Shown here: piece after piece, positions 1 to 64,000 of the stretch | Position numbering within the stretch: position 1 is the first letter of the stretch | Layout of the letters: the number at the start of each line of letters is the position of its first letter | Assembly (NCBI RefSeq): GCF_018598225.1 | Contig: NZ_JAHESF010000016.1 | Span: 1-64,000, forward strand | Source of the DNA: Chryseosolibacter histidinae | GTDB taxonomy: Bacteria > Bacteroidota > Bacteroidia > Cytophagales > Cyclobacteriaceae | DNA: 64,000 nucleotides | Reading direction: 5' to 3' | Made by a program: the position numbers and the translations under genes | The notes under the pieces: generated by a model | Told to the model about the DNA's origin: nothing | The model's database searches: none | The model's input: the letters and a program-made list of their open reading frames with translations, nothing else

Positions 1-252
1 GGAGGAAACGGAGGGCATGGCGGAACGTTGATGCTTGGCGGAAAAGATGCTGCCAGTGTAAAAGCGCTGATCGGCAACGCCCTCGCGGTTTATAACAAGG
101 GCGGTGCCTTCGGTTACGGAGGTCTTGCAGGGTATGGCGGAGGTGCGGGGCTCGGTCCCACCAAGAACAATGGAAGATCAGGCACACCGGGTGTCGGCGG
201 AACAAATGGCAAGGCGTCAACGAATGGAGCAGTTCTCTTTGAAAATCAGTAA
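1..252 (+). CDS. glycine-rich protein, C-terminal fragment
   Basis: The frame is open from base 1 to the TAA at 250-252, so this is the 3' end of a gene that starts outside the window. The visible 83 residues are rich in Gly, with GGNGGHGG near the edge and repeated GYGG and GGG patches, and they end in FENQ. I recognise no catalytic motif. The low-complexity Gly/Ala/Asn composition suggests an extracellular or structural protein, but the N-terminus that would carry a signal peptide or domain is missing. recJ begins 4 bp downstream on the same strand, so the two may be co-transcribed. A TTG at 28 could be read as a start, but the frame continues upstream without a stop, so truncation by the window is the simpler reading. 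Confidence 0.6.
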   Translation, partial: GGNGGHGGTLMLGGKDAASVKALIGNALAVYNKGGAFGYGGLAGYGGGAGLGPTKNNGRSGTPGVGGTNGKASTNGAVLFENQ

Positions 253-256
253 TTGA

Positions 257-1960
257 ATGGTGAAGCGTTGGTTATATAGGGAAATTCCATCGCGGGAGCG
301 GGTTGAAGCGCTCTCCAAGGCTATCAACACAAACGCATACCTCTCTACCGTGCTGATTCAGCGGGGCATCAGCGATTTCGATTCGGCAAAAAAATTCTTC
401 CGCCCTTCACTTGAAAATCTTCACGATCCTTTCCTGATGAAGGATATGGATAAAGCTGTGAAGCGATTGAAGTTCGCCATCGACAATGAAGAAAAGATAC
501 TGATCTATGGCGATTACGATGTTGACGGAACAACAGCCGTATCGTTGGTATACAGCTACCTGAGAAAGTTCTATCCTAATTGTGAAGCTTATATCCCCGA
601 TCGCTACAGTGAAGGTTACGGCATCTCACTGGCCGGCATCGACTGGGCTGAGCAGAACGGATATTCACTCATCATTGCCCTTGATTGTGGCATCAAGTCT
701 TTTGAGCTGGTGCGGCTCGCGCAACAGAAAGGAATAGACTTTATTATTTGCGATCACCACCTTCCGGAAGAGACCGTACCCACGGCGGTGGCGGTGCTCG
801 ATCCGAAACAGGAAGACTGCAACTATCCGTGCAGGGAGCTGAGCGGTTGTGGCCTCGGGTTCAAGCTCATGCAGGCTTACGCGAGGCTTTACCGCGATGA
901 AAAAGACCTTTACCAGTTCCTCGATCTGGTGGCGGTGAGCATCGCCTCCGATATTGTACCCATTGTGGACGAGAACCGGGTGCTGGCGTATTTTGGTTTG
1001 AAGAAGCTGAACGAAGATCCGCTGCCTGGGCTGAAGGCGTTGAAAGACATTGCAGGCATCAAGAACGACCTCGATGTATCGGGCATCGTGTTCACGCTCG
1101 GCCCGAGGATCAATGCTGCCGGCCGCGTGGCACACGGTAGAGCAGCGGTGGAGCTCCTGATCGCCAAAACAGAAGAAGAAGCCAATGCGCTGGCAGCGAA
1201 AATAAACCTGAGCAACGACGAACGGAAAGAGTTCGATTCGTCCATCACAGAAGAGGCCATCGCCATGATCGAGACCAACAATATGGTGCGGCCGTCTAAG
1301 TCTACGGTACTTTTCAAAAACACCTGGCATAAAGGCGTTATTGGCATAGTTGCTGCTAGATGTGTGGAAAAATTTTACAGGCCCACCGTGATCCTTACCG
1401 AATCGAATAATAAAATCACAGGCTCCGCGCGCAGCGTTTACGGATTTGATCTGTACAACGCTATTCTCGAGTGCAGCGACCTGCTCGAAAAATTCGGCGG
1501 CCACAAATATGCGGCTGGGCTTACACTCGATGCCAGCAACCTCGAAGCCTTTCAGCAGCGTTTCGAAGAAGTGGTCTCATCTACCATCACAGACGAAATG
1601 CTGATTCCCGTCATAGACATCGACCTTTCTATTCAGTTTGACGCCATCAGCCCCAAGTTTCTGAACATCTTAAAGCAGATGGGTCCGTTTGGCCCCGAAA
1701 ACCAGAAGCCGGTGTTCGAAGCCAGGAACGTTTACGTCTTCAATTCGCTTTCAAGCTTTAGAGACCGCCACATCAAGTTTCTGGCGCGGCAGGAGGGAAG
1801 CGACAATGTTTTTCAGGCCGTGGGCTTCGATATGGCCGAGCATTACCAGCAGGTGGCAAGGGGTGATGTTTTCAGGATGGCGTTCACCGTTGAAGAGAAC
1901 GTATACAACGGCACAACATCTGTACAGTTAAGGATAAAAGATTTAAAATTCGATTCGTGA
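257..1960 (+). CDS. recJ: single-stranded-DNA-specific exonuclease RecJ
   Basis: RecJ is a 5'-3' exonuclease on single-stranded DNA used in recombination and base-excision repair. The DHH-family motifs appear in order: DYDVDGT near residue 87, ALDCGIKS near 141, CDHH near 165 and SIASDIVP near 225, all binding the catalytic divalent metals. The DHHA1 region has the GGHKYAAG motif near 415, followed by the OB-fold part containing [10 protein letters not shown] near 477. At 567 aa the length is normal for Bacteroidota RecJ. The ATG lies 4 bp after the preceding stop. The stop TGA overlaps the ATG of lptB by one base, so recJ and lptB are translationally coupled. Confidence 0.97.
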
Positions 1961-2715
1961 TGATATTGCGGGCAGAGCATTTGATCAAGAAGTATAAGAC
2001 ACGCACGGTGGTGAACAACGTTTCTGTGCAGGTAGCCCAGGGTGAGATCGTAGGGTTGCTGGGCCCGAACGGAGCAGGTAAAACCACTTCTTTCTATATG
2101 ATCGTGGGGCTGATCAAGCCCAATGAAGGCAAGATCTTCCTCGATACAGAAGAGATCACGCCACTGCCCATGTACCAGCGCGCCAAGAAAGGTATCGGAT
2201 ACCTGGCGCAGGAAGCTTCCGTTTTCAGGAAGCTCACCGTGGAGGAGAATATCATGGCCGTGCTCGAGATGAGAGACTACACCAAACAACAGCGCAAGGA
2301 TAAAGTGGAGCAGCTCATTGAAGAGTTCAGCCTTCAGAAGGTTCGGAAAAGTCTCGGTATGTCGTTGTCGGGTGGCGAGCGCCGGCGTACGGAGATCGCG
2401 AGGGCGCTGGCGGTTGACCCGAACTTTGTGCTGCTCGATGAACCTTTCGCGGGTGTTGACCCTATTGCCGTGGAAGAGATCCAGACCATCGTGGCGAGGC
2501 TTAAAAACAAGAACATCGGCATCCTCATTACCGACCATAACGTAGACGAAACACTTTCGATCACGGACCGTGCTTACCTCATGGTTGACGGAAAGCTGTT
2601 CAAGTCAGGTACCGCCGAAGAGCTCGCCAACGATCCACAGGTGCGCAAGGTGTATCTCGGGCAGAACTTCGAGCTGCGCCGCGCGAAGATCAACATCCAG
2701 GATACTTATTTGTGA
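1960..2715 (+). CDS. lptB: LPS export ABC transporter ATPase LptB
   Basis: This is the cytoplasmic ATPase that drives extraction of lipopolysaccharide from the inner membrane with LptF/LptG. Walker A (GPNGAGKT, near residue 36), the ABC signature LSGGERRR (near 136), Walker [12 protein letters not shown] (near 157) and the H-loop ITDHN are intact. The ERRR signature and the FAGVDPIAV stretch are typical of LptB rather than amino-acid ABC ATPases. A GTG three bases upstream is possible, but the ATG at 1960 overlaps the recJ stop in the usual TGATG form and is preferred. The 3' end overlaps the convergent recX gene by 10 bp. No lptFGAC gene is in the window, as is common in Bacteroidota. Confidence 0.96.
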
Positions 2716-3179
2716 TCGGGCACGATCTCGCGTAATATTTTCCAGACCAGCTCGGGCTCGTAACCTTTCAATATGGCGGCTTTGGAAAGCCGGTCGCGCT
2801 TGCTGTAAATGTTGTCATCATCAACGGCTGAGATTTTCTTTTCCAGGAATTCAGTAAGCGTTCTTTCGTAGTCTTCAGCATCGATCTCGCGAAGTCCCGA
2901 CTGGATACAATTCGCCGAAAGGCCCTGTGCTTCGAGCGCGTTGATGATCTTCAGCCGGCCCCACTTTTTCATCCTGAACTTTCCTCCCGCAAAGGCCTTG
3001 GCATACCGTTCTTCGTTGAGAAATCCGTCGGTAATGAGGTCAACGATGAGCTCATCCACATCGCTGCGACTCAGGCCATACTCAAAAAGCTTGTTGCGCA
3101 CCTCGCGGTGAGAGCGCTCCTGGTAAGCACAGTAGCGCTGGATCTTTCCTTTAGCCTCTTGTTGAGAATAAGTCTTCAC
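2706..3179 (-). CDS. recX: regulatory protein RecX
   Basis: RecX-family proteins are small helical-repeat proteins that bind and inhibit RecA filaments. The 157-aa sequence shows the family pattern: a first three-helix repeat around [12 protein letters not shown], then [23 protein letters not shown], the best-conserved stretch, near residue 55. The start is a GTG at 3179. It is convergent with lptB and overlaps it by 10 bp, so the two transcripts collide. A heptamer array (3180-3208) begins at the base upstream of the start codon, so the recX promoter lies in or beyond repeated DNA. The family assignment is confident; activity on RecA is inferred from the family. Confidence 0.9.
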
Positions 3180-3273
3180 TAGGTACGAGGTACGAAATAC
3201 GAGGTACGGCGGTTGCCTACTGCTTCCGATAGCTTCCGGGATTGCCTAATGTCCTTTGCCTACTGCTTACTAT
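3180..3273. repeat. heptamer arrays, AGGTACG and TGCCTAC families
   Basis: Bases 3181-3208 are exactly four 7-bp units: AGGTACG, AGGTACG, AAATACG, AGGTACG. From about 3214 to 3273 a second, more degenerate array repeats TGCCTAC/TGCTTCC/TTGCCTA with occasional one-base slips. Together they fill the whole gap between the recX start and the stop codon of the YcxB-like gene, and the second array runs into that stop codon. The same two families recur elsewhere in the window (33566, 40915, 47711). Function unknown. Confidence 0.8.
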
Positions 3274-3746
3274 TTCACGAGTCCCTTGTTCTTCAAAATG
3301 CTGGTCAGAAATTTCCGTTCGTTGTCGGTATTGAAGATCCTGAAAGGCAGGTGGATCAGCTGGGCCTTGTTCACGAACAGCACAAAGCTGTCTTTGCCGA
3401 TCTCGGCGCGGGTGATCTGATCCCACTTCAGTGGCATTCCTTCGCGCGGATTTATTTTCATCACGATCTGCTGGCTGCTGATCTCGTAAGAGAATTTTTC
3501 GAACAACATCTTGCCTTGCTCCAGTTGCGTGACGCCGTAAAACTGGATCCACCAGAAAAGCAGGTAGAGGCCGAGGCCCACGCCGGCACCGATGAACCAC
3601 CAGATGCTGGGTATCCAGATATAGAAAAGGCAAATGACGAAAGCTGCCGCAGCGGCGATCCATCCCTGTTTCCTGATCACGTTGTTGAACGCAAGGCGTA
3701 TATATGTTTTTTTGTCGAGTTTGTAATTTTTGGTTTTAACGATCAT
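3270..3746 (-). CDS. YcxB-like membrane protein
   Basis: A 158-aa protein with two adjacent hydrophobic segments (about residues 30-48 and 52-72, rich in Trp, Ile and Phe) followed by a soluble domain of about 85 residues. That order, and the C-terminal pattern of a small beta-rich domain with a conserved Trp (KWDQITRAEI) and the ending NERKFLTSILKNKG, fit the YcxB-like family, whose function is unknown. The ATG at 3746 is preferred; the frame is open 135 bp further upstream, but that extension is basic, Cys-rich and overlaps the nadC end region, so it is unlikely to be translated. It is probably an inner-membrane protein with a cytoplasmic domain. Confidence 0.65.
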   Translation of the reverse strand: MIVKTKNYKLDKKTYIRLAFNNVIRKQGWIAAAAAFVICLFYIWIPSIWWFIGAGVGLGLYLLFWWIQFYGVTQLEQGKMLFEKFSYEISSQQIVMKINPREGMPLKWDQITRAEIGKDSFVLFVNKAQLIHLPFRIFNTDNERKFLTSILKNKGLVK

Positions 3747-3802
3747 AAATCTGTATTCACAAGTTAGGGGATCACAGCCAGGGCGATCCTTTATTAAAAT
3801 TT

Positions 3803-4660
3803 CTAAAATGCCTTTAAGCTCAGGTCGAGGCTTTTTACAGAGTGCGTCAGTGCACCGATGGAGATGTAATCCACGCCACATTCGGCAACGCTCCGGATAT
3901 TGGCTTCGGTGATGCCGCCGCTCGCCTCCGTTTTGTATTTGCCGCCGATCAGCCGCACAGCTTCTTTCATGGTGTCGTTATCCATGTTATCGAGCATGAT
4001 CACATCTACGTTCCCGGTTTCCAGCACGGCTTTGACCTCTTCCAGGTTCCGTGTTTCGATCTCGATCTTCAGTTTTTTACCGGTGGCGCGAAGATAATCG
4101 TTTGTACGGTTGATTGCTTCTTTAATTCCTCCCGCCATGTCGATATGATTGTCTTTCAGCATGATCATGTCGTACAAACCGATGCGGTGATTATGGCCCC
4201 CGCCGATCACCACGGCCCATTTTTCAGGCAGCCTGAAGTTGGGGGTTGTTTTGCGTGTATCCAGCAGCTGGCTTCCCGTGCCTTTTACGAGGTTCACGAG
4301 GTGCCGGGTCTTGGTGGCGATCCCGCTCATGCGCTGCATCACGTTCAGCACAAGCCTTTCGGAAGCGAGAATGGATCTTGACAACCCGGAGACGGTGAGC
4401 GCAATATCGCCGGTTTTGATCTCCGAACCGTCTGTAAGCTGCACATCAACCCGCAGGCTCTTGTCTACCGTGTGAAAGATCTTCCAGGCCATCTCCACCC
4501 CGGCCAGTATTCCAGTATCTTTTACCAGGAGCCGGGCGCGGCTTGTGGCGTCTGGCCGGATGGCTGCCAGCGACGAATGGTCACCATCGCCGAGGTCTTC
4601 TTTCAGCGCCGAAGCAATGAACTGCTTCAGAAAATCATCGGTGATATATGCCGGTTTCAC
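3803..4660 (-). CDS. nadC: nicotinate-nucleotide pyrophosphorylase (carboxylating) NadC
   Basis: This enzyme converts quinolinate and PRPP to nicotinate mononucleotide, CO2 and diphosphate in de novo NAD synthesis. The 285-aa sequence has the family hallmarks: RKTTPNFRLPEKWAVVIGGG near residue 136 (substrate-binding Arg and Lys), HNHRIGLYDMIMLKDNH near 156, then EIETRNLEEV, DVIMLDNM and EASGGI in the alpha/beta barrel. The start is a GTG at 4660, giving normal family length. It lies in a minus-strand run behind a DUF4783 gene (102-bp gap). nadA and nadB are not in the window. Confidence 0.96.
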   Translation of the reverse strand: MKPAYITDDFLKQFIASALKEDLGDGDHSSLAAIRPDATSRARLLVKDTGILAGVEMAWKIFHTVDKSLRVDVQLTDGSEIKTGDIALTVSGLSRSILASERLVLNVMQRMSGIATKTRHLVNLVKGTGSQLLDTRKTTPNFRLPEKWAVVIGGGHNHRIGLYDMIMLKDNHIDMAGGIKEAINRTNDYLRATGKKLKIEIETRNLEEVKAVLETGNVDVIMLDNMDNDTMKEAVRLIGGKYKTEASGGITEANIRSVAECGVDYISIGALTHSVKSLDLSLKAF

Positions 4661-4761
4661 CGTGCAAAAATAAATCAGGATTGATCACAATAAAGCCCGC
4701 CTGACAGGTTTACGGGTAAATATTTTAGATAGGAATGCCAGCGCCGGCAGGGAAACAGGCG

Positions 4762-5166
4762 CTATTCTTTGGAAAAAGAGATCTCGTGAAGCAGCTGCTG
4801 GTTGTTGATAGACTTGATCTTCATGAATACCCTGTATACATCGTCACCGCTTTTGTATTGCCCGATGGCAAAAGGCTGGCCTCCCCTGGAGGAACCCTGG
4901 TGAATGATGCCAAATTCGGAAGGAGGATGCTGTTTGAAGAAATCCCTGAAAACAAACTCCGCCTGCGATTTGCTGTACGATTCCACCTTACCCTCTATGG
5001 TAACATCCACCGTTTGATTCAGGTACCTGGAAAGTTCTTTAGCGCTCCCTGCCTTGATGGTCTCCCTGATCATGCCGATAACATCATTTTGCGCCATGGC
5101 GGCAAACACTTGTAAGGTAAGTGCTGCAATGATGACCAGTAACGCCTGTGACCTTTTCTCCTTCAT
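4762..5166 (-). CDS. secreted DUF4783 protein
   Basis: A 134-aa protein with a clear signal peptide (basic MKEKR start, hydrophobic core to about residue 22, cleavage probably after AMA) and a compact alpha+beta domain of about 105 residues resembling the NTF2-like fold of DUF4783. The conserved core contains NQTVDVTIEG, SKSQAEFVFRDFF and the terminal strand LLHEISFSKE. It should be exported to the periplasm. Upstream of nadC on the same strand, it may be co-transcribed with it. Biological role unknown; I can only assign the domain. Confidence 0.75.
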   Translation of the reverse strand: MKEKRSQALLVIIAALTLQVFAAMAQNDVIGMIRETIKAGSAKELSRYLNQTVDVTIEGKVESYSKSQAEFVFRDFFKQHPPSEFGIIHQGSSRGGQPFAIGQYKSGDDVYRVFMKIKSINNQQLLHEISFSKE

Positions 5167-5289
5167 GACAGTGTTTGTTTGCGGCTAAAATTATGCCATT
5201 GTTGAAAGATAAAGAAATTTAAATCATGGCCGTGCTGTTACCGGAAAGGGCAATCTGAGATTCTCCAATAAAATCTTACAATCCATGCC

Positions 5290-5297
5290 TATATTTG
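5290..5297 (+). promoter_or_regulatory. candidate -7 promoter element for gpmI
   Basis: TATATTTG matches the Bacteroidota -7 consensus TAnnTTTG exactly and lies 95 bp before the gpmI ATG. No clear TTTG -33 element stands at the expected distance upstream, so the assignment rests on the -7 element and its position. Confidence 0.45.
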
Positions 5298-5391
5298 CGC
5301 GCTTTGTAAAGGTATGAATTCATTTCTTACATCCTGAAAGGGCTTTTGCGGTGAATTTGAGGCCTTTGTTTGTTGATACTGATTATATCCT

Positions 5392-6915
5392 ATGAATAAA
5401 AAAGTTTTGCTGATGATTTTGGATGGCTGGGGTATTGCCACCAAGAAAGAAGTGTCGGCGATTGATAAGGCGAACACACCGTTTATTAATTCTCTGTACG
5501 GGAAATACCCTCACAGCAAACTGGAAGCTTCCGGATTGGCCGTTGGCTTGCCTGCGGGCCAGATGGGCAACTCAGAAGTGGGTCACATGAACATCGGCGC
5601 CGGAAGGGTTGTTTACCAGGACCTCGTTCGGGTGAACAAAGCGATAGACGAACATGAGCTCGACCACAACCCCGTGCTGCTCGATGCTTTTGCTTACGCG
5701 AAAAAGAACAACAAAAATGTGCACTACATCGGCCTGCTCTCAGATGGCGGCGTGCACTCCCACATCGGCCACCTCAAAGGCCTCATCACCATCGCTCATA
5801 AGAACGATATCAAAAATTTGTTCGTGCACGCCTTCACCGACGGACGCGACACCGACCCGAAAGGCGGAAAAGATTATTTAAAAGACCTGATCGGTCATCT
5901 CAATAAGACCACGGGCAGACTGGCCAGCATCGTAGGGCGATATTATGCCATGGACCGCGACAAACGTTGGGAACGCGTGAAGCTCGCCTACGACCTGATG
6001 GTGAAAGGCATCGGAGAAAAAACAAACGATCCCCTGCAAGCTGTGCAGCGTTCGTACGACAACAATGTGACTGATGAATTTATCAAACCCATTGTTGTTA
6101 CTGACAGCCAGCAGCGCGTAGCCACCATCCAGGAAGGAGACGTGGTGTTGTGCTTCAACTTCAGAACGGATCGCGGCAGGCAGATCACCCAGGCACTGAC
6201 CCAGCAGGATTTCCCCGAGCAGGGAATGAAGAAGATGGATCTCTACTACATCACGCTTACCAACTATGACGACACGTTCAGGAACGTGAAGATCATTTTT
6301 GATAAAGATAATCTTGAGATGACCCTCGGCGAGGTGGTTGCCGCTGCGGGAAAGAAACAGATCCGCATCGCGGAAACGGAAAAGTATCCGCACGTTACTT
6401 TCTTTTTCTCGGGAGGCCGTGAAGAGGCGTTTCCCGGAGAGACCCGCCTCATGTGCCCTTCGCCAAAAGTGGCTACCTACGATCTGAAGCCCGAGATGAG
6501 CGCTTACGACATCAAAGACAAGATCATTCCGGAGCTGAATGCGAAGTCGGCGGATTTTATATGCCTCAATTTTGCCAACCCTGACATGGTGGGGCACACC
6601 GGTGTTTTTGAGGCCGCGGTGAAAGCTTGTGAGACCGTTGACCTCTGCGCGCAGAAAGTGACCGAGGCTGCCCTCAAGAACGATTATGCGGTGATCATCA
6701 TTGCAGACCACGGCAACGCCGATATCATGATCAACGATGACGGCACACCCAACACAGCCCACACTACCAACCTGGTGCCCTGCATTCTGGTGGATGACAG
6801 CTATAAAGGCAAACTGAAGAATGGAAAGCTCGGCGATCTTGCTCCTACCATACTGGCATTGATGGGCATCGGCCGTCCGGAACAAATGACAGGAGATGTG
6901 TTGCTGGAAAAATAA
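5392..6915 (+). CDS. gpmI: 2,3-bisphosphoglycerate-independent phosphoglycerate mutase
   Basis: This glycolytic/gluconeogenic enzyme interconverts 3- and 2-phosphoglycerate using two metal ions and a phosphoserine. The 507-aa length and the alkaline-phosphatase-superfamily motifs fit: MILDGWG near residue 7 (metal ligand Asp), GNSEVGHMNIG near 60 with the catalytic Ser, HAFTDGRDTDP near 147, GRYYAMDRDKRW near 188, the late metal ligands in NFANPDMVGHTG (near 392) and IIADHGNAD (near 436). The ATG follows an AT-rich leader with a TATATTTG promoter candidate. The downstream lipoprotein ORF overlaps its 3' end by 20 bp in another frame. Confidence 0.97.
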   Translation: MNKKVLLMILDGWGIATKKEVSAIDKANTPFINSLYGKYPHSKLEASGLAVGLPAGQMGNSEVGHMNIGAGRVVYQDLVRVNKAIDEHELDHNPVLLDAFAYAKKNNKNVHYIGLLSDGGVHSHIGHLKGLITIAHKNDIKNLFVHAFTDGRDTDPKGGKDYLKDLIGHLNKTTGRLASIVGRYYAMDRDKRWERVKLAYDLMVKGIGEKTNDPLQAVQRSYDNNVTDEFIKPIVVTDSQQRVATIQEGDVVLCFNFRTDRGRQITQALTQQDFPEQGMKKMDLYYITLTNYDDTFRNVKIIFDKDNLEMTLGEVVAAAGKKQIRIAETEKYPHVTFFFSGGREEAFPGETRLMCPSPKVATYDLKPEMSAYDIKDKIIPELNAKSADFICLNFANPDMVGHTGVFEAAVKACETVDLCAQKVTEAALKNDYAVIIIADHGNADIMINDDGTPNTAHTTNLVPCILVDDSYKGKLKNGKLGDLAPTILALMGIGRPEQMTGDVLLEK

Positions 6916-7501
6916 TCGTTGCAGCATTTTTCTGAGCCTGCTCATGCTGGCTGCGCTCCTCACCGGATGCGAGTCTGGCAGAGAGGGGTCAGCCTTTTAT
7001 CCGGTAGACAGTCTGGTGTCGGCCCAGATCAGAACGCTGGCCGCCGTGAAGGCTGTGCTTCACAAGGAAGCAACGCTGGGCGGCCAAACGGATAAGTCTG
7101 TGTATACACCGAAAGACACCACCGCCTGGACCGATGAGCTGGACGTTTTCAGGCAGCTGCACGAGATCAACAAACCTGTGAACCGCGACATTTATATTGT
7201 TGACGATGGCCTGTACGATCCAAGCAGCAACCTGACGGTGAAAGCCTTCACTGCCACCGAGCCGCTGCCTGTGATGTCGATGCGCATCTACTATGACAAT
7301 TCTATCAAGAAGCCCCGCAAGATCGAAGCGGTGTATGCGGAAGCGAACTCGCTTTATCAAAGCTCAAAAACATTATTGATGGAATTTCAGCAGATCAACA
7401 ATAAAACAGTGCTCACATCCTACACTATAGAGGGAGGCCAGAAGATGATCATGCGCGATTCGGTAACGTTCTCTGTGCGGGGAAAAATTCAAATAGATTA
7501 A
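6896..7501 (+). CDS. hypothetical lipoprotein
   Basis: A 201-aa protein with an N-terminal lipoprotein signal: a short basic stretch, a hydrophobic segment and the lipobox LLTGC with Cys at residue 25. The mature part is hydrophilic, mixed alpha/beta, without recognisable domains or catalytic motifs; the DRDIYIVDDGLYDPS-like region near residue 95 and the final beta-rich 60 residues look like a small structured domain. The ATG at 6896 lies inside the gpmI 3' end (20-bp overlap), suggesting coupled translation. It precedes the ABC exporter gene by 25 bp, so gpmI, this gene, the exporter and the Fur-type regulator form a probable operon. Function unknown. Confidence 0.7.
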   Translation: MCCWKNNRCSIFLSLLMLAALLTGCESGREGSAFYPVDSLVSAQIRTLAAVKAVLHKEATLGGQTDKSVYTPKDTTAWTDELDVFRQLHEINKPVNRDIYIVDDGLYDPSSNLTVKAFTATEPLPVMSMRIYYDNSIKKPRKIEAVYAEANSLYQSSKTLLMEFQQINNKTVLTSYTIEGGQKMIMRDSVTFSVRGKIQID

Positions 7502-7526
7502 TCAGGCGCGAAGCATCGCGAGAACT

Positions 7527-9314
7527 ATGGCAAAAAGAGGTGGAAAAGCGCCGCTGGCGAAAGAAGAGAAGCGAAAGCTGACAAAAGAAAACCTGCAACG
7601 CCTGGCGGGCGCATTCCGGTTTATGCTTCCCTACAAGGGGCTGTTCATCCTGGGGTTGATCGCACTTGCCCTCTCGAGCCTTTTACTGCTGGCGTTTCCA
7701 CGCCTGTCTGGCGAGCTGCTCGACGTTGCCACAGGCAAAGGAAAATATTTCGGCAACATCAATCATGTAGTAGTTGCGTTGTTGGGCATCCTGCTGGTGC
7801 AAAGCGTTTTTTCTTTTGTCCGCGTGTACACCTTCGCCATCGTGAGCGAGCGTGGCATGGCAGACCTGAGAAAGGCTGTGTATGAAAAAGTGGTGTGGCT
7901 GCCCATGAGCTTTTTCGATAGCCGCAGGGTTGGCGAGCTGATGAGTCGCATCACGGCCGATGTGGGCACGTTGCAAGAGACTTTCACCACATCGCTGGCG
8001 GAGCTGCTTCGCCAGGTGCTCACGTTGCTGTTCGGCATAGGCATCATCTTCTACCTGGCACCTTCGCTGGCTGGCTTCATGCTGCTCACCTTCCCGGTGC
8101 TGGTGATCGCTGCGCTCATCTTCGGCAAATACATCCGCAAGCTTTCGAAAAAAACACAGGACAAACTTGCTGACGCCAACGTGGTGGTGGAGGAGTCGCT
8201 GCAGTCGATCTTTATCGTGAAGGCTTTTACCAATGAGCTGTTCGAGATCAACCGGTATGGCAGGGCGCTGAAAGAAGTAGTGAGCGTCGCCATCCAGTCT
8301 GCGCGTTACCGCGGCATCTTTATCTCCTTTATTGTCTTCGCGCTTTTTGGCGGCATTGTGGCGGTGGGCTGGTATGGCGCCACCCTGGTGCAGTCGGGCG
8401 CGCTTTCTGTAGGCGAGCTGTTTGCGTTTGTGTTCTACACATCGTTCATCGGATTTTCAATCGCAGGTCTTGGCGAGATCTTCACCCAGGTCCAGCGGTC
8501 TATCGGCGCCTCCGAAAGGGTGCTGGAGATCCTGTATCACCAGGATGAAGCGGAGCCGGAGGCGGGCAAGCTGAATCTGAACGGTGCCATCAGCTTTGAA
8601 AATGTTTCATTCGCGTATCCATCCCGTAAGGATTACCAGGTGCTTGAAGACCTCAACTTCACCATCAGCGCAGGCGAGAAAGTGGCGCTGGTGGGTCAAA
8701 GCGGCTCCGGGAAATCAACCATCATCAACCTGCTGATGCGGTTCTACCAGATCCAGCAGGGTATGATCAGGGTCGATGGCCAGGACGTGAACGACTTCAA
8801 CCTGACAGCCTACCGGCACAACCTCGGCGTGGTGCCACAGGAAGTGATCTTGTTCGGCGGCAGCATCCGGGAAAATATCCGTTATGGCCGGCCCGACGCC
8901 ACCGATGAGCAAGTACGGGAAGCCGCGCGCAAAGCCAACGCGCTCGAATTTATAGAGGGCTTCCCTGAACAATTCGAGACCCTGGTGGGCGAGCGGGGTG
9001 TGAAACTGTCGGGCGGGCAACGTCAACGCATTGCTATTGCCCGTGCTATCCTGAAAGATCCGGTGATCCTGATCCTCGATGAAGCCACCAGCTCGCTCGA
9101 TGCGCATTCTGAAGTGCTGGTGCAGGAGGCCCTCGAAAAGCTGATGGAAGGAAGGACCACCATTATAATTGCACACCGGCTCAGCACTATTAAGAAAGTA
9201 GACCGTATCTTTGTAATACAGCAGGGAAAGCTGGCCGAAATGGGTTCGCACGCCGAACTAACCAGGCTCAACAATGGTATTTATAGTAACTTGCTGAAAC
9301 TGCAATTGCAATAA
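7527..9314 (+). CDS. ABC exporter, MsbA-like half-transporter
   Basis: A fused permease-ATPase of 595 aa that would work as a homodimer in the inner membrane. The N-terminal half has about six hydrophobic helices (residues about 35-315) with the coupling motif FFDSRRVGELMSRITADV. The ATPase half has Walker A GQSGSGKST near 390, the Q-loop GVVPQEVILF, signature LSGGQRQR near 493, Walker B ILILDEATSSLD near 513 and the H-loop IIAHRLST. Such proteins export lipids, LPS core or hydrophobic compounds; sequence alone does not fix the substrate, so I give no gene name. The downstream Fur-type gene starts 4 bp after its stop. Confidence 0.93.
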   Translation: MAKRGGKAPLAKEEKRKLTKENLQRLAGAFRFMLPYKGLFILGLIALALSSLLLLAFPRLSGELLDVATGKGKYFGNINHVVVALLGILLVQSVFSFVRVYTFAIVSERGMADLRKAVYEKVVWLPMSFFDSRRVGELMSRITADVGTLQETFTTSLAELLRQVLTLLFGIGIIFYLAPSLAGFMLLTFPVLVIAALIFGKYIRKLSKKTQDKLADANVVVEESLQSIFIVKAFTNELFEINRYGRALKEVVSVAIQSARYRGIFISFIVFALFGGIVAVGWYGATLVQSGALSVGELFAFVFYTSFIGFSIAGLGEIFTQVQRSIGASERVLEILYHQDEAEPEAGKLNLNGAISFENVSFAYPSRKDYQVLEDLNFTISAGEKVALVGQSGSGKSTIINLLMRFYQIQQGMIRVDGQDVNDFNLTAYRHNLGVVPQEVILFGGSIRENIRYGRPDATDEQVREAARKANALEFIEGFPEQFETLVGERGVKLSGGQRQRIAIARAILKDPVILILDEATSSLDAHSEVLVQEALEKLMEGRTTIIIAHRLSTIKKVDRIFVIQQGKLAEMGSHAELTRLNNGIYSNLLKLQLQ

Positions 9315-9317
9315 GTA

Positions 9318-9734
9318 ATGAATGCCGTCTCCAACCGTCTTTTGAAAGATTTCAGGCTGCGCTCGACGCCCAGCCGGCAGGAGATACTGCATTTGTTCCT
9401 GAAAAAAGAATACGCCCTTTCGCACGGCGATATCGAAAAAGAGATCAGCAACGCGCTCGACCGTGTTACCGTCTATCGCACGCTGAAAACATTCCTTGAC
9501 AAAGGCCTGATCCATAAGGTGCTGGACGATGAAGGCAGCCTGAAATATGCGCTGTGCAATGATGCATGTACCGCTACCGGCCATCACCACAACCACGTTC
9601 ATTTCAAGTGTACCCACTGCGGGCAGACCAACTGCCTGAACGTTGAGATCCCCCCCGTTAAACTGCCGAAAGGTTATAAAGCCAAAGAATTGAACCTGCT
9701 GATCCAGGGTGTGTGCGAGAGCTGCTCTGCATGA
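9318..9734 (+). CDS. Fur-family metal-responsive transcriptional regulator
   Basis: A 138-aa regulator. The N-terminal winged helix covers residues 1-80 (TPSRQEILHLFLKKEYALSHGDIE, then ALDRVTVYRTLKTFLDKGLIHKV, the recognition helix). The C-terminal dimerisation domain has HHHNHVHFKCTHCGQTNC near 90-107 and a final CESC, giving the two CxxC pairs that bind structural zinc. The HHNHVHF segment is the sensory-metal site region. Fur, Zur and PerR cannot be told apart firmly from sequence; the double CxxC and the absence of a longer His-rich C-tail are compatible with Zur. It might act on the palindrome at 26895-26911 before a ZnuD-like receptor gene (inference). Confidence 0.9.
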   Translation: MNAVSNRLLKDFRLRSTPSRQEILHLFLKKEYALSHGDIEKEISNALDRVTVYRTLKTFLDKGLIHKVLDDEGSLKYALCNDACTATGHHHNHVHFKCTHCGQTNCLNVEIPPVKLPKGYKAKELNLLIQGVCESCSA

Positions 9735-9796
9735 GGCTGTTACATCTTTTTTAAATCCTTGGGATAAATCATTCGTGTAAGTTTTCGGGATTAAAA

Positions 9797-9804
9797 TATA
9801 TTTG
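9797..9804 (+). promoter_or_regulatory. candidate -7 promoter element for the TerC gene
   Basis: An exact TAnnTTTG match (TATATTTG) in the 148-bp gap between the Fur-type regulator and the TerC gene, 79 bp before its TTG start. It suggests the TerC gene has its own promoter. The rest of this gap shows no gene or terminator that I can support. Confidence 0.45.
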
Positions 9805-9882
9805 TAGTTTTGAAGGTTGGCCGAAGCCTGTAGTTCTTTTTTTTGGGGATTATTAGCTTCTAAATAGAAATCTGAACCCTGT

Positions 9883-10881
9883 TTGCTAGTACATTTTAAC
9901 ATACTTGGAGCATCCCTTTTCGGCGATTTAAGCGAAAGAGAGATCATTCTTTTTGGGATCTTTGGATTTATCATCATCCTTTTCCTGGTGCTTGACCTTG
10001 GCTTGTTCCATAAGCAAGCCCATAAAATAAGCACCAAGTCCGCACTCTACCAGAGCATTTTCTGGGTGTGCATCTCAACCCTGTTTGGTCTTTTTATTTA
10101 CTTATATGATGAGACGGGAGCGGAGGGGGCAATCGAGTATTTCTCGGCCTACCTGACGGAGTATGCGCTTTCGGTCGACAATATTTTTGTTATCCTTTTA
10201 ATTCTCAAATACTTCAAGGTAAACGAGACCTATTACCACCGCATCCTCTTCTGGGGTATTCTCGGCGCCATCGTATTCAGGGCTATCTTTATTTTCGTGG
10301 GCGCGTTGCTCATCCACAAGTTCAGCTGGATCCTGTACATCTTCGGCGTGTTCCTGATCTACTCCGGTATCCGCATCTATTTTGAGGATGGCGATGAGAA
10401 GATCGAGCCCGAGAAGAATCCGATCCTGAAGTTTTGTAAAAAATACCTCCCGATGTCAGGGGTGGATCACGGCGGCAAATTTATGATCCGCGAAGACGGA
10501 AGACTGTTGTTCACACCGCTGTTCCTGGTGATTGTGCTGATCGAGACCACTGACCTGATCTTTGCCGTGGATTCCATTCCCGCAGCTTTTGCCATCACAC
10601 AGAATCCGTTCCTGATCTATACGTCTAATATCTTTGCCGTGATGGGTCTCAGGGCGATGTTCTTCCTGCTGGCGGGTATCATCGACAAGTTCTACCTCCT
10701 GCAAAAAGGATTGTCTATCATCCTGTTCTTCATTGGTGCCAAAATGTTGCTGGAGATCTGGCACATCGACGTTAACGTATACCTGTCGTTTACTGTCATC
10801 ATTGCCACACTGACGCTGTCTATCATCTTCTCGGTGCTGATACCCAGAAGAAGCGAGCAGCCGCCGGAAGAAGTTAGTTAG
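9883..10881 (+). CDS. TerC family integral membrane protein
   Basis: A 332-aa polytopic protein with eight or nine hydrophobic helices, of the TerC (Alx-like) family linked to metal-ion, especially manganese, homeostasis and in some species to tellurite resistance. Family signatures seen are LTEYALSVDNIFVILLI near residue 91 and VIVLIETTDLIFAVDSIPAAFAI near 218, carrying the conserved acidic residues within membrane helices. No ATG is available near the start; the frame opens after a TAG at 9865, and TTG at 9883 is the best start. The 3' end overlaps the convergent LETM1/TerB-like gene by 8 bp. A manganese exporter role is inferred from the family. Confidence 0.9.
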   Translation: MLVHFNILGASLFGDLSEREIILFGIFGFIIILFLVLDLGLFHKQAHKISTKSALYQSIFWVCISTLFGLFIYLYDETGAEGAIEYFSAYLTEYALSVDNIFVILLILKYFKVNETYYHRILFWGILGAIVFRAIFIFVGALLIHKFSWILYIFGVFLIYSGIRIYFEDGDEKIEPEKNPILKFCKKYLPMSGVDHGGKFMIREDGRLLFTPLFLVIVLIETTDLIFAVDSIPAAFAITQNPFLIYTSNIFAVMGLRAMFFLLAGIIDKFYLLQKGLSIILFFIGAKMLLEIWHIDVNVYLSFTVIIATLTLSIIFSVLIPRRSEQPPEEVS

Positions 10882-12145
10882 GATGAATGCCCTCGGCGAA
10901 GAGATTCTTCGGTAGGATCTTCAGCAGGATGGGCAGCGTCAAAAATTTTTGCGGCAGCGAAATAATCACAAACGTAGGAACGGTTTTCAGGATCTGGATC
11001 AGTTGCTTGCGCATCCGCTCCTTCTCTTCAAGCGTGAGCTCGTTTGAGCGCGCCTTTTTCAGCAGGCTCATCACTTCTTCACTTTCCTGAAGCTCTTTCA
11101 TCAAACGTCCTTTGTTCTTTTCAGCGATCCTGGCCACACGTTTAATGAACTGTTCGCTCACCTGGTTATAGTCCTGCTTGTTTTGCAGATACTCAAGCTG
11201 TTCCCAATGTTCCAGCACAAATCCCTCGATGGCGATAAGGCTGTTTTCCAAGTCTTCTTCACTGAAGCCCAGGTGCGTGCAAAATCTTTTCAGGAAATCG
11301 ATCTCTGCCTGTTCTACTTTTTTGTCGGCCCAGATGGTGAGCACGGCCATTTCAAGGAAGAACTTTTTCAGAATCCACGAGTTTTCAGAAGGCAGGTGGA
11401 TCTCGTTGATGTCGATACCTTTTTCGAATATCTTCAGCGCCTCCTTCCGTTTTTCAGAAGAGAGGTCAGTGCTGTGAAGGAAAAAATCGAGCAGCTTCTT
11501 TTCTTCGTAAACCACTTCTTTGTTGGCGTGCGAGGCCGCCGCAATGACCTTCACCACCGAGAAGCGCAGCTCTTCACGTTCGTAACGGAAAAAATCCGCC
11601 ACGATCCTGTCTGCGTTGGTGTGGATCCACTGGCCGAAGATGAAAACATCCAGGAACAACAGACTGTTGTGAAAGAAGTAGGTCCAGAAATTTCCTTCGA
11701 AGTCGCTGGTGCGATCGATCCTTTTATCCAGGATCTTTTCGGCTACTTCCAGGGGTGTTTTCTTCCGCCCGAAAAGAGTCTTGGCCGGCGTTGAAAGCTC
11801 CGGGAAAATGTTGTTGTAAAAATTGCCGATGTTCTCCAGTGTTTTGAAGATCACCCCGGAGACATCTTCTGCTGAATTGACTTTTTTATCGTAAAAAAGA
11901 AGGGAGCTGCTGATCAGGCTTTCGGCAAGCAGGATCTTCATTTTGTCTTTTTCACCCCACTGTTCCTGGCTGGGATGGTCCATGCCTACTGACTGTCCAT
12001 ACATTAGCCCGGTTGGCTGAATGATCCGGTAAAGAGACTGCTCGGGATGCGATCCCTTGCGCGCTGCTTCGCTTGTCAGGCTCACCAGCAGATCCTTGCG
12101 GAAATCGAGATATTCTTTCAACCAGCCTTTTTCACTTGGTTTCAT
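10874..12145 (-). CDS. LETM1-like / TerB-like helical protein
   Basis: A 423-aa, nearly all-helical protein. Two segments resemble TerB-type acidic helical domains: around residue 203 (AAASHANKEVVYEEKKLLDFF) and around 270 (LEMAVLTIWADKKVEQAEIDFL, with the D-x-x-V-x-x-x-E-x-x-F pattern). The last 55 residues (LTLEEKERMRKQLIQILKTV, then FVIISLPQKFLTLPILLKILPKNLF) resemble the ribosome-binding-like end of LETM1 proteins, known for mitochondrial ion exchange. No transmembrane segment is obvious outside that C-terminal hydrophobic stretch. It converges on and overlaps the TerC gene by 8 bp; both belong to groups tied to metal-ion balance. The domain calls are from pattern memory and need a profile search. 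Confidence 0.55.
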   Translation of the reverse strand: MKPSEKGWLKEYLDFRKDLLVSLTSEAARKGSHPEQSLYRIIQPTGLMYGQSVGMDHPSQEQWGEKDKMKILLAESLISSSLLFYDKKVNSAEDVSGVIFKTLENIGNFYNNIFPELSTPAKTLFGRKKTPLEVAEKILDKRIDRTSDFEGNFWTYFFHNSLLFLDVFIFGQWIHTNADRIVADFFRYEREELRFSVVKVIAAASHANKEVVYEEKKLLDFFLHSTDLSSEKRKEALKIFEKGIDINEIHLPSENSWILKKFFLEMAVLTIWADKKVEQAEIDFLKRFCTHLGFSEEDLENSLIAIEGFVLEHWEQLEYLQNKQDYNQVSEQFIKRVARIAEKNKGRLMKELQESEEVMSLLKKARSNELTLEEKERMRKQLIQILKTVPTFVIISLPQKFLTLPILLKILPKNLFAEGIHPN

Positions 12146-12209
12146 GGGGAACTATTTAAGGGACAAGGGGTTCCGGAAATTAAAGATTTTCGGGCAATCT
12201 TAAAACAGC

Positions 12210-12725
12210 TTACTTCAAAGAGGCCTTCCAGCCCTTTAAATCCATGTTTTTTGCAGCTGACTCCACCTTTTCCTTCAGTTCAGATTTGTATCGGTCAAGC
12301 GCCTGGGCCAGTGTTGCATCGTTGCATCCCAGGATCTGGGCTGCCAGAATGCCCGCATTTTTTGCACCGTTCAGCGCCACGGTAGCCACCGGCACGCCCC
12401 CAGGCATTTGAAGTATAGACAGCACAGAATCCCATCCGTCGATAGAGTTGCTGGATTTGACTGGTACTCCGATCACCGGTAACGACGTAAGAGAGGCTAC
12501 CATGCCGGGGAGGTGTGCTGCCCCGCCTGCGCCGGCTATAATCACTTTTAAACCTCTTTTTCTGGCCTCAGATGCATATTCTACCATGCGCAGTGGTGTG
12601 CGATGCGCCGACACCACGGTGAGCTCATAAGGCACGCCAAGCTCTTCCATAACTTCAGCAGCCTCTTTCATAACCCCCAGGTCAGACTGGCTGCCCATAA
12701 TGATACCTACCAGCGGTTTACTCAT
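12210..12725 (-). CDS. purE: N5-carboxyaminoimidazole ribonucleotide mutase PurE
   Basis: PurE moves the carboxyl group of N5-CAIR to C4 to form CAIR in purine synthesis, the step after PurK. The 171-aa sequence has [11 protein letters not shown] near residue 7 (phosphate binding), SAHRTP near 38 with the catalytic His, and [12 protein letters not shown] near 66. A TTG nine bases upstream could extend the frame, but the ATG at 12725 sits one base after the purK stop and matches the family start. The purK-purE order with tight spacing marks a two-gene operon. Confidence 0.96.
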
Positions 12726-12726
12726 A

Positions 12727-13866
12727 TCAGGCAATAACTTTAAGTGTATGCTTCACAAGATCGGCTTTCTTCCTCAGGCTGCCGAGGTCATGGTCAACAA
12801 TGGTGACGTGTCCCATCTTCCGGAAAGGTTTCGTCAGCTTTTTGCCATAAAGATGCACATGAACACCCGGAACCTGCATTACCTCGTCAAACCCCTGATA
12901 CTGCGCCAGGCCACTGAAGCCGGGCTCGCCGAGCAGGTTTACCATGGCGCTGGGCATGATCTGCGTAGTGTCGCCCAACGGAAGATTGAGAATGGCGCGC
13001 AGATGCTGCTCATATTGTGATGTGATGTTGGCTTCGATGGTCTGATGCCCGCTGTTATGCGGACGCGGTGCCACTTCATTCACCAGCACTTCTCCGGTTT
13101 TGGTCATGAACATCTCCACCGCCAGCAAGCCCACCATGTTGAGCTGCGTGATGAGCCCTGATGCAATGGCTTCGGCCTTCTTTGCAACAGCTTCCGGGAT
13201 CTGCGCCGGTGCAAAAAGATACTCCACCAGGTTCTGCACCGGGTGAAACACCATTTCAACAACAGGAAATGTTTTTATTTCGCCCTTTTCGTTTCGGGCC
13301 ACGATCACCGAGATCTCTTTTTCGAAGTCGATGAGCTTTTCGAGAAGTCCCGGCGCATCGAATGCCTTCGACAGGTCGGCCTCCGTTCTCAGGATCTGCA
13401 CACCTCTTCCGTCATAACCTTCGCGGCCAAGCTTATTCACCGCGGGGATGAAATGTTTGTTGGCCTTTACTTCTTCGGCATTGGCCGTGAGTATAAAATC
13501 CGCAGTAGGGATACCGTGATTGCGATAGAATTGTTTTTGTGCGCGCTTATCCTGGATGAGCTCGATGACCTCGGGTTGGGGAAATACTTTTTTCCCCCGG
13601 CGCACCAACTCCTTCAACGCCGCTGTATTCACGTTCTCGATCTCGATGGTGATGATGTCGCAGGCGCTGCCGAACTGCATCACCGTATCAAAGTCTGTAA
13701 GCTTGCCCGTATGGAACTCTGCCAGTGAGGCACAGGGCGCGTTCGCATCGGGGTCGAGAATAGCAAAAGGAATATTGAAGTCGATGCCTGACTGAATGAG
13801 CATACGGCCCAGCTGGCCTCCGCCCAAAATGCCAAGCTTGAAGTTCTGATGAAATGACTGGCTCAA
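12727..13866 (-). CDS. purK: 5-(carboxyamino)imidazole ribonucleotide synthase PurK
   Basis: PurK uses ATP and bicarbonate to carboxylate aminoimidazole ribonucleotide to N5-CAIR, the PurE substrate. The 379-aa ATP-grasp protein shows the N-terminal [12 protein letters not shown], the ATP-grasp core with [14 protein letters not shown] near residue 140 and [15 protein letters not shown] near 183, and the metal-ligand stretch [16 protein letters not shown] near 267. No ATG is available; the start is taken at the TTG at 13866. purE follows one base after its stop. Confidence 0.95.
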
Positions 13867-13930
13867 AGTTTGAAGTTTGGTGGCAATTTAACCATGCGCA
13901 GACAAACGCCCTAAGATTTTTGTGCGATGC

Positions 13931-15856
13931 CTATTTCGCTTTCTGTGCGTCGGCACTTTCTATTTCCACACTCAGGATCTGGTCGCCTACGCCGATATGG
14001 TGCACCACTTCCATGCCGCTCTCCACTTCCGCAAAAATGGTGTAACGGCCATCGAGGTGAGGGGTAGGCGAGTGGGTGATGAACCATTGGGTGCCTTCGG
14101 TATCTTTTCCCGCTGACGCCATGCCCACACTTCCGGTGGTGTAGCGCCGTGGTGAGAACTCAGAGCGGATCGAATAGTCTTCGCTGCCCCAGCCATCGCC
14201 GCGGTTGCAACCTGCCTGGATCACAAAATTCGGCACCACACGGTGAAAGAATTTTTGATCGAAATAATGCTGCCGTGCCAGCGCTACAAAATTGGCAACA
14301 GAACCCGGCGCTTCTTCCACCAGCAGCCGCAGCGTGATGGTACCCTTAGAAGTGTGAATAACGGCACGCTGGTCTTTCGGAATGCTTCTTACAAGCGCCC
14401 AATCGATAGGATGATTGAAGGCATTGGTAACAGCAGGAGCTTTTCTTTTTTCGAAATAGGCAATGGCGGCTTCCAGCGGCTGGAGGGCTTCATTGTCTCT
14501 GGGTAACGAAAGCTTCTGTTTGGCCTCTGTTAAGAATGAAGGGTCCTTGATCACATCGCGGTAGCCCAGCGTTGAATCTCCGAGGGCAGCTGCCACCGAG
14601 CCGATCACGGCCGCATCGCCTGTCTGCATCGCTTTAACATACAGGCCGGCAAACCGTTGCTTCATAGAAGGCTGGAATTTTTTATTGCGATTGAGCTCCA
14701 CAATAGCTGCCGCGGCAGACGATCTCACCACAGGAGTATCTGCTTTCAGAAGCTCCGCTTCAATGAAGTCGAGCGACGTCATGGATTGCTGCAACGCCGT
14801 GAGCAGGGCAGCCTTTTGGTAAGGATTGCCCGAACGTTGATAGGTGTTTTTGATCTCATCGATCACAGCTTTGTTCTCCTTCACTTTTACGATGGCCTCG
14901 TAGAGGTTGGCCTGCATGCGCCAGTTCTTGAGATCGCTCGCGCGGTTGGCCAGCTCGATCCAGAACTCTTCAGTAATGGTTGCCTTGATCACCTCCGAGG
15001 CAGCGATGCCTGCGTTCACATTCTTTTCGTTCAGCGCCTTTAACAGGTGATCTTTTATTTTTGCAAAAGGAAACGCGCGCATCGCCTGTATGGCATTTAC
15101 ACGCACACGGTAATCCTGCTCGTTGGCGAGGATCTTTTCTATCACCATCAGTGATGAGTCAGAAACGATCTTGCGGAGCGCAGCGGCAGCGGCCATGCGC
15201 ACATCAGCGGAAGGATCTGTGGTGGCGGCATTTCCGATGACCTCCAGAAGGCCGTCAAAATTTTTAGCACCCCTGGCGAAGAAGTGCGCTGCGCCTAACC
15301 TGGTACGTTCACTTTCATTTTTATTCAGCAGCGCTGCCGCCGTTGCATTGTCAGAGACACCAGTTGCATTATTCAAACCTGCCCTGTACAGCGACCACGC
15401 GATGCCTGCCTTCACATCGGTTGCAGGAGGCGTCCATTGCTTCGTCACCTTTCCGTAGGCCTCCACGATCTCTTCGAGCACTTTGTTGTCTTTTTCCTTG
15501 GCCACAGCGTCCTTCAGCACATTGCCACTGCGCGATGACCGGGTCTGACCCAGCGCAAAAGCCGCAGCCCTTCTCACCGCTGTATCCTGATCAGTGAGCA
15601 GTACCGTGGCCACCTTATCTACCGATGCAGAGTCCTGGATGGAGGCGAAGGCGAGTACAGCTTCCTTCCGGTAGGCAGCATTCTCATGCGAGAAAAATGA
15701 GTGGAGGCTATCCGTTGAACGACGATCCTGGAGGTCTGCGATCCTGACGATTACCGGATCTGAGAACTTATTGAGCGATGTTTTGTCGGACGAATTGCAG
15801 GCAGCAAGAACACACGCGGCCAGGCCTGAAAGCAAAAAACGGGTCATATGATTCAT
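13931..15856 (-). CDS. HEAT-repeat lipoprotein with C-terminal cyclophilin domain
   Basis: A 641-aa lipoprotein: signal peptide followed by lipobox LAAC with Cys near residue 19, then about 450 residues of HEAT-like helical pairs (recurrent patterns such as AVRRAAAFALGQ, ADVRMAAAAALRKI, YRVRVNAIQAMRAF and VVRSSAAAAIVEL), then a cyclophilin-type peptidyl-prolyl isomerase domain from about residue 483. The isomerase keeps FFHRVVPNFVIQAG with the catalytic Arg, and GTQWFITHSPTPHLDGRYTIF. It probably acts as a membrane-anchored periplasmic folding factor, the HEAT part giving client or partner binding. The ATG at 15856 is preferred over the TTG one codon upstream. HEAT-cyclophilin fusions recur in Bacteroidota; the exact client is unknown. 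Confidence 0.88.
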   Translation of the reverse strand: MNHMTRFLLSGLAACVLAACNSSDKTSLNKFSDPVIVRIADLQDRRSTDSLHSFFSHENAAYRKEAVLAFASIQDSASVDKVATVLLTDQDTAVRRAAAFALGQTRSSRSGNVLKDAVAKEKDNKVLEEIVEAYGKVTKQWTPPATDVKAGIAWSLYRAGLNNATGVSDNATAAALLNKNESERTRLGAAHFFARGAKNFDGLLEVIGNAATTDPSADVRMAAAAALRKIVSDSSLMVIEKILANEQDYRVRVNAIQAMRAFPFAKIKDHLLKALNEKNVNAGIAASEVIKATITEEFWIELANRASDLKNWRMQANLYEAIVKVKENKAVIDEIKNTYQRSGNPYQKAALLTALQQSMTSLDFIEAELLKADTPVVRSSAAAAIVELNRNKKFQPSMKQRFAGLYVKAMQTGDAAVIGSVAAALGDSTLGYRDVIKDPSFLTEAKQKLSLPRDNEALQPLEAAIAYFEKRKAPAVTNAFNHPIDWALVRSIPKDQRAVIHTSKGTITLRLLVEEAPGSVANFVALARQHYFDQKFFHRVVPNFVIQAGCNRGDGWGSEDYSIRSEFSPRRYTTGSVGMASAGKDTEGTQWFITHSPTPHLDGRYTIFAEVESGMEVVHHIGVGDQILSVEIESADAQKAK

Positions 15857-15868
15857 CAAGGATTTTTT

Positions 15869-16249
15869 TTATATCAGGGAAGGTAATGTCCTGGCTTTGT
15901 TCACCACGTCGTCGAATTCAACACCTAAAAGTTTGATGGTGTACAACAGGAAACGGATCTCTTTTACATGAACGCGGCCATCCACTTCAGACAGTTTGTA
16001 AAGCAGCACAAAGATATTGAGCTTCTCTTCAAGGGTGCATTGGTTCACCAGGTCTATTCCGGTTTCAAAGATCTCGCGTTCTTTTTTGTTCAGCACAATT
16101 CCTTCGAACGCATTGAAAAGCTCATCGGGTATGCCTTCACGTTCTTTGATGTTGTGGAGCGCGATCTGCTCATGCTCGTCAATAACCCCATCGGCACTGA
16201 TCAGCAGGTGTATCAGGTAAAGCAGTCCCAAATGGTAAGTTTGCTTCAT
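15869..16249 (-). CDS. TerB-like acidic helical protein
   Basis: A 126-aa all-helical protein with the TerB pattern: YLIHLLISADGVIDEHEQIALHNI near the N-terminus and YKLSEVDGRVHVKEIRFLLYTIKLLG near residue 90, where paired Asp/Glu residues (ADGVIDEHE, VDGRVHVKE) form the putative metal site. The ATG at 16249 (MKQTYHLG) is chosen; the frame is open further upstream, but that extension translates part of the heptamer array at 16283 and is not protein-like. It ends 12 bp before the cyclophilin gene on the same strand, so the two may be one transcript. Role unknown; tellurite resistance should not be assumed. Confidence 0.75.
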   Translation of the reverse strand: MKQTYHLGLLYLIHLLISADGVIDEHEQIALHNIKEREGIPDELFNAFEGIVLNKKEREIFETGIDLVNQCTLEEKLNIFVLLYKLSEVDGRVHVKEIRFLLYTIKLLGVEFDDVVNKARTLPSLI

Positions 16250-16282
16250 GGGGTGAAGGAAAGCGCCAAAGATAATAAAAAT

Positions 16283-16437
16283 GGTCCACGGTCGACAGTC
16301 CACTGTCCACGGCCGTGCAGTGTCAAATTACATTGCCTACAAGTACGACGTGCATCGCGATAACTATCGGATACGAAGTACGATTGAGCGACACAAGACT
16401 ATTCCTGCCGTGGACTGTGGACCGTGGTCTGTCGACG
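16283..16437. repeat. inverted heptamer arrays with composite core
   Basis: The left arm (16283-16317) is five 7-bp units: GGTCCAC, GGTCGAC, AGTCCAC, TGTCCAC, GGCCGTG. The right arm (16410-16437) is four units in the opposite sense: GTGGACT, GTGGACC, GTGGTCT, GTCGACG. The arms can pair over about 30 bp. The core holds single pieces of other families: TGCCTAC at 16334, AAGTACGA at 16341 and ATACGAAGTACGA at 16371. It lies between the TerB gene start and the feoB stop; no ORF is credible inside. Confidence 0.85.
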
Positions 16438-16456
16438 CGCTGGGTAGCAGGAAGGC

Positions 16457-18574
16457 TTACGAAAGCATCTGATAAACTGCGAAAGCACACACATACGCCA
16501 GTGACGTCATGTACGCCAGCTGCAGCGCGGGCCATTTCCAGCCCTTGGTTTCACGGTAGACCACAGCGAGTGTGCTCATACACTGCATGGCAAAAGTATA
16601 GAAGATCAGCAGCGAGAACCCTACGGCAGGTGTGAACCGCGGTCCGCCGGTATCAGGATTTATCTCTTCTTTCAGCCTCGTTTTGATGGTGGCATTATCT
16701 TCATCGCTCACGCTTCCGATGCTGTAAATGGTGGCCATCGTGCCCACAAACACTTCACGTGCGGCAAACGAGGTGATGAGCGCAATGCCGATCTTCCAGT
16801 CGTAGCCCAGCGGTTTGATCGCAGGCTCGATGGCCTTGCCGATGATGCCGGCATAGGAGTGTTCGAGCTTGTAAGCTGCGATGCGGTCTTCGAGGCCTTG
16901 CTCCGTCAGTCTCAGGTTCTGTGATTCGTTCAATACGTTCTCGCGTGCGTTCGCCAGCTTGTCGCCGGGGCCGTAGCTGGCCAGCACCCACAGCACAATG
17001 GAAATGGCCATGATCACTTTGCCGGCTTCCAGCACAAAGGCCTTTGTTTTTTCAATGATCGTGTAGCCCACGTTAGACCATTTAGGTACCCGGTAGGTGG
17101 GCAGCTCCATGATGAGGTAACTGCGCTCTTTCACGCGGATAAGAAACTTCATCACCCACGCAGAGCCGATGGCCGCAACGAAACCGAGGAGGTACAGCCC
17201 CATCAGCGCGAGCCCCTGAAGGTTAAAGAATCCCAGTGCTCTTTGATTGGGTACGATCAGTGCAATGAGGATGGTGAATACAGGCAAACGCGCCGAACAG
17301 CTCATCAGCGGCGTGACAAAGATGGTGATGGTGCGTTCCTTCCAGTTATCGATTGTGCGTGTTGCCATGATCGCCGGAATGGCACAGGCCACACCAGACA
17401 TCAACGGCACAACACTTTTGCCATTAAGACCAAACTTCCGCATGATCTTGTCCATGAGAAATACTACGCGTGCCATGTAGCCCGATTCTTCCAGCACGGA
17501 GATGAATGCGAACAGGATGGCGATCTGCGGAATGAAGATGAGAATGCCACCGATGCCCGGCACAATACCGTCGCTGAGCAGGCTCGTGAGCGGACCGTCT
17601 GGTAAAATACTGCTGAGGTAGCTGCTCAGGTTGGCGAACTGTGCATCGATAAAATCCATCGGCACCGTTGCCCACGCAAAAATAGCCTGGAAGATCAGGA
17701 AGAGAATGGCGAAGAAGATCAGGTAGCCCCATACCTTATGGGTCATGATGCGGTCAAGCTTACCGGAATAATTCTTCCACGAATGATCGGCGGTTTTTAA
17801 AATGACCTCGTTCAGCAAATCTTGTATGACGCTGTAGCGTTGAATGGTCTCCGCACCCTGGAACTTGCCAGGAAAGAAATTATATGACGACCGGATCTGG
17901 TCCACCACCAACTGTTTTTCCTTCGACAGAAATTTCAGCGACTTAGGTTGTTCGAGAAACTGGTAGGCTTCGTAGTCGTTGTCTACCCCTGTCTTTTCAC
18001 GGAGCTCCTTCACAGGGGCTTTTGCATCGTCCCAGATATTGAACACCGATTTTTGAGGTGCGCTCAACGGCTGACTCAATACTTTTTTCAGCTCGTCCAA
18101 TCCGATACCATTCCTGGCGTTGATGGGCACCACTGGCACACCGAGGCGTTGTGATAATTTTTTCAGATCGTAATTGATGCCTGCCTTTGCTACAAGGTCC
18201 ATCATGTTCAACGCAAGGATGGTGGGCAACCCTATATCAGTGATCTGGGTGAGCAGCAGCAAGCCACGTTTAAGGTTTGTGGCGTCGGCGGTAACTACAA
18301 TTTTGTCGGGTGTCGTTTCAGAATGATGATCGAGCAGTACTTCTGCTACGATCTGCTCGTCGAGGCTTCGCGGATAAATGCTGTAGATGCCGGGAAGATC
18401 TATGACTTCTGCTGAAGTTCCATCGGGCAGTGCGCAATGGCCTGACCGTTTATCAACCGTGACACCTGGAAAGTTTCCGATCTTCTGGTTTAAACCCGTG
18501 AGCTGATTAAACAATGAAGACTTCCCTGAATTGGGATTTCCCAGCAACGCAATTTTCTGCCTCTTGTGCGACAT
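16457..18574 (-). CDS. feoB: ferrous iron transporter FeoB
   Basis: FeoB imports Fe2+ across the inner membrane. The 705-aa protein begins with a GTPase domain: G1 GNPNSGKSSLFN near residue 12, G2 region around the VTVDKR threonine, G3 DLPGIYS near 59 and G4 NMMD near 123. A helical spacer follows to about residue 270, then the two Gate motifs and about ten transmembrane helices, with VPLMSGVACAIPAIMATR near 390 holding the conserved Cys of the pore. The gene overlaps the feoA stop by one base (TAATG). It ends before the heptamer element at 16283-16437. Confidence 0.97.
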   Translation of the reverse strand: MSHKRQKIALLGNPNSGKSSLFNQLTGLNQKIGNFPGVTVDKRSGHCALPDGTSAEVIDLPGIYSIYPRSLDEQIVAEVLLDHHSETTPDKIVVTADATNLKRGLLLLTQITDIGLPTILALNMMDLVAKAGINYDLKKLSQRLGVPVVPINARNGIGLDELKKVLSQPLSAPQKSVFNIWDDAKAPVKELREKTGVDNDYEAYQFLEQPKSLKFLSKEKQLVVDQIRSSYNFFPGKFQGAETIQRYSVIQDLLNEVILKTADHSWKNYSGKLDRIMTHKVWGYLIFFAILFLIFQAIFAWATVPMDFIDAQFANLSSYLSSILPDGPLTSLLSDGIVPGIGGILIFIPQIAILFAFISVLEESGYMARVVFLMDKIMRKFGLNGKSVVPLMSGVACAIPAIMATRTIDNWKERTITIFVTPLMSCSARLPVFTILIALIVPNQRALGFFNLQGLALMGLYLLGFVAAIGSAWVMKFLIRVKERSYLIMELPTYRVPKWSNVGYTIIEKTKAFVLEAGKVIMAISIVLWVLASYGPGDKLANARENVLNESQNLRLTEQGLEDRIAAYKLEHSYAGIIGKAIEPAIKPLGYDWKIGIALITSFAAREVFVGTMATIYSIGSVSDEDNATIKTRLKEEINPDTGGPRFTPAVGFSLLIFYTFAMQCMSTLAVVYRETKGWKWPALQLAYMTSLAYVCAFAVYQMLS

Positions 18575-18804
18575 TAATTCAGGATTGAAATCGTGGCGGC
18601 TTCTTCAAGGCGAAGCGACAGCTCGTAGCCTGAAACGCTGATACACACAGGGTCACCCAGCGGAGCGGTGAAGTTAAAGCGGACAGGAACACCTGGGAGG
18701 CATCCCATTTCCATCAGTTTTGCAGCCAGATGGTCATCCGTAAATCCGGTAATGATCCCAACATCCCCAGGCTTCATTTGGGCCACATTCTTGAGGCTTT
18801 CCAC
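18574..18804 (-). CDS. feoA: ferrous iron transport protein FeoA
   Basis: A 76-aa SH3-like domain protein that supports FeoB activity in the cytoplasm. Recognisable features are MKPGDVGIITGF at the start of the fold, KLMEMGCLPGVPVRF in the middle (the M-G-x-x-P-G hallmark) and GYELSLRLEEAATI at the end. It precedes feoB with one-base overlap, giving a feoAB operon. A 14-bp near-palindrome lies 9 bp before the start codon and may be an iron-dependent operator. Confidence 0.93.
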   Translation of the reverse strand: MESLKNVAQMKPGDVGIITGFTDDHLAAKLMEMGCLPGVPVRFNFTAPLGDPVCISVSGYELSLRLEEAATISILN

Positions 18805-18812
18805 TAATAAAC

Positions 18813-18826
18813 TTAATTTAGATTAA
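18813..18826 (-). promoter_or_regulatory. candidate metalloregulator operator before feoAB
   Basis: The sequence TTAATTTAGATTAA (plus strand) is a dyad matching its own reverse complement at 12 of 14 positions and ends 9 bp before the feoA ATG. TTA/TAA-armed dyads of this form resemble DtxR/IdeR-type iron boxes. Position before an iron-import operon makes regulation by iron likely, but no regulator of that class is in the window. Confidence 0.35.
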
Positions 18827-18913
18827 TTTTAAACAAGGCAAAGATAGACGCGGTTCCGGTGTGAAGCAATGATTTATCTCAGGAATGTGTTTGAGCCTGT
18901 AAACGGTGATTTG

Positions 18914-19072
18914 ATGCGAAAAAAGCCAAAAAAAGAGAAAACGGATCAGCAAAAACCAAAGCCTGAGGTTCCACCTTCAGATCCGAAACCTGTGGAAGCC
19001 ATTGAAGAAAATCCCTTCAACTTCGGTGGCCTCCCCGCCCGTGACCTGAAGAAGAACCTGGGATGCGGTTGA
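18914..19072 (+). CDS. small basic/proline-rich protein
   Basis: A 52-residue frame starting at the ATG at 18914: a Lys-rich start (MRKKPKKEKTDQQKPKPE), a Pro/Asp middle and the ending NPFNFGGLPARDLKKNLGCG. The conserved-looking tail, unlike random sequence, and the small size suggest a genuine short gene. An in-frame ATG at 18869 would add 15 residues, but the Lys-rich start is more natural. It diverges from feoA. Function unknown. Confidence 0.5.
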   Translation: MRKKPKKEKTDQQKPKPEVPPSDPKPVEAIEENPFNFGGLPARDLKKNLGCG

Positions 19073-19363
19073 GAGGAATGTGATGAAACAGGGTAAGATT
19101 TCTGCTCCATAGTTTCTTCGGAGTATGCCATTAAGCCGCAAACGTTGTAAACGAACCTAATACAGGGGCCGGTGGTTTGATTTAAATTTTTTTGAGAAAC
19201 ACACATCCGGCCGGCCTGCAATAAACGTATGTCTAAACACGAATTTTGTTTGTTTAGACCGGAGCCCATCCAACGCAAACAATGATGCTGACGCTAAAAC
19301 AACTGCAAAAGTGATTTTTGCCAGCGATAGTGGGCTTTTGTCTTGTTGGTAATTAATCGCTCA
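19073..19363. other. intergenic region with hairpin
   Basis: This 291-bp gap holds no credible gene. It contains a perfect 9-bp inverted repeat, GTCTAAACA (19231-19239) and TGTTTAGAC (19251-19259), around an 11-base AT-rich loop, just after a CCGGCCGGCC self-complementary stretch at about 19208. It could be a terminator-like or mobile-repeat hairpin; there is no U-tract directly after it. Confidence 0.4.
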
Positions 19364-19981
19364 ATGAAATCGAGTTCCCTTACCAGGAAATGGCTGGCTA
19401 TTGTTGTGCTCTGTTTGGCGTGTGTCGCCATTGCAGGCATTTTTTGGAGGCAGGAACTGAAGTACCTGACACCAACACCAATTCCGTCAGCCTATGTGGC
19501 CGTATCGGTGGGCGAAGATGTTGCATTGCCACCATCGCTGAGCCGCGGCCCTTCTTATTTCCTTCATTTTTACAATCCTGATTGCCCGTGTTCGAGGTTC
19601 AATGCAAAACATATCCAATCGCTCATCCGCAATTACCATGATAGCATCAGGTTTGTGATCGTGGTTCCACAACATGCTTCCGTGGCCGAGGCAAAAAGCA
19701 AGTTTGGCGACGACATGAATTATGTAAGCGATACGGAAGATCGTATTGCCAGATCGTGCGGGGTTTATTCCACGCCTCAGGCTGCCATCATCACTGCTTC
19801 CGGCAAATTGTATTACAGAGGAAATTACAACCGCTCGCGCTATTGCACTGCGCGCGCCACCAATTTTGCCGAGCTGTCACTGATCGCGCTCCTGAACAAA
19901 CAGCCTTCGCCTGTGTTTGATGTACTGGCAACACAATCGTATGGCTGTGAGCTGCCGGCGAATGAGATCGAATTCTTTTAA
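19364..19981 (+). CDS. membrane-anchored thioredoxin-fold protein (DUF6436-like)
   Basis: A 205-aa protein with one N-terminal hydrophobic segment (residues about 10-28) and a thioredoxin-like domain. The core reads YFLHFYNPDCPCSRFN near residue 75, where the active-site position holds CPC (Cys-Pro-Cys) instead of CxxC, and ends with the cis-Pro region CGVYSTPQAAII near 135. The altered motif suggests reductase or isomerase chemistry different from classical thioredoxin, or a structural role. It is probably anchored in the inner membrane and faces the periplasm. The ATG at 19364 is preferred over a TTG seven codons upstream. Confidence 0.65.
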   Translation: MKSSSLTRKWLAIVVLCLACVAIAGIFWRQELKYLTPTPIPSAYVAVSVGEDVALPPSLSRGPSYFLHFYNPDCPCSRFNAKHIQSLIRNYHDSIRFVIVVPQHASVAEAKSKFGDDMNYVSDTEDRIARSCGVYSTPQAAIITASGKLYYRGNYNRSRYCTARATNFAELSLIALLNKQPSPVFDVLATQSYGCELPANEIEFF

Positions 19982-20017
19982 ACAAACAGAGAATAAAGCT
20001 TTAATCAACGTTATAGT

Positions 20018-21823
20018 ATGGCTGTCAAGTTATCCGATCAGGAGATCGAGCAAGCATTTTACGATATTAACCGGTCGTCCAACCGGCTCATCGCTGTGGC
20101 CATTTGTCTGTACTTTGTTTTCGGACTCTTCCTGGCGCTCTTCTATAATACATTCCAGATAGCCCTTGTTGCCGGCGGCTCGTGTATGCTGGCATACTTC
20201 GCGGTGCGGGCAATGCTTCCCGATTCGAACCTTCATCAATATGTGATGAGCGCCATTTTCGGGATTTTTTCAGCGCAGTTCATTTATCAGATGCATGGCC
20301 TGTTCGAAATGCATTTTTTCTTTTTTGTTGGCTCGACCCTGCTGATCACCTTCCGTAACTGGAAACTGATCATTCCTTTGTTGTTGATCACGGTCATACA
20401 CCACGCCACATTTGCATGGCTGCAATACAACGGCATGAAAGAGATCTACTTCACCCAGCTTGCGTATATGGACCTTCAGGCTTTTCTCTTCCACGCTTTT
20501 CTGGCCGCAGTGATCATGGGGATCTGCGGGTACTGGGCATATGACCTGGAGCGAAGCACCTTAAGGGATGCCATAAACAATAATGTGCTGGCCCGGCAGC
20601 TTGCCAATGTAAAAACCAATATTGCTTTTGCCGAACAGATGAGCAAGGGCAACCTGACGGTAGACTACCAGGTGATGGATGATACCGATGAGCTGGGCAA
20701 ATCGTTGCTGGTAATGCAACAGAACCTGCGATCGGCAAATGAACGGGAGACGGAAGAGAAGTTCATTACCACAGGTATCAATGCGATCTCTGACATCATC
20801 AGGCAAAACACTACCGATGCACAGAGCCTGCATGACGAACTGATAAAAGGCCTTGTTAAGTATGGCAGGTTCAATCAGGGCGCCTTGTTCCTGTATGAAG
20901 AGACAGCGGACGAATCATATCTTCAGATGGCGGCATGTTATGTTTACGGTCGCAAAAAACATCTGAAGATGCAGGTGAGCCCCGGTGACGGTCTGGTGGG
21001 ACAATGTTTCCTCGAAAGAGATCCGATATACATTACTACAGTGCCCGCGGGGTATATACGGATCACGTCCGGTCTCGGCGAGGCAACACCTTCCTGCATC
21101 TTCCTGGTGCCTGTTAAAACACGCGACGAGGTTGTGGGTGTGATCGAGCTGGCCTCGTTCTCGAAGCTCAAGGAGCATGAAAAGGAGTTTGTTCAAAAGG
21201 CGGCAGAGAACATTGCGTCAGCCATTATATCGTCAAGGACAACAACCCGCATTCAAAAGCTTCTGGCGGAATCGCAGCAGCGCACGGAAGAGCTCAGATC
21301 GCAGGAGGAGGAAATGCGTCAGAATATGGAAGAGCTTACAGCAACGCAGGAAGAAATGCGACGAAAGTCTGTAGAAGCAGAGAACCACTTCAACGCCATT
21401 GAAGAAAGTGGCATTGCTTCGATCGAGTTTGACCTCGATGGAACTATTGTGACAGCCAACAGGCATTTCACTGAGTTGATGGGCTATCGGCTTGACGAGA
21501 TCAAGGGAAAGCATCATCGAATATTCGTCGATAAAGTGCTTGCTGCTTCGCAGGAGTACGCAGACTTCTGGTCGAACTTGCGGCAGGGCATTGCCCGTCC
21601 CGGCGAATATAAACGTGTGACAAAAACCGGCGCCCCTGTATTTATCAAAGGAAGCTACTCTATCATTCGCGATACAAACGGGAAACCTTTACGCGTTCTG
21701 AAGCTGGCAAGTGATATCACCGCGCTTAAGAAAAAGGAACAGGACCTGGAAGTAGCCCGCACGTTGCTCGAAAAATCAAAGCAGTCTCATGCTGTGATGG
21801 ACGGGGCTGCAGTCACCAGTTAG
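20018..21823 (+). CDS. membrane sensor with GAF and PAS domains, no output domain
   Basis: A 601-aa protein. Residues about 23-180 hold six or so hydrophobic helices. A HAMP-like linker (EQMSKGNLTVDYQVMDDTDELGKSL, near 210-235) leads to a GAF domain (about 255-405, with GDGLVGQCFLERDPIYIT and PVKTRDEVVGVIELAS). A long Glu/Gln coiled coil follows (410-460), then a PAS/PAC domain (about 465-585). After PAS only about 20 residues remain: no histidine kinase, GGDEF or methyl-accepting domain is seen. The stop overlaps the convergent neighbour by 4 bp, so there is no room for a lost downstream domain in this frame. Signalling through a partner protein is inferred. Confidence 0.8.
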   Translation: MAVKLSDQEIEQAFYDINRSSNRLIAVAICLYFVFGLFLALFYNTFQIALVAGGSCMLAYFAVRAMLPDSNLHQYVMSAIFGIFSAQFIYQMHGLFEMHFFFFVGSTLLITFRNWKLIIPLLLITVIHHATFAWLQYNGMKEIYFTQLAYMDLQAFLFHAFLAAVIMGICGYWAYDLERSTLRDAINNNVLARQLANVKTNIAFAEQMSKGNLTVDYQVMDDTDELGKSLLVMQQNLRSANERETEEKFITTGINAISDIIRQNTTDAQSLHDELIKGLVKYGRFNQGALFLYEETADESYLQMAACYVYGRKKHLKMQVSPGDGLVGQCFLERDPIYITTVPAGYIRITSGLGEATPSCIFLVPVKTRDEVVGVIELASFSKLKEHEKEFVQKAAENIASAIISSRTTTRIQKLLAESQQRTEELRSQEEEMRQNMEELTATQEEMRRKSVEAENHFNAIEESGIASIEFDLDGTIVTANRHFTELMGYRLDEIKGKHHRIFVDKVLAASQEYADFWSNLRQGIARPGEYKRVTKTGAPVFIKGSYSIIRDTNGKPLRVLKLASDITALKKKEQDLEVARTLLEKSKQSHAVMDGAAVTS

Positions 21824-22221
21824 TCGACCACTACTTCCGCAGGAGTGAAGTCTTCCTTCTTTTTCTTTTTCGTTTTTCTTTTTCGCGTTCCTGCATAGTA
21901 GCCGGCAAACGTCAGTATTGGATACAACGAAACCTTGATCAGTTCTATCAGGAACTGCTCCTTGCCAACGTAAAGACAAAACCCGATAAAGGTCAAAAAC
22001 AGTGTGATAAGCGCATCGGCGATATACGCTATCCTTGTATAGGTTTTTCTCCTTTCCTTTGGCCTTTCCTTGTCAAGCTCAGTCTCGATCTCCATGTACT
22101 TTGAAGACAAATCCCTATTGTGGTCAAGCTCTTTACCTTTGAGTTTGATGCTCTCAGCTTCATTTACAGCCTTCTGATGTTGTGTCTGTAAGAACTGATG
22201 AATAAGGGAATCTGACAACAA
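21820..22221 (-). CDS. small membrane protein of unknown function
   Basis: A 133-aa protein: a charged, Glu/Lys-rich helical N-terminal half (about 60 residues), two hydrophobic segments near residues 65-83 and 92-110, and a strongly basic tail (RKRKTKKKKKEDF). The start is uncertain; TTG at 22221 is the first option after an upstream stop, and no ATG occurs before residue 43. It converges on the PAS sensor gene with a 4-bp overlap. I do not recognise the family. Confidence 0.55.
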   Translation of the reverse strand: MLSDSLIHQFLQTQHQKAVNEAESIKLKGKELDHNRDLSSKYMEIETELDKERPKERRKTYTRIAYIADALITLFLTFIGFCLYVGKEQFLIELIKVSLYPILTFAGYYAGTRKRKTKKKKKEDFTPAEVVVD

Positions 22222-22273
22222 ACCTGACGATGAAGAAAGTATCTTTTTATCGGTCGTTGTGACTTCTCATTCA

Positions 22274-22540
22274 TCATTCAAAAACTACACGAACCTTTGC
22301 TTTGAAACCCGCGCCGAATTTTTGCGGAACAATAAATTTTGATTGTTTGATCCTTGACGGATGTTTGGAGGCAAGCTCAATAAATTGCTGGGGCGTTAAG
22401 TCTTTGACAACGAAGCTATCACTTTTTCCATGAAACAAACAAGCCTCTTTCACACACCAAATGCATTTTGATCAATAGCGGAAACTAAAGTTCCGACCTT
22501 GTTAACATCTTGCTTTCTGTGGTAGTGAACTGGACGCAAA
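22274..22540 (-). pseudogene. decayed gene fragment with a frameshift
   Basis: On the minus strand the 3' part reads as good protein for about 55 codons (KSDSFVVKDLTPQQFIEL, then KQSKFIVPQKFGAGFKAKVR, ending VVFE and TGA at 22274-22276), but no start exists in that frame. Just upstream, around 22450-22460, the adjacent frame continues protein-like sequence (KVGTLVSAIDQNAFGV) before a stop. The two halves fit one coding sequence broken by a frameshift. The family is not recognisable. The fragment fills the 326-bp gap between the small membrane protein and the TauE/SafE gene. Confidence 0.35.
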
Positions 22541-22547
22541 AAAAATC

Positions 22548-23459
22548 CTACAGCGCCATAATGGCCTTGAAAATAATGCGGATACTGATGAGGATCACCA
22601 TAACACCCACCAGGATCATCATGGTTTTTACAGGAAGCCTCCGTGAGAGGAAGGCTGCGATAGGTGCTGCGATCACACCACCCGCGATCAATCCGGCAAT
22701 AACATACCAGTGGCTTAGACCGATCACGGCGAAAAAAGTAATAGAGCTTGCCAGCGCTACAAAGAACTCGGCCAGGTTCACGGTGCCGATCGTATACCTG
22801 GGATGCCGCCCGCGTGCGATCAACGTAGACGATACGATCGGACCCCAGCCTCCGCCGCCGATAGAGTCCATAAAACCGCCAAAGGTCGCCAGGCGTGGAA
22901 TGTTGCCCGAGCTCACTTTCTTTTTCTTCTTCAATGCCTTGCGGATGATGATCACTCCCAGATAAAGCGTATACAACGCGATGACCGGTTTAATGATGTT
23001 GTTGTATTCTTCCAGCGATGATAAAACGAAAGCACCCGCGGCCGCACCGATGATGCCGGGAAGCAGCAGTGTTTTGAAAAGTTTCTTGTTCACGTTCTGA
23101 AATTTCAGGTGCATGAGCCCGGAAACACCGCTCGTGAAAATTTCAGAAGTATGAATACTGGCGCTCGCTGCGGCAGGAGGCACGCCGAAGCTCAGCAGAA
23201 AGGTGGATGCGCTCACACCATAGGCCATGCCCAACGCACCGTCGATCATTTGTGCGATGAATCCCGCCAGCATAAACAGGTAAAAATCTTCGTGCAGCAG
23301 GCTGAACCAGTAAGTCAGCGTATCGGCATAAAACACCGCTGTACTGATCATGAAGATAAGCGCGACAACCGAGAGCAACAGTGTAACAGGCAACCGCTTT
23401 ACAGCCGGCTGCTTGAGCCCGATAGGAGTTGCTATTGATTGAATTTGCTCTCTTTCCAC
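22548..23459 (-). CDS. TSUP family transporter (TauE/SafE-like)
   Basis: A 303-aa membrane protein with eight or nine hydrophobic segments, of the TauE/SafE family, which exports or imports sulfite, sulfoacetate or other organic anions. Typical features are GFIAQMIDGALGMAYGVSAS near residue 67 and the second-half repeat FGGFMDSIGGGGWGPIVSS near 190, both with the Gly-rich loop seen in the two family repeats. The start is a GTG at 23459. It has a second relative at 57817. The substrate cannot be read from sequence. A nested hairpin lies directly upstream. Confidence 0.85.
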   Translation of the reverse strand: MEREQIQSIATPIGLKQPAVKRLPVTLLLSVVALIFMISTAVFYADTLTYWFSLLHEDFYLFMLAGFIAQMIDGALGMAYGVSASTFLLSFGVPPAAASASIHTSEIFTSGVSGLMHLKFQNVNKKLFKTLLLPGIIGAAAGAFVLSSLEEYNNIIKPVIALYTLYLGVIIIRKALKKKKKVSSGNIPRLATFGGFMDSIGGGGWGPIVSSTLIARGRHPRYTIGTVNLAEFFVALASSITFFAVIGLSHWYVIAGLIAGGVIAAPIAAFLSRRLPVKTMMILVGVMVILISIRIIFKAIMAL

Positions 23460-23461
23460 AG

Positions 23462-23505
23462 AATACTCTTAAAGTCTACAGAAAATATAGACAAATATGA
23501 GTATT
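23462..23505. promoter_or_regulatory. nested inverted repeat between murF-alr and the TSUP gene
   Basis: Outer arms AATACTC (23462-23468) and GAGTATT (23499-23505) enclose inner arms GTCTA (23474-23478) and TAGAC (23488-23492). The structure lies 2 bp before the TSUP start codon and 22 bp after the murF-alr stop. It could be an operator for the TSUP gene or an intergenic transcript hairpin; no U-tract follows on the minus strand. Confidence 0.35.
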
Positions 23506-23527
23506 GAGGATGTCAAATCCAAACGCA

Positions 23528-25966
23528 TTAAATGCTTTCGGCTACAAACACCCTTTTTACACGTTCGCTGGTATTGGTAAGGATCTCGTAAGGAATGGTA
23601 TGAATGGAATCTGCAACCGTTTGAATGGGCAGTCCGCTTCCGAAAACGATCACTTCGTCGCCTTCTTTTACGTCAATGCCGGTAACGTCTACCATGGTCA
23701 TGTCCATGCACACATTGCCGATGACAGGTGCGAGCTGTCCCTGGATCATCACCTTGCCGGCGCCCCTGCTGAAGGCCCTGCTGAATCCGTCGGCATACCC
23801 GATGGCAATGGTGGCCAGCGTCAAAGGTTTCTCCGCTTTTCCACGTCTTCCATAACCGATGGTCTCACCCGTTTCAATCGACTTGACCTGCGATACCATG
23901 GTCTTTAATGTGGCCACTGGTTTCAGCCCCTCGGTCTTCTCCGTTGTAGGATCCACACCATAGAGCCCGATGCCGAGCCTTACCATATCCATCTGAAATT
24001 GAGGCAACCTGAGAATGCCCGGCGAGTTCAGGATGTGATAAACAGGTTTATAACCAAGTACCTGCGAGATCTTGTCAGCCGAGCGCAGAAACCGCTGCAC
24101 CTGTTCTTTCGAAAAATCGTCGTGGGTGGCTTCATCGGCGCCTGCCATGTGGCTGAAGATGGAAGCCACTTTTAGTCCTGGCTGCTCTTTGAGAATGCTA
24201 GTAAGCTTGTCGATATCGTTCTCTTCAAAACCCAGCCTGTGCATGCCTGTGTCCAGCTTGATGTGCACAGCGCAGCTTCGGCCCCGCAGAAAGCTCAGAA
24301 AACTTTGAAGGATCTTGAAGCTGTACAGCTCCGGCTCGAGCTTGTATTGCAGCAGCGTTCCAAAGCTTTCTTCGGACGGATTCATTACCATGATGGGCAG
24401 CGAGATATTATTTCTGCGGAGGTCGATACCTTCATCGGCGTAAGCCACACCCAGGTAATCTACCTTGTGATACTGAAGCAGGTTGGCGATCTCCGTGCTC
24501 CCGCTTCCGTACGCAAAAGCTTTCACCATCACCATGATCTTCGTCGAAGGCTTGAGCCGCGCCCTGAAAAAGTTCAGGTTGTGAACAATGGCGCCGAGGT
24601 CGATCTCCATCACCGTGCCGTGTACTTTTCGCTGGATGCGCTCCACGATTTTCTCGAACTGAAAAGCGCGTGCACCCTTTACCAGAATAACCTCCTGTTG
24701 AATGGAGTCCCAGTCGAACCGGTCTACGAACTCAGCGGTGGAGCTGTAGAATTGTGAGCCTTCGGGAAAATATTGTTGATGCGCAGACAGCACTTTGCCG
24801 ATACCAATGAACGCGTGAATGTTGTTCTTGGAGATCAGGGCACCGATCTGTTTTGCCAGGGCCTCATTTGAAAGGCCTGATTCAAGGATGTCGGAAAGGA
24901 TGACTCTCTTTTTATTTTTCTGATGCTGATTGGTGAGGAATTCAAGGCTGATCTGCAAGCCAGCCAGATCGTTGTTGTACGTATCATCGATCACCTGACT
25001 TTGGTTGATACCCTCTTTCAGCTCGAGTCGCATCGGTACCGACTGCAGCGACTGAATGCGCTCCTGGATCTCGTCGGCGCTGTACCCGAGATGAAAGAGC
25101 GTCGTTACGCAGTGAAAACAGTTCTCCACAGAAGCCTTGTCAGAGAACGGCAACGCCAGGGGAAAAGAAGTGCCTTTGAACGAGACCGTGAACTTGCCGT
25201 TTTGCTGCCGCACCTGTATACCCGCCGTTGAGGAGCTTCCCCAGCTTAGCGAAGGCAAGCCCGACCGTTGTATCGCCTCGTCTATCAGCGCGTGGTCTTT
25301 GCAGTAGATCACCGTTTTGCAGGTGGTGAAAAGCGCGAGCTTCTCCTTTACCTTTTCCTGTAGGGAAGAGAACCCTTCATCATGCGCGGAGCCGATGTTG
25401 GTGAAAATGCCGATGGTAGGTTGAATGATGCGCGCGAGGCGTTCCATTTCGCCCGTGGTGGAGATACCGGCTTCGAAGATCCCAAGCTCGTGATGTTTCT
25501 GGAGCTGCCATATGGAGAGCGGCACGCCCAGCTGTGAATTATAACTTCCTGGATTTTTCGCGATCTTATAATCTGGCGAGAGCAGCTGGAACAACCACTC
25601 TTTTACAATAGTCTTGCCGTTGCTGCCGGTGATGCCGATCACCGGCATGTGCAGGGCCGACCGGTGATAGGCCACGATAGCTTGTAATGCTTTGATTGAC
25701 GAGTCCGTTAGCAGGATGTTGGCGTCGTGATAACTGTCGGCGTGCGCCGGCTCGCGTTCAACCACGAAGTACCGGGCTCCCTTTTCGTACAGCTCATGGA
25801 TATACTGATGGCCATCGTGGTGCTCACCTTTGATGGCAAAAAAAACGGAATCGCTGGTACCGATAGCTTTGCGGCTATCTGTATGCAGCGATGAGATCTG
25901 CACATCTTTCGTAAAGCGCAGCATCCTGCCTCCGGTAATGGCTTCGAGCTGAGAGAACAGGATCAT
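23528..25966 (-). CDS. bifunctional MurF ligase / alanine racemase
   Basis: An 812-aa fusion, common in Bacteroidota. Residues 1-445 form UDP-N-acetylmuramoyl-tripeptide:D-Ala-D-Ala ligase with the ATP loop ITGSNGKTIVK near 105, KNPGSYNSQLGVPLS near 137 and IDDTYNNDLAGLQ near 318. From about residue 447 a PLP-dependent alanine racemase follows (MEIDLGAIVHNL, then MVKAFAYGSG with the PLP-binding Lys, CMDMTMVDVTG and the GYGRRG stretch near the catalytic Tyr region). The racemase supplies D-Ala for the dipeptide that the ligase adds to peptidoglycan precursors. Cytoplasmic. csaA lies 17 bp upstream on the same strand. Confidence 0.95.
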   Translation of the reverse strand: MILFSQLEAITGGRMLRFTKDVQISSLHTDSRKAIGTSDSVFFAIKGEHHDGHQYIHELYEKGARYFVVEREPAHADSYHDANILLTDSSIKALQAIVAYHRSALHMPVIGITGSNGKTIVKEWLFQLLSPDYKIAKNPGSYNSQLGVPLSIWQLQKHHELGIFEAGISTTGEMERLARIIQPTIGIFTNIGSAHDEGFSSLQEKVKEKLALFTTCKTVIYCKDHALIDEAIQRSGLPSLSWGSSSTAGIQVRQQNGKFTVSFKGTSFPLALPFSDKASVENCFHCVTTLFHLGYSADEIQERIQSLQSVPMRLELKEGINQSQVIDDTYNNDLAGLQISLEFLTNQHQKNKKRVILSDILESGLSNEALAKQIGALISKNNIHAFIGIGKVLSAHQQYFPEGSQFYSSTAEFVDRFDWDSIQQEVILVKGARAFQFEKIVERIQRKVHGTVMEIDLGAIVHNLNFFRARLKPSTKIMVMVKAFAYGSGSTEIANLLQYHKVDYLGVAYADEGIDLRRNNISLPIMVMNPSEESFGTLLQYKLEPELYSFKILQSFLSFLRGRSCAVHIKLDTGMHRLGFEENDIDKLTSILKEQPGLKVASIFSHMAGADEATHDDFSKEQVQRFLRSADKISQVLGYKPVYHILNSPGILRLPQFQMDMVRLGIGLYGVDPTTEKTEGLKPVATLKTMVSQVKSIETGETIGYGRRGKAEKPLTLATIAIGYADGFSRAFSRGAGKVMIQGQLAPVIGNVCMDMTMVDVTGIDVKEGDEVIVFGSGLPIQTVADSIHTIPYEILTNTSERVKRVFVAESI

Positions 25967-25983
25967 ATCAGAGTTTTATAATT

Positions 25984-26313
25984 TTAAAACAACCGCGCTC
26001 CATTGGGTACAGCCTTATCGACTGTGCACAGCACTACATTTTTCTCCGTGTCAGGGAAGCCCGTGACAAGCACCTCTGAAACAAAATTCGCGATCTGTTT
26101 CGGCGCAAAGTTCACCACACAAACTACCTGGCGCCCTACCAGTTCTTCAGGTTTATAATGAGCCGTGATCTGGGCACTCGATCTTTTGATGCCGAGCTCG
26201 CCCAGGTCTATCCAAACTTTCAGGGCAGGCTTCCGGGCCTCTGCAAAAGGCTCTGCCTTAACAATTGTGCCCGCCCGAATATCGATTTTCTCAAAATCTT
26301 CCCAGGTGATCAT
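25984..26313 (-). CDS. csaA: tRNA-binding domain protein CsaA
   Basis: A 109-aa protein consisting of one OB-fold tRNA-binding domain as in the C-terminus of methionyl-tRNA synthetase. Features: [17 protein letters not shown] at the start, [19 protein letters not shown] in the middle and [23 protein letters not shown] near residue 68. CsaA homologues act as export-related chaperones or tRNA binders. It precedes murF-alr by 17 bp and is probably co-transcribed. Confidence 0.92.
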
Positions 26314-26487
26314 AGCGCTTAAAAGCTTGAAAATTACGTCAGAATCGCAAAAAATTAAAAATCTTCAAAATTCTGTCAAAGTCTTTGTAAACAGAAAAAA
26401 GTTTTTACCGTGGGCGATTCCGGCTTTATTTTGTACTTTTCTGGAAGCAAAATCAAAAGATTACCATTTGACCAGCTCCGGGAGCTC

Positions 26488-26865
26488 ATGAAAAACCGGT
26501 TTCACCATATCCTGATCCTTACCTGCATGGCCCTAGCAGCTTTTGCAACGGCTTCGTACGGACAAGACTCTGGCATTCCGGATTATGAAATGACAGACCA
26601 TGAGCGCGATAAAATGCTCTATTCACCCGGTGGTGAAGGAGAATTGCGCCCCCGGTACCCTGTAACCGTGAATAACGCCGCAAAAGATTCTGCCTCCGTG
26701 ATCAGGACCGTGCCCCCGCCGCCTGCCCGTATAAAATCCGAACCATCGTTGACCAAACCCACCGAAAAACAGCCGCCCCAGAAGCAGGACGATGATTCCG
26801 TGCTCTCCTTCAACTTTCTGTATTACATCATACAGAAATACAAATTGCAGGATATTATCGACTAG
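26488..26865 (+). CDS. secreted proline-rich hypothetical protein
   Basis: A 125-aa protein with a signal peptide (MKNRFHHI, hydrophobic core, likely cleavage after ATASYGQ) and a disordered Pro/Lys/Glu-rich middle (PPPPAR and TEKQPPQKQ). The ending FLYYIIQKYKLQDIID is a conserved-looking amphipathic helix. No domain is recognised. The ATG at 26488 is chosen because it starts the signal peptide; the upstream in-frame extension has no export features. The ZnuD-like receptor gene follows 54 bp later but has its own promoter candidate. Confidence 0.6.
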   Translation: MKNRFHHILILTCMALAAFATASYGQDSGIPDYEMTDHERDKMLYSPGGEGELRPRYPVTVNNAAKDSASVIRTVPPPPARIKSEPSLTKPTEKQPPQKQDDDSVLSFNFLYYIIQKYKLQDIID

Positions 26866-26889
26866 GCATTCCTTTTTATTTTACTTTGT

Positions 26890-26911
26890 TATATTTGCAA
26901 CGTTGTTGCAT
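26890..26911 (+). promoter_or_regulatory. promoter with overlapping palindromic operator
   Basis: TATATTTG (26890-26897) is an exact match to the Bacteroidota -7 element. Overlapping it is a dyad, TTGCAAC (26895-26901), GTT, GTTGCAT (26905-26911), whose inner 6-bp arms TGCAAC/GTTGCA are perfect. A repressor bound there would cover the promoter. The receptor ATG is 9 bp downstream, giving a very short leader. A metal-responsive Fur/Zur-type regulator is a natural candidate because the gene encodes a ZnuD-like receptor (inference). Confidence 0.5.
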
Positions 26912-26919
26912 TAAGTAAA

Positions 26920-29310
26920 ATGACCGTAAGGCAGTTTTTCTGGCTAATATTTTTCTTGTTTCAGTTTGCGTTGCCAGCAGCCGCGCAGCAGTGTGCCCAT
27001 ACCCTTACAGGTGTGGTACAAATGGAAGGTGGCGTGACATTGCCGGGTGCAACCCTGTCCATCGCCCAGGCCGGAAAACAGATCATCTCCGCAGAAGACG
27101 GATCGTTCACTTTTGAAGGTCTCTGCCCGGGCGCCTATACGCTCACAGCACATTATGTAGGTTTCGAGAAACGTACCGTGCAGGTTAAGGTTCCACACAC
27201 GGGTAGGCTTACCGTTGTACTGGCACAGGTCAGCACCCAGCTTGAAGATGTGGTCATAGAGGGCGAGCCGCAGCGCACATCCGTTTCACAAACCGTGGGG
27301 CTGCTGCAAAAAGAAGATCTGGAGGCGCTGCACGGAAAACCCCTGGGCGAAGCGTTGAAAGAAATACCGGGCGTGAACGCCATTCAGACCGGCCCCTCCA
27401 TCTTTAAACCGGTGATCCACGGCCTGCACAGCCAGCGCATCCTCATTCTTAATAATGGTATCCGCCAGGAAGGCCAGCAATGGGGCATAGAGCATGCGCC
27501 TGAAGTGGACCCCTACATCGCCTCGAACATTGAAGTGGTCAAAGGCGCCGAGACCGTACGCTACGGCTCCGACGCCATTGGTGGTGTGATCATTATCACC
27601 CCGCCACCGCTGCACGAAGTGAAAAAACTGGGCGGTGAGCTTAACATGGGCCTGATGTCGAACAACCGCATGGGTGCATTCTCGGCCATGCTGGAAGGAA
27701 ATCTCGGTAAAACGAGCCAGTGGACGTGGCGTGCCCAAAGCTCTGTGAAACGTGGTGGCGACTATCACACGCCGGGTTACAACCTTTCGAATACGGGACT
27801 GGCCGAGCTGAATTTTTCCGGAGCACTGGGCTTCAACGGCACGGGCAAAGGACTTGAGATCTACCTGAGCAGCTTCAACACGGAGATCGGCATCCTGCGG
27901 GCGGCCCATACCGAGAACCTCAACGACCTTCAGCAATCCGTTGTGAGTGAAAGGCCGTGGTATGTGAAGGATTTCACCTACAACCTTGCTAATCCAAAAC
28001 AAAAGATCAATCACCAGTTATTGAAAGTGAGCTCCTACTTTCAGCTGAAAGACCTCGGCAGATTGAACATACTTTACGGAGCGCAGTACAATCAGCGTAA
28101 AGAGTACGACATCCGCAGGGGCGGACGAAGCGACAGGCCGGCATTATCATTGGGATTGCTCAGCAATGTGCTTGACGTTTCGCTCGATCATGAAAAGGGA
28201 AGTCACAGCGGCAGCATCGGCTTCAACGGTACTCTGAAGTTCAACCAGAACGATACCGAGACAACCAATATCCGTCCCCTGATCCCCGACTACCAACAGC
28301 TTTCCACCGGCGTTTTTATACTTGAAAAATGGCGGCGCAAAAAACTGACCCTGGAGGCGGGTGCACGTTTCGATCACCAGTACCTGAAGGTGATGACCTT
28401 TGAAAACAACCAGACCCTGATCAAACCTGCCTTCAATTTTAATTATTTCAGCGGCACCCTTGGCCTTGCCTATCTCTTCAGCCCAACGCTGCGGCTGGTG
28501 AGCAACGTTGGCGTCTCGTCACGACCCCCGCACGTAAGTGAGCTTTACAGCGAAGGCTTGCACCATGGCACCGGCTCCATCGAAGAAGGACTGATGCGCC
28601 AGGGCAATGAAGTGCTCACCGACCAGGGACTGATCCGGAAAGAAATGTCGAAGAAGTGGATCAACACCCTTCAGTACACAGGCAAAAAGCTGAGCTTCGA
28701 TTTTTCACTTTACTACAATGCCATCAGCAACTATGTTTTTCTCAGGCCGTACGATACGCGGCTTACCATCAGGGGATATTTTCCGGTGTTCCGCTTCGAC
28801 CAGACCGATGCCGTGCTGACGGGCGGCGATGCAGGACTGAAATGGCAGATCAACTCCAGGTTCTCTTACAATAGCAAACTGTCGTACATCTATGCCCGCG
28901 ACGTTGAACGCGATGATGAGCTGATCTTCATACCGCCGGGGCAGATCGAAAACGCACTTACTTACCGCATTCCTTCGATGGGTAAGCTGAGCGACCTGTT
29001 TTTCAGCGTGAGCGTTCCGTTGGTACTGCAGCAAACGCGGGCGCCACGGGTGGTATACCCGCAGGATATTCCTGCCAATACTTCACACGAGCTATTCGAT
29101 TTCGCGCCCGCACCCGGGGGATATGCGTTGTTAAATGCGCGCATCGGCTTCAGGCTTCCGGTTTATGACAGGGAGCTGACAGTGACCCTTTCAGGAGAGA
29201 ACCTGCTGAATAAAAGTTATCGCAACTATATGAACAGGCTGAGATATTATGCCGATGAGACCGGCTCTAATTTTATGATCAGGCTTTCCTATCATTTTTA
29301 TAAGCATTAA
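26920..29310 (+). CDS. TonB-dependent receptor, ZnuD-like
   Basis: A 796-aa outer-membrane receptor. After a signal peptide (cleavage near residue 22) comes a carboxypeptidase-regulatory-like domain (about 28-112: TGVVQMEGGVTLPGATLSI and so on), then the plug domain (LEALHGKPLGEALKEIPGVN, RILILNNGIRQEGQQWG, EVVKGAETVRYGSDAIGGVI) and a beta-barrel ending in the FMIRLSYHFYKH terminal strand. The GQQWGIEHAPEVDPY stretch and overall form resemble receptors of the ZnuD zinc/heme group. The lipoprotein at 29338 follows 27 bp later and is probably a surface partner. Regulation by the palindrome at 26895 is likely. The substrate, zinc or another metal complex, is inferred. Confidence 0.88.
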   Translation: MTVRQFFWLIFFLFQFALPAAAQQCAHTLTGVVQMEGGVTLPGATLSIAQAGKQIISAEDGSFTFEGLCPGAYTLTAHYVGFEKRTVQVKVPHTGRLTVVLAQVSTQLEDVVIEGEPQRTSVSQTVGLLQKEDLEALHGKPLGEALKEIPGVNAIQTGPSIFKPVIHGLHSQRILILNNGIRQEGQQWGIEHAPEVDPYIASNIEVVKGAETVRYGSDAIGGVIIITPPPLHEVKKLGGELNMGLMSNNRMGAFSAMLEGNLGKTSQWTWRAQSSVKRGGDYHTPGYNLSNTGLAELNFSGALGFNGTGKGLEIYLSSFNTEIGILRAAHTENLNDLQQSVVSERPWYVKDFTYNLANPKQKINHQLLKVSSYFQLKDLGRLNILYGAQYNQRKEYDIRRGGRSDRPALSLGLLSNVLDVSLDHEKGSHSGSIGFNGTLKFNQNDTETTNIRPLIPDYQQLSTGVFILEKWRRKKLTLEAGARFDHQYLKVMTFENNQTLIKPAFNFNYFSGTLGLAYLFSPTLRLVSNVGVSSRPPHVSELYSEGLHHGTGSIEEGLMRQGNEVLTDQGLIRKEMSKKWINTLQYTGKKLSFDFSLYYNAISNYVFLRPYDTRLTIRGYFPVFRFDQTDAVLTGGDAGLKWQINSRFSYNSKLSYIYARDVERDDELIFIPPGQIENALTYRIPSMGKLSDLFFSVSVPLVLQQTRAPRVVYPQDIPANTSHELFDFAPAPGGYALLNARIGFRLPVYDRELTVTLSGENLLNKSYRNYMNRLRYYADETGSNFMIRLSYHFYKH

Positions 29311-29337
29311 GATCTTGAACTATAAAACCAACATCCA

Positions 29338-29916
29338 ATGAAAAACCAATTAAAACCATCTGACAGCTTACGTTCCTTCATCCTGTTTTTTTCTTCCACT
29401 TTTCTAGTTGCAACATTGTTGCTTGTGATGGCGTGTGGCGATGATCCCAAACCTGTGAACGAGGAGGAGGTGATCACGACCATGACCCTTACGTTGACAC
29501 CCGTAGGCGGGGGCAATAGTGTAACGCTTAAGTTCTATGACGAAGATGGCGACGGCAGCATTCAGCCCGTAAAAACAGTAAGCGGTCCGTTAGCGGCATA
29601 CACTACTTACGAAGGGTTGATCACGCTGTTGAATGAAACAGCAACGCCGGCGGGAGATATCACGGCGGAAGTGAAGAATGAGGCGAGCGACCACCTGTTC
29701 TGCTTCACCACAAGCAATGTAAATCTTACTGTGAATGCCAAAGACAAAGACAGCAACAACCTGCCACTGGGCATTGAAACTTCATGGGTTACAGGTGCCG
29801 TAAGCACAGGTACTGTAAAGGTGGTTTTACGACATCAGCCTGGCGAGAAGACTGGCAACTGCCCGGGTGGAGGAGATACCGATATTGAAGTGGACTTTAA
29901 TGTGACCGTACAATAA
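29338..29916 (+). CDS. lipoprotein paired with the TonB-dependent receptor
   Basis: A 192-aa lipoprotein: basic N-terminus, long hydrophobic segment and lipobox VMAC with Cys near residue 33, followed by acidic residues DDPKP. The mature part is beta-rich with TLTLTPVGGGNSVTLKFYDEDGDG and TYEGLITLLNETATPAGDIT, a pattern seen in small lipoproteins encoded beside TonB receptors in Flavobacteriia and Cytophagia. The acidic FYDEDGDGS loop may bind a cation. It probably sits on the outer membrane and assists the receptor. A second TTGCAAC-ATT-GTTGC dyad lies in its coding start (29408-29422). Confidence 0.75.
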   Translation: MKNQLKPSDSLRSFILFFSSTFLVATLLLVMACGDDPKPVNEEEVITTMTLTLTPVGGGNSVTLKFYDEDGDGSIQPVKTVSGPLAAYTTYEGLITLLNETATPAGDITAEVKNEASDHLFCFTTSNVNLTVNAKDKDSNNLPLGIETSWVTGAVSTGTVKVVLRHQPGEKTGNCPGGGDTDIEVDFNVTVQ

Positions 29917-30040
29917 CCCGGGTAAGGGATTCATTTATTTTAAAAAAGGTACATGAAGCGTGAGGTTTGGAAAACTATATATAAATTCAGTGCTTACCAT
30001 GCACACTGGAACAGGTATATAAGTTTCCTAACCTTACTTC

Positions 30041-31633
30041 ATGAAAAAAATACTTTTCGGTGCGGGGGCACTTTTTCTGTGCCTTGCATTTATCCTGGCC
30101 TCATGTCTTGAGGAAATAGACAGGATAGATAAGATCGAAGATCCTTCCTTTGCTCCTTCGATCGATTTCCCACTGGTGAACTCGGACTTCAGCATGGAAG
30201 AGTTTCTCACGGAGGGAGAATCCAAAGCCAGGATTGTCGATCAACAGGGCCTCCTGGTGCTCATCTACGACGATACGGTGACCACGCCTTCAGCCGCAGG
30301 ATTCTTCTCACTGCCCGATCAGCAAAGCCCTGTGCTGTCGATCACCGGTCCTGAAGTCTCTTTCCCTTCACCCGGCGCGAGTGTAACGGTGACCAAGAAC
30401 CTCACGTTTGCGTTCACTCCTGCAAACTCCGAAGCGCTAGACTCAGTAGTGATCAAGGCAGGCCAGATGCTTTTCCAGATGAGCTCTACGTTCCCGGCAA
30501 ACATCAGCCTTGACGTTAACATCACTTCGCTCAAATTTCAGGGCACAGCGTTCCAGCGCAATTTCACATTTACCGGTGCGGGCAGTCAGAACCCTTCGTT
30601 CAATCTTCAGGGATCGAGCTTCGACCTAACGCGGAACGGCACCACTACAAACACGGTATCGCTTTCCATCAAGGCCACCATTACTGACACTGGCCAGCCG
30701 ATCAATAATACACACCGCCTCGATTTCAGCTTCGGTCTTGACAACCTTGGCTTCAGGGCGATCTACGGCGATCTCGGATCCAGCTCCACCCAGCTCACGG
30801 CAGACTCATTGAACGTTGATATTTTTAACAACACCCTGACCAGCGGTACCTTTGAATTGCTTGATCCCCTGATCAGGCTCACCATGCAGAACAGCTTCGG
30901 TGTGCCGTTGGGTTTCGATATTCGGAACATCGCCGTGTGGAGGGGCAACACGAGCACGGCACTTAGCGGCGCGGCGGTCAATGCGCCCAATAATCCTTAT
31001 CGCGTGAGTGCGCCTTCGTACAGCCAGATAGGCCAGGCTGTTACCAGCGAGATCAACATCAACGCCAGCAATTCAAATCTTTCGCAGCTGATCTCTTCCT
31101 TCCCGCAATACCTGGGGTATCAGTTTGACCTTGCACTCAATCCGGCACCGGTAACATCGAAACACTTTGTGCTTGACGACAGCAAGGTGGTGGTTGCCGT
31201 ACACCTCGAGCTTCCCATGCATGGAAAGGTGTCAGCGTTGTCTATTTCAAAACGATTTGATTTTAGCGGACTGGGAATTGACGATGTGGAGCAAAGCAAG
31301 ATCAAGGTGAAGACCAGCAATGAATCTCCGCTCGACGCCAACGTACAGATCTTCTTTTTGGATAACAATGGCCAGGTGCTCGACTCGTTGTTTGCAGAGC
31401 GCTCGTTCCTGAAAGGTGCTACCGTAGGGCCTGATGGCTTTACCACCGGCGCAGAACAGGTGATCAAGGAAGTGACCGTTACACAGGCGAAGATAGACCG
31501 CATAGAGCAGGCAGAATTCCTGGTGATGACCGCCGTGATGTTCACATCGAACAATGGCACAGTGCCTGTGAAGTTCTCTACTGCCGATAAGCTGAAGGTG
31601 AGTGTCGGCGTCAATACCCGCATCCAATACTAA
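30041..31633 (+). CDS. large beta-rich lipoprotein
   Basis: A 530-aa lipoprotein with a signal peptide and lipobox LASC, Cys near residue 22, followed by LEEIDRIDKIEDPSF. The rest is rich in Ser, Thr, Asn and alternating hydrophobic residues, typical of stacked beta-sandwich surface proteins; no known domain or catalytic motif is visible. It ends 15 bp before a DUF5723/SPOR gene, and the two are probably one operon exposing cell-envelope proteins. Upstream, TAAGTTTC at 30019 is a near match to the -7 element. Function unknown. Confidence 0.7.
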   Translation: MKKILFGAGALFLCLAFILASCLEEIDRIDKIEDPSFAPSIDFPLVNSDFSMEEFLTEGESKARIVDQQGLLVLIYDDTVTTPSAAGFFSLPDQQSPVLSITGPEVSFPSPGASVTVTKNLTFAFTPANSEALDSVVIKAGQMLFQMSSTFPANISLDVNITSLKFQGTAFQRNFTFTGAGSQNPSFNLQGSSFDLTRNGTTTNTVSLSIKATITDTGQPINNTHRLDFSFGLDNLGFRAIYGDLGSSSTQLTADSLNVDIFNNTLTSGTFELLDPLIRLTMQNSFGVPLGFDIRNIAVWRGNTSTALSGAAVNAPNNPYRVSAPSYSQIGQAVTSEININASNSNLSQLISSFPQYLGYQFDLALNPAPVTSKHFVLDDSKVVVAVHLELPMHGKVSALSISKRFDFSGLGIDDVEQSKIKVKTSNESPLDANVQIFFLDNNGQVLDSLFAERSFLKGATVGPDGFTTGAEQVIKEVTVTQAKIDRIEQAEFLVMTAVMFTSNNGTVPVKFSTADKLKVSVGVNTRIQY

Positions 31634-31648
31634 ACCGCATCGAAAAGC

Positions 31649-33565
31649 ATGAGGATCCTTTTTACTTTTTCCGTTCTGCTGTTGGTATTGCCAGCCCTTG
31701 CGCAGACAGAGTTCTCACTCTACAGGCTCAACGCAAACCTCCCGCAGGCCAATATGCTCAACCCTGCTTTTGCACCCAACAGCAAGTTGACGATAGGACT
31801 GCCCCTGGTGTCATCGATCTACGCTGCCGCGGATAACGACGGCATTGCTTTCCGCGATGTGTTTATGGACAGCGAAAATGATTCGCTCAAGATCGATACC
31901 CTCTCGATCTTCAGCAAGCTCAACCCTTCCAACCGCATCCAGGTCAATGAAGCGATCCAGCTTTTTTATCTCGGGTTGCGTGGACGAAAAGGTTATTTGT
32001 CATTTGCTATTCACCAGGTGCTTGAAATGCGTTTCAATTATCCCGGCGATCTTGCGGGCTGGGCCATCCGCGGTCCGGCGCACCCGGCGTACGTTGGAAA
32101 GTCGCTCGACCTTAGCAATTTCTATAGCCGCAGCGTTGCTTACAATAAAATATCGTTGAACTATGCACGCGATATCACGCCCGAGCTGAGGGTTGGTGCC
32201 CGCTTCAATTACCTGCTCGGCGTCGCCGCGGGAGAATCGACCAGCATCGATGGCAGGCTTACCGTGAACATGGATTCGGTGAACATCCGCACAGGTAATA
32301 TTCATTTCCAGACCGCCGGCATCGACTTCTTCGACCAGGACAACCTGGATGTGAACGATTATAAAACCTATTTTCTCGGCACCAAGAACAAGGGCATGTC
32401 GTGGGACATCGGTGCAACCTACGAGGTTACCAATAACCTCACCGTTTCTGCGGCCATCAATGACCTTGGCTACATCAACTGGAAAGAGTACACACGCTCG
32501 TATCGCGTAGCGCCTGTCAACTATACGTTCAAGGGATTTGACATGCTGGATTACATCAACAAGAAACCGGGCGACGAGTTCCTTCAGGCGGAAGCCGATT
32601 CGCTCGAGAACCTGTTTACGGCTACCGAGACCACGGGCAACAAGTTCAAGACATCGCTGACCGGCAAGTTCTACGCCGGTGTGAATTTCAGGTTGCTGCG
32701 TGTGAACAATTTCAGCGCGCTGGTATACATGGATGTTTTCCATAAAAAGGTGAACCCTGCGCTCAGCCTCGGCTACAACCTGCAGCTCGGCCGCCTGCTC
32801 AACACAACGGTGGGCATAACATACCAGAATGGAAGCATCACCAATATCGGTGCCGGCATAGCCCTGAAGCTGACGCACATGCAGTTCTATGCCACCTCAG
32901 ACCGGGCCAACAGCTTTATCTATCCCGCGCGGGCCAGCAGGGCAGATGCCCACATCGGTATGAACCTGGTATTTGGACGACCCAAGAAGAACCGCGAGAG
33001 CAGCGACAACGATAAGGACAAAGACAAGGAAGAAGAGCCCGAAAAAACACCGGAAGCGCCGAAACCGGATACCGTTGCCCAGCAGCCCCCGGCCATAGAG
33101 CATCAGGTGCCGGTAGACACTACTGCACGTGCAACAGCCGAACCTGCGCAGCCACAACCTGTAGTAACGCAGGAAGAAACCAAAGAACAGGTAACACCAC
33201 CACCGGTTGAAACCCCTGTTACCGAAACACCTTCACCTGTAGTTGAAACGAAGGAGCAACCCGTTCAGCCGGCACCGGAGCCCGCACATGAGACTGTAAA
33301 ACGAGGCGGTCATCGCGATGAGCTTCCCGTAGGACATTACGTGGTGGTGGGCGCGTTCCGTCAGAAGGAAAATGCGGAACGTTACAGCAGGATGCTGCGC
33401 AATAGTGGTTACAATAACAGCTTCGGCTTTGTCACCGTCAAGAATGTGTACTACGTTCACGTGTTCCAATCGGGAGGACTTGACGAAGCACGTAACATGC
33501 GCGATGAATTCCGCAAGCGCTCAGAGTTTCAGTTTGCTGAAAGCTGGGTGTTGAGCGTTGAATAG
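31649..33565 (+). CDS. DUF5723 beta-barrel protein with C-terminal SPOR domain
   Basis: A 638-aa protein. A signal peptide (cleavage near PALAQ) is followed by an outer-membrane barrel-like DUF5723 region to about residue 445 (LNANLPQANMLNPAFAP near the start; AINDLGYINWKEY near 270). A linker of about 110 residues, rich in Pro, Glu, Thr and Val (SDNDKDKDKEEEPEKTPEAP), leads to a C-terminal SPOR domain of about 80 residues (HYVVVGAFRQKENAERYSRML, NVYYVHVFQSG). SPOR domains bind denuded peptidoglycan, so the protein may link the outer membrane to septal cell wall. A heptamer array begins right after the stop. Confidence 0.82.
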   Translation: MRILFTFSVLLLVLPALAQTEFSLYRLNANLPQANMLNPAFAPNSKLTIGLPLVSSIYAAADNDGIAFRDVFMDSENDSLKIDTLSIFSKLNPSNRIQVNEAIQLFYLGLRGRKGYLSFAIHQVLEMRFNYPGDLAGWAIRGPAHPAYVGKSLDLSNFYSRSVAYNKISLNYARDITPELRVGARFNYLLGVAAGESTSIDGRLTVNMDSVNIRTGNIHFQTAGIDFFDQDNLDVNDYKTYFLGTKNKGMSWDIGATYEVTNNLTVSAAINDLGYINWKEYTRSYRVAPVNYTFKGFDMLDYINKKPGDEFLQAEADSLENLFTATETTGNKFKTSLTGKFYAGVNFRLLRVNNFSALVYMDVFHKKVNPALSLGYNLQLGRLLNTTVGITYQNGSITNIGAGIALKLTHMQFYATSDRANSFIYPARASRADAHIGMNLVFGRPKKNRESSDNDKDKDKEEEPEKTPEAPKPDTVAQQPPAIEHQVPVDTTARATAEPAQPQPVVTQEETKEQVTPPPVETPVTETPSPVVETKEQPVQPAPEPAHETVKRGGHRDELPVGHYVVVGAFRQKENAERYSRMLRNSGYNNSFGFVTVKNVYYVHVFQSGGLDEARNMRDEFRKRSEFQFAESWVLSVE

Positions 33566-33637
33566 AAGGTACAAGGTACGAATTACGAGGTACGAGGAAA
33601 TGCAGATCGAGCTACGTATTTCGTACCTCGTATCTAC
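33566..33637. repeat. inverted GGTAC-type heptamer arrays
   Basis: Left arm 33566-33600: AAGGTAC, AAGGTAC, GAATTAC, GAGGTAC, GAGGAAA. Right arm 33612-33637 is opposite in sense: CTACGTA, TTTCGTA, CCTCGTA, TCTACT. An 11-base spacer separates them. The 72 bp run exactly from one stop codon to the stop codon of the convergent hisA-like gene. The inverted arms would form a hairpin in either transcript. Confidence 0.85.
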
Positions 33638-34378
33638 TTACACTTTCTTCACCAGGAATTGCTCCAGGTCGGTGAGCTTCAGCACGCCTTCGTAGAAAGC
33701 TTTGCCGAAGATCACGGCGAAGATGCCCATGTCGTTGAGGCGTTTGATGTCGTCGAGGCCACGTACGCCGCCGCTGGCCAGCACGCATATTTCGGGGAAG
33801 GTATCGATGATCTCTTTGTAGAAATCGAAGGCGGGTCCTTCAAGCACACCATCGCGTGATACATCGGTAGACTTGACGTATTTGAGGCCGCGTGAATAAA
33901 AATAATCGAGGTGTTCGAAGAGGGTCAGCTGCGATCTGCGCTGCCATCCGCGGAAGAGAAGCTCTTTGGTCTCACGGTTGATCACATCGGCGCCGAGAGT
34001 CATTTTTTCGCGACCGTAGGAAATGATCCATGATGCGAAAAGCTCGGGATCCGTTACTGCCACGCTGGCTGCCGTGATGTAATCAGCACCGTATTCGTAG
34101 GCTTTGCTGATATCGCCATCGGTGGAGATGCCACCGGTAAAATCTATTTTGAGATCGGTATGACCTGCAATGGCTTCGAGCACGTGCCAGTTCACAGGAC
34201 TTCCTTTTTCAGCGCCGTCGAGATCAACCAAATGCACCACTTCAATGCCATGATCTTCGAAACGTTTCGCGAGGTCAAGCGGATTTTCATCGTAAGCCTT
34301 CTCGCTCGTAGGATCGCCCTTACGCATTTTTACAACGTTACCTTTCCGGATGGCTATAGATGGAATTACCTGGATCAT
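33638..34378 (-). CDS. HisA-like (beta/alpha)8 isomerase paralogue lacking the catalytic Asp
   Basis: A 246-aa TIM-barrel protein similar to HisA (ProFAR isomerase of histidine synthesis). It keeps VVHLVDLDGAEKG near residue 46, the phosphate-binding ASGGVRGLDDI and FGKAFYEG, and STDVSRDGVLEGP with a conserved Asp near 167. However, the first strand reads IPSIAI where HisA proteins have IPAIDL-like sequence: the catalytic Asp is Ala9. The usual GGGI at strand three is TGGI. The enzyme may therefore have changed or lost activity. No other his gene is in the window. The family is certain; the function is not. Confidence 0.82.
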   Translation of the reverse strand: MIQVIPSIAIRKGNVVKMRKGDPTSEKAYDENPLDLAKRFEDHGIEVVHLVDLDGAEKGSPVNWHVLEAIAGHTDLKIDFTGGISTDGDISKAYEYGADYITAASVAVTDPELFASWIISYGREKMTLGADVINRETKELLFRGWQRRSQLTLFEHLDYFYSRGLKYVKSTDVSRDGVLEGPAFDFYKEIIDTFPEICVLASGGVRGLDDIKRLNDMGIFAVIFGKAFYEGVLKLTDLEQFLVKKV

Positions 34379-34465
34379 TCGGCGCGTTATTGTTTAATTC
34401 AGCGAAGTTACAATGCAAAGGGCAAACATCCATTTCAAATAAAAGAAAAGACGCGAATTATTTGG

Positions 34466-34546
34466 TCGAAATGCATTTCACGATTCAAGATTAATTATGT
34501 TTATTTTCGGATTCAAGCACTGCAATCGTGTGAAATGCTACTTCGA
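34466..34546. promoter_or_regulatory. long inverted repeat before the PD40 protein gene
   Basis: GCATTTCACGATT (34473-34485) pairs with AATCGTGTGAAATGC (34524-34538, two bases inserted). The stem extends outward through TCGAA (34466) and TTCGA (34542). The 38-base loop is AT-rich. It ends 40 bp before the ATG at 34586, in the 207-bp gap between the divergent hisA-like and PD40 genes, so it may act as a regulatory site or leader structure. Nothing else is seen in the gap. Confidence 0.4.
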
Positions 34547-34585
34547 AAAATCCTGATGTACGAAGCCACCGTTATCGATCCGTCC

Positions 34586-36187
34586 ATGAAAAATATGAAA
34601 CCCCTTGCCATTGCTGCAGTTCTCGTTCTGCTTGCTCCTGTATGCCTCTTTGGGCAGGCCAAGGTGCGAAGGCTGCCGAACACCATCAACCATCCGTCGT
34701 TCAATGCTTATGCGCCCTACCTGAGCGCAGATGCCAATGCCATCGTCTTCCTGTCAGACAATGCAGAAGACAATATGCTGGCGCCATTTTATACCACACG
34801 TGACAACGCCGATTGGAAAGAGCCGCAGCTGTTGCCCAAGAGCATCTACACCCGCTTGAATTTTCTGCGGGGTTTTGCCCTGAATGCCGATGGAAAAAAA
34901 CTTTACTACTCCACAATGAAGACACCCAGCGTTGGTGGCTTCGATATCTGGACAAGTGACCTGAAAGGAAACACCTGGTCCGAGCCTGTCAACGTAGGTA
35001 TGCCCATCAACTCCAAAGCGCAGGAAGGCTGCCCATCGATCGCGGCAGACGGCAGTGTCATTTATTTTATGCGCTGCGAAACCATGGACCAGAACAAGGC
35101 AGGCAACTGCAAGATCTTCAGGGCGGGAAAAAAGCAAAACGGTCAGTGGGATGAACCGGTCGAGTTGCCAGCGCACATCAACACCGGAAATTCGCAGACC
35201 CCACGCATCATGGCCGACGGAGAGACCCTTCTTTTTTCGTCAGATAAAATGCCGGGTTGCAAAGGAGGTATGGACCTCTACAGCACGAAGTTTACCAACG
35301 GAGCCTGGAGCAAACCAGTGCCCTGGGATTTTGTGAACACTGAAAAAGACGATCAGTATGTAAGCGTTGCAGCGCTGGGCCGATACATTGTGAAAGACGC
35401 CATGGGCCAGCGAAGAAATGAGCTGATGGAATATCTGATCCCCGATCAGCTTCGGCCCCGCGGCATGATGAAGCTCGATGGCAAAGTAACAGACGCCGCG
35501 GGCAATCCTGTGTCTGCCTACATCTCAATTGTTGACATTACCAAGAAGAAAAATTTTTACAACGGCAGGCCCTATGCAGACGGCTCCTTCATTGTGTATG
35601 TGATGGAGGGCAGCAAGTATGAGCTGGCCATCGATCCGGAGCAGGATGCCGTCAGCTATTTTACAAAACAGCTCGACCTCACCACAGACAAGATCCCACA
35701 GGTGGAGAAAGTTTCGGCCGTGATCAAACCGCTGGCTGTGAACGATGAATTTCCGCTGGACATGATCAGCTTCAAGCCTTACTCGAGTGTGGTAGATGCT
35801 TCGGCTTCTGCACCCGGGCTCAAACGTTTCATGCGCCTGGTGAAGGGAAATCCGAATGTGAAATTCGAGATCCAGGTGCTCCTCAGCGGGTACGTTGAAG
35901 ACTCAGTACGCTCCAGCCCCGACCTTACGGAAGTGTTGTACGACTCCATCCATGCCAAGTATGACGATATCGATACGTTGGGTCAGCTCTACGAACGCGA
36001 TACGGTGATCGTAAAAACTACTTATCACAACGACCGCACCTGGCAGCAGGCGCAGGCCATTGCAAAATACCTGGTAAGCCAGGGCGCTGCTGAAAGTAAT
36101 TTTGGTTTTTTCGGCAATGCCATTCCGGCCACGCTCCCGGAGCAACGCAAGCTCACGGTGAAGGCTATGGTACGCGCTAAAAAATGA
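34586..36187 (+). CDS. exported PD40 beta-propeller protein with OmpA-like tail
   Basis: A 533-aa protein. A signal peptide (cleavage near LFGQ) precedes a WD40-like (PD40/TolB-type) propeller over about residues 25-290, with blades of the form ADGKKLYYSTMKTPSVGGFDIW and ADGETLLFSSDKMPGCKGGMDLY. Next is a carnitine-like beta-sandwich (LDGKVTDAAGNPVSAYISI), then an alpha/beta C-terminal part with FPLDMISFKPYSS and TWQQAQAIAKYLVSQG that resembles an OmpA-like peptidoglycan-binding fold. The start is set at the ATG beginning the signal peptide; the frame is open further upstream but that part is antisense to the hisA-like gene. Its role is probably cell-envelope related, as with type IX secretion-linked PorE-like proteins (inference). 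Confidence 0.75.
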   Translation: MKNMKPLAIAAVLVLLAPVCLFGQAKVRRLPNTINHPSFNAYAPYLSADANAIVFLSDNAEDNMLAPFYTTRDNADWKEPQLLPKSIYTRLNFLRGFALNADGKKLYYSTMKTPSVGGFDIWTSDLKGNTWSEPVNVGMPINSKAQEGCPSIAADGSVIYFMRCETMDQNKAGNCKIFRAGKKQNGQWDEPVELPAHINTGNSQTPRIMADGETLLFSSDKMPGCKGGMDLYSTKFTNGAWSKPVPWDFVNTEKDDQYVSVAALGRYIVKDAMGQRRNELMEYLIPDQLRPRGMMKLDGKVTDAAGNPVSAYISIVDITKKKNFYNGRPYADGSFIVYVMEGSKYELAIDPEQDAVSYFTKQLDLTTDKIPQVEKVSAVIKPLAVNDEFPLDMISFKPYSSVVDASASAPGLKRFMRLVKGNPNVKFEIQVLLSGYVEDSVRSSPDLTEVLYDSIHAKYDDIDTLGQLYERDTVIVKTTYHNDRTWQQAQAIAKYLVSQGAAESNFGFFGNAIPATLPEQRKLTVKAMVRAKK

Positions 36188-36196
36188 TAGAAGAGA

Positions 36197-36751
36197 TCAA
36201 TAAGAGAAGGGCACTGCCACCAGGGTCTTGTCCCAGATGAGCACCATCTCGGCATCTTCGCCTGCTTTTTCGAAAGAGATGGTGAATTGTTCAAACTCCT
36301 GGTCCTGCCATACGGCCAGTACGTTCACAGTGAGCACATCGCGGGCGGGGTCGCGGTTGGCTTCACCTTTCGAGTTGATACCCCATTGCCCGTATTCCGA
36401 ATTGAAGATGATGGTCCACGATTCCTGGCCGGGAATGGTCCACAGCGAATACTTGCCGGCTTTTAATGTTTTTCCTTCGATCTGGAGATCTTTATTGGTC
36501 TCGAACGTGGTGGCTTCGTTGGCACCCGTTCTCCATACCTTGTCATAGGGCACCAGGGCGCCGAAAATATCACGGCCTTTTTTGAACGGGCGGTTATAAA
36601 ATACCCTGATGGTAAGATCACCTTTCTGAAATAAGGATTCGCCTTCAGGACTGAATGACTTGGCCTGCTTCCTGTTCATATAGCCGATCACTGTCATAAG
36701 CGCCACAATCAGCACGATACCGGCTATAGTAAAGATCAAAAACTTCTTCAT
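36197..36751 (-). CDS. DUF2911 membrane-anchored protein
   Basis: A 184-aa protein with one N-terminal transmembrane segment (residues about 5-24) and a DUF2911 domain. Characteristic parts: VFYNRPFKKGRDIFGALVPY, VWRTGANEATTFET near residue 72 and LKAGKYSLWTIPGQESWTIIF near 97. The domain is a beta-rich fold of unknown function common in Bacteroidota, probably exposed to the periplasm. It converges on the PD40 gene with a 9-bp gap. Confidence 0.88.
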   Translation of the reverse strand: MKKFLIFTIAGIVLIVALMTVIGYMNRKQAKSFSPEGESLFQKGDLTIRVFYNRPFKKGRDIFGALVPYDKVWRTGANEATTFETNKDLQIEGKTLKAGKYSLWTIPGQESWTIIFNSEYGQWGINSKGEANRDPARDVLTVNVLAVWQDQEFEQFTISFEKAGEDAEMVLIWDKTLVAVPFSY

Positions 36752-36873
36752 GGTTTAAGGTGACAAATAAAATGCTGCAAATCAACGCGTTTAACTTAAA
36801 AACAATTTTCAATTCTTTCCATAAAAATTACCTGAATACCACTTATTTTTACGGGCTTTTAAACAATTTAGTT

Positions 36874-36996
36874 ATGGATTTCGCTTCTTGGTGGCCTTTC
36901 TACGTCGTAATCACACTGTTTATTCTTGCCATTATCTCCCCCTGGATCTTCCCCAACAAAATGGTGAGCAAGAACAAGCACGATAATAAATTCTAA
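36874..36996 (+). CDS. 40-residue single-pass membrane protein
   Basis: From the ATG at 36874 the frame encodes MDFASWWPFYVVITLFILAI and then a short basic tail ending NKHDNKF: one Trp-rich transmembrane helix and a Lys-rich end. An ATG 38 codons upstream would add AT-rich, non-protein-like sequence. It stops 21 bp before the LOG gene on the same strand. Small size makes it uncertain, but the membrane-helix pattern and operon position support expression. Confidence 0.4.
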   Translation: MDFASWWPFYVVITLFILAIISPWIFPNKMVSKNKHDNKF

Positions 36997-37017
36997 TACC
37001 TCACTTTTTTACGCATA

Positions 37018-37560
37018 ATGAACATTTGCGTTTTCTGCGGCTCGGCCACGGGTATTAACCCTCTGTATGCTGAATCCGCCAGGAGACTGGGTTCATTGAT
37101 GGCGCAATCGTCCGTAGGTCTCGTATACGGAGGTGGCAATATCGGTTTGATGGGTGTTGTTGCCGATGCCGTGCTCAAGGAAGGCGGACGTGTTACTGGT
37201 GTCATTCCTGATTTTCTGGTCAGGCGCGAGGTTGGCCACCGCGGTGTTACCTCGCTGGAGATCGTAGACAGCATGCATCAGCGCAAGCAACGTATGGCCG
37301 ACCTGGCCAACGGGTTCATTGCCTTACCCGGCGGATGGGGCACCTTGGATGAGCTTGCGGAAATTCTCACCTGGCGTCAGCTGGGCCTCATCGATCAGCC
37401 CGTCGTGATCCTAAATATCAATCACTTTTTTGACCCCTTGCTGGCGCAAATGCGTTTAATGTCAGAAGAGGGTTTTCTCAAACCTGCATACCTGGAGATG
37501 CTTCAGATCGCATTTTCTCCTGAAGAGGCATTTTCTTGCATATACCCCAAAAAGGGTTAA
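37018..37560 (+). CDS. LOG family protein (nucleoside monophosphate phosphoribohydrolase-like)
   Basis: A 180-aa Rossmann-like protein with the LOG hallmarks: FCGSATGINP near residue 6, VYGGGNIGLMGVVADA near 35, MHQRKQRMADLANGFIALPGG near 85 and the signature PGGWGTLDELAE near 105. Enzymes of this family cleave the N-glycosidic bond of nucleoside 5'-monophosphates, including cytokinin-type ones; some are lysine-decarboxylase misannotations. Likely cytoplasmic. The exact substrate is not shown by the sequence. Confidence 0.93.
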   Translation: MNICVFCGSATGINPLYAESARRLGSLMAQSSVGLVYGGGNIGLMGVVADAVLKEGGRVTGVIPDFLVRREVGHRGVTSLEIVDSMHQRKQRMADLANGFIALPGGWGTLDELAEILTWRQLGLIDQPVVILNINHFFDPLLAQMRLMSEEGFLKPAYLEMLQIAFSPEEAFSCIYPKKG

Positions 37561-37612
37561 TGTATACTCTCTGAAATTTGTCTTATATTGAAAAAAGTGC
37601 TCCCGGACGCCT

Positions 37613-38845
37613 ATGTTGCACAGGTACCTGATTGTTGCGTTCTTCGTTTTTTGCTCGTTTCAGGGCTATAGCCAGGCATTGGGCTTTTCGCTGGCCGATG
37701 GAAAAACCAAGGTTCAGATACCCATCGAGATCTACAACAACCTCATTGTGGTGCCCGTGGTGCTCAATGGCGCGTTGCCCCTGAAGTTCATACTCGATAC
37801 CGGCGTGCGCACGGCCATTCTTACGCAAAAGTCATTCACAGACATCCTGAATTTATCGTACTCGCGGAAGTACACCATCTCCGGCCCGGGTGGTGAAAAG
37901 CTGGTAGACGCCTACGTTACCAACAACGTTTCGCTCGAGCTGCCGGGCGTGCTGGGGCGGGGGCATGCGCTGCTGGTGCTGGAAGAAGATTACCTGGAAC
38001 TGCGAAACTATCTGGGTACCGATGTGCACGGCATTCTCGGTTACGAGCTGTTCAGCAGGTTCATTGTGCAGGTGAACTATGAAAAAAAGTTGCTGACGCT
38101 GATGTTGCCGCAACGGTTCAAGATGAAACGGAAATTTCACGCGGTGCCTATACGCATTGAAGATACGAAACCCTATATCACCACACCCATTGTGCTGGCG
38201 GATGGCACCCAGCTTACCGCGAAATTGTTGATGGATTCGGGTGCAAGCCACGGCCTGATGCTTGACCCCGGCTCCGACTCCAGGATCGAAGTACCCGAAA
38301 AGGTGGTGAGCAGCGTGATCGGCCGTGGGCTGGGAGGTGAGATCACCGGTAAGGTGGGGCGCATCAAGGCGTTGCACATGGGACCTTACCAACTGGAGAA
38401 CCTCATCGCCAATTTTCCTGACCCTAACAGTTATTTCGATAGTTTGAAAACGGGCGCCACGCCGCGCAACGGATCCATCGGCGGTGAATCGTTAAGCCGT
38501 TTTACCGTGATCTTCAATTTTCCGAAAGAAGAGATCTACCTCAAGAAGAACCATGCGTTCAAAAAAGGATTTCATTATAACCTCAGCGGACTCACTGTAA
38601 AAGCAAAAGGTTCGAGCCTGAATGTGTTCGAGATCACGGAAGTAAGAAGGGAGTCTGTTGCAGACCGCGCCGGCATCAAGGAAGGCGATATCCTTGTCAC
38701 CATCAACGGCATGCCGGCCAGCCAGATCGACCTGAACGTGATCAATGCCTTGTTCAACTACAAACCACGGAAGAAGATCAACCTCACCTTAGACCGGAAG
38801 GGCCAGCGAATGAAAGTGGATTTCAGGCTGGAGGACCAGATTTAA
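37613..38845 (+). CDS. exported retropepsin-like aspartyl protease with PDZ domain
   Basis: A 410-aa protein with a signal peptide, then two retroviral-type aspartyl protease halves: KFILDTGVRTAIL (catalytic DTG near residue 62) and KLLMDSGASHGLML (DSG near 206). A PDZ domain follows at about 330-405 (VFEITEVRRESVADRAGIKEGDILVTINGM). Such clan AA proteases in Bacteroidota are periplasmic or surface-facing; the PDZ domain may recognise substrate C-termini. Both catalytic Asp residues are present. The heptamer/longer-unit composite repeat begins right after the stop. Confidence 0.85.
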   Translation: MLHRYLIVAFFVFCSFQGYSQALGFSLADGKTKVQIPIEIYNNLIVVPVVLNGALPLKFILDTGVRTAILTQKSFTDILNLSYSRKYTISGPGGEKLVDAYVTNNVSLELPGVLGRGHALLVLEEDYLELRNYLGTDVHGILGYELFSRFIVQVNYEKKLLTLMLPQRFKMKRKFHAVPIRIEDTKPYITTPIVLADGTQLTAKLLMDSGASHGLMLDPGSDSRIEVPEKVVSSVIGRGLGGEITGKVGRIKALHMGPYQLENLIANFPDPNSYFDSLKTGATPRNGSIGGESLSRFTVIFNFPKEEIYLKKNHAFKKGFHYNLSGLTVKAKGSSLNVFEITEVRRESVADRAGIKEGDILVTINGMPASQIDLNVINALFNYKPRKKINLTLDRKGQRMKVDFRLEDQI

Positions 38846-39219
38846 ATGCAGGTTCACGCAAAGCCCAAATACAGGTTCACGCAAAGCCCACAAAGAAGAC
38901 GCAAAGCCCGCAAAGTTTTTTTTTAACCGCAGAGAACGCTGAGGAGCCGCAGAGGGCCGCAGAGATATTTTTAAACTGTTCTTGAAAGAGCATAGCGAAC
39001 CTTTCCTCTGAAACCCGTTATCCTGAAGCGACGCAGGTGTGATCGCATGTGGGAGCGAAGGATCCCAAGGTCGCTTACTGCGTACTTAATTCGAGCGCAT
39101 GGCACGTCGTAGGCACGCTGTCAAATGGGGATCCTTCATTCGCGCATGCCAATGCTCAAACCGCCATTCAGGATGACGACGAAAACGAAACGCTCCTTTG
39201 CGATCTTTGTGTTATGCGT
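38846..39219. repeat. nested composite repeat element
   Basis: This 374-bp convergent gap has three layers. Outer: CACGCAAAGCCCA-type units (38849-38915, including a 19-bp unit repeated at 38849 and 38872) facing an inverted CTTTGCGATCTTTGTG (39196-39218). Middle: CGCAGAG-type units (38928-38964). Inner: two oppositely oriented copies of a roughly 50-bp motif, ATCCTGAA to GAAGGATCCC (39019-39065) and GGGGATCCTTC to TTCAGGAT (39127-39174). No credible gene lies inside. The outer arms run from one stop codon to the other. Confidence 0.8.
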
Positions 39220-39699
39220 TTATGCCAAGAAAGCAAGTCTTCTCAGTTGTCCTTTTCTTCTGGCGTATGCCTTGTAGAGATAGAGTTGTGTTCTCCTGAA
39301 CTTGAGCGAATTGCGGATCGCGTTGTACAACGATTCGGGTGAAAAATTCTGTTTCAGGATATAGTCCAGCACACCGGAAGAGGCTGATGACTCCTGGTAG
39401 TTGGAGTTTTTGATAACGGTGATGGGAATGTCCTTTGTTTTTCGGGTGCGGGCCAGTGTTTCCACGGCCTGGTTAAGTTCTGCGCGACCAATATTATCGT
39501 CGATGAGAATGAAGTTAGGACTGAAATTCATCAGTCGTTCAACGATGCTGCGAAGATCGAAGGCGATCTCCGTGATGATCTTTCTTCCCCGTACTTGTTT
39601 GATCTGCTCGAGCGTTTTGCTCATATCGATGGGGTTATTTCCGATCAGCAAAACATTGAGGGGCTCAGTAGCCCTGATAGGTTCAACACTTGTTTCCAT
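39220..39699 (-). CDS. lone receiver-domain protein
   Basis: A 159-aa protein with the fold of a response-regulator receiver: LNVLLIGNNPIDMSKTLEQI at the start, NFILIDDNIG near residue 60 with the probable phospho-acceptor Asp, then DIPITVIKNSNYQESSASSG with the switch Ser/Thr region and DYILKQNFSPESLYNAI with a Lys. The acidic pair expected after strand one is weak (GNNP), so phosphorylation is uncertain. No output domain follows; the basic tail (RRKGQLRR) abuts the repeat element. It diverges from the FAD oxidoreductase gene with a 107-bp gap. Confidence 0.75.
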   Translation of the reverse strand: METSVEPIRATEPLNVLLIGNNPIDMSKTLEQIKQVRGRKIITEIAFDLRSIVERLMNFSPNFILIDDNIGRAELNQAVETLARTRKTKDIPITVIKNSNYQESSASSGVLDYILKQNFSPESLYNAIRNSLKFRRTQLYLYKAYARRKGQLRRLAFLA

Positions 39700-39806
39700 A
39701 CAGCCAGCACTATAGATTTAAAGTATATAACGTATAATCATGGCCCGAAAGATTCTATGTGGCCAGATTTTTTTACTTTTTATTTTGATAGCGATCACCA
39801 AATGCT

Positions 39807-40916
39807 TTGAGAAACGCAATTATTGTCGGGGGTGGCCTTGCGGGCCTTGTTTCGGGAATCCAGCTTTCAATGGCTGGAATTCCGTGTCTGCTCATTGAAA
39901 AAAAATCGTACCCGCATCATCGCGTATGCGGTGAATATATTTCAAACGAAGCAGTGCCTTTTTTAAAGAGACTGGGGCTGTATCCTGATGAATTTTCTCC
40001 CCCTCAGATCAATCGGTTTCAATTATCATCGGTAACCGGACGCCACGCCACGATTCCGCTCGATATGGGAGGTTTCGGCATCAGCAGATTTACATTCGAT
40101 CATTATCTCTATCAAAAAGCAAAAGCGTGTGGCGTTAACTGTATGCTCAACACGGAAGTCACCGATGTTCGTTTTCAGGGCGAAAAATTCACGATCAGTA
40201 CTCAGGTAAAAAATTTTGAAGCCGATGTGGTGATCGGTGCCTTCGGAAAAAGATCCAAACTCGACCTAACAATGGGCCGGAGATTCATTACAAAACGATC
40301 TCCCTATGCCGCCATCAAGTACCACATCCGCACAGATCACCCTGCAAACCTGATCGCACTGCACAATTTCAGGGACGGATATTGCGGTATCAGCAATGTG
40401 GAGGACGGAAAGACCAACCTGTGCTACCTCACGCACCGCAATAACCTGCGAAAAACTGGCAGCATTGCCTCGCTGGAAAAGGAAATCCTTCAAAAAAATA
40501 ATTTACTCAAGTATGTTTTCTCCAATTCCGAATTCCTTTTTGAAAAACCGGAAGTGATCAACGAGATCTCCTTTGCAACCAAAGATCCGGTGGAAGGTCA
40601 TGTACTCATGGCAGGAGACGCCGCCGGCATGATCACCCCGTTATGTGGTAATGGCATGGCGATGGCCCTGCACAGCTCGAAAGTGGTCAGTGCGCTGGTG
40701 ATTCAATATTGCAGGGCAGAGATCACCCGGACGCAACTTGAAAAGATGTACTCCGACCAATGGAACGTAAAATTCGCGAACCGGCTGAGAACCGGCCGCC
40801 GGATCCAGAAACTTTTCGGCAACGCCCTGCTTTCAAACGCTGCGGTGAACCTCGCGCTCTATTCAAGACCGGTTGCCGATCTCATTGTGCGCCAGACGCA
40901 TGGAGAAGAGTTTTGA
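39807..40916 (+). CDS. FAD-dependent oxidoreductase, geranylgeranyl-reductase type
   Basis: A 369-aa flavoprotein with an N-terminal dinucleotide motif IIVGGGLAGLVSGIQL, then HHRVCGEYISNEAVPFL near residue 38 and the second FAD motif GHVLMAGDAAGMITPLCGNGMA near 264. These are the marks of the geranylgeranyl-reductase / aromatic-hydroxylase-like group. The start is a TTG at 39807; a nearby ATG is out of frame and ends at once. Context with type III PKS, UbiA and methyltransferase genes suggests it oxidises or reduces the polyketide or its prenyl chain. The stop overlaps the first base of a heptamer array. Confidence 0.9.
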   Translation: MRNAIIVGGGLAGLVSGIQLSMAGIPCLLIEKKSYPHHRVCGEYISNEAVPFLKRLGLYPDEFSPPQINRFQLSSVTGRHATIPLDMGGFGISRFTFDHYLYQKAKACGVNCMLNTEVTDVRFQGEKFTISTQVKNFEADVVIGAFGKRSKLDLTMGRRFITKRSPYAAIKYHIRTDHPANLIALHNFRDGYCGISNVEDGKTNLCYLTHRNNLRKTGSIASLEKEILQKNNLLKYVFSNSEFLFEKPEVINEISFATKDPVEGHVLMAGDAAGMITPLCGNGMAMALHSSKVVSALVIQYCRAEITRTQLEKMYSDQWNVKFANRLRTGRRIQKLFGNALLSNAAVNLALYSRPVADLIVRQTHGEEF

Positions 40917-40989
40917 GGTACGATTTACGAGGTACGAAGTACGATTGCCTGATCATGGTTTTCCTGCTGTGGTCTGTGGACGGTGGACT
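40915..40989. repeat. GGTAC- and GTGGACT-type heptamer arrays
   Basis: First array 40915-40949: GAGGTAC, GATTTAC, GAGGTAC, GAAGTAC, GATTGCC, beginning inside the stop codon of the oxidoreductase gene. Second array 40969-40989: GTGGTCT, GTGGACG, GTGGACT. The two families are not inverted copies of each other here. They occupy most of the 121-bp gap before the sugar isomerase gene. Confidence 0.8.
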
Positions 40990-41037
40990 GTTTCAAAATA
41001 ATCTTTAACTTCCGTCACCTTAAAACTAAACCGAATT

Positions 41038-42012
41038 ATGAATCGTATTGAATTTTTGAGATCGCTCGGTCTCATCACGGTGAGCACAGCTGCGGGTGGT
41101 ACCTTTCTTTCTTCCTGCGCAGGCAAACAATCATCAGAAACGCAAGCCGATACTACGGCAACGGCTGAGACGGCGAAACCCAAAGAGTTGTTTTTCAAGA
41201 TCTCGCTGGCAGAGTGGTCGCTGCACAAGACCCTGTTCGAAGGCAAGCTCACCAACCTCGACTTTCCCGCCAAGGCTAAAAACGACTTCGGTATCTCTGC
41301 GGTAGAATATGTGAACCAGTTCTTCAAAGACAAAGCCAAAGACCAGCCGTACCTGGCAGACCTGAAAAAACGCTGTGACGACAACGGTGTTACCAGTGTG
41401 CTCATCATGATCGATGGTGAAGGCGGCCTGGGCGACACGAACAAAACAAAAAGAAACACCGCCGTGGAGAATCACAAGAAGTGGGTGGATGCCGCCAAAT
41501 TTCTCGGATGCCATTCTATCCGTGTGAATGCTTATGGCGAGGGCTCACGTGAAGAGGTTGCCAAAGCTGCCACTGACGGCCTTCGAGCGCTCTCTGAATT
41601 TGCCAAAGGATCGAACATCAATGTGATCGTTGAGAACCATGGCGGATACTCATCCGATGGCCAGTGGCTGAGCCAGGTGATCTCCAACACGCAGATGCAG
41701 AACTGTGGCACCCTTCCCGACTTCGGCAATTTCTGCCTCGTAAGAGAAAAAGATACCTGCAAAGAGGAGTACGACCGCTATAAGGGTATTACAGAAATGA
41801 TGCCCTTCGCCAAAGGTGTCAGCGCGAAGGCCCACGAGTTTGACGCACAGGGCAACTGCATCGAGACTGACTACACCAAGATGCTGCCCATCGTGAAAAG
41901 TGCCGGATACACGGGTTACATCGGCATCGAGTATGAAGGCAGCAGGCTCTCTGAAGATGAAGGCATCCGCGCCACTAAAGCGTTGCTGGAACGCGTTGGA
42001 ATGATGGTCTAG
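41038..42012 (+). CDS. exported sugar phosphate isomerase/epimerase (TIM barrel)
   Basis: A 324-aa protein. The N-terminus ([20 protein letters not shown], then FLSSCAG) combines a Tat-like or lipoprotein signal with Cys near residue 27. The mature part is a xylose-isomerase-like TIM barrel: [37 protein letters not shown] near 164, [14 protein letters not shown] near 198 and [16 protein letters not shown] near 301, holding the Glu/His metal ligands. The substrate is unknown. It interrupts the PKS locus and has heptamer arrays on both sides. Confidence 0.82.
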
Positions 42013-42101
42013 TTTCTAACTAGCTTCTAGTCTTTAGCTGCGAGCTTCGAGGCGTTACGGGTCCGTCTCGCAGCTCGCAGCTAACAACTCAAGACTCTCT
42101 C
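42013..42101. repeat. inverted TAGCTTC/CTCGCAG heptamer arrays
   Basis: Left arm from 42014: TTCTAAC, TAGCTTC, TAGTCTT, TAGCTGC, GAGCTTC, GAGGCGT. Right arm from 42067, opposite in sense: CTCGCAG, CTCGCAG, CTAACAA, CTCAAGA, CTCTCTC. An 11-base spacer divides them. The element reaches from the sugar isomerase stop to the stop codon of the convergent ubiA-type gene, with no other DNA left over. Confidence 0.85.
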
Positions 42102-43002
42102 AAAATCCTCCCTGCAACGCCTGGATCACCTGAGAAGAGTCGAGGAAGAGATAAATGAAAAAAGCGTTGAGACAGGTAGCCGAAATAAAATTGAGTCGCA
42201 TGGTGTGCGTATGGTTTGCCTGGTTCTCGTCACGGCGAACGAGGTTGAACCAGTAGAAGAAATAGACCAGCACGGGCGACAGTGCCGCCAGAAAGATGAT
42301 GGCATACCGGAGCTGGAAAAAAGACTTGAGATACAGTACAAATCCGATGGTGGCCAGGGTAAAGAATATCGCGGCAAAGTAGAATGTTCCCTTGATGCCA
42401 AGCATGAGGCTGAAAGTTCTGTCGCCGCGTTTCGCATCTTCTTCATGTTGGTATACCTGGGTCATCGGATAGTTTGCCCAGAGCATGATGCTGGTGAGTG
42501 TTGCCGGAACGGTCACGGTCGGTGTTAAGGCGGCTTCGAGTGGCAGGTCATTAACACCCGTGTAACACATGACAAAAGTGAAAAACCCCTGAAAGAGACC
42601 GGTAATGATCCAGCCGGTAATGGCATATTTTTTTAACCTGACGGAAGGGTGGCTATAAGCTTTGGATACTAACCCATAAATGAGCAGCATCATGGCAAAT
42701 GTCGGGTTGATCTTCAGAAACCCCAGCGCAATGGCAAGTGCATCGAACAGGAGCGACAGGAAGTAAAGACCACGGTGCACGGGCGGTGGATTTTTAAGAC
42801 CTCCGATACTCTTCTCATCCTTGTCGAAGTAGCTGTTGTATCCGTTACTGGCCGGGTACAGCAGAAAGTGCAGAATAAAAAACACCCAGCCAATACGGGG
42901 TCCGTTCAGGTTAGGCGATGCGCAGAGGCTGAACAGGAAAACGGGAAGCAGAAAATAGGAGAAAGGAATCCGAAGGTGCAGCCACGACGAAAGTCTGAAC
43001 AT
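42100..43002 (-). CDS. UbiA family prenyltransferase
   Basis: A 300-aa integral membrane protein with about eight or nine helices. It has the two Asp-rich motifs of UbiA enzymes in slightly altered form: NGYNSYFDKDEKSIGG near residue 53 and YQHEEDAKRGDRTFSL near 183, which bind the Mg-diphosphate of the prenyl donor. It diverges from the type III PKS gene with 50 bp between. Transfer of a prenyl group to an aromatic polyketide is the natural reading, but UbiA-type enzymes also serve quinone and heme pathways. Confidence 0.88.
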   Translation of the reverse strand: MFRLSSWLHLRIPFSYFLLPVFLFSLCASPNLNGPRIGWVFFILHFLLYPASNGYNSYFDKDEKSIGGLKNPPPVHRGLYFLSLLFDALAIALGFLKINPTFAMMLLIYGLVSKAYSHPSVRLKKYAITGWIITGLFQGFFTFVMCYTGVNDLPLEAALTPTVTVPATLTSIMLWANYPMTQVYQHEEDAKRGDRTFSLMLGIKGTFYFAAIFFTLATIGFVLYLKSFFQLRYAIIFLAALSPVLVYFFYWFNLVRRDENQANHTHTMRLNFISATCLNAFFIYLFLDSSQVIQALQGGF

Positions 43003-43052
43003 AAAAAAGGATTTAAAACAAATTAACTGTTTTTCGTCTTATTAGGAAAAAC

Positions 43053-44153
43053 ATGAGCTATATCACCGCCATCGGCACAGCCAATCCTGTGCATCGCTTC
43101 AGCCAGTCAGTCATAGCAGATTTTATGCTTCGCACCATGCGGTTATCGGCTGGTGATGCGCGCAAGCTGAAGACCCTCTTCAGGGCGAGTGGCATAGACT
43201 ACCGTTACTCCGTGCTGGAAGATTATGGCAAAACGGGTGACTTCTCTTTCTTTTCAAAGATCGCCGATGCAGAGATCTTTCCTTCTACACAAGACCGCCT
43301 TCGTGTTTTCAAACAAGAGGCACCTTCGCTGAGCGTGGCTGCCGTAGAAGATCTCAGAGGCGCCTATGCTGTTGACCTGCGAAACGTCACACACCTCATC
43401 GTAGCCTGCTGCACCGGTATGTATGCGCCGGGCCTCGACATAGACCTGGTCAGGATGCTGGGCTTGTCTACTTCTGTGCAACGGACCGCCATCAACTTCA
43501 TGGGGTGTTACGCCGCCTTCAACGCGCTGAAAGCAGCAGATGCTTTCTGTCAAAGCAATGCCGATGCAAAAGTGCTCATTGTGTGCACCGAGCTTTGCAG
43601 TCTTCACTTTCAGGCCACAGGCACCGAAGACAACCTGCTGGCCAATGCTTTATTTGCAGACGGCGCCGCGGCGTTGGTCGTTGAGTCGCAGCGCAGCAAT
43701 GGTCTTAACCTGGCGCTCGAGACTTTTCATAATGATCTTTCTGCCGCCGGTGAACAGGACATGGCCTGGACTGTTGGAGACCTCGGCTTCGAAATGAGGT
43801 TGTCAGCTTATGTGCCCGAGATCATCCGCAGTGGCATAGCTTCACTTACCGGCGCGCTGCTGAGCAAGATCTCCAAAAAGATCTCAGACATTAAACACTT
43901 CGCCATTCATCCAGGCGGAAAAAAAATACTCGAAGTGATCGAACAGGAGCTGGGCATCACCAGGGCACAGAATCATGCGGCGTACAAGGTGTTGAATCAT
44001 TATGGAAATATGTCGTCGCCAACAGTTCTGTTCGTGCTGAAGGAAGTGATCGATGGGCTCACCAAAAAGAATGTGGGTGAGAAGATCCTGAGCTTTGCCT
44101 TTGGTCCCGGCCTGACGCTTGAAAGCATGGTGCTCAACATTGAAAACGCCTGA
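43053..44153 (+). CDS. type III polyketide synthase (chalcone/stilbene synthase family)
   Basis: A 366-aa ketosynthase-type homodimer that condenses malonyl-CoA onto acyl-CoA starters to form pyrones, resorcinols or similar aromatics. The catalytic triad is complete: Cys152 in NFMGCYAAF, His286 in FAIHPGGKK and Asn319 in HYGNMSSPT. The active-site context GCYAAFNAL and the C-terminal FAFGPGLTLE loop are typical. The methyltransferase gene starts 6 bp after its stop, and the UbiA gene diverges from it. The starter unit cannot be read by eye. Confidence 0.95.
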   Translation: MSYITAIGTANPVHRFSQSVIADFMLRTMRLSAGDARKLKTLFRASGIDYRYSVLEDYGKTGDFSFFSKIADAEIFPSTQDRLRVFKQEAPSLSVAAVEDLRGAYAVDLRNVTHLIVACCTGMYAPGLDIDLVRMLGLSTSVQRTAINFMGCYAAFNALKAADAFCQSNADAKVLIVCTELCSLHFQATGTEDNLLANALFADGAAALVVESQRSNGLNLALETFHNDLSAAGEQDMAWTVGDLGFEMRLSAYVPEIIRSGIASLTGALLSKISKKISDIKHFAIHPGGKKILEVIEQELGITRAQNHAAYKVLNHYGNMSSPTVLFVLKEVIDGLTKKNVGEKILSFAFGPGLTLESMVLNIENA

Positions 44154-44158
44154 CGCAA

Positions 44159-44869
44159 ATGCCCGACTTCAGCAAACGATCTTCGGAAGAAGAGATCATG
44201 GATGACCTGGCCTGCTCCGGCGAGGTTGTTCACCAGACCTTACGGGAATTGGAAACCATCAATGCGCTGCTGGGCGGGAACTATGTGACCCTTGATGGCA
44301 TCAGGAAACTGGTGGAGGGACGTGCACCGGGACGTTTCAGGATCGACGATCTTGGGTGCGGGAGCGGAGACATGCTGAGGCTGATCCGGAAATGGTCTTT
44401 AAAAAAAGGACTTGACCCTGAGCTCACGGGGCTCGACGCCAATCCGTTCATCATCGAGTTTGCCAGGAAGCACACGCCACCGGAGTGTAACATCCGTTAT
44501 GAGGCCGTGGATATTTTAGCCGCATCGTTTCGCAACCGTACTTTTGATGTGGTAACAGGAACATTGTTCTTTCACCACTTCAGCAACGATCAGCTGGTTT
44601 CGTTCTTCCGCCAGCTGAAAACGCAGACGCGCATCGGCTTTGTGATCAATGACATTCACAGGCACTGGTTTGCTTATTATTCGATCCGCTGGCTTACAAA
44701 ATTTTTTTCAAAGTCATTTATGGTCAAGTATGATGCACCTCTTTCCGTGCTGCGTGCTTTCAGAAAACAGGAGCTTGTGAACATCCTGCAAGCCGCTGGT
44801 ATCACGCATTATTCCATACAATGGATGTGGGCTTTCCGGTGGCAGGTAATTGTGCGGATAAAAGAATAA
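44159..44869 (+). CDS. SAM-dependent methyltransferase
   Basis: A 236-aa class I methyltransferase: the SAM-binding motif DDLGCGSGDMLRLI near residue 63, acidic TGLDANPFIIEFAR near 90, then VDILAASF and VVTGTLFFHHFSNDQLVSFF near 120-140. Placed 6 bp behind the type III PKS gene, it is probably the tailoring enzyme that methylates the polyketide (O- or C-methylation). This PKS-methyltransferase pair, with an FAD enzyme and UbiA nearby, recalls the srsABC-type phenolic lipid clusters (established for Streptomyces), extended by prenylation (inference). Confidence 0.88.
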   Translation: MPDFSKRSSEEEIMDDLACSGEVVHQTLRELETINALLGGNYVTLDGIRKLVEGRAPGRFRIDDLGCGSGDMLRLIRKWSLKKGLDPELTGLDANPFIIEFARKHTPPECNIRYEAVDILAASFRNRTFDVVTGTLFFHHFSNDQLVSFFRQLKTQTRIGFVINDIHRHWFAYYSIRWLTKFFSKSFMVKYDAPLSVLRAFRKQELVNILQAAGITHYSIQWMWAFRWQVIVRIKE

Positions 44870-44934
44870 ACTGGCACAATTTTTCGTATTTATGCCCCTG
44901 AATGCATCAATCCCATTCAATTAAAACGATTACC

Positions 44935-45486
44935 ATGAAACCTCGCGTTAATTTGTTGCTTTTATGTTTGGTGATGGCGGCCTGCTCTTCCAGTCAGCTG
45001 GGAAAAAGGGTAAAGGAGCCGTTCCAGGGAAATGCCTATGAATCGAACAATCGCTTTTTCAGGTCAACTGGTAAAGGAGAAAGCTCACAGGATAACATTG
45101 CGCGGGGCAAGGCCGACATAGAGGCGAAAGCAATGCTGGGCTCACAGGTGAACACCACGATGAAACAGGTGGCGGATCAATATCTTGGCCAGACAGAAAA
45201 TGCCGAAGCGGCCGATGTGGCAGATAAATTCCAAAGCCTTGTGCGTGAAGTGATGAACACCGATCTTGCAGACCTTCGCAAGGTAGGCGAGAAAAAATAT
45301 TTCGATGCTAAAAACAATAAATACACGGTGTTTATCGCTTATGAAATAAAGAAGAACGCCATGTTCCGCTACATGAAGAAACAGGCGAAAACAGATCAGA
45401 AAATAAACGAGCGGCAGCGTGAACTCATCGAAAAGATAGTTGATGAAGAGCTGAAGAAAGCTGACGAAGCGGATGCCGGCAACTGA
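44935..45486 (+). CDS. LPP20-like lipoprotein
   Basis: A 183-aa lipoprotein: signal peptide with lipobox VMAAC, Cys near residue 17, then a single helical/mixed domain. The pattern FFRSTGKGESSQDNIARGKADIEAKAML near residue 42, followed by a helical middle and YFDAKNNKYTVFIAYEI near 125, matches LPP20/LpoB-like lipoprotein domains, which in other bacteria support peptidoglycan synthesis or envelope functions. The C-terminus is a charged coiled helix. The ATG at 44935 is taken because it starts the signal peptide. A strong terminator follows. Confidence 0.72.
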   Translation: MKPRVNLLLLCLVMAACSSSQLGKRVKEPFQGNAYESNNRFFRSTGKGESSQDNIARGKADIEAKAMLGSQVNTTMKQVADQYLGQTENAEAADVADKFQSLVREVMNTDLADLRKVGEKKYFDAKNNKYTVFIAYEIKKNAMFRYMKKQAKTDQKINERQRELIEKIVDEELKKADEADAGN

Positions 45487-45520
45487 TAAGATTTTTTATT
45501 TACAGGTTTAATTCAAAAAG

Positions 45521-45553
45521 ATCCTCCTGGTATTCCGGGAGGATTCTTTTTTT
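45521..45553 (+). terminator. Rho-independent terminator after the LPP20-like gene
   Basis: ATCCTCCTGG, loop TATT, then CCGGGAGGAT with one non-Watson-Crick pair, followed directly by a run of T residues. It lies 35 bp after the stop of the lipoprotein gene and before the DUF4097 gene. Confidence 0.8.
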
Positions 45554-45628
45554 ATGGTCAAAAAAAGCAAGCGGGGAAGCAACCTGCGCGGGCTCACAGG
45601 CGTCTTATCAAGAAAATCGCCTGTAGCC

Positions 45629-46489
45629 ATGAAAAACTTCTACATCGTCTTCTTTTCACTCGTGATCTCTGTTGCCGCCGCCCAGGACGGAGAATTTCAC
45701 CTCGACAAAGTATACAAGATCAGCAAGAACGGCACCATAGACCTGAGCTCGTCTGACGCCAACGTGTTTATTACCGGGTCGCTGAGGCCTGATGCCCACG
45801 TAAAGATCGATCGGAAAGTAACGGTCAAGGGCCTGTACTCCGGCCAGTCAGAGTTCACGGTTGAAGTAACACCCACGGATGAAGGCCTGCGCATCAGGGA
45901 ACATCAGAACAGTTTCAACACAGGCTTTGTCAGCTATTACAGAGAAGATTACCGGATAGAGATCGAAGCCCCCGAAGGCGTAAGTCTCACCATCCGCGGT
46001 GATGACGGCGATTATTTCATCAAGAACATCAACGGCGCGATCTCCATGAGCATGGATGATGCCGATGCCGAATTCACAGATTGCAAAGGCAACCAGTTCT
46101 CGTTCCGCATCGATGACGGAGACATCCGGATGGACAAAGCGAAGGGAAGCCTCGAAGTTGATGGCGATGACGCAGATATCGAAATACGCAACGCGGCATT
46201 CACTTCCATTCGCGCCGATATCGACGATGGTGACCTCATCATTGAAACGTCACTGGCCAACAATGGTGAATATAACTTCCGTGCGCAGGATGGACTCGTT
46301 TCACTCGACATCACGAGCGGCGGTGGTGAATTCGACATCCGCCACGACGATGGCCACGTGAGTACCCAGGGAAGCTTTAAAACCTCCTACGAGAGTGAAG
46401 ATCATAAGAAGCTCACGCTCGCGAATGGTACTGCTAAAGTGAACGTGCGTGGCGATGATGCCCGGGTGAGACTCAGCGCCCGGAACTAG
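45629..46489 (+). CDS. exported DUF4097 beta-helix protein with Asp-rich repeats
   Basis: A 286-aa protein with a signal peptide (MKNFYIVFF, cleavage near VAAAQ) and a repeated beta-strand domain of the DUF4097 kind. About every 20 residues an acidic turn recurs: RGDDGD, MDDADAE, IDDGD, GDDAD, IDDGD, AQDG, HDDGH and RGDDAR, so acidic residues line one edge of a right-handed solenoid. Such a ladder could bind calcium. The ATG at 45629 is preferred; an open stretch before it has no export signal. The stop codon TAG touches a TTGACAA array. Confidence 0.75.
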   Translation: MKNFYIVFFSLVISVAAAQDGEFHLDKVYKISKNGTIDLSSSDANVFITGSLRPDAHVKIDRKVTVKGLYSGQSEFTVEVTPTDEGLRIREHQNSFNTGFVSYYREDYRIEIEAPEGVSLTIRGDDGDYFIKNINGAISMSMDDADAEFTDCKGNQFSFRIDDGDIRMDKAKGSLEVDGDDADIEIRNAAFTSIRADIDDGDLIIETSLANNGEYNFRAQDGLVSLDITSGGGEFDIRHDDGHVSTQGSFKTSYESEDHKKLTLANGTAKVNVRGDDARVRLSARN

Positions 46490-46521
46490 TTGACAATTGA
46501 CAAACTGGCAATTGACAATTT
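46490..46521. repeat. TTGACAA heptamer array, left arm of the S23 element
   Basis: Units TTGACAA (46490), TTGACAA (46497), ACTGGCA (46504) and ATTGACA (46511), then ATTTAGG. It begins on the base after the DUF4097 stop codon and ends inside the stop codon of the minus-strand S23 gene, so it joins the two genes end to end. Confidence 0.85.
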
Positions 46522-46906
46522 AGGAGCCAACAACTTTGCGGGAGTATTTTTTCGGATTTTCGATCATGTGATTTAAAAGCTTTCCCACCTCGACGGCTTT
46601 TGATTCAAGATCAGTGTAACGGTCTTGATCGATGTATTTGAAAGCGAGGGCGAAATCCAACCACACACGGGTCTCAGTATTCTCCATGTCAGCATCTGAT
46701 GACTTGCTGACGAAGTAAGCTTCATATTGCCGTTTACGATAAGCTTCGCCAATGCACGCGGATACTGTTCTCGAAGAACGCCTTATCTGATCCGTCAGTC
46801 CATACCTCTCTTCTTTCGGAAAAGTCTTCGAAATCTCAAAAATCTCAATCGCCAGCTGAAAAGCTTTTTTATAGACAGTCAAATCCCTGAAGTTTTTCCC
46901 ACCCAT
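46520..46906 (-). CDS. four-helix-bundle S23 protein (23S rRNA intervening-sequence type)
   Basis: A 128-aa all-helical protein of the S23/IVP family, first known from intervening sequences inside 23S rRNA genes and structurally related to Avd of diversity-generating retroelements. Diagnostic parts: NFRDLTVYKKAFQLAIEIFE, FPKEERYGLTDQIRRSSRTVSACIGEAYRKR near residue 38 and DMENTETRVWLDFA near 78. Here it is not in an rRNA gene. The ATG at 46906 is preferred; a TTG 12 bases upstream lies inside the array. It is framed by inverted TTGACAA arrays, one touching each end. No reverse transcriptase or template repeat is seen nearby. Molecular function unknown. Confidence 0.88.
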   Translation of the reverse strand: MGGKNFRDLTVYKKAFQLAIEIFEISKTFPKEERYGLTDQIRRSSRTVSACIGEAYRKRQYEAYFVSKSSDADMENTETRVWLDFALAFKYIDQDRYTDLESKAVEVGKLLNHMIENPKKYSRKVVGS

Positions 46907-46939
46907 TGTCAATTGCAATTTTGTCTATTGTCAATTTTT
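46905..46939. repeat. TTGTCAA heptamer array, right arm of the S23 element
   Basis: Units ATTGTCA (46905), ATTGCAA (46912), TTTTGTC (46919), TATTGTC (46926) and AATTTTT (46933), inverted relative to the left arm at 46490. It begins inside the S23 start codon and ends at the stop codon of the next gene. Any promoter of the S23 gene must lie within this array or in the downstream gene. Confidence 0.82.
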
Positions 46940-47703
46940 TATATGTCACACAACTTAATCGCTGCACTCAACGATGCCAGGGGATCCGCCTTGCTGGGAA
47001 TGAACTCCTGGGCTACGTGACCTTTGAATCCGGTTTCGGCAATGGCTTTCATGATGGCGGGGTAGTAGAGTTCCTGTGATTCGTCGATCTCATGACGGCC
47101 CGGAACACCCCCGGTGTGATAGTGGGCTATATAATTTTTGTATTTTCTGATGGTGGCGATCACGTCACCTTCCATGATCTGCATGTGATAAATATCGTAG
47201 AGCAGCTTGAAGTTCTCCGAGCCGAGCTTTTCACACAAGCTGGCGCCCCATGCGGTGTGGTCGCACTGATAATCCTTGTGGTCCACCTTGCTGTTGAGCA
47301 GCTCCATAACGATGGTGATGTTATACTTTTGGGCAAGCTTCAATACCGGCTCCAGGCCCCTGGCACAATTCTCGATCCCCTGCTCATCGCTTAGCCCGTT
47401 CCTGTTGCCAGAAAAACAGATCAGGTTCTTCAGGCCAGCGTCTGCCGCTTTGGGGATGGCCACCGAATATTCCTTCAGGAACTGCGCATGCAGCGACGGA
47501 TCGTTGAATCCTTTGGTGAGGCCAACGGGGCTTCCGTAACCCATGGCACAGGTAAGGCCCTGCTTGATCACTACGGGCCACTGATCAGCATTTAAAAGAT
47601 CGATAGAGGAGATGCCCATGCCCTTGGCGGCGCGGGTTAATTCTTCTAACGGAATGGAGCTGTAGCACCATTGGCAAACGGAGTGATTGATGTTTCCTTT
47701 CAT
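46939..47703 (-). CDS. hydroxypyruvate isomerase-like TIM-barrel protein
   Basis: A 254-aa cytoplasmic TIM barrel of the hydroxypyruvate isomerase / xylose-isomerase-like family. Visible parts: HSVCQWCYSSIPLEELTRAA near the start, NLICFSGNRNGLSDEQG near residue 93, IVMELLNSKVDHKDYQCDHT near 131 with the conserved Glu, KLLYDIYHMQIMEGD near 166 and HVAQEFIPSKADP near 230 with the late Glu. The Glu/Asp/His residues would bind the metal. No signal peptide, unlike the relative at 41038. Heptamer arrays lie on both sides. Confidence 0.85.
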   Translation of the reverse strand: MKGNINHSVCQWCYSSIPLEELTRAAKGMGISSIDLLNADQWPVVIKQGLTCAMGYGSPVGLTKGFNDPSLHAQFLKEYSVAIPKAADAGLKNLICFSGNRNGLSDEQGIENCARGLEPVLKLAQKYNITIVMELLNSKVDHKDYQCDHTAWGASLCEKLGSENFKLLYDIYHMQIMEGDVIATIRKYKNYIAHYHTGGVPGRHEIDESQELYYPAIMKAIAETGFKGHVAQEFIPSKADPLASLSAAIKLCDI

Positions 47704-47710
47704 GTTAAAT

Positions 47711-47873
47711 AGTAGGCAGTAGGCAAACCCCGATAAATTATCGGGGCAATAGGCAATTGGTCAGTGTAAACGTAAGATACAAGTTCCAATTCGAATTGAA
47801 ACCGGGTTCGGCAAAACCCTGGCGTCGCTTTGCCTACTGTCTCATTGCCTACTGCCTACTCTCACCCTGCCTA
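47711..47873. repeat. inverted TGCCTAC heptamer arrays with CCCCGATAA hairpin
   Basis: Left arm: AGTAGGC (47711), AGTAGGC (47718), later CAATAGG, CAATTGG (47747). Right arm from 47831, opposite in sense: TGCCTAC, TGTCTCA, TTGCCTA, CTGCCTA, CTCTCAC, CCTGCCT. Between them lies a perfect hairpin CCCCGATAA-A-TTATCGGGG (47728-47746) and a smaller AATTCGAATT palindrome near 47788. It occupies most of the 296-bp gap between two divergent genes; the remaining 126 bp before corA shows no further structure that I can support. Confidence 0.8.
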
Positions 47874-47999
47874 GCAAATTAGCATTTCTCTAAAGCATGG
47901 CACAACTTTGTTGCGCAGAATTATGCCAACGGAAGCCAAGAGCCGGTTAAAAATACTTCGATATTCGATAAATGCTAATAAATTGCAGCGCGGTAAAAT

Positions 48000-48950
48000 A
48001 TGATCAGGGTATACACCATATCGAAGGGAAGAATCGAGCAGTTCAAAAATCCGCCTCTTGAAGATATTCTGGAGTACAACAATATCATCTGGATAGACCT
48101 GCAATCGCCTACCCAGCAGGAGAGGCAGTTCGTAGAGACACATTACAAGATCGAGTTCTTCACTTCGCAGGAGCTGCAGGAGATCGAAAGCTCCTCGCGT
48201 TTCCTCGAGACGGATGAGACCATCGAGATCAACCTGGGTTTTGTATTCAGTGAGGTAGAGCTGCAGGTGCAGAACGTCACCTTCATCCTCAAGGGCAACA
48301 TTCTCTTTACCTATCGACAGGGCGACATCAAGATCTTCGGCGAGGCGGTGCGCAGGCTGAAGTCCATGAACACCGAGACCAAAGAGCACGGCCTCGATAT
48401 TTTTCTTACCATCCTGGAGGCCCGTATCGATGGCGATGCCGACCTGATCGAGGGCATCAACCGCAAGCTCAACCAATTGAGCAAGGAGCTGTTATCGCAA
48501 CGATCGCTGCAACAAGACCTGCTCCTGGGCATTGCCAGGCTTCAGGAGAACGTGATGCTGCTGCACGAGACCATCACGGAAAAACAACGGGTTGTGAGCT
48601 CGCTGATCCGGATCCCCGAGTTCAACAAAATAGAAAGCGAAAGACTTACCATCATTATCAAAGATATTGCATCGCTGCTCCAGCACTCGCAGTTCAGCTC
48701 CGAGCGACTGGAATACATGCAGAACACTTTTCTCGGTCTGGTGAATATCGAGCAAAACCAGGTGATCAAGATCTTTACCGTGGTAACGGTGGTCTTCATG
48801 CCACCCACGCTCATCGCCAGCATCTACGGCATGAACTTTAAACACATGCCTGAAATAGAATGGATCGCCGGCTATCCCATTGCCATCGCCCTGATGATAT
48901 TCTCCTCACTGGCGTTTCTCTGGTTCTTCAAACGCAAGAAATGGCTGTGA
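48000..48950 (+). CDS. corA: CorA family magnesium/cobalt transporter
   Basis: A 316-aa protein of the CorA family, forming a homopentameric Mg2+ channel. The N-terminal two-thirds is a soluble alpha/beta and helical funnel domain; the C-terminus has two transmembrane helices (about 257-278 and 290-310) with the signature YGMNF near residue 275, essential for transport, and a basic tail KRKKWL. Length and layout are normal. It abuts the convergent amidohydrolase gene with no gap. Confidence 0.95.
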   Translation: MIRVYTISKGRIEQFKNPPLEDILEYNNIIWIDLQSPTQQERQFVETHYKIEFFTSQELQEIESSSRFLETDETIEINLGFVFSEVELQVQNVTFILKGNILFTYRQGDIKIFGEAVRRLKSMNTETKEHGLDIFLTILEARIDGDADLIEGINRKLNQLSKELLSQRSLQQDLLLGIARLQENVMLLHETITEKQRVVSSLIRIPEFNKIESERLTIIIKDIASLLQHSQFSSERLEYMQNTFLGLVNIEQNQVIKIFTVVTVVFMPPTLIASIYGMNFKHMPEIEWIAGYPIAIALMIFSSLAFLWFFKRKKWL

Positions 48951-50219
48951 TCAGTTCCTGTAGATCACACCGTCTTTCATAACAAACTCAATTTTCCGGA
49001 GGTCGGATATGTTCTTCAGCGGATCGCCTTTTACGACAAGCAGGTCGGCCTTCAAACCCGCAACGATCTTGCCCACAAGACTGTCCATGTGAAATACCCG
49101 GGCGTTGATGCTGGTAGCCGACCTCAGCACGTCGGCAGGACTCATTCCGTAATTCACCATCAGCTCCAGCTCGCGCACGTTGTCGCCATGCGCAAACACA
49201 CCAACATCGCCGCCAGCACAAATGGTGACGCCGGCTTTCAGCGCTTCCTTAAACGTTTCGCGCTTCAGCCTGATCACAGCGGGCTCGGGCTCCTCACCTT
49301 TTTTCCATCCTTTATATTGGTTTAAGGCATCACTGGCCGCGAGTGTGGGACAAAGTGCTACACCTTTCTCTTTCATCAACCTAAAAACTTCCGGCGTTCC
49401 TCCATCGCCATGCTCGATGGTTTCAACACCTGCCAGCGTTGCACGGCGCATACCTTCTGCCGTGGAGGCATGGGCAACCACGGGCCTTCCGCCACTCCGG
49501 GCCGTTTCAACAATGAGTGAAAGCTCGTGCTGCGAAAAAGTAGGCAGCACCACACGGTTGATGCCCCAGCGGTAGTCGGCGTATACCTTCACGATATCGG
49601 CGCCCTTTCCCATCTGATCGCGCGCCACCCTGATCACATCATCACCGTCTGCAGCTTCCGCGCCCAGGTTCACCGTGAAATCTGTATCGAAGCCTTTTGG
49701 TCCATAACTTCCTGTGGCCACCATCGCACGCCCCGCCACCAGCATGCGCGGGCCGGGAATGATACCCTCTGAGATCGCTGTCTTTAAACCCACATCGGCA
49801 TACCCTGCGCCTTCAGAGCCCAGGTCGCGTATGGAGGTAAAACCTGCGAGCAGTGTTTTGCGCGCATGTACCGTGGCCCGTGCTACCCGAAGCGCATCCG
49901 ACTCTTTTGCCACCTGGTCGTCCCACGGTGTTTCGTTATACGGATGGAGCAGGAGGTGTGCGTGGCCTTCGATGAGACCTGGGAGCAGCGTGCAGCCTTC
50001 GAGACGCAAAAAGGTTGCGCCAGGTTTTGCTTTGATCTGATCGGCGGGACCGGTGGCTGTGATCTGGTCTGATTCAACGAGCACAGCCCAGTTGGTATGA
50101 ACCTGCTCTCCGTCAAAAACGCGGTCTGGCACCAGTAGGAATTGTGTTTGTGCCTGGGAGCCGAAAGCCCCACAAATAAAGAAGACCAATGCCAGCCAGT
50201 GCGAAGAGAGGGTGTTCAT
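48951..50219 (-). CDS. exported amidohydrolase (imidazolonepropionase-like)
   Basis: A 422-aa amidohydrolase-superfamily metalloenzyme with a signal peptide (cleavage near GSQAQ). Metal-site motifs: LPGLIEGHAHLLL with the HxH pair near residue 86, KVYADYRWG near 210, VVAHASTAEG near 247, TIEHGDGG near 268 and the late Asp in CAGGDVGVFAHGD near 338. Members hydrolyse cyclic amides, dipeptides or organophosphates; the substrate is unknown. It faces corA and diverges from the propeller gene at 50240. Its family resembles the C-terminal half of the protein at 51974. Confidence 0.88.
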   Translation of the reverse strand: MNTLSSHWLALVFFICGAFGSQAQTQFLLVPDRVFDGEQVHTNWAVLVESDQITATGPADQIKAKPGATFLRLEGCTLLPGLIEGHAHLLLHPYNETPWDDQVAKESDALRVARATVHARKTLLAGFTSIRDLGSEGAGYADVGLKTAISEGIIPGPRMLVAGRAMVATGSYGPKGFDTDFTVNLGAEAADGDDVIRVARDQMGKGADIVKVYADYRWGINRVVLPTFSQHELSLIVETARSGGRPVVAHASTAEGMRRATLAGVETIEHGDGGTPEVFRLMKEKGVALCPTLAASDALNQYKGWKKGEEPEPAVIRLKRETFKEALKAGVTICAGGDVGVFAHGDNVRELELMVNYGMSPADVLRSATSINARVFHMDSLVGKIVAGLKADLLVVKGDPLKNISDLRKIEFVMKDGVIYRN

Positions 50220-50239
50220 TTTAAAACTATCTTTATAGG

Positions 50240-51130
50240 ATGATGAATACTGTTTGTATGAACAAAGTAATTCTCTTTTTTCTTTTGCTCATAACATCGC
50301 TTGAAGTTCTCGCGCAGCCGGCGACGGAAATCCATCTTTTTGAGCTGAAAATCAAACGGGGAAAAGTTTCCATAGGCAACGGTCGCAATATCAGTAACCA
50401 TAAAGGTTACGATAATCAACCATTCTTTCATCCCGACAGGCCCGTGCTGTATTACGTTTCCGCTGACAAGGAAGGCAGAACTGACATCATGACGTACGAT
50501 TACAGCGCAGGCCAAACAAAAAGATTTGTGCAAACACATGACCGCGAATATTCGCCAACGGTAACGCCAGACAAACAATTTATTTCCTGCATTCTGCAGC
50601 GTGACAGCGGTGCCCAGGACCTGGTCAGGTATCCGGTGGGTGGTGATGAGCCCGAGATCATCATCGATGACCTCACAGTGGGTTATCATGCCTGGGGCAA
50701 TAACGGCAAAGTGGCTGTGTTTACATTACCGGCGCCTTTCAAGCTGCAGGTATTCGACCTGAACACAAAAAATAAAACGGTTGTGGCTGAACGGATCGGA
50801 CGATCGTTGCACCGGATCCCCGGGAAGAACGCCATCAGTTTTCTTCAGAAGATCAGTGATGAAGAATGGGTGGTGAACAGCCTGAACATGGAGACATTGC
50901 AAGCTGAGCCCATTGTCAAAAGCCTGCCGGGTGCCGAGCATGACATGGCCTGGACACCGGATGGAAAAATGCTGATGAGCGATGGGAAAAAAATTTTTTG
51001 CTACGATCCCGCGAAGGGCGGATCATGGATGGAAATCGAAATTACTGCTGAAACACCACTGACGGCCATCACAAGACTTGCGGTGAGCGCTGACGGTAAG
51101 AAGCTGGCCGTGGTGATGAGCGAGCAGTGA
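50240..51130 (+). CDS. exported TolB-like PD40 propeller protein
   Basis: A 296-aa protein with a signal peptide (cleavage near VLAQ) and PD40/TolB-type blades: GYDNQPFFHPDRPVLYYVSADKEGRTDIM, REYSPTVTPDKQFISCILQRDSGAQDLV, GAEHDMAWTPDGKMLMSDG and TRLAVSADGKKLAVVM. This is a single beta-propeller without a catalytic domain, likely periplasmic. It diverges from an amidohydrolase gene by 20 bp; a propeller-amidohydrolase fusion lies downstream at 51974, which suggests these two parts may act together. Confidence 0.8.
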   Translation: MMNTVCMNKVILFFLLLITSLEVLAQPATEIHLFELKIKRGKVSIGNGRNISNHKGYDNQPFFHPDRPVLYYVSADKEGRTDIMTYDYSAGQTKRFVQTHDREYSPTVTPDKQFISCILQRDSGAQDLVRYPVGGDEPEIIIDDLTVGYHAWGNNGKVAVFTLPAPFKLQVFDLNTKNKTVVAERIGRSLHRIPGKNAISFLQKISDEEWVVNSLNMETLQAEPIVKSLPGAEHDMAWTPDGKMLMSDGKKIFCYDPAKGGSWMEIEITAETPLTAITRLAVSADGKKLAVVMSEQ

Positions 51131-51212
51131 CGGAGAAAATTTGCGATTTAGATCCTGAGCAACTGTAAAGTTTGTTCTCCTCATCTTACCTTCGCATCTT
51201 AGAAAAACTGAC

Positions 51213-51848
51213 GTGCAGAAAAAACTCCAACATATTGCGGTTTGCGGCAACATCGGCTCGGGCAAAACCACACTCACGGGCAAACTGGCAAAACATTACG
51301 GCTGGCATGCGTTGTTCGAATCTGTGGATGAGAACCCATACCTGCGAGATTTTTACGAGGACATGACCCGCTGGGCATTCCATGTTCAGATCTATTTTCT
51401 GAACAGCCGCTTCAAGCAGGTGAACGAGATCCGCGACAACAGCAGGGCTACCATTCAGGACCGTACCATTTATGAAGATGCCTACATCTTTGCATCGAAC
51501 CTGTACAAAAGCGGGCATATGCATGAACGCGATTATCGGAGCTATCATGATATTTTTGATTCCATGATCAAGTTTGTGCCGCCGCCAGACCTGCTCATCT
51601 ACCTGAAGGCCGATATTCCGAAGCTTGTGAGCCAGATCCAAAAGCGGGGCCGCGATTACGAGTACGCCATTCGCCTGGACTACCTCAAACATTTGAATGA
51701 GCATTATGAACGGTGGATCAGCGGCTATACGCTGGGCAAGCTCCTGGTGATCGATGTGAACAACCTAGATTTTGTAGAGAACATCGAAGATTTTTCATTC
51801 ATCGTGAACAAAATAGACCTGGAGCTGAACAACCTGTTCACACAATGA
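51213..51848 (+). CDS. deoxynucleoside kinase
   Basis: A 211-aa P-loop kinase that phosphorylates deoxynucleosides for salvage. Walker A GNIGSGKTTLTG near residue 11, VDENPYLRDFYEDMTRWAF near 36, DRTIYEDAYIFA near 84 with the conserved DRS-like motif, and PDLLIYLKADIP with the lid region KRGRDYEYAIRLDYL near 145. The start is a GTG at 51213. No neighbour of the same pathway is apparent. Confidence 0.93.
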   Translation: MQKKLQHIAVCGNIGSGKTTLTGKLAKHYGWHALFESVDENPYLRDFYEDMTRWAFHVQIYFLNSRFKQVNEIRDNSRATIQDRTIYEDAYIFASNLYKSGHMHERDYRSYHDIFDSMIKFVPPPDLLIYLKADIPKLVSQIQKRGRDYEYAIRLDYLKHLNEHYERWISGYTLGKLLVIDVNNLDFVENIEDFSFIVNKIDLELNNLFTQ

Positions 51849-51973
51849 ACTTTTGATCCCGCAACACGGGTTATCCCGTTTTTCGACAGAAACTTCAATC
51901 AACCATTGATATAAATACTCCTTTCTGTTGCTTCATGATTTTGTGATCTTTGAACCCCCAATAACCCACACAT

Positions 51974-54900
51974 ATGAGAAAATTAATGTTAACGCTTCTG
52001 CCTGTACTCTTTGCAGGCATGATGGCGCATGGGCAGATCGTTGAGGCCGATACTGCCAAGGTAAAAACCGATTCCACCAAAAGAGAAAAGAATAAGAAGC
52101 GGGAGTTCCTGCCACTGGAAGCTGCCAGAAAAGTCAGGATCAAAAGCACCGAGGGCTCATGGATCTCGCTGGATGTGAGTCCCGATGGCAAAACCATTGT
52201 CTTCGATCTGCTGGGCGATATTTACCTTCTTCCTTTTACAGGAGGAAAAGCCAGGCCGTTTTTGAAAGACATGTCGTTTGAATCACACCCGAAGTTCAGT
52301 CCTGACGGCAAACATATCCTGGTGGTTTCTGACCGCAGCGGCGGCGAGAACGTCTGGCGTTTTGCGCTCGACAGAAAAGACTCTCTCCAGATCACCAAAG
52401 GTAATACAGACAATTTTCAGTCAGCCGAATGGACGCCCGATGGCCAGTACGTTGTGGCTTCGAAAGGACGCCGCAATCTCAAATTGTGGTTGTTTCACAA
52501 AGACGGTGGCGGCGGCGCACAGCTGATCTCTAAACCTGATAACCTGAAGACGGTAGAACCTGCGTTCGGCAACGATGGTCGTTATGTATGGTTTTCGCAG
52601 CGCACCGGTTCATGGAACTACAACGCGCAGCTGCCGCAATACCAGGTGGCGCTCTATGACCGTGAGACAGGCGATATCGACACCCGCACCAATCGTTACG
52701 GATCAGCGTTTGCTCCCACGCTTTCGCCTGATGGCAAATGGCTAGTTTACGGTTCACGTTACAATGATCAAACAGGTCTTGTGCTTCGCGATCTGAAAAC
52801 AGGTCAGGAGAAATGGCTCGCGTACCCGGTGCAGCGCGACGAGCAGGAGTCGATCGCTCCGATGGGTGTGTTGCCCGCTATGTCGTTTACCCCTGACAGC
52901 AAAGAAGTTGTTGCTTCTTACGGCGGGAAGATCTATCGCATTCCTGTAGCCGGTGGCGCGGCCATCGAGATCCCTTTTGAAGTGGATACCGAGATCGAGC
53001 TCGGCCCCAAGCTCGAATTCAAATACCCCATCAAAGACGACAAGGAGATGATCGTTACGCAGATCCGCGACGGCAAGGTTTCGCCTGACGGAAAACAACT
53101 TGCCTTCACAGCGCTGAACAGGCTTTATGTGATGGATCTGCCCGAAGGAAAACCCCGGCGTGTGAGCGATTACAACTTCACCGAAGCAATGCCCGCATGG
53201 AGCCCCGACGGAAGCCAGCTGGCATGGGTGAGCTGGGAGAATAACGGCGGCCATTTATACAAGATCAATTTCAAAACCAAAGGTGCCAAACCCGTGAAAC
53301 TTACTACGAGTGCGGCATTGTATACGCAGCCCGCGTGGTCGTACAAAGGAAACCGCATCGCTTTTATGATCGGCTCTTCACAATTCTTCCAGGATGAAGA
53401 AGGTCCTGCGTCATTCTCGAGCCAGGAGAACATTGCCTGGATCTCCGGCGATGGTGGTGCTGTGACGATCGTTGACAAAGCCAAGGGAAAAGCGAGCCCT
53501 CATTTTGTGAAGAACGACGACCGCATTTATTTGTATCACAACCAGAAAGGTTTAGTATCCATTCGCTGGGATGGCACCGACGAGAAAGCGCATCTGAAAG
53601 TGACGGGCATCATGACCTACGGTACCACGTTTGACAACCACTGCATGATGGTTGAATCTGCCAGCGAGCCGCAGCGTGAACCTTCTAATGCGCAGGTGAT
53701 CATGATGAGTCCGGAAGGTGACCTGGCGCTGGCGCAGATCAACAATGAGATCTATGCTGTAACTGTTCCGAAAGTTGGTGGCGAAACCCCGAAGATCTCG
53801 GTCTCTGATCCCGCCAATTCGCAATTCCCTTCGCGCAAGCTTACGAAGCTCGGCGGGCAATTCGCTTCCTGGAACAACAACGGTAAAACCGTATACTGGT
53901 CTATCGGCAACGCTTTCTTTACGTACAACATCGATGATGCAAAAGCGAAGGAAGACGAGATCAGGAAGAAAAAAGAAGCTGAAGAACGTGCGAAAGCCGA
54001 CAAGGAAAAAAAGGAAGGCGATAAAGCCGGCGATAAAAAAGACGAAGACAAAAAAGAAAAGAAAGAGGAGGGTTACAAGCCTTCTGAGATCCGTGTAAAA
54101 GTTTCGGTCCCCAGGGATATCCCCGACGGAAAAGTGCTGCTGCAAGGCGCCCGCATTGTTACCATGAAAGGTGATGAGGTGATCGAATCAGGCGACATCC
54201 TCATCGAGAACAACAGGATCAAACAGGTGGGCGCTTCAGGATCCATCCAGGTTGATGGCAGCGTGCGCAAGATCGATGTGAAAGGCAAGACCATCGTTCC
54301 GGGATTTGTAGACACGCACGCGCACATGTGGCCGGCGTGGGGGCTTCACAAGAACCAGGTGTGGATGTATGCTGCCAACCTCGCTTATGGTGTTACCACC
54401 ACCCGCGACCCGCAGACCGCTACCACCGATGTGCTTACATATGCAGACCTTGTAGAGGCTGGACAGATCGCAGGCCCGCGTGTATATTCCACTGGCCCCG
54501 GCGTTGGTTACTGGGCTTACAACATCAAGGATCTCGATCAGGCCCGCGATGTGCTGAAGCAGTATTCGGAGTATTACAACACGAAGTACATCAAGATGTA
54601 TCTGGTGGGCAACCGCCAGCACCGCCAGTGGATCATTATGGCTGCCAAAGAGCAGGGACTGAAACCTACCACAGAAGGCGGTCTTGACTTCAGGCTGAAC
54701 ATGACACAGATCATTGATGGATATCCGGGCCATGAGCATGCGTTTCCGATCTATCCGTTGTATAAGGACTTCAGCACTTTTGTGGCAGAATCGGGCACCG
54801 CTTATACGCCTACCCTGCTCGTTGCGTACGGCGGCCCCTGGGCAGAAAACTTCTACTATGCCACCGAGAATGTTAACGGCGATCCGAAGCTGAACAGGTT

Positions 54901-55378
54901 CACACCCAAAGGTGAGCTCGATGCCAAATCGCGCAGACGCGGCGGATGGTTCATGAAAGAAGAGCACGTGTTCGAAGACCACGCCAAGTTTGTGAACGAC
55001 CTCATCAAAACAGGTGGCAATGCCGGCATTGGCTCTCACGGACAGCTGCAAGGCCTCGGTTATCACTGGGAGCTCTGGTCAGTGCAGTCGGGCGGAATGT
55101 CGCCTCACGATGCGCTGAAAGTGGCTACGATCCATGGCGCGAAAGCGCTGGGGCTGGATGGCGACCTCGGCAGCATCGAGCCGGGCAAGCTGGCAGACCT
55201 GGTCATCATGGACAAGAATCCGCTGGAGAATATCCGGAATTCAAATACCATCGACAAAGTGATGAAGAACGGCCGCCTTTATGATGGCAACTCCCTGGAC
55301 GAAGTTTACCCCGTGGTGAGAAAAGGTGTCAACGGATGGGAACAGAGCCGCCCTGAGGCAGTGCCCGGTATCCGGTAA
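51974..55378 (+). CDS. exported PD40 propeller-amidohydrolase fusion protein
   Basis: An 1134-aa protein. A signal peptide (cleavage near GMMAHGQ) is followed by TolB-type propeller blades to about residue 640 (SLDVSPDGKTIVFDLLGDIYLLP; SFESHPKFSPDGKHILVVSD; AMPAWSPDGSQLAWVS). A Lys/Glu-rich linker of about 45 residues (654-700) follows, then an amidohydrolase domain: GFVDTHAHMWP with the HxH pair near 782, YGVTTTRDP near 813, GHEHAFPIYP near 916, GSHGQLQG near 1019 and KLADLVIMDKNPLENI near 1075. Probably periplasmic; substrate unknown. A strong terminator follows the gene. Confidence 0.9.
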   Translation: MRKLMLTLLPVLFAGMMAHGQIVEADTAKVKTDSTKREKNKKREFLPLEAARKVRIKSTEGSWISLDVSPDGKTIVFDLLGDIYLLPFTGGKARPFLKDMSFESHPKFSPDGKHILVVSDRSGGENVWRFALDRKDSLQITKGNTDNFQSAEWTPDGQYVVASKGRRNLKLWLFHKDGGGGAQLISKPDNLKTVEPAFGNDGRYVWFSQRTGSWNYNAQLPQYQVALYDRETGDIDTRTNRYGSAFAPTLSPDGKWLVYGSRYNDQTGLVLRDLKTGQEKWLAYPVQRDEQESIAPMGVLPAMSFTPDSKEVVASYGGKIYRIPVAGGAAIEIPFEVDTEIELGPKLEFKYPIKDDKEMIVTQIRDGKVSPDGKQLAFTALNRLYVMDLPEGKPRRVSDYNFTEAMPAWSPDGSQLAWVSWENNGGHLYKINFKTKGAKPVKLTTSAALYTQPAWSYKGNRIAFMIGSSQFFQDEEGPASFSSQENIAWISGDGGAVTIVDKAKGKASPHFVKNDDRIYLYHNQKGLVSIRWDGTDEKAHLKVTGIMTYGTTFDNHCMMVESASEPQREPSNAQVIMMSPEGDLALAQINNEIYAVTVPKVGGETPKISVSDPANSQFPSRKLTKLGGQFASWNNNGKTVYWSIGNAFFTYNIDDAKAKEDEIRKKKEAEERAKADKEKKEGDKAGDKKDEDKKEKKEEGYKPSEIRVKVSVPRDIPDGKVLLQGARIVTMKGDEVIESGDILIENNRIKQVGASGSIQVDGSVRKIDVKGKTIVPGFVDTHAHMWPAWGLHKNQVWMYAANLAYGVTTTRDPQTATTDVLTYADLVEAGQIAGPRVYSTGPGVGYWAYNIKDLDQARDVLKQYSEYYNTKYIKMYLVGNRQHRQWIIMAAKEQGLKPTTEGGLDFRLNMTQIIDGYPGHEHAFPIYPLYKDFSTFVAESGTAYTPTLLVAYGGPWAENFYYATENVNGDPKLNRFTPKGELDAKSRRRGGWFMKEEHVFEDHAKFVNDLIKTGGNAGIGSHGQLQGLGYHWELWSVQSGGMSPHDALKVATIHGAKALGLDGDLGSIEPGKLADLVIMDKNPLENIRNSNTIDKVMKNGRLYDGNSLDEVYPVVRKGVNGWEQSRPEAVPGIR

Positions 55379-55407
55379 GTTGTAAAAAACCTAATGATAA
55401 TAATGAA

Positions 55408-55436
55408 GCCCCGGTTCTGCCGGGGTTTTGTTTTTT
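55408..55436 (+). terminator. Rho-independent terminator after the fusion protein gene
   Basis: CCCCGG (55409-55414), loop TTCTG, CCGGGG (55420-55425), then TTTTG and six T residues. It lies about 30 bp after the stop and before the TonB receptor gene. Confidence 0.88.
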
Positions 55437-55542
55437 ACGGGGGTATCTTTTTGCAACGGATGTTTCGCTATATTAGTAAAACGTTATCCGCACCCTGGAC
55501 CCGAACAGGGAATGAATTTCATTTCCATTAAAACCCCTCAGT

Positions 55543-57759
55543 ATGAAAAGCATTTACCTAGTATGCCTGGCATGCCTTGGATCGTGGTCACTTGCAGCGC
55601 AGACCGCAGACCCTGATTCAACGGTGACGCTGGATGAGCTGGTGATCTCTGCCAACAAGATCCCGCAACAGCGAAGCAAAATTGCACAACAGGTCCAACT
55701 TATTACCAGGGATCAGATCACAACACTGAATGCACAGACGGCCGCGGACCTCATCGCCAACTCCGGTGTGGCAGCCATGCAAAAAAGTCAGCAGGGTGGA
55801 GGCAGTCCGCAGTTACGCGGATTTGAAGCGAGCCGTGTGGTGCTGGTGATAGACGGTGTGAGAATGAACAACCTCATTTACCGCGCGGGCCACCTGCAGA
55901 ACATCATTACCCTCGATAACAATTCGCTCGAACGCGCAGAGGTGTTGCTGGGGCCATCGTCTACGGTGTACGGCTCAGACGCGCTGGGCGGTGTTATTCA
56001 TTTTCGCACCAGGGGCCCGGAGCTCGCAGACCCTGACCACCCTGGGCTTAAGGTGAAAGGCGCTGCATTTTACCGTTACGGAACGGTGAACGATGAGCAA
56101 ACCGGTCACCTCGATGTGAGCATCGGCGGCAAACGGTTCGGCTCCTTCACTTCTTTTACCTCGAGCGATTTTGGCGATCTGAAGATGGGTGAAAAAAAGA
56201 ACTCGGCCTTGGGTGAAGAGTTCGGTGTGCGGAGGTTTTATGTGCAACGCTCCGCCGATAATTCGGAAGATGTGCTGGTGCAGAACACCAATCCGTATGT
56301 TCAGAAGTTCAGTGGTTACTCGCAATACGATATCGTTCAAAAGTTTTTGTTCAAACCCAGCGAGCGGTTCAGTCACGTGCTGAACTTCCAGTTCTCCAAC
56401 TCATCCAACGTTCCGCGCTACGACCGGCTTACGGACCCCGAAGGCACAGGGCTCCGGAATGCTGAATGGTATTATGGTCCGCAGAAACGACTGATGGCCG
56501 CCTATCAGCTGGGTGTAAAAGACCTCGGGGCATTGGCAGAGTCGCTCCAGGCAACGTTGAGCTACCAGGATGTGGAAGAGAGCCGGCACGACCGGAGGTT
56601 TAACCGGCCCAACCGCAGAAACCAGATCGAAAAAGTTGATGTGATCAGTCTCACGGTCGACCTGCAGAAAACCATCGGCGGCAGCAACCTGCGTTACGGC
56701 TTCGATGGCCAGCTCAATAAGGTGAATTCCACGGCCTACAACCAGAACGTGATCACCGGTGAAAGGTCTCCAGTAGCAACACGTTATCCCGATGGAAAGA
56801 ATACGATGAACTATTTCGCGTTGTATCTCACGCACACGCTCGACATCAACGAACAGCTCACGTTGAATGATGGTGTGAGACTTGGTATAGCGGCCCTGCA
56901 TGCGCGATTTGAAGACAAAACGTTTTTCCCTTTTCCCTTTGATGAAGTAGAGCAGAAGAACACCTATGCCAGTGGCAACCTCGGCTTGATCTACCGGCCG
57001 CGGAATGACTGGAAGCTCTCGATCATGACCAGCACGGGCTACAGGGTACCAAACATCGACGATCTGGCCAAGGTGTTTGAAACCAGCGCGGGTCAGTCGC
57101 TCATTGTTCCAAACCCGGATGTGAAGCCTGAAAAAACATTGAACTTCGATCTTTCCGTTACCAGGTTCTTCGCCGACAAAGTGCGTTGGGAGAATACGGT
57201 CTTCTATACTTCCTTTTTCGATGCCATTGTGATGGATGCGTTTACATTTAACGGTCAGGCTACTGTTGATTACAACGGGCAGCAGACGCCGGTGATGGCT
57301 AACCAGAACAAACGGCGTGCGTTCGTCACTGGCGTGTCATCGGTTCTTCATGCCGATCTTTCACCACGCTTCACTGCAGATGCTTCGTATAATTATACAA
57401 AGGGTCGCATCACTTCCGTTGACGGCGATATTCCGCTGGATCACATTCCGCCGGCATTCGGCAGGGTGAGTGTTCAATATCGCCACCAGCAATGGATGGC
57501 CAATGCATTTGTGAATTTCAGCGCATGGAAACGCATGGGCGACTACCTGCTGAACTCCGAAGACAATGAGGCTTACGCTACGACCCGGGGAATGCCCTCA
57601 TGGTATACCGTGAATCTCAGGGCTGCCTATGAGTTTAACCGTTTTGTAGCCCTACAGGCAGGTGTGGATAACCTGCTCGACCTTCAATACAGAACTTTTT
57701 CGTCTGGCATCAACGCGCCCGGGCGGAATGTCTTTGCCACTTTACGAGTAACATTTTAG
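55543..57759 (+). CDS. TonB-dependent receptor, heme/hemoglobin type
   Basis: A 738-aa outer-membrane receptor with a signal peptide (cleavage near LAAQ), TonB-box-like TVTLDELVISANK near residue 28, plug domain (QRSKIAQQVQLITRDQI, LRGFEASRVVLVIDGVRMNN, ERAEVLLGPSSTVYGSDALGGVIHF) and a barrel ending in FATLRVTF. The FEASRVVLVIDGVRMNNLIYRAGHLQ stretch is typical of hemoglobin/heme/transferrin receptors. No carboxypeptidase-like N-terminal domain and no lipoprotein partner follow, unlike the receptor at 26920. The heme substrate is inferred from family resemblance. Confidence 0.85.
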   Translation: MKSIYLVCLACLGSWSLAAQTADPDSTVTLDELVISANKIPQQRSKIAQQVQLITRDQITTLNAQTAADLIANSGVAAMQKSQQGGGSPQLRGFEASRVVLVIDGVRMNNLIYRAGHLQNIITLDNNSLERAEVLLGPSSTVYGSDALGGVIHFRTRGPELADPDHPGLKVKGAAFYRYGTVNDEQTGHLDVSIGGKRFGSFTSFTSSDFGDLKMGEKKNSALGEEFGVRRFYVQRSADNSEDVLVQNTNPYVQKFSGYSQYDIVQKFLFKPSERFSHVLNFQFSNSSNVPRYDRLTDPEGTGLRNAEWYYGPQKRLMAAYQLGVKDLGALAESLQATLSYQDVEESRHDRRFNRPNRRNQIEKVDVISLTVDLQKTIGGSNLRYGFDGQLNKVNSTAYNQNVITGERSPVATRYPDGKNTMNYFALYLTHTLDINEQLTLNDGVRLGIAALHARFEDKTFFPFPFDEVEQKNTYASGNLGLIYRPRNDWKLSIMTSTGYRVPNIDDLAKVFETSAGQSLIVPNPDVKPEKTLNFDLSVTRFFADKVRWENTVFYTSFFDAIVMDAFTFNGQATVDYNGQQTPVMANQNKRRAFVTGVSSVLHADLSPRFTADASYNYTKGRITSVDGDIPLDHIPPAFGRVSVQYRHQQWMANAFVNFSAWKRMGDYLLNSEDNEAYATTRGMPSWYTVNLRAAYEFNRFVALQAGVDNLLDLQYRTFSSGINAPGRNVFATLRVTF

Positions 57760-57816
57760 GGGCAAGATCACAAATCCGGAACCTTCGTCTTATCTTCGGC
57801 CCAAACTTGCGCGGCC

Positions 57817-58569
57817 TTGGTCACACTTTTTTCCTTCAGCTTGTCATGGAATGAGATCCTGATCTTTTTCTTTGCGGCTACCTTGATCGGCATGGCAAAA
57901 ACGGGTGTGCATGGCGCTGGCATGATGGCGGTGCCTTTGCTTGCGGCTGTTTTCGGTGGCCAGATCTCGTCGGGCATTTTGCTGCCCGTGATCTGTCTGG
58001 CCGATGCGATGGCGGTGTGGTACTATCACCGGCATGCATCGTGGCATCACCTCAGAAAACTTTTTCCCTGGGCGGCATTGGGAACGGTGCTGGGTACCCT
58101 CGTCGGTGGCATGATCGATGACGGGATCTTCAAGATCATCATGGCGGTGGTCATCATCGGCAGCGTCATCACCATGCTGTGGCTTAATCGTGGCCACCAG
58201 AAAGACATTCCTGATTTTGCCTGGTTTGCAATCCTCATAGGCATCGTCGCTGGCTTCGTTTCAATGGTGGGGAACCTCGCTGGCCCCCTGATGGCGGTTT
58301 ATTTTCTCTCCATGCGCTTGCCGAAAGATGAATACATCGGCACCACAGCCTGGTTTTTTATGGTGATGAACTGGTTCAAGGTGCCCTTTCATGTGTGGGG
58401 ATGGCACACCATCAATCTGGATACCTTCCTGCTCGATCTTACAACACTTCCTTTTATCGCGTTCGGTGCGTATGCCGGTATCGTGATCGTGAAACATCTG
58501 AAGGAACATGTGTACCGGTGGTTCATCATCATTATGACCCTCGTCGCAGCGGTGTTCATGCTCATCTGA
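57817..58569 (+). CDS. second TSUP family transporter (TauE/SafE-like)
   Basis: A 250-aa membrane protein with about eight hydrophobic helices and the family repeats FFFAATLIGMAKTGVHGAGMMAVP near residue 18 and GIVAGFVSMVGNLAGPLMAVYFL near 147. The start is uncertain: a TTG at 57817 (used here) or a TTG at 57841. It is only distantly like the TSUP protein at 22548. It overlaps the convergent PLP deaminase gene by 8 bp. Anion substrate unknown. Confidence 0.85.
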   Translation: MVTLFSFSLSWNEILIFFFAATLIGMAKTGVHGAGMMAVPLLAAVFGGQISSGILLPVICLADAMAVWYYHRHASWHHLRKLFPWAALGTVLGTLVGGMIDDGIFKIIMAVVIIGSVITMLWLNRGHQKDIPDFAWFAILIGIVAGFVSMVGNLAGPLMAVYFLSMRLPKDEYIGTTAWFFMVMNWFKVPFHVWGWHTINLDTFLLDLTTLPFIAFGAYAGIVIVKHLKEHVYRWFIIIMTLVAAVFMLI

Positions 58570-59449
58570 CCAGCGATCCCTGCAACCCCCCGGTATGCAG
58601 CGCGAGCACGGTTGTTCCTCTGGCGAACTGCCCCATGTCAATCTCTTTCATCACAGCCCACAAGAGCTTGCCCGTATACACATGATCCAAAGGAAGGTCA
58701 TGTTCGGTTTTTATGGTTTTCATAAAATCCAACAGCTCATTTGTTACTTTAGCATAACCTCCATGATGGTAGGAAGTAAGCAGCGACCAGTTTTCATAAG
58801 TAGACCCTGATGATTCGCGGATCAGTTTGTCGATCTCGGTCTTTAAGAAATCTCCGTTCTTCAATGCAGCAACGCCGGTCACTTTTCTCCGGCCCTGTAA
58901 CCCGCACACAATTCCGGCCATTGTACCACCAGTGCCCACAGGAAGCATTAGGTGATCGAAGTCAATTGGCAACAGTGTCTCCGAAGCAAATTCCGCACAA
59001 CCTTTCACGGCCAGGCTATTGGTTCCTCCTTCCGGGATCAGGTAAAATTCTCCATACTTTTCATGAAGCATCTGCACAAACTCCGGATCATTTTTCTTGC
59101 GATAGTCTTCCCGGCTCACGTAGTGAAGTTGCATACCGTTGCCCTTGGCGAATGAGAGGGTTGCGTTGGGGGGCAGCGTTTCTTCACCGCGAATGATGCC
59201 GATGCTGCTCAGCCCATGTTCTTTGGCCGCCGCGGCAACCGCGTAAATGTGATTGGAGTATGCCCCGCCGAACGTGAGCACCGTACGGTGTTGCTTCAGC
59301 GCTTCTTCAATATTGTATTTCAGCTTCCACCATTTGTTCCCGGAAATGAATGGATGATTCTGGTCCTCACGTTTCACCAATAGCCGTATGCCTGCCTTGT
59401 CAAGCGCGGCTGACCGGATCTCATCAACAGGTGTTTTATTGTATATCAA
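58562..59449 (-). CDS. PLP-dependent ACC deaminase / D-cysteine desulfhydrase family enzyme
   Basis: A 295-aa fold-type II PLP enzyme. The PLP Lys is in ISGNKWWKLKY near residue 38, followed by FGGAYSNHIYAVAAAA near 60, PEGGTNSLAVKGCAEF near 139 and the phosphate-binding PVGTGGTMAGIV near 171. Such enzymes open 1-aminocyclopropane-1-carboxylate or cleave D-cysteine; the sequence by eye does not decide between them. TTG at 59449 is the start because no ATG occurs before a stop. It overlaps the second TSUP gene by 8 bp at the 3' end. Confidence 0.88.
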   Translation of the reverse strand: MIYNKTPVDEIRSAALDKAGIRLLVKREDQNHPFISGNKWWKLKYNIEEALKQHRTVLTFGGAYSNHIYAVAAAAKEHGLSSIGIIRGEETLPPNATLSFAKGNGMQLHYVSREDYRKKNDPEFVQMLHEKYGEFYLIPEGGTNSLAVKGCAEFASETLLPIDFDHLMLPVGTGGTMAGIVCGLQGRRKVTGVAALKNGDFLKTEIDKLIRESSGSTYENWSLLTSYHHGGYAKVTNELLDFMKTIKTEHDLPLDHVYTGKLLWAVMKEIDMGQFARGTTVLALHTGGLQGSLVR

Positions 59450-59520
59450 GGAATTGCCAGTTCTTTAATTCAGAGCCCGAAGAACAGCAATTATTTTTCT
59501 CCGTAAAAATGATTTTTGAT

Positions 59521-59537
59521 AACTAAAATAATTAGTT
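59521..59537. promoter_or_regulatory. dyad in a divergent promoter region
   Basis: AACTAA-AATAA-TTAGTT is a perfect inverted repeat of 6-bp arms, in the 230-bp AT-rich gap between the divergent PLP enzyme and radical SAM genes. Overlapping TAGTTTTA resembles a -7 element. A regulator site for one or both genes is possible. Nothing else is seen in this gap. Confidence 0.3.
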
Positions 59538-59679
59538 TTATATCTCTAATCAAATTAGCCGTTCAAGCTTGTGCCTTTCCTCCCGGGTAGTTTTGTGCTT
59601 GCCCGCTGAAGTGCTTTTGCACGAAGGAGGGGGGCCGAGAAACGAAAGCGCTATCTATTTTTTTAAAGATCACGCAGCG

Positions 59680-60744
59680 ATGGAGAATACAGAAGACGAA
59701 GGATATTTTAAAGGCCGCGGTGCCCAGATCAAAACGGAGAACAGGTTTCTGAAAGCCAAATACGTTGCTGAGCACGTTGAAGGGTTGGATGAACCTTTGC
59801 TTTCAGCGCCCACCACGCAGGTGTTTCATGAAAGCCCGAAGAATATTGTCAACAAGGTGACCAGCCCCGACCTGGGTATGATGTACTCTATGAATCCGTA
59901 CCAGGGCTGCGAACATGGCTGCATCTATTGTTATGCCCGCAACACACACGAGTACTGGGGTTTCAGCGCAGGACTTGATTTTGAATCGAAGATCATCGTT
60001 AAGAAAAACGCACCCCAGCTGCTTGAAAAATTTCTGATGAATCCAAACTGGGATCCCGTACCCATTTCCGTTTCAGGCAACACGGACTGTTATCAGCCAT
60101 TGGAGCGGCAGTTCGAGATCACGCGCAACATTCTTAAAGTGTTTGCTAAGTACAGGCACCCACTGGGTATGATCACCAAAAACGGGCTGGTGCTCAGAGA
60201 CCTCGATCTGCTCAAAGATCTCGCGCAGGACAACCTGGTGCATGTTTACATTTCTATCACCACACTCGATGAAGAGCTGCGAAGGGTGATGGAGCCGCGC
60301 ACAGCCAGCGCTATCAAAAGATTAAAGACCGTGGAGGCGCTTGCAAAGGCAGGTGTGCCCGTAGGCATTATGAATGCGCCCATCATTCCGGGACTCAATC
60401 ATCATGAAATTCCGCAAGTATTGAAAGAAGCATCCAACCATGGCGCATTGGCCGCAGGCATGACGGTGGTCAGGCTCAACGGTGCTATCGGCAAGATCTT
60501 TGAAGACTGGCTTCGAAAAAATTTCCCCGACCGCTTCGACAAGGTTTGGAACCAGATCTGCTCCATGCACGGCGGCACTGTCAACGATTCACAGTTCGGG
60601 CGGCGCATGGGCGGTGAAGGCAACTTCGCGGAAACCATCCACCAGCTCTTTACTGTCTCCAGGAAAAAATATTTCGGTGATAAAAAAATGCCGGCCATCG
60701 ATCTCACCAAATTCAGGCGAGGTGGGAACCTGAGTCTGTTTTAG
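59680..60744 (+). CDS. radical SAM protein, PA0069 family
   Basis: A 354-aa radical SAM enzyme. The 4Fe-4S motif is NPYQGCEHGCIYCYARN near residue 75, followed by SVSGNTDCYQPLERQFEITR near 130, MITKNGLVLRDLDLL near 164 and ITTLDEELRRVMEPR near 190. This fits the PA0069 (spore-photoproduct-lyase-like) group, with no established substrate. The ATG at 59680 (MENTEDEGYFKGRGAQI) is chosen because conserved family sequence begins there; the longer frame to 59569 is not conserved in appearance. A heptamer array starts right after the stop. Confidence 0.88.
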   Translation: MENTEDEGYFKGRGAQIKTENRFLKAKYVAEHVEGLDEPLLSAPTTQVFHESPKNIVNKVTSPDLGMMYSMNPYQGCEHGCIYCYARNTHEYWGFSAGLDFESKIIVKKNAPQLLEKFLMNPNWDPVPISVSGNTDCYQPLERQFEITRNILKVFAKYRHPLGMITKNGLVLRDLDLLKDLAQDNLVHVYISITTLDEELRRVMEPRTASAIKRLKTVEALAKAGVPVGIMNAPIIPGLNHHEIPQVLKEASNHGALAAGMTVVRLNGAIGKIFEDWLRKNFPDRFDKVWNQICSMHGGTVNDSQFGRRMGGEGNFAETIHQLFTVSRKKYFGDKKMPAIDLTKFRRGGNLSLF

Positions 60745-60871
60745 CTGTGAGCTTTAGCCGCGAGACATTAAGAGTCGGCTTAGTTTGTACTTCACTTGTA
60801 GCTCAAAGCACATAACGCAGCCGTCTCTGTCATGACTATCAACCTCACTGCAGTGGACTGTCGACCGTGGA
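60745..60871. repeat. composite heptamer arrays filling a convergent gap
   Basis: Left part 60745-60779: CTGTGAG, CTTTAGC, CGCGAGA, CATTAAG, AGTCGGC (TAGC/GAGC family, as at 42014). An inverted partner around 60797-60821 is weak (TTGTAGCTCAAAGC, then ACGCAGCC). Right part 60852-60872: AGTGGAC, TGTCGAC, CGTGGAC (GTGGACT family, as at 16410). The 127 bp run exactly from the radical SAM stop codon to the dipeptidase stop codon. Confidence 0.75.
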
Positions 60872-62227
60872 CTACTTTGCAAAGTGTTTGTAAAACGCCA
60901 CGATCGTCTCTATGCCCAGCAGGAAGTTCTTCACACCGTAATGTTCGTTGGGTGAGTGAATGGCATCGCTGTCCAGTCCGAAGCCCATAAGCACAGTGTC
61001 TAGTCCCAGCTCGCGTTTGAACAGCGCTACGATCGGGATGCTTCCGCCATCGCGGGTGGGAATAGGTGTTTTGCCCCAAACCTCTTCAAAAGCTTTGCTT
61101 GCTGCGCCGAAAGCTTTGGAGTTTGTAGGTGTCACCGCAGGCTCGCCTCCGTGATGGGGCATTACTTTCACCTTCACATATTCGGGAGCGATGGCCTTAA
61201 AATGTTTGGTGAACAGCTCGGTGATCTCTGCGCTGCTCTGGTTGGGTACCAGGCGCATGGAGATCTTGGCGTGTGCCTTCGAAGGAAGAACGGTCTTGGC
61301 ACCTTCGCCGGTGTAGCCACCCCAGATGCCATTCACATCGAGTGTAGGTCGCACACCGGTGCGCTCGAGTGTGGTGTAACCTTTCTCACCTTTGATCTCG
61401 TTGATGCCCAGCTCGCTTTTGTATTCATTAACGTTAAATGGTGCACGGTTCAGCGCCTCGCGTTCAGCCGCTGAAAGCTCAGCAACCTTATCATAAAATC
61501 CGGGAATGGTAACGCGGCCGTTCTCATCGTGCAGCGACGCGATCATATCGCACAATACATTGATGGGGTTGGCAACAGCGCCGCCATACACACCGGAGTG
61601 CAGGTCGCGGTTAGGGCCGGTCACTTCAACTTCCATGTAGCTCAGGCCGCGTAGCCCGGTAGTGATGGAAGGGTGATCGAGGGAAATGAGCGCCGTGTCG
61701 GAGATCAGGATCACATCGGCTTTCAGTTTTGCTTTGTTCTCCTTCACAAAAGTGCCCAGGTTGTCAGACCCTACTTCTTCTTCACCTTCTATCATGAACT
61801 TGACGTTGCACGAAAGCAGGTTGTTCTTCATCATGATCTCGAATGCCTTCACGTGCATGTAAACCTGGCCTTTGTCGTCACAGGAACCGCGGGCGTAGAT
61901 CTTGTCGTCTTTGATCACCGGCTCGAACGGAGGAGACGTCCACAGGTTCAGGGGATCTGCCGGCTGCACATCGTAATGACCATACACCAGCACCGTTGGC
62001 AATGAAGGGTTGATGATCTTCTCGGCATAAACGATGGGGTGCCCCTTGGTTTCGCAGATCTCAACCTTGTCTACACCGGCGGTGGCAAGTTTTTCTTTCA
62101 CAAATTCAGCGGCCTTGCGTACGTCGCCTTTGTGCCGGCTGTCAGCGCTCACAGAGGGGATCCTGAGCCAGTCGAAAAGCTCTGCGAGAAACCGGTCTTT
62201 ATTTCCGTTGATATATTCTTTTACCAT
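60872..62227 (-). CDS. M20 family dipeptidase
   Basis: A 451-aa zinc peptidase of the M20 family. Metal and catalytic motifs: VLVYGHYDVQP near residue 80 (zinc His and the catalytic Asp), YARGSCDDKGQVYMHVKAFE near 111 with the bridging Asp, MIEGEEEVGSDNL near 145 with the catalytic Glu pair, SDTALISLDHPSITTGLRG near 176, and the late His in IHSPNEHYGVKNFLLG near 424. The insertion domain (residues about 190-350) is normal for cytoplasmic dipeptidases such as carnosinase-like ones. The ATG at 62227 is supported. Confidence 0.93.
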   Translation of the reverse strand: MVKEYINGNKDRFLAELFDWLRIPSVSADSRHKGDVRKAAEFVKEKLATAGVDKVEICETKGHPIVYAEKIINPSLPTVLVYGHYDVQPADPLNLWTSPPFEPVIKDDKIYARGSCDDKGQVYMHVKAFEIMMKNNLLSCNVKFMIEGEEEVGSDNLGTFVKENKAKLKADVILISDTALISLDHPSITTGLRGLSYMEVEVTGPNRDLHSGVYGGAVANPINVLCDMIASLHDENGRVTIPGFYDKVAELSAAEREALNRAPFNVNEYKSELGINEIKGEKGYTTLERTGVRPTLDVNGIWGGYTGEGAKTVLPSKAHAKISMRLVPNQSSAEITELFTKHFKAIAPEYVKVKVMPHHGGEPAVTPTNSKAFGAASKAFEEVWGKTPIPTRDGGSIPIVALFKRELGLDTVLMGFGLDSDAIHSPNEHYGVKNFLLGIETIVAFYKHFAK

Positions 62228-62314
62228 AGGTTAATGAGTTGCCCGCAAATTAAGGATTGAAGGGTAGTCACGCAAAGTGAGCACAGGAAATAACGCCGGG
62301 CGTGGTAGTATTTT

Positions 62315-64000
62315 TCAGAAGCCGTCGCTCTCGTCTTTTTTCTTTTCTTCTGTTTTCTTCTTTTCAACGGCCGGACCAGGCTCGCTGAGGCTATAGGGAA
62401 CCTCTATGCCGTAGTATTCTTTTCTGAAGCGGTTCACATACGTAAGCACCTCGTCTTCTGTGCCTGGAATGAACGCCACTTCACCGATCTTCACTTTTCC
62501 GGCATTGGTCTTTTTGGAGATAACGTTGTTCATATCCTGGTTAGAAGAATGGATGATGAGCCGGTTGTCTTCAAAGCCGAAGTAGTACCACGCCTCGGGT
62601 GAAGCCTTGATGAACAGGTGGAATACCGGGGCACCATCTGTTGTCTTTTTCACCTCCATGAATCCCTCGAACCCGCCGTTGATATCGTTTCTGCCAATGT
62701 TGGAGATGCCGATGTTTCCCTCGCTGTAAAAAGCCTTGTGTTTGGCAGACCATTTCATGTTCACATCCGCGATGGTAAGGGGTTTTACCAGTGGCGCCAT
62801 GGTTGTGAGGGGAATATATCCCTGCAGGCTCTTCTGCTCATAGTCTTTGGCTATACGCTCGCCCACAATATCAGAGATCTTGTACAGCAGCTCCGTCTGG
62901 TCACCGAGCCCTTCAGTGGCACCTTCATTTTTGATCACATCCTGGAGATTGCGAGCCATGTAGTCGAAGGCGGTAGAAGGCGCATCCGTATCTAACAGCA
63001 CCATGGTGTTCATGCGGATCTCGTTGGTCTGAAAGCTGCCCGACCCGATGGCGGTGGCCGTGATGTTGAAGTTCTTGGCACCCTGGAACAGGTTGACAGG
63101 CCCTTCAAAACGCACCTGCATGGTCTCATCGTTATAGGCAAAAACCTTTCCCGAGAGCTTGTTGCCAGCTGCTTTGTCGCGGTCTTCTATCTTGTATTCT
63201 TTCGATTCTGTGTCGTAGAATAAAGTGCCCTGTGGTTCAAAGAAATTGTCGTCGTCATCATTCTTCTTGTTGTTCAGGAAGGTGATGTAGAGGTCGTTAT
63301 CTGTCGAGCCAAAATGCAGGCCGGCTGTGGCACGTTTACCTTCTTCTGTCACCGCGGTGGCGAAGTCGATGTTCACATCGGTCTCATCACCGGTCTGGTC
63401 ATACTTGATCCACGTGTTGTAGTTCTTGATCTTCTGGATGGCGAGCTTGACGTAACCCGTCAGCTGCAAGGCCGGCCGTGTTGCATACATGGTCATGTCG
63501 CCCTTGTAATACATGCCCGCGCCGAGCACCAGGCTTTCTTTCTCTGTTACGGAGCCGGTGGCAACGGTCTGCATGGTGGCGGCCGATTTTTTGCGCTGCG
63601 ACCTTTTAGAACCTTCTGTTTCGGTTACCGGCTCGAGGTGGAAGTTCGTCATTTTAACGGCGAACGTGTCACTGAGGAAGTTCACATACTGGTAGGTTGC
63701 GTAGCCGCTGAATTCCTTTCGCGATATGATATCCACCACACCCTCGGTAAGGCGGTGATAACCATTGAGCGTATCCACAATGATGGTGGTGTTCTTCAGC
63801 GTTCCGATCCGCGCGTTCTCGAGGATGAGCACTTCGTTGTTCTCAGGGGTAATGCGGGCGTCGGCAACAATAATGTCAGGGATGCCCATCACCTTCAGCT
63901 GCTGGGTTTTCAGGTCGTACTCTGCCTTCTCTGCATTGAACCGCAGCGAGTCCAGGTCTTTGCGCGTAGTGTAGAAGTAAGATTCCTCGATGGGTACATC
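62315..64000 (-). CDS. large beta-rich protein, C-terminal part (truncated by window)
   Basis: The frame is open through base 64000, so only the last 561 residues are seen; a GTG at 63892 is internal. The sequence is made of recurring beta-strand segments (VLILENARIGTLKNTTIIVD, FSGYATYQYVNFLSDTFAVKM, FGSTDNDLYITFLNNK) with a Lys/Glu-rich end (KKKTEEKKKDESDGF). This pattern is found in very long conserved Bacteroidota proteins of unknown function. No catalytic motif is visible. It is probably exported. Downstream of the stop is an 87-bp gap to the dipeptidase start with one lone CACGCAAAG piece. Confidence 0.65.
   Translation of the reverse strand, partial: DVPIEESYFYTTRKDLDSLRFNAEKAEYDLKTQQLKVMGIPDIIVADARITPENNEVLILENARIGTLKNTTIIVDTLNGYHRLTEGVVDIISRKEFSGYATYQYVNFLSDTFAVKMTNFHLEPVTETEGSKRSQRKKSAATMQTVATGSVTEKESLVLGAGMYYKGDMTMYATRPALQLTGYVKLAIQKIKNYNTWIKYDQTGDETDVNIDFATAVTEEGKRATAGLHFGSTDNDLYITFLNNKKNDDDDNFFEPQGTLFYDTESKEYKIEDRDKAAGNKLSGKVFAYNDETMQVRFEGPVNLFQGAKNFNITATAIGSGSFQTNEIRMNTMVLLDTDAPSTAFDYMARNLQDVIKNEGATEGLGDQTELLYKISDIVGERIAKDYEQKSLQGYIPLTTMAPLVKPLTIADVNMKWSAKHKAFYSEGNIGISNIGRNDINGGFEGFMEVKKTTDGAPVFHLFIKASPEAWYYFGFEDNRLIIHSSNQDMNNVISKKTNAGKVKIGEVAFIPGTEDEVLTYVNRFRKEYYGIEVPYSLSEPGPAVEKKKTEEKKKDESDGF

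Follow-up and report, generated by a model that had tools for sequence, protein, structure and literature searches.

The window analysed here, a 64-kb stretch of DNA from the genome referred to as G000, contains a series of short degenerate tandem arrays, which we located by TRF, direct reading and a lag scan in which a place counted as strong when at least 15 of 21 positions matched at lag 7. The scan returned strong lag-7 places at 3175-3211, 16280-16315, 16407-16437, 33561-33599, 40914-40947, 40964-40994 and 42064-42097, together with an eighth match, at 21851-21884, that is a low-complexity TTCTTT run. Weaker arrays at 33607-33642, 46490-46520, 46905-46950, 47697-47726 and 47831-47861 were identified by TRF and by 13-14/21 matches, a threshold at which unrelated places in the window come up too. 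Most of the arrays form inverted pairs (16281/16407, 33561/33608, 42033/42064, 46490/46905 and 47698/47831), and the TTGACAA pair at 46490/46905 encloses a gene; the original prediction, which had described nine loci of unrelated units, mostly with a strict 7-bp period, mentioned neither feature.

Four of these pairs are gene-free and fold as hairpins, with all arms given here on the plus strand. The first joins a GTCCACG array at 16281..16312 (TRF) to a GTGGACT array at 16407..16437 (TRF, lag scan; fold z -3.4). The second, in a gap between convergent genes, joins an AGGTACG array at 33561..33599 (TRF) to its inverse at 33608..33635 (lag scan; z -5.7). A third, also in a convergent-gene gap, has a TAGCTTC/GAGCTGC left arm at 42009..42058 (TRF, direct reading) and a CTCGCAG right arm at 42064..42097 (TRF, lag scan; z -6.6), and the fourth has an AGTAGGC left arm at 47697..47726 (TRF, lag scan) and a TGCCTAC right arm at 47831..47873 (TRF; z -5.0). 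Arrays without an inverted partner are found as well, on the same strand: an AGGTACG array at 3178..3209 (TRF) adjoins a recX-like gene, and a second at 40914..40947 (TRF) is followed at 40964..40994 by a GTGGACT array (TRF, lag scan) that belongs to another family and forms no hairpin with it. Folding gave no hairpin in the regions at 3175 and 40913 (z 0.8 and -0.4), and no known RNA family was found by Rfam at gathering scores anywhere in the window.

Arrays were thus recovered at or near the places originally listed, except at 60745, where TRF reported nothing at score 30 and the scan gave no lag-7 match at 13/21. By eye, this locus consists of two short pieces roughly 110 bp apart, the first AGCTGTG and the second GTGGACT; a candidate pair at 60775 was rejected as not being a true inverted pair. 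The locus of CGCAAAG/CGCAGAG units at 38844..39213 (no strand assigned) does have longer periods, as had been claimed (23 and 9-10 by TRF at 38844-38964), but it belongs to a separate dispersed repeat that matches about 40 places in this genome, and we do not claim it for the heptamer system.

The gene within the TTGACAA pair lies on the minus strand at 46520..46906 (ATG at 46906, stop at 46520-46522) and encodes a four-helix-bundle protein of 128 aa that matches PF05635 (S23, "23S rRNA intervening-sequence protein", hereafter IVP) and bAvd (PF22296, E 4.6e-10). In the sense of the gene, its 5' arm of TTGACAA-type heptamers lies at the start codon (46905..46938, minus strand; TRF, direct reading, arm SW score 45), and its 3' arm of inverted TTGACAA heptamers fills the space that separates the IVP stop from that of a convergent DUF4097 gene (46490..46520, plus strand; TRF, direct reading). 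The two arms pair in the RNA fold (z -2.9), so these terminal inverted repeats form a stem around the ORF. The element sits between two protein genes and not inside a 23S rRNA; three 23S motifs, allowed one mismatch, gave a single match among the IVP loci scanned, in the flank of L008.

An AlphaFold model of the window IVP (pLDDT 85) matches 2RLD, 2GSC and the Avd structure 4DWL. The protein also matches 2RLD and 2GSC, each of which has five chains, by sequence, and its fold matches Avd 4DWL, the DGR ribonucleoprotein (RNP) 8UBE and related entries at TM 0.71-0.74. The likeness to DGR Avd, which works in an RNP, is one of fold; unlike in a DGR, there is no partner reverse transcriptase, as PF00078 (RVT_1) gave no match in G000, and we rejected reverse transcription in trans on this ground.

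Lag counts were compared with random sequence, with the rest of the genome and with relatives. At the strong threshold, the window held 8 lag-7 places against 0-4 for each remaining lag from 4 to 14, and 100 first-order Markov sequences gave a mean of 0.34 and a maximum of 2. A 400-kb sample (5%) of G000 contained 7.8 lag-7 arrays per 100 kb and 4.8 at lag 14, with each other lag from 4 to 16 at 0.5 or less, and by extrapolation from such a sample the gene-free arrays number in the hundreds in some lineages, that of G000 among them. Just 3 of 54 arrays lay within called ORFs, though intergenic DNA makes up only 10%. None of the window arrays has an equivalent in G002, a syntenic congener, in which the gap orthologous to the 42009 hairpin is 19 bp long and lacks the hairpin, the gap orthologous to that of the IVP element lacks the element, and array families differ, as they do between species. 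The genome-wide excess, the intergenic bias and the difference in units and positions between congeners are the outcomes that the original prediction expected of its three checks. Lag-7 arrays were absent from 200 kb of two IVP-free relatives, and also from 100 kb each of two IVP-bearing genomes (G049 and G038).

No transposition event was seen, and differences in presence between congeners could reflect loss rather than gain. By eye, no target-site duplication was obvious at five syntenic gaps, none of which offered an empty site alignable base by base. An IVP element that appears old occupies the mraZ-rsmH gap in G000, G019, G035 and G002; in this gap, the distance to the rsmH motif is 7-23 nt in 16 of 30 family loci.

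S23/IVP genes are present in 232 of 296 sampled Bacteroidota genomes. We assembled 130 distinct IVP loci, after excluding L020 for an internal stop, L041 and L052 because their IVP frame could not be recovered, and the duplicates L065 and L132, and used 127 for association counts after removing three with short flanks. Inverted arms with SW of at least 24 were found at 102 of these 127 loci (5 after shuffling), with 25 below the threshold, and lag-7 arrays of at least 15/21 at 86 (2 after shuffling). Both features occurred together at 73/127 IVPs and at 1/179 size-matched control ORFs, which taken separately had arms in 6 cases and lag-7 arrays in 18. The next commonest period was 8 (15 loci versus 3 shuffled), and 42 of 149 loci had no clear period. 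The period is therefore not universally 7, since some IVPs have 8-bp units; in the window and in the 400-kb sample, lag 7 stands out. Five of the seven IVPs of G000 have arms by score; at L004, in the same genome, arms are visible by eye only (SW 19 or 15), and at L008 the array is one-sided.

Within the 102 loci above the arm threshold, arm similarity increased with protein identity (Mantel rho 0.31, 0/999). Arms matched in all 9 pairs above 80% protein identity. For the 94 pairs at 60-80% the share was 57%, falling to 10% at 50-60%, 4% at 40-50% and 1% or less below; with arms in opposite orientation, no match occurred among the 103 pairs above 60%. In 27 pairs at 70-80% protein identity, four-fold sites were saturated (34% identical), yet 21-nt arm stretches were 83% identical, as compared with 55% in distant pairs. 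Related IVPs thus have a common heptamer even when their four-fold synonymous sites have reached saturation, and every unit family is associated with particular IVPs. At some IVPs octamers replace heptamers, and on a protein tree of 106 of the 149 rows (those with a clear period) the octamer label clustered loosely, with 11 changes against a shuffled mean of 15.2 (2/500 as low). An in-register arm test (85/93) is biased, because the aligner picked the register.

Degenerate heptamers might instead arise by themselves through slippage, with IVP genes as bystanders. The accessible text of PMC4692102 cites such a hypothesis for heptameric repeats of bacteria, based on the roughly 7 nt that DNA polymerase contacts. 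Slippage would suit unrelated units that share a 7-bp period, variable lengths and long perfect runs such as that at L292, but it predicts neither inverted pairs around one gene family, nor unit-protein coupling at saturated synonymous sites, nor octamers tied to some IVPs, nor the lack of arrays in the two IVP-free relatives. Slippage is already disfavoured, and we regard it as very improbable.

The gene-free arrays, a set from which those of the window's own IVP were excluded, matched the IVP arms of their own genome in 37 of 54 cases in G000 and 37 of 44 in G002. Across genomes, 19 G000 arrays matched G002 arms, 14 of them through one family common to both, and 7 G002 arrays matched G000 arms. 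In the window, the GTCCACG type recurs in the arms of the G000 IVPs L006 and L007, and AGTAGGC is the unit of the arms of L014 and L015 in congeners. Units are copied within a family: one AGGTACG pattern had 286 sites against 0 for its reversed control. A single cause for unrelated units, as originally proposed, is accordingly supported in the form of one protein family, but the idea that heptamers are made rather than copied is contradicted by this copying and by the tie of units to particular IVPs.

AGGTACG, the commonest pattern of the window, has no IVP partner in this assembly, so a resident cognate is not required for an array to exist. Searching with a profile built from four divergent IVPs (A3) recovered already known IVPs only, which led us to reject a hidden partner, and a gene within AGGTACG loops was rejected because the pattern-delimited loops, at 8-91 nt, are too short (30 of the 286 sites were taken as loci and 12 viewed). 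Among 16 hairpin interiors of at least 30 nt, about half from one unit family, no similarity was found; such mostly unrelated interiors are unlike those of an ordinary MITE, and MITE-like shared interiors were rejected. Short loop motifs are common to a few AGGTACG hairpins. One of the 16 interiors (L180:14986-15418) contains an ordinary 4HBT gene, another is that of the false pair at 60775, and the L182 interior shows weak similarity to IVP by tblastn (36% over 44 aa, E 0.003), which we did not regard as proving a remnant. By eye, arrays of one family sit in hairpin loops of another at L291 and L299.

In our view, the heptamer arrays probably serve as recognition arms in small elements of a widespread class, comprising an IVP gene with cognate array arms and many gene-free derivatives. 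The architecture, the protein-unit coupling, the match of gene-free arrays to resident IVPs and the positional difference between congeners support this directly. In a full element, an IVP/S23 gene of about 120 codons would be enclosed by a pair of inverted arrays with about 4-6 degenerate 7-bp (some 8-bp) units, mostly in sense between two co-directional genes; the unit would be common to related IVPs and maintained by selection along with the protein. Hairpins and single arrays that lack the gene would be non-autonomous derivatives or remnants. We infer the remaining steps, namely binding, ring stoichiometry, RNA processing, and mobility with its enzymology. Most probably, an IVP homopentamer of Avd fold would bind single-stranded RNA or DNA, each ring taking one array and each protomer about one unit. 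Median arm lengths of 4.79 units (162 7-bp arms) and 4.75 units (30 8-bp arms) suggest such a fit of about 4-5 units to a pentamer. Counting against five units per ring are the scatter of unit counts (middle half 4.3-6.1, tail to 20), the 3.6-4.4 copies that TRF gave the strong window arrays, and the preference of Xanthomonas and Nostoc heptamer repeats for four units described in the available parts of PMC4692102. The two arms would pair into a hairpin in the transcript, as in the 23S rRNA intervening sequence cut by RNase III, and such pairing would make insertion within an operon tolerable. The bound complex might then permit copying of the element, and of cognate gene-free copies in trans, to new gaps via host enzymes; S23 elements carrying heptamer ends are probably mobile.

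A regulatory role without mobility is a less probable account, to which we give a small but real share. Here IVPs would be RNA-binding proteins, and the arrays would act within operons as terminators or as elements for processing or stability. Selection and recombination would have spread them, and the flanking arms would be autoregulatory. The sense orientation of 103 of 119 IVP genes between co-directional ORFs and the hairpins at the gene-free window pairs would be expected from it, as would the excision of the 23S intervening sequence by RNase III (in the text available from PMC4990558) and the excess of convergent gaps among array gaps in G000 (13/38 vs 42/250), hardly seen in G002 (5/22 vs 30/194). 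However, array positions are not common to congeners, families differ between species and arrays nest inside other hairpins, a combination typical of a selfish element.

Another enzyme could move the arrays, with the IVP as passenger or accessory. RAYT/REP and REPIN systems are small intergenic hairpins tied to one gene family, each member with its own repeat, and in this they resemble the elements described here; REPs lack heptamer periodicity, RAYT is a Y1 nuclease whose classic substrate is a hairpin, and for IVP, by contrast, which is a four-helix bundle, no enzymatic activity is known. G000 has four Y1_Tnp genes, and IVP has no obvious catalytic residues. A heptamer hairpin, however, lies near one Y1 locus only (L208), on one side, where a different palindromic repeat adjoins the Y1 gene; no Y1 transposase flanked by the repeat was found in G000, and unit identity tracks the IVP. 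With this one-sided neighbour among four loci, we rejected Y1/RAYT as the mover, and the account is improbable, more so than regulation though less so than slippage.

We interpret the IVP elements as relatives, placed between genes, of the 23S rRNA intervening sequence (IVS). According to the accessible sections of PMC4990558, S23p-bearing IVSs occur in Coxiella, Leptospira and Brucella; that of Coxiella (428 nt) holds its S23p ORF in the loop of a 28 bp terminal inverted-repeat stem, with upstream tandem GACAGAT heptamers that vary in number between strains and are handled there as a local feature, and the function of S23/IVP proteins is stated as not known. Both kinds thus share, as far as those sections go, the protein family, a similar size, an ORF between terminal inverted repeats and tandem heptamers, whereas the elements here lie between protein genes and have many protein-coupled unit families and gene-free derivatives. 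Heptamers in the Coxiella IVS were already known, and the link outside 23S rRNA is new in so far as the literature covered, which included few subscription papers or preprints, joins S23/IVP to heptamer arrays nowhere else; the text of a CPR rRNA-insert paper (PMC11270868) lacked the terms sought.

Cyanobacterial STRRs, the Nostoc and Xanthomonas repeats GGGGA(C/T)T and GGGAATC (PMC4692102, PMC2670836) and TAACTGA repeats (PMC4679880) resemble our arrays, in the parts of these sources available, as intergenic degenerate heptamers with a four-unit preference, hairpins and variability between relatives. Unlike our arrays, none of them has a protein partner named in those parts, and the texts of PMC4679880 and PMC4692102 contain no S23 or four-helix term.

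To our knowledge, degenerate heptamer repeats have served in typing and, in cyanobacteria, have been debated for decades with no agreed cause. Heptamer arrays as the ends of S23 elements would link two old puzzles of bacterial genomes, would make both testable by one binding assay wherever a repeat family is tied to specific IVPs, and, if true, would explain the period of 7 (sometimes 8) and the roughly four to five copies; the IVP-unit pairs form a natural protein-sequence series for a recognition code. In TRAP-type proteins, an RNA-binding ring contacts one short-period repeat unit per protomer, and by analogy only the IVP ring might work likewise. A bolder extension, towards which we are somewhat sceptical, is that these are mobile elements of a new class, whose ends are read by their own pentameric ring protein although it has no enzyme domain. 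In TRAP-like fashion, each protomer would take one heptamer or one octamer, and the protein-to-heptamer code could evolve; heptamer repeats across bacteria (STRRs, GGGAATC, TAACTGA) would then be ring footprints, and the 23S rRNA intervening sequence a special landing site.

The comparison with STRRs, already part of the original prediction, is strengthened by IVP loci on plasmids. Among 19 such loci, not all of them independent, inverted arms (SW of at least 24) occurred in 15, including 13 of the 17 from cyanobacteria, and 14 of the 15 also exceeded their own best of 10 shuffles. As inverted heptamer arms accompany IVPs on plasmids of cyanobacteria, STRRs may, on the evidence of these plasmid loci, be of the same class. 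Many of the heptamer arms of the cyanobacterial-plasmid IVPs are G-rich.

The original prediction placed degenerate short tandem arrays, mostly of 7-bp period, at nine intergenic loci of the window, and heptamer arrays were confirmed at or near these positions by TRF and direct reading, save that the locus at 60745 was reported by neither scan of the window and that 38844-38964 proved to be part of a different dispersed repeat. A lag scan of the window at a threshold of 15 matches in 21 returned eight lag-7 arrays, including one low-complexity run. The expectation was 0.34 (100 Markov sequences, maximum 2), and each other lag gave 0-4 arrays; the arrays at 46490, 46905, 47697 and 47831 are weaker than this strong set. 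The genome-wide excess at lag 7 was borne out: in 400 kb of the C. histidinae assembly (G000; 8.04 Mb, 122 contigs) there were 7.8 arrays per 100 kb at lag 7, 4.8 at lag 14 and at most 0.5 at each remaining lag from 4 to 16. The corresponding densities in a syntenic congener (G002) were 9.0 at lag 7, 3.5 at lag 14, 1.25 at each of lags 8 and 15, 0.75 at lag 16 and at most 0.5 at the remainder. Arrays were likewise largely intergenic, just 3/54 in G000 and 4/41 in G002 falling inside called ORFs. The sequence at 38844-39213 is a piece of a dispersed 200-350 bp repeat with CGCAAAG/CGCAGAG units and a GGGAGCGAAGGATCC motif, which has at least about 40 matching places in G000 (71-89% identity, many partial) and is not present at the corresponding site of G002.

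What had been missed is that the majority of arrays form one arm of an inverted pair. In the window, the TTGACAA pair at 46490/46905 flanks a single enclosed gene (46520..46906, minus strand), which codes for an S23 / 23S rRNA intervening-sequence protein (IVP; PF05635). G000 has seven IVP genes and, as read by eye, heptamer arrays of differing units adjoin each of them (GTTTAAA, AGGAGTC, GAGCTGC, TTGACAA, GTGGACT and ACCGATC); GTGGACT arms belong to two IVPs whose proteins are related to each other, and the ACCGATC array lies on a single side, next to a decayed IVP copy. Complementary arms were recovered by an aligner in 5/7 (arm-alignment score, SW, 37-56), while those of L004, an element positioned between mraZ and rsmH, showed complementarity at chance level. 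The IVP of L007 splits the genes for the two parts of methionine synthase, with a homocysteine S-methyltransferase on one side and a pterin-binding domain on the other; the array appears to supply the C-terminal end of the former.

The generality of this association was assessed at 132 usable IVP loci from genus, family and named genomes (130 non-duplicate, 127 with full flanks), the named loci being a biased sample of IVPs as a whole, since the query came from one subfamily. Inverted arms (SW of at least 24, within 200 nt) were found at 102 of the 127 loci versus 5 after shuffling, lag-7 arrays at 86 versus 2, and lag-8 arrays at 15 versus 3; the remaining lags below 14 gave at most 6, and lags 14-16 appear as multiples. 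Among 179 size-matched real ORFs, 6 had inverted arms and 18 had lag-7 arrays, 16 of these 18 coming from the array-rich G000 and G002. Arms and a lag-7 array occurred together at 73/127 IVPs, compared with 1/179 control ORFs. IVPs are present in 232/296 Bacteroidota genomes, and one IVP query matched 25 plasmid records, 23 of them cyanobacterial; 15 of the 19 plasmid loci fetched had arms at SW of at least 24, and 14 of these 15 also beat their own 10 shuffles.

Some IVPs have conspicuous neighbours. In L256 and L266, both on cyanobacterial plasmids, an IVP with array arms has cas6 on one side and cas4 on the other (the CRISPR genes of L266 are annotated as type I-D); in L260, also on a cyanobacterial plasmid, such an IVP is flanked by cas10 and cmr3 (type III-B), and the plasmid IVP of L253 has ribonucleotide reductase genes on both sides. 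Loci from two genera (L035 in G029, L042 in G045) carry an IVP pair separated by about 1.6-1.8 kb, in which a thiolase gene (Pfam) lies, and pairs at comparable spacing occur in several further family genomes.

Across 102 elements, arm similarity tracks protein identity (Mantel rho 0.31, 0/999 permutations). Arms matched in 9/9 pairs above 80% protein identity. Of the 94 pairs at 60-80%, 57% matched, and the share fell to 10% at 50-60%, 4% at 40-50% and at most 1% below 40%; no match in opposite orientation was seen among the 103 pairs above 60%. Neutral common descent is a poor explanation of these matches, because in the 27 pairs at 70-80% protein identity only 34% of four-fold degenerate sites agree, whereas the best 21-nt stretches of the arms agree at 83% of positions (55% for pairs at 20-40%). 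Within one family, units keep some positions constant and vary at others: in arrays chosen by similarity to the consensus, positions 2 and 4 of GTGGACT were constant in 62/62 units (16 arrays), and positions 1, 2, 4 and 5 of AGGAGTC in 18/18 (4 arrays). Agreement between the two arms was 0.85 in register versus 0.72 in the best alternative register (better in 85/93), a comparison biased by the aligner's own choice of register. Of 149 loci labelled by period, 88 were heptameric, 16 octameric and 3 of another kind, and 42 had no clear period, the octamer label clustering loosely on the protein tree (11 changes; shuffled mean 15.2, 2/500 as low).

The predicted structure of the window IVP (pLDDT 85) matches the S23 proteins 2RLD and 2GSC (the latter being XCC0516), each with five chains per entry, and also Avd, both alone and within the DGR ribonucleoprotein. 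A Xanthomonas S23 protein is reported as a homopentamer (PMC4990558), and the median heptamer arm has 4.79 units (162 arms, middle half 4.3-6.1), the median octamer arm 4.75 (30 arms). Five protomers, together with some 4-5 units per arm in 7- and 8-bp units alike, suggest that each protomer reads one unit, although five-unit arms fit less well with the TRF copy counts of the arrays here (3.6-4.4) and with the four units reportedly preferred in Nostoc and Xanthomonas heptamer repeats (PMC4692102).

Its gene and inverted termini place the window element among S23-type intervening elements, here outside rRNA. Two features parallel the 23S rRNA intervening sequence: the IVP gene lies in sense orientation between co-directional ORFs (103/119, by a longest-ORF proxy), and a hairpin encloses the IVP ORF in the predicted RNA fold of the element. 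The rRNA sequence is reported to be taken out by RNase III, and that of Coxiella to have tandem heptamers at its 5' end (PMC4990558). We propose that the IVP would bind the array, that the element transcript may undergo RNA processing and that the element may transpose. A search of G000 for RVT_1 genes gave no match, and the Y1 transposases of this genome showed no link to arrays comparable to that of IVPs. Published descriptions of similar repeats present STRRs as 7-bp repeats able to form hairpins, of unknown function (PMC2670836); for the Nostoc and Xanthomonas repeats, G-quadruplexes are discussed, slippage is cited and the role is left unassigned (PMC4692102), and the Beggiatoa TAACTGA paper contains none of the terms S23, four-helix or intervening (PMC4679880).

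Arrays without an enclosed IVP were compared with IVP arms at SW of at least 26. Of 54 such gene-free arrays in G000, 37 match an arm of one of that genome's own IVPs and 19 match arms of G002, 14 of the 19 through one family common to both (L002/L016); in G002, 37/44 match its own arms and 7/44 those of G000. No lag-7 arrays were found in 200 kb of two IVP-free relatives, nor in 100 kb each of G049 and G038; the latter two bear IVPs and therefore gene-free arrays multiply in some lineages only.

Contig C5 of G002 is colinear with the window (28 blocks, 65-83% identity), and the comparison at orthologous gaps that the original prediction proposed showed a difference in array position: 0/8 called window arrays lie in an aligned block or have an array at the G002 gap. 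The arrays at 21851 and 33561 fall within segments (4.5 and 3.7 kb) wholly missing from G002; the window IVP element and the 47711/47831 hairpin also have no counterpart at their sites in G002. Three of four arrays called in the G002 block lie at places without an array in the window, and the fourth occupies the same gap as the window's IVP element with a different unit. Between mraZ and rsmH, 16/30 family loci have a gap of 7-23 nt from the stop codon of mraZ to the motif of rsmH, and an IVP element occupies this site in G000, G002, G019 and G035. Its arms vary from species to species, with complementarity present in G002 and G019, 15 nt long in G035 and barely detectable in G000. Set against the array differences between window and G002, these elements indicate that IVP elements can be old at a site and that gene-free arrays turn over fast, whether by gain or by loss in a given case.

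The AGGTACG family has 286 pattern sites (reversed control, 0), and no IVP partner for it was found in the G000 assembly. The 16 interiors of gene-free pairs examined showed no similarity to each other; a short motif is common to a few AGGTACG loops, and loops of one array family contain arrays of another (L291, L299). At L208:1243-2106, a RAYT-type Y1-transposase-domain gene adjoins a GGAAGTTACTTCCG palindromic repeat (by eye), with an AGGTACG hairpin directly downstream of the gene. At L180:14955-15460, the gene surrounded by ACCGAAT-type inverted arrays codes for a 4HBT thioesterase and not for an IVP.
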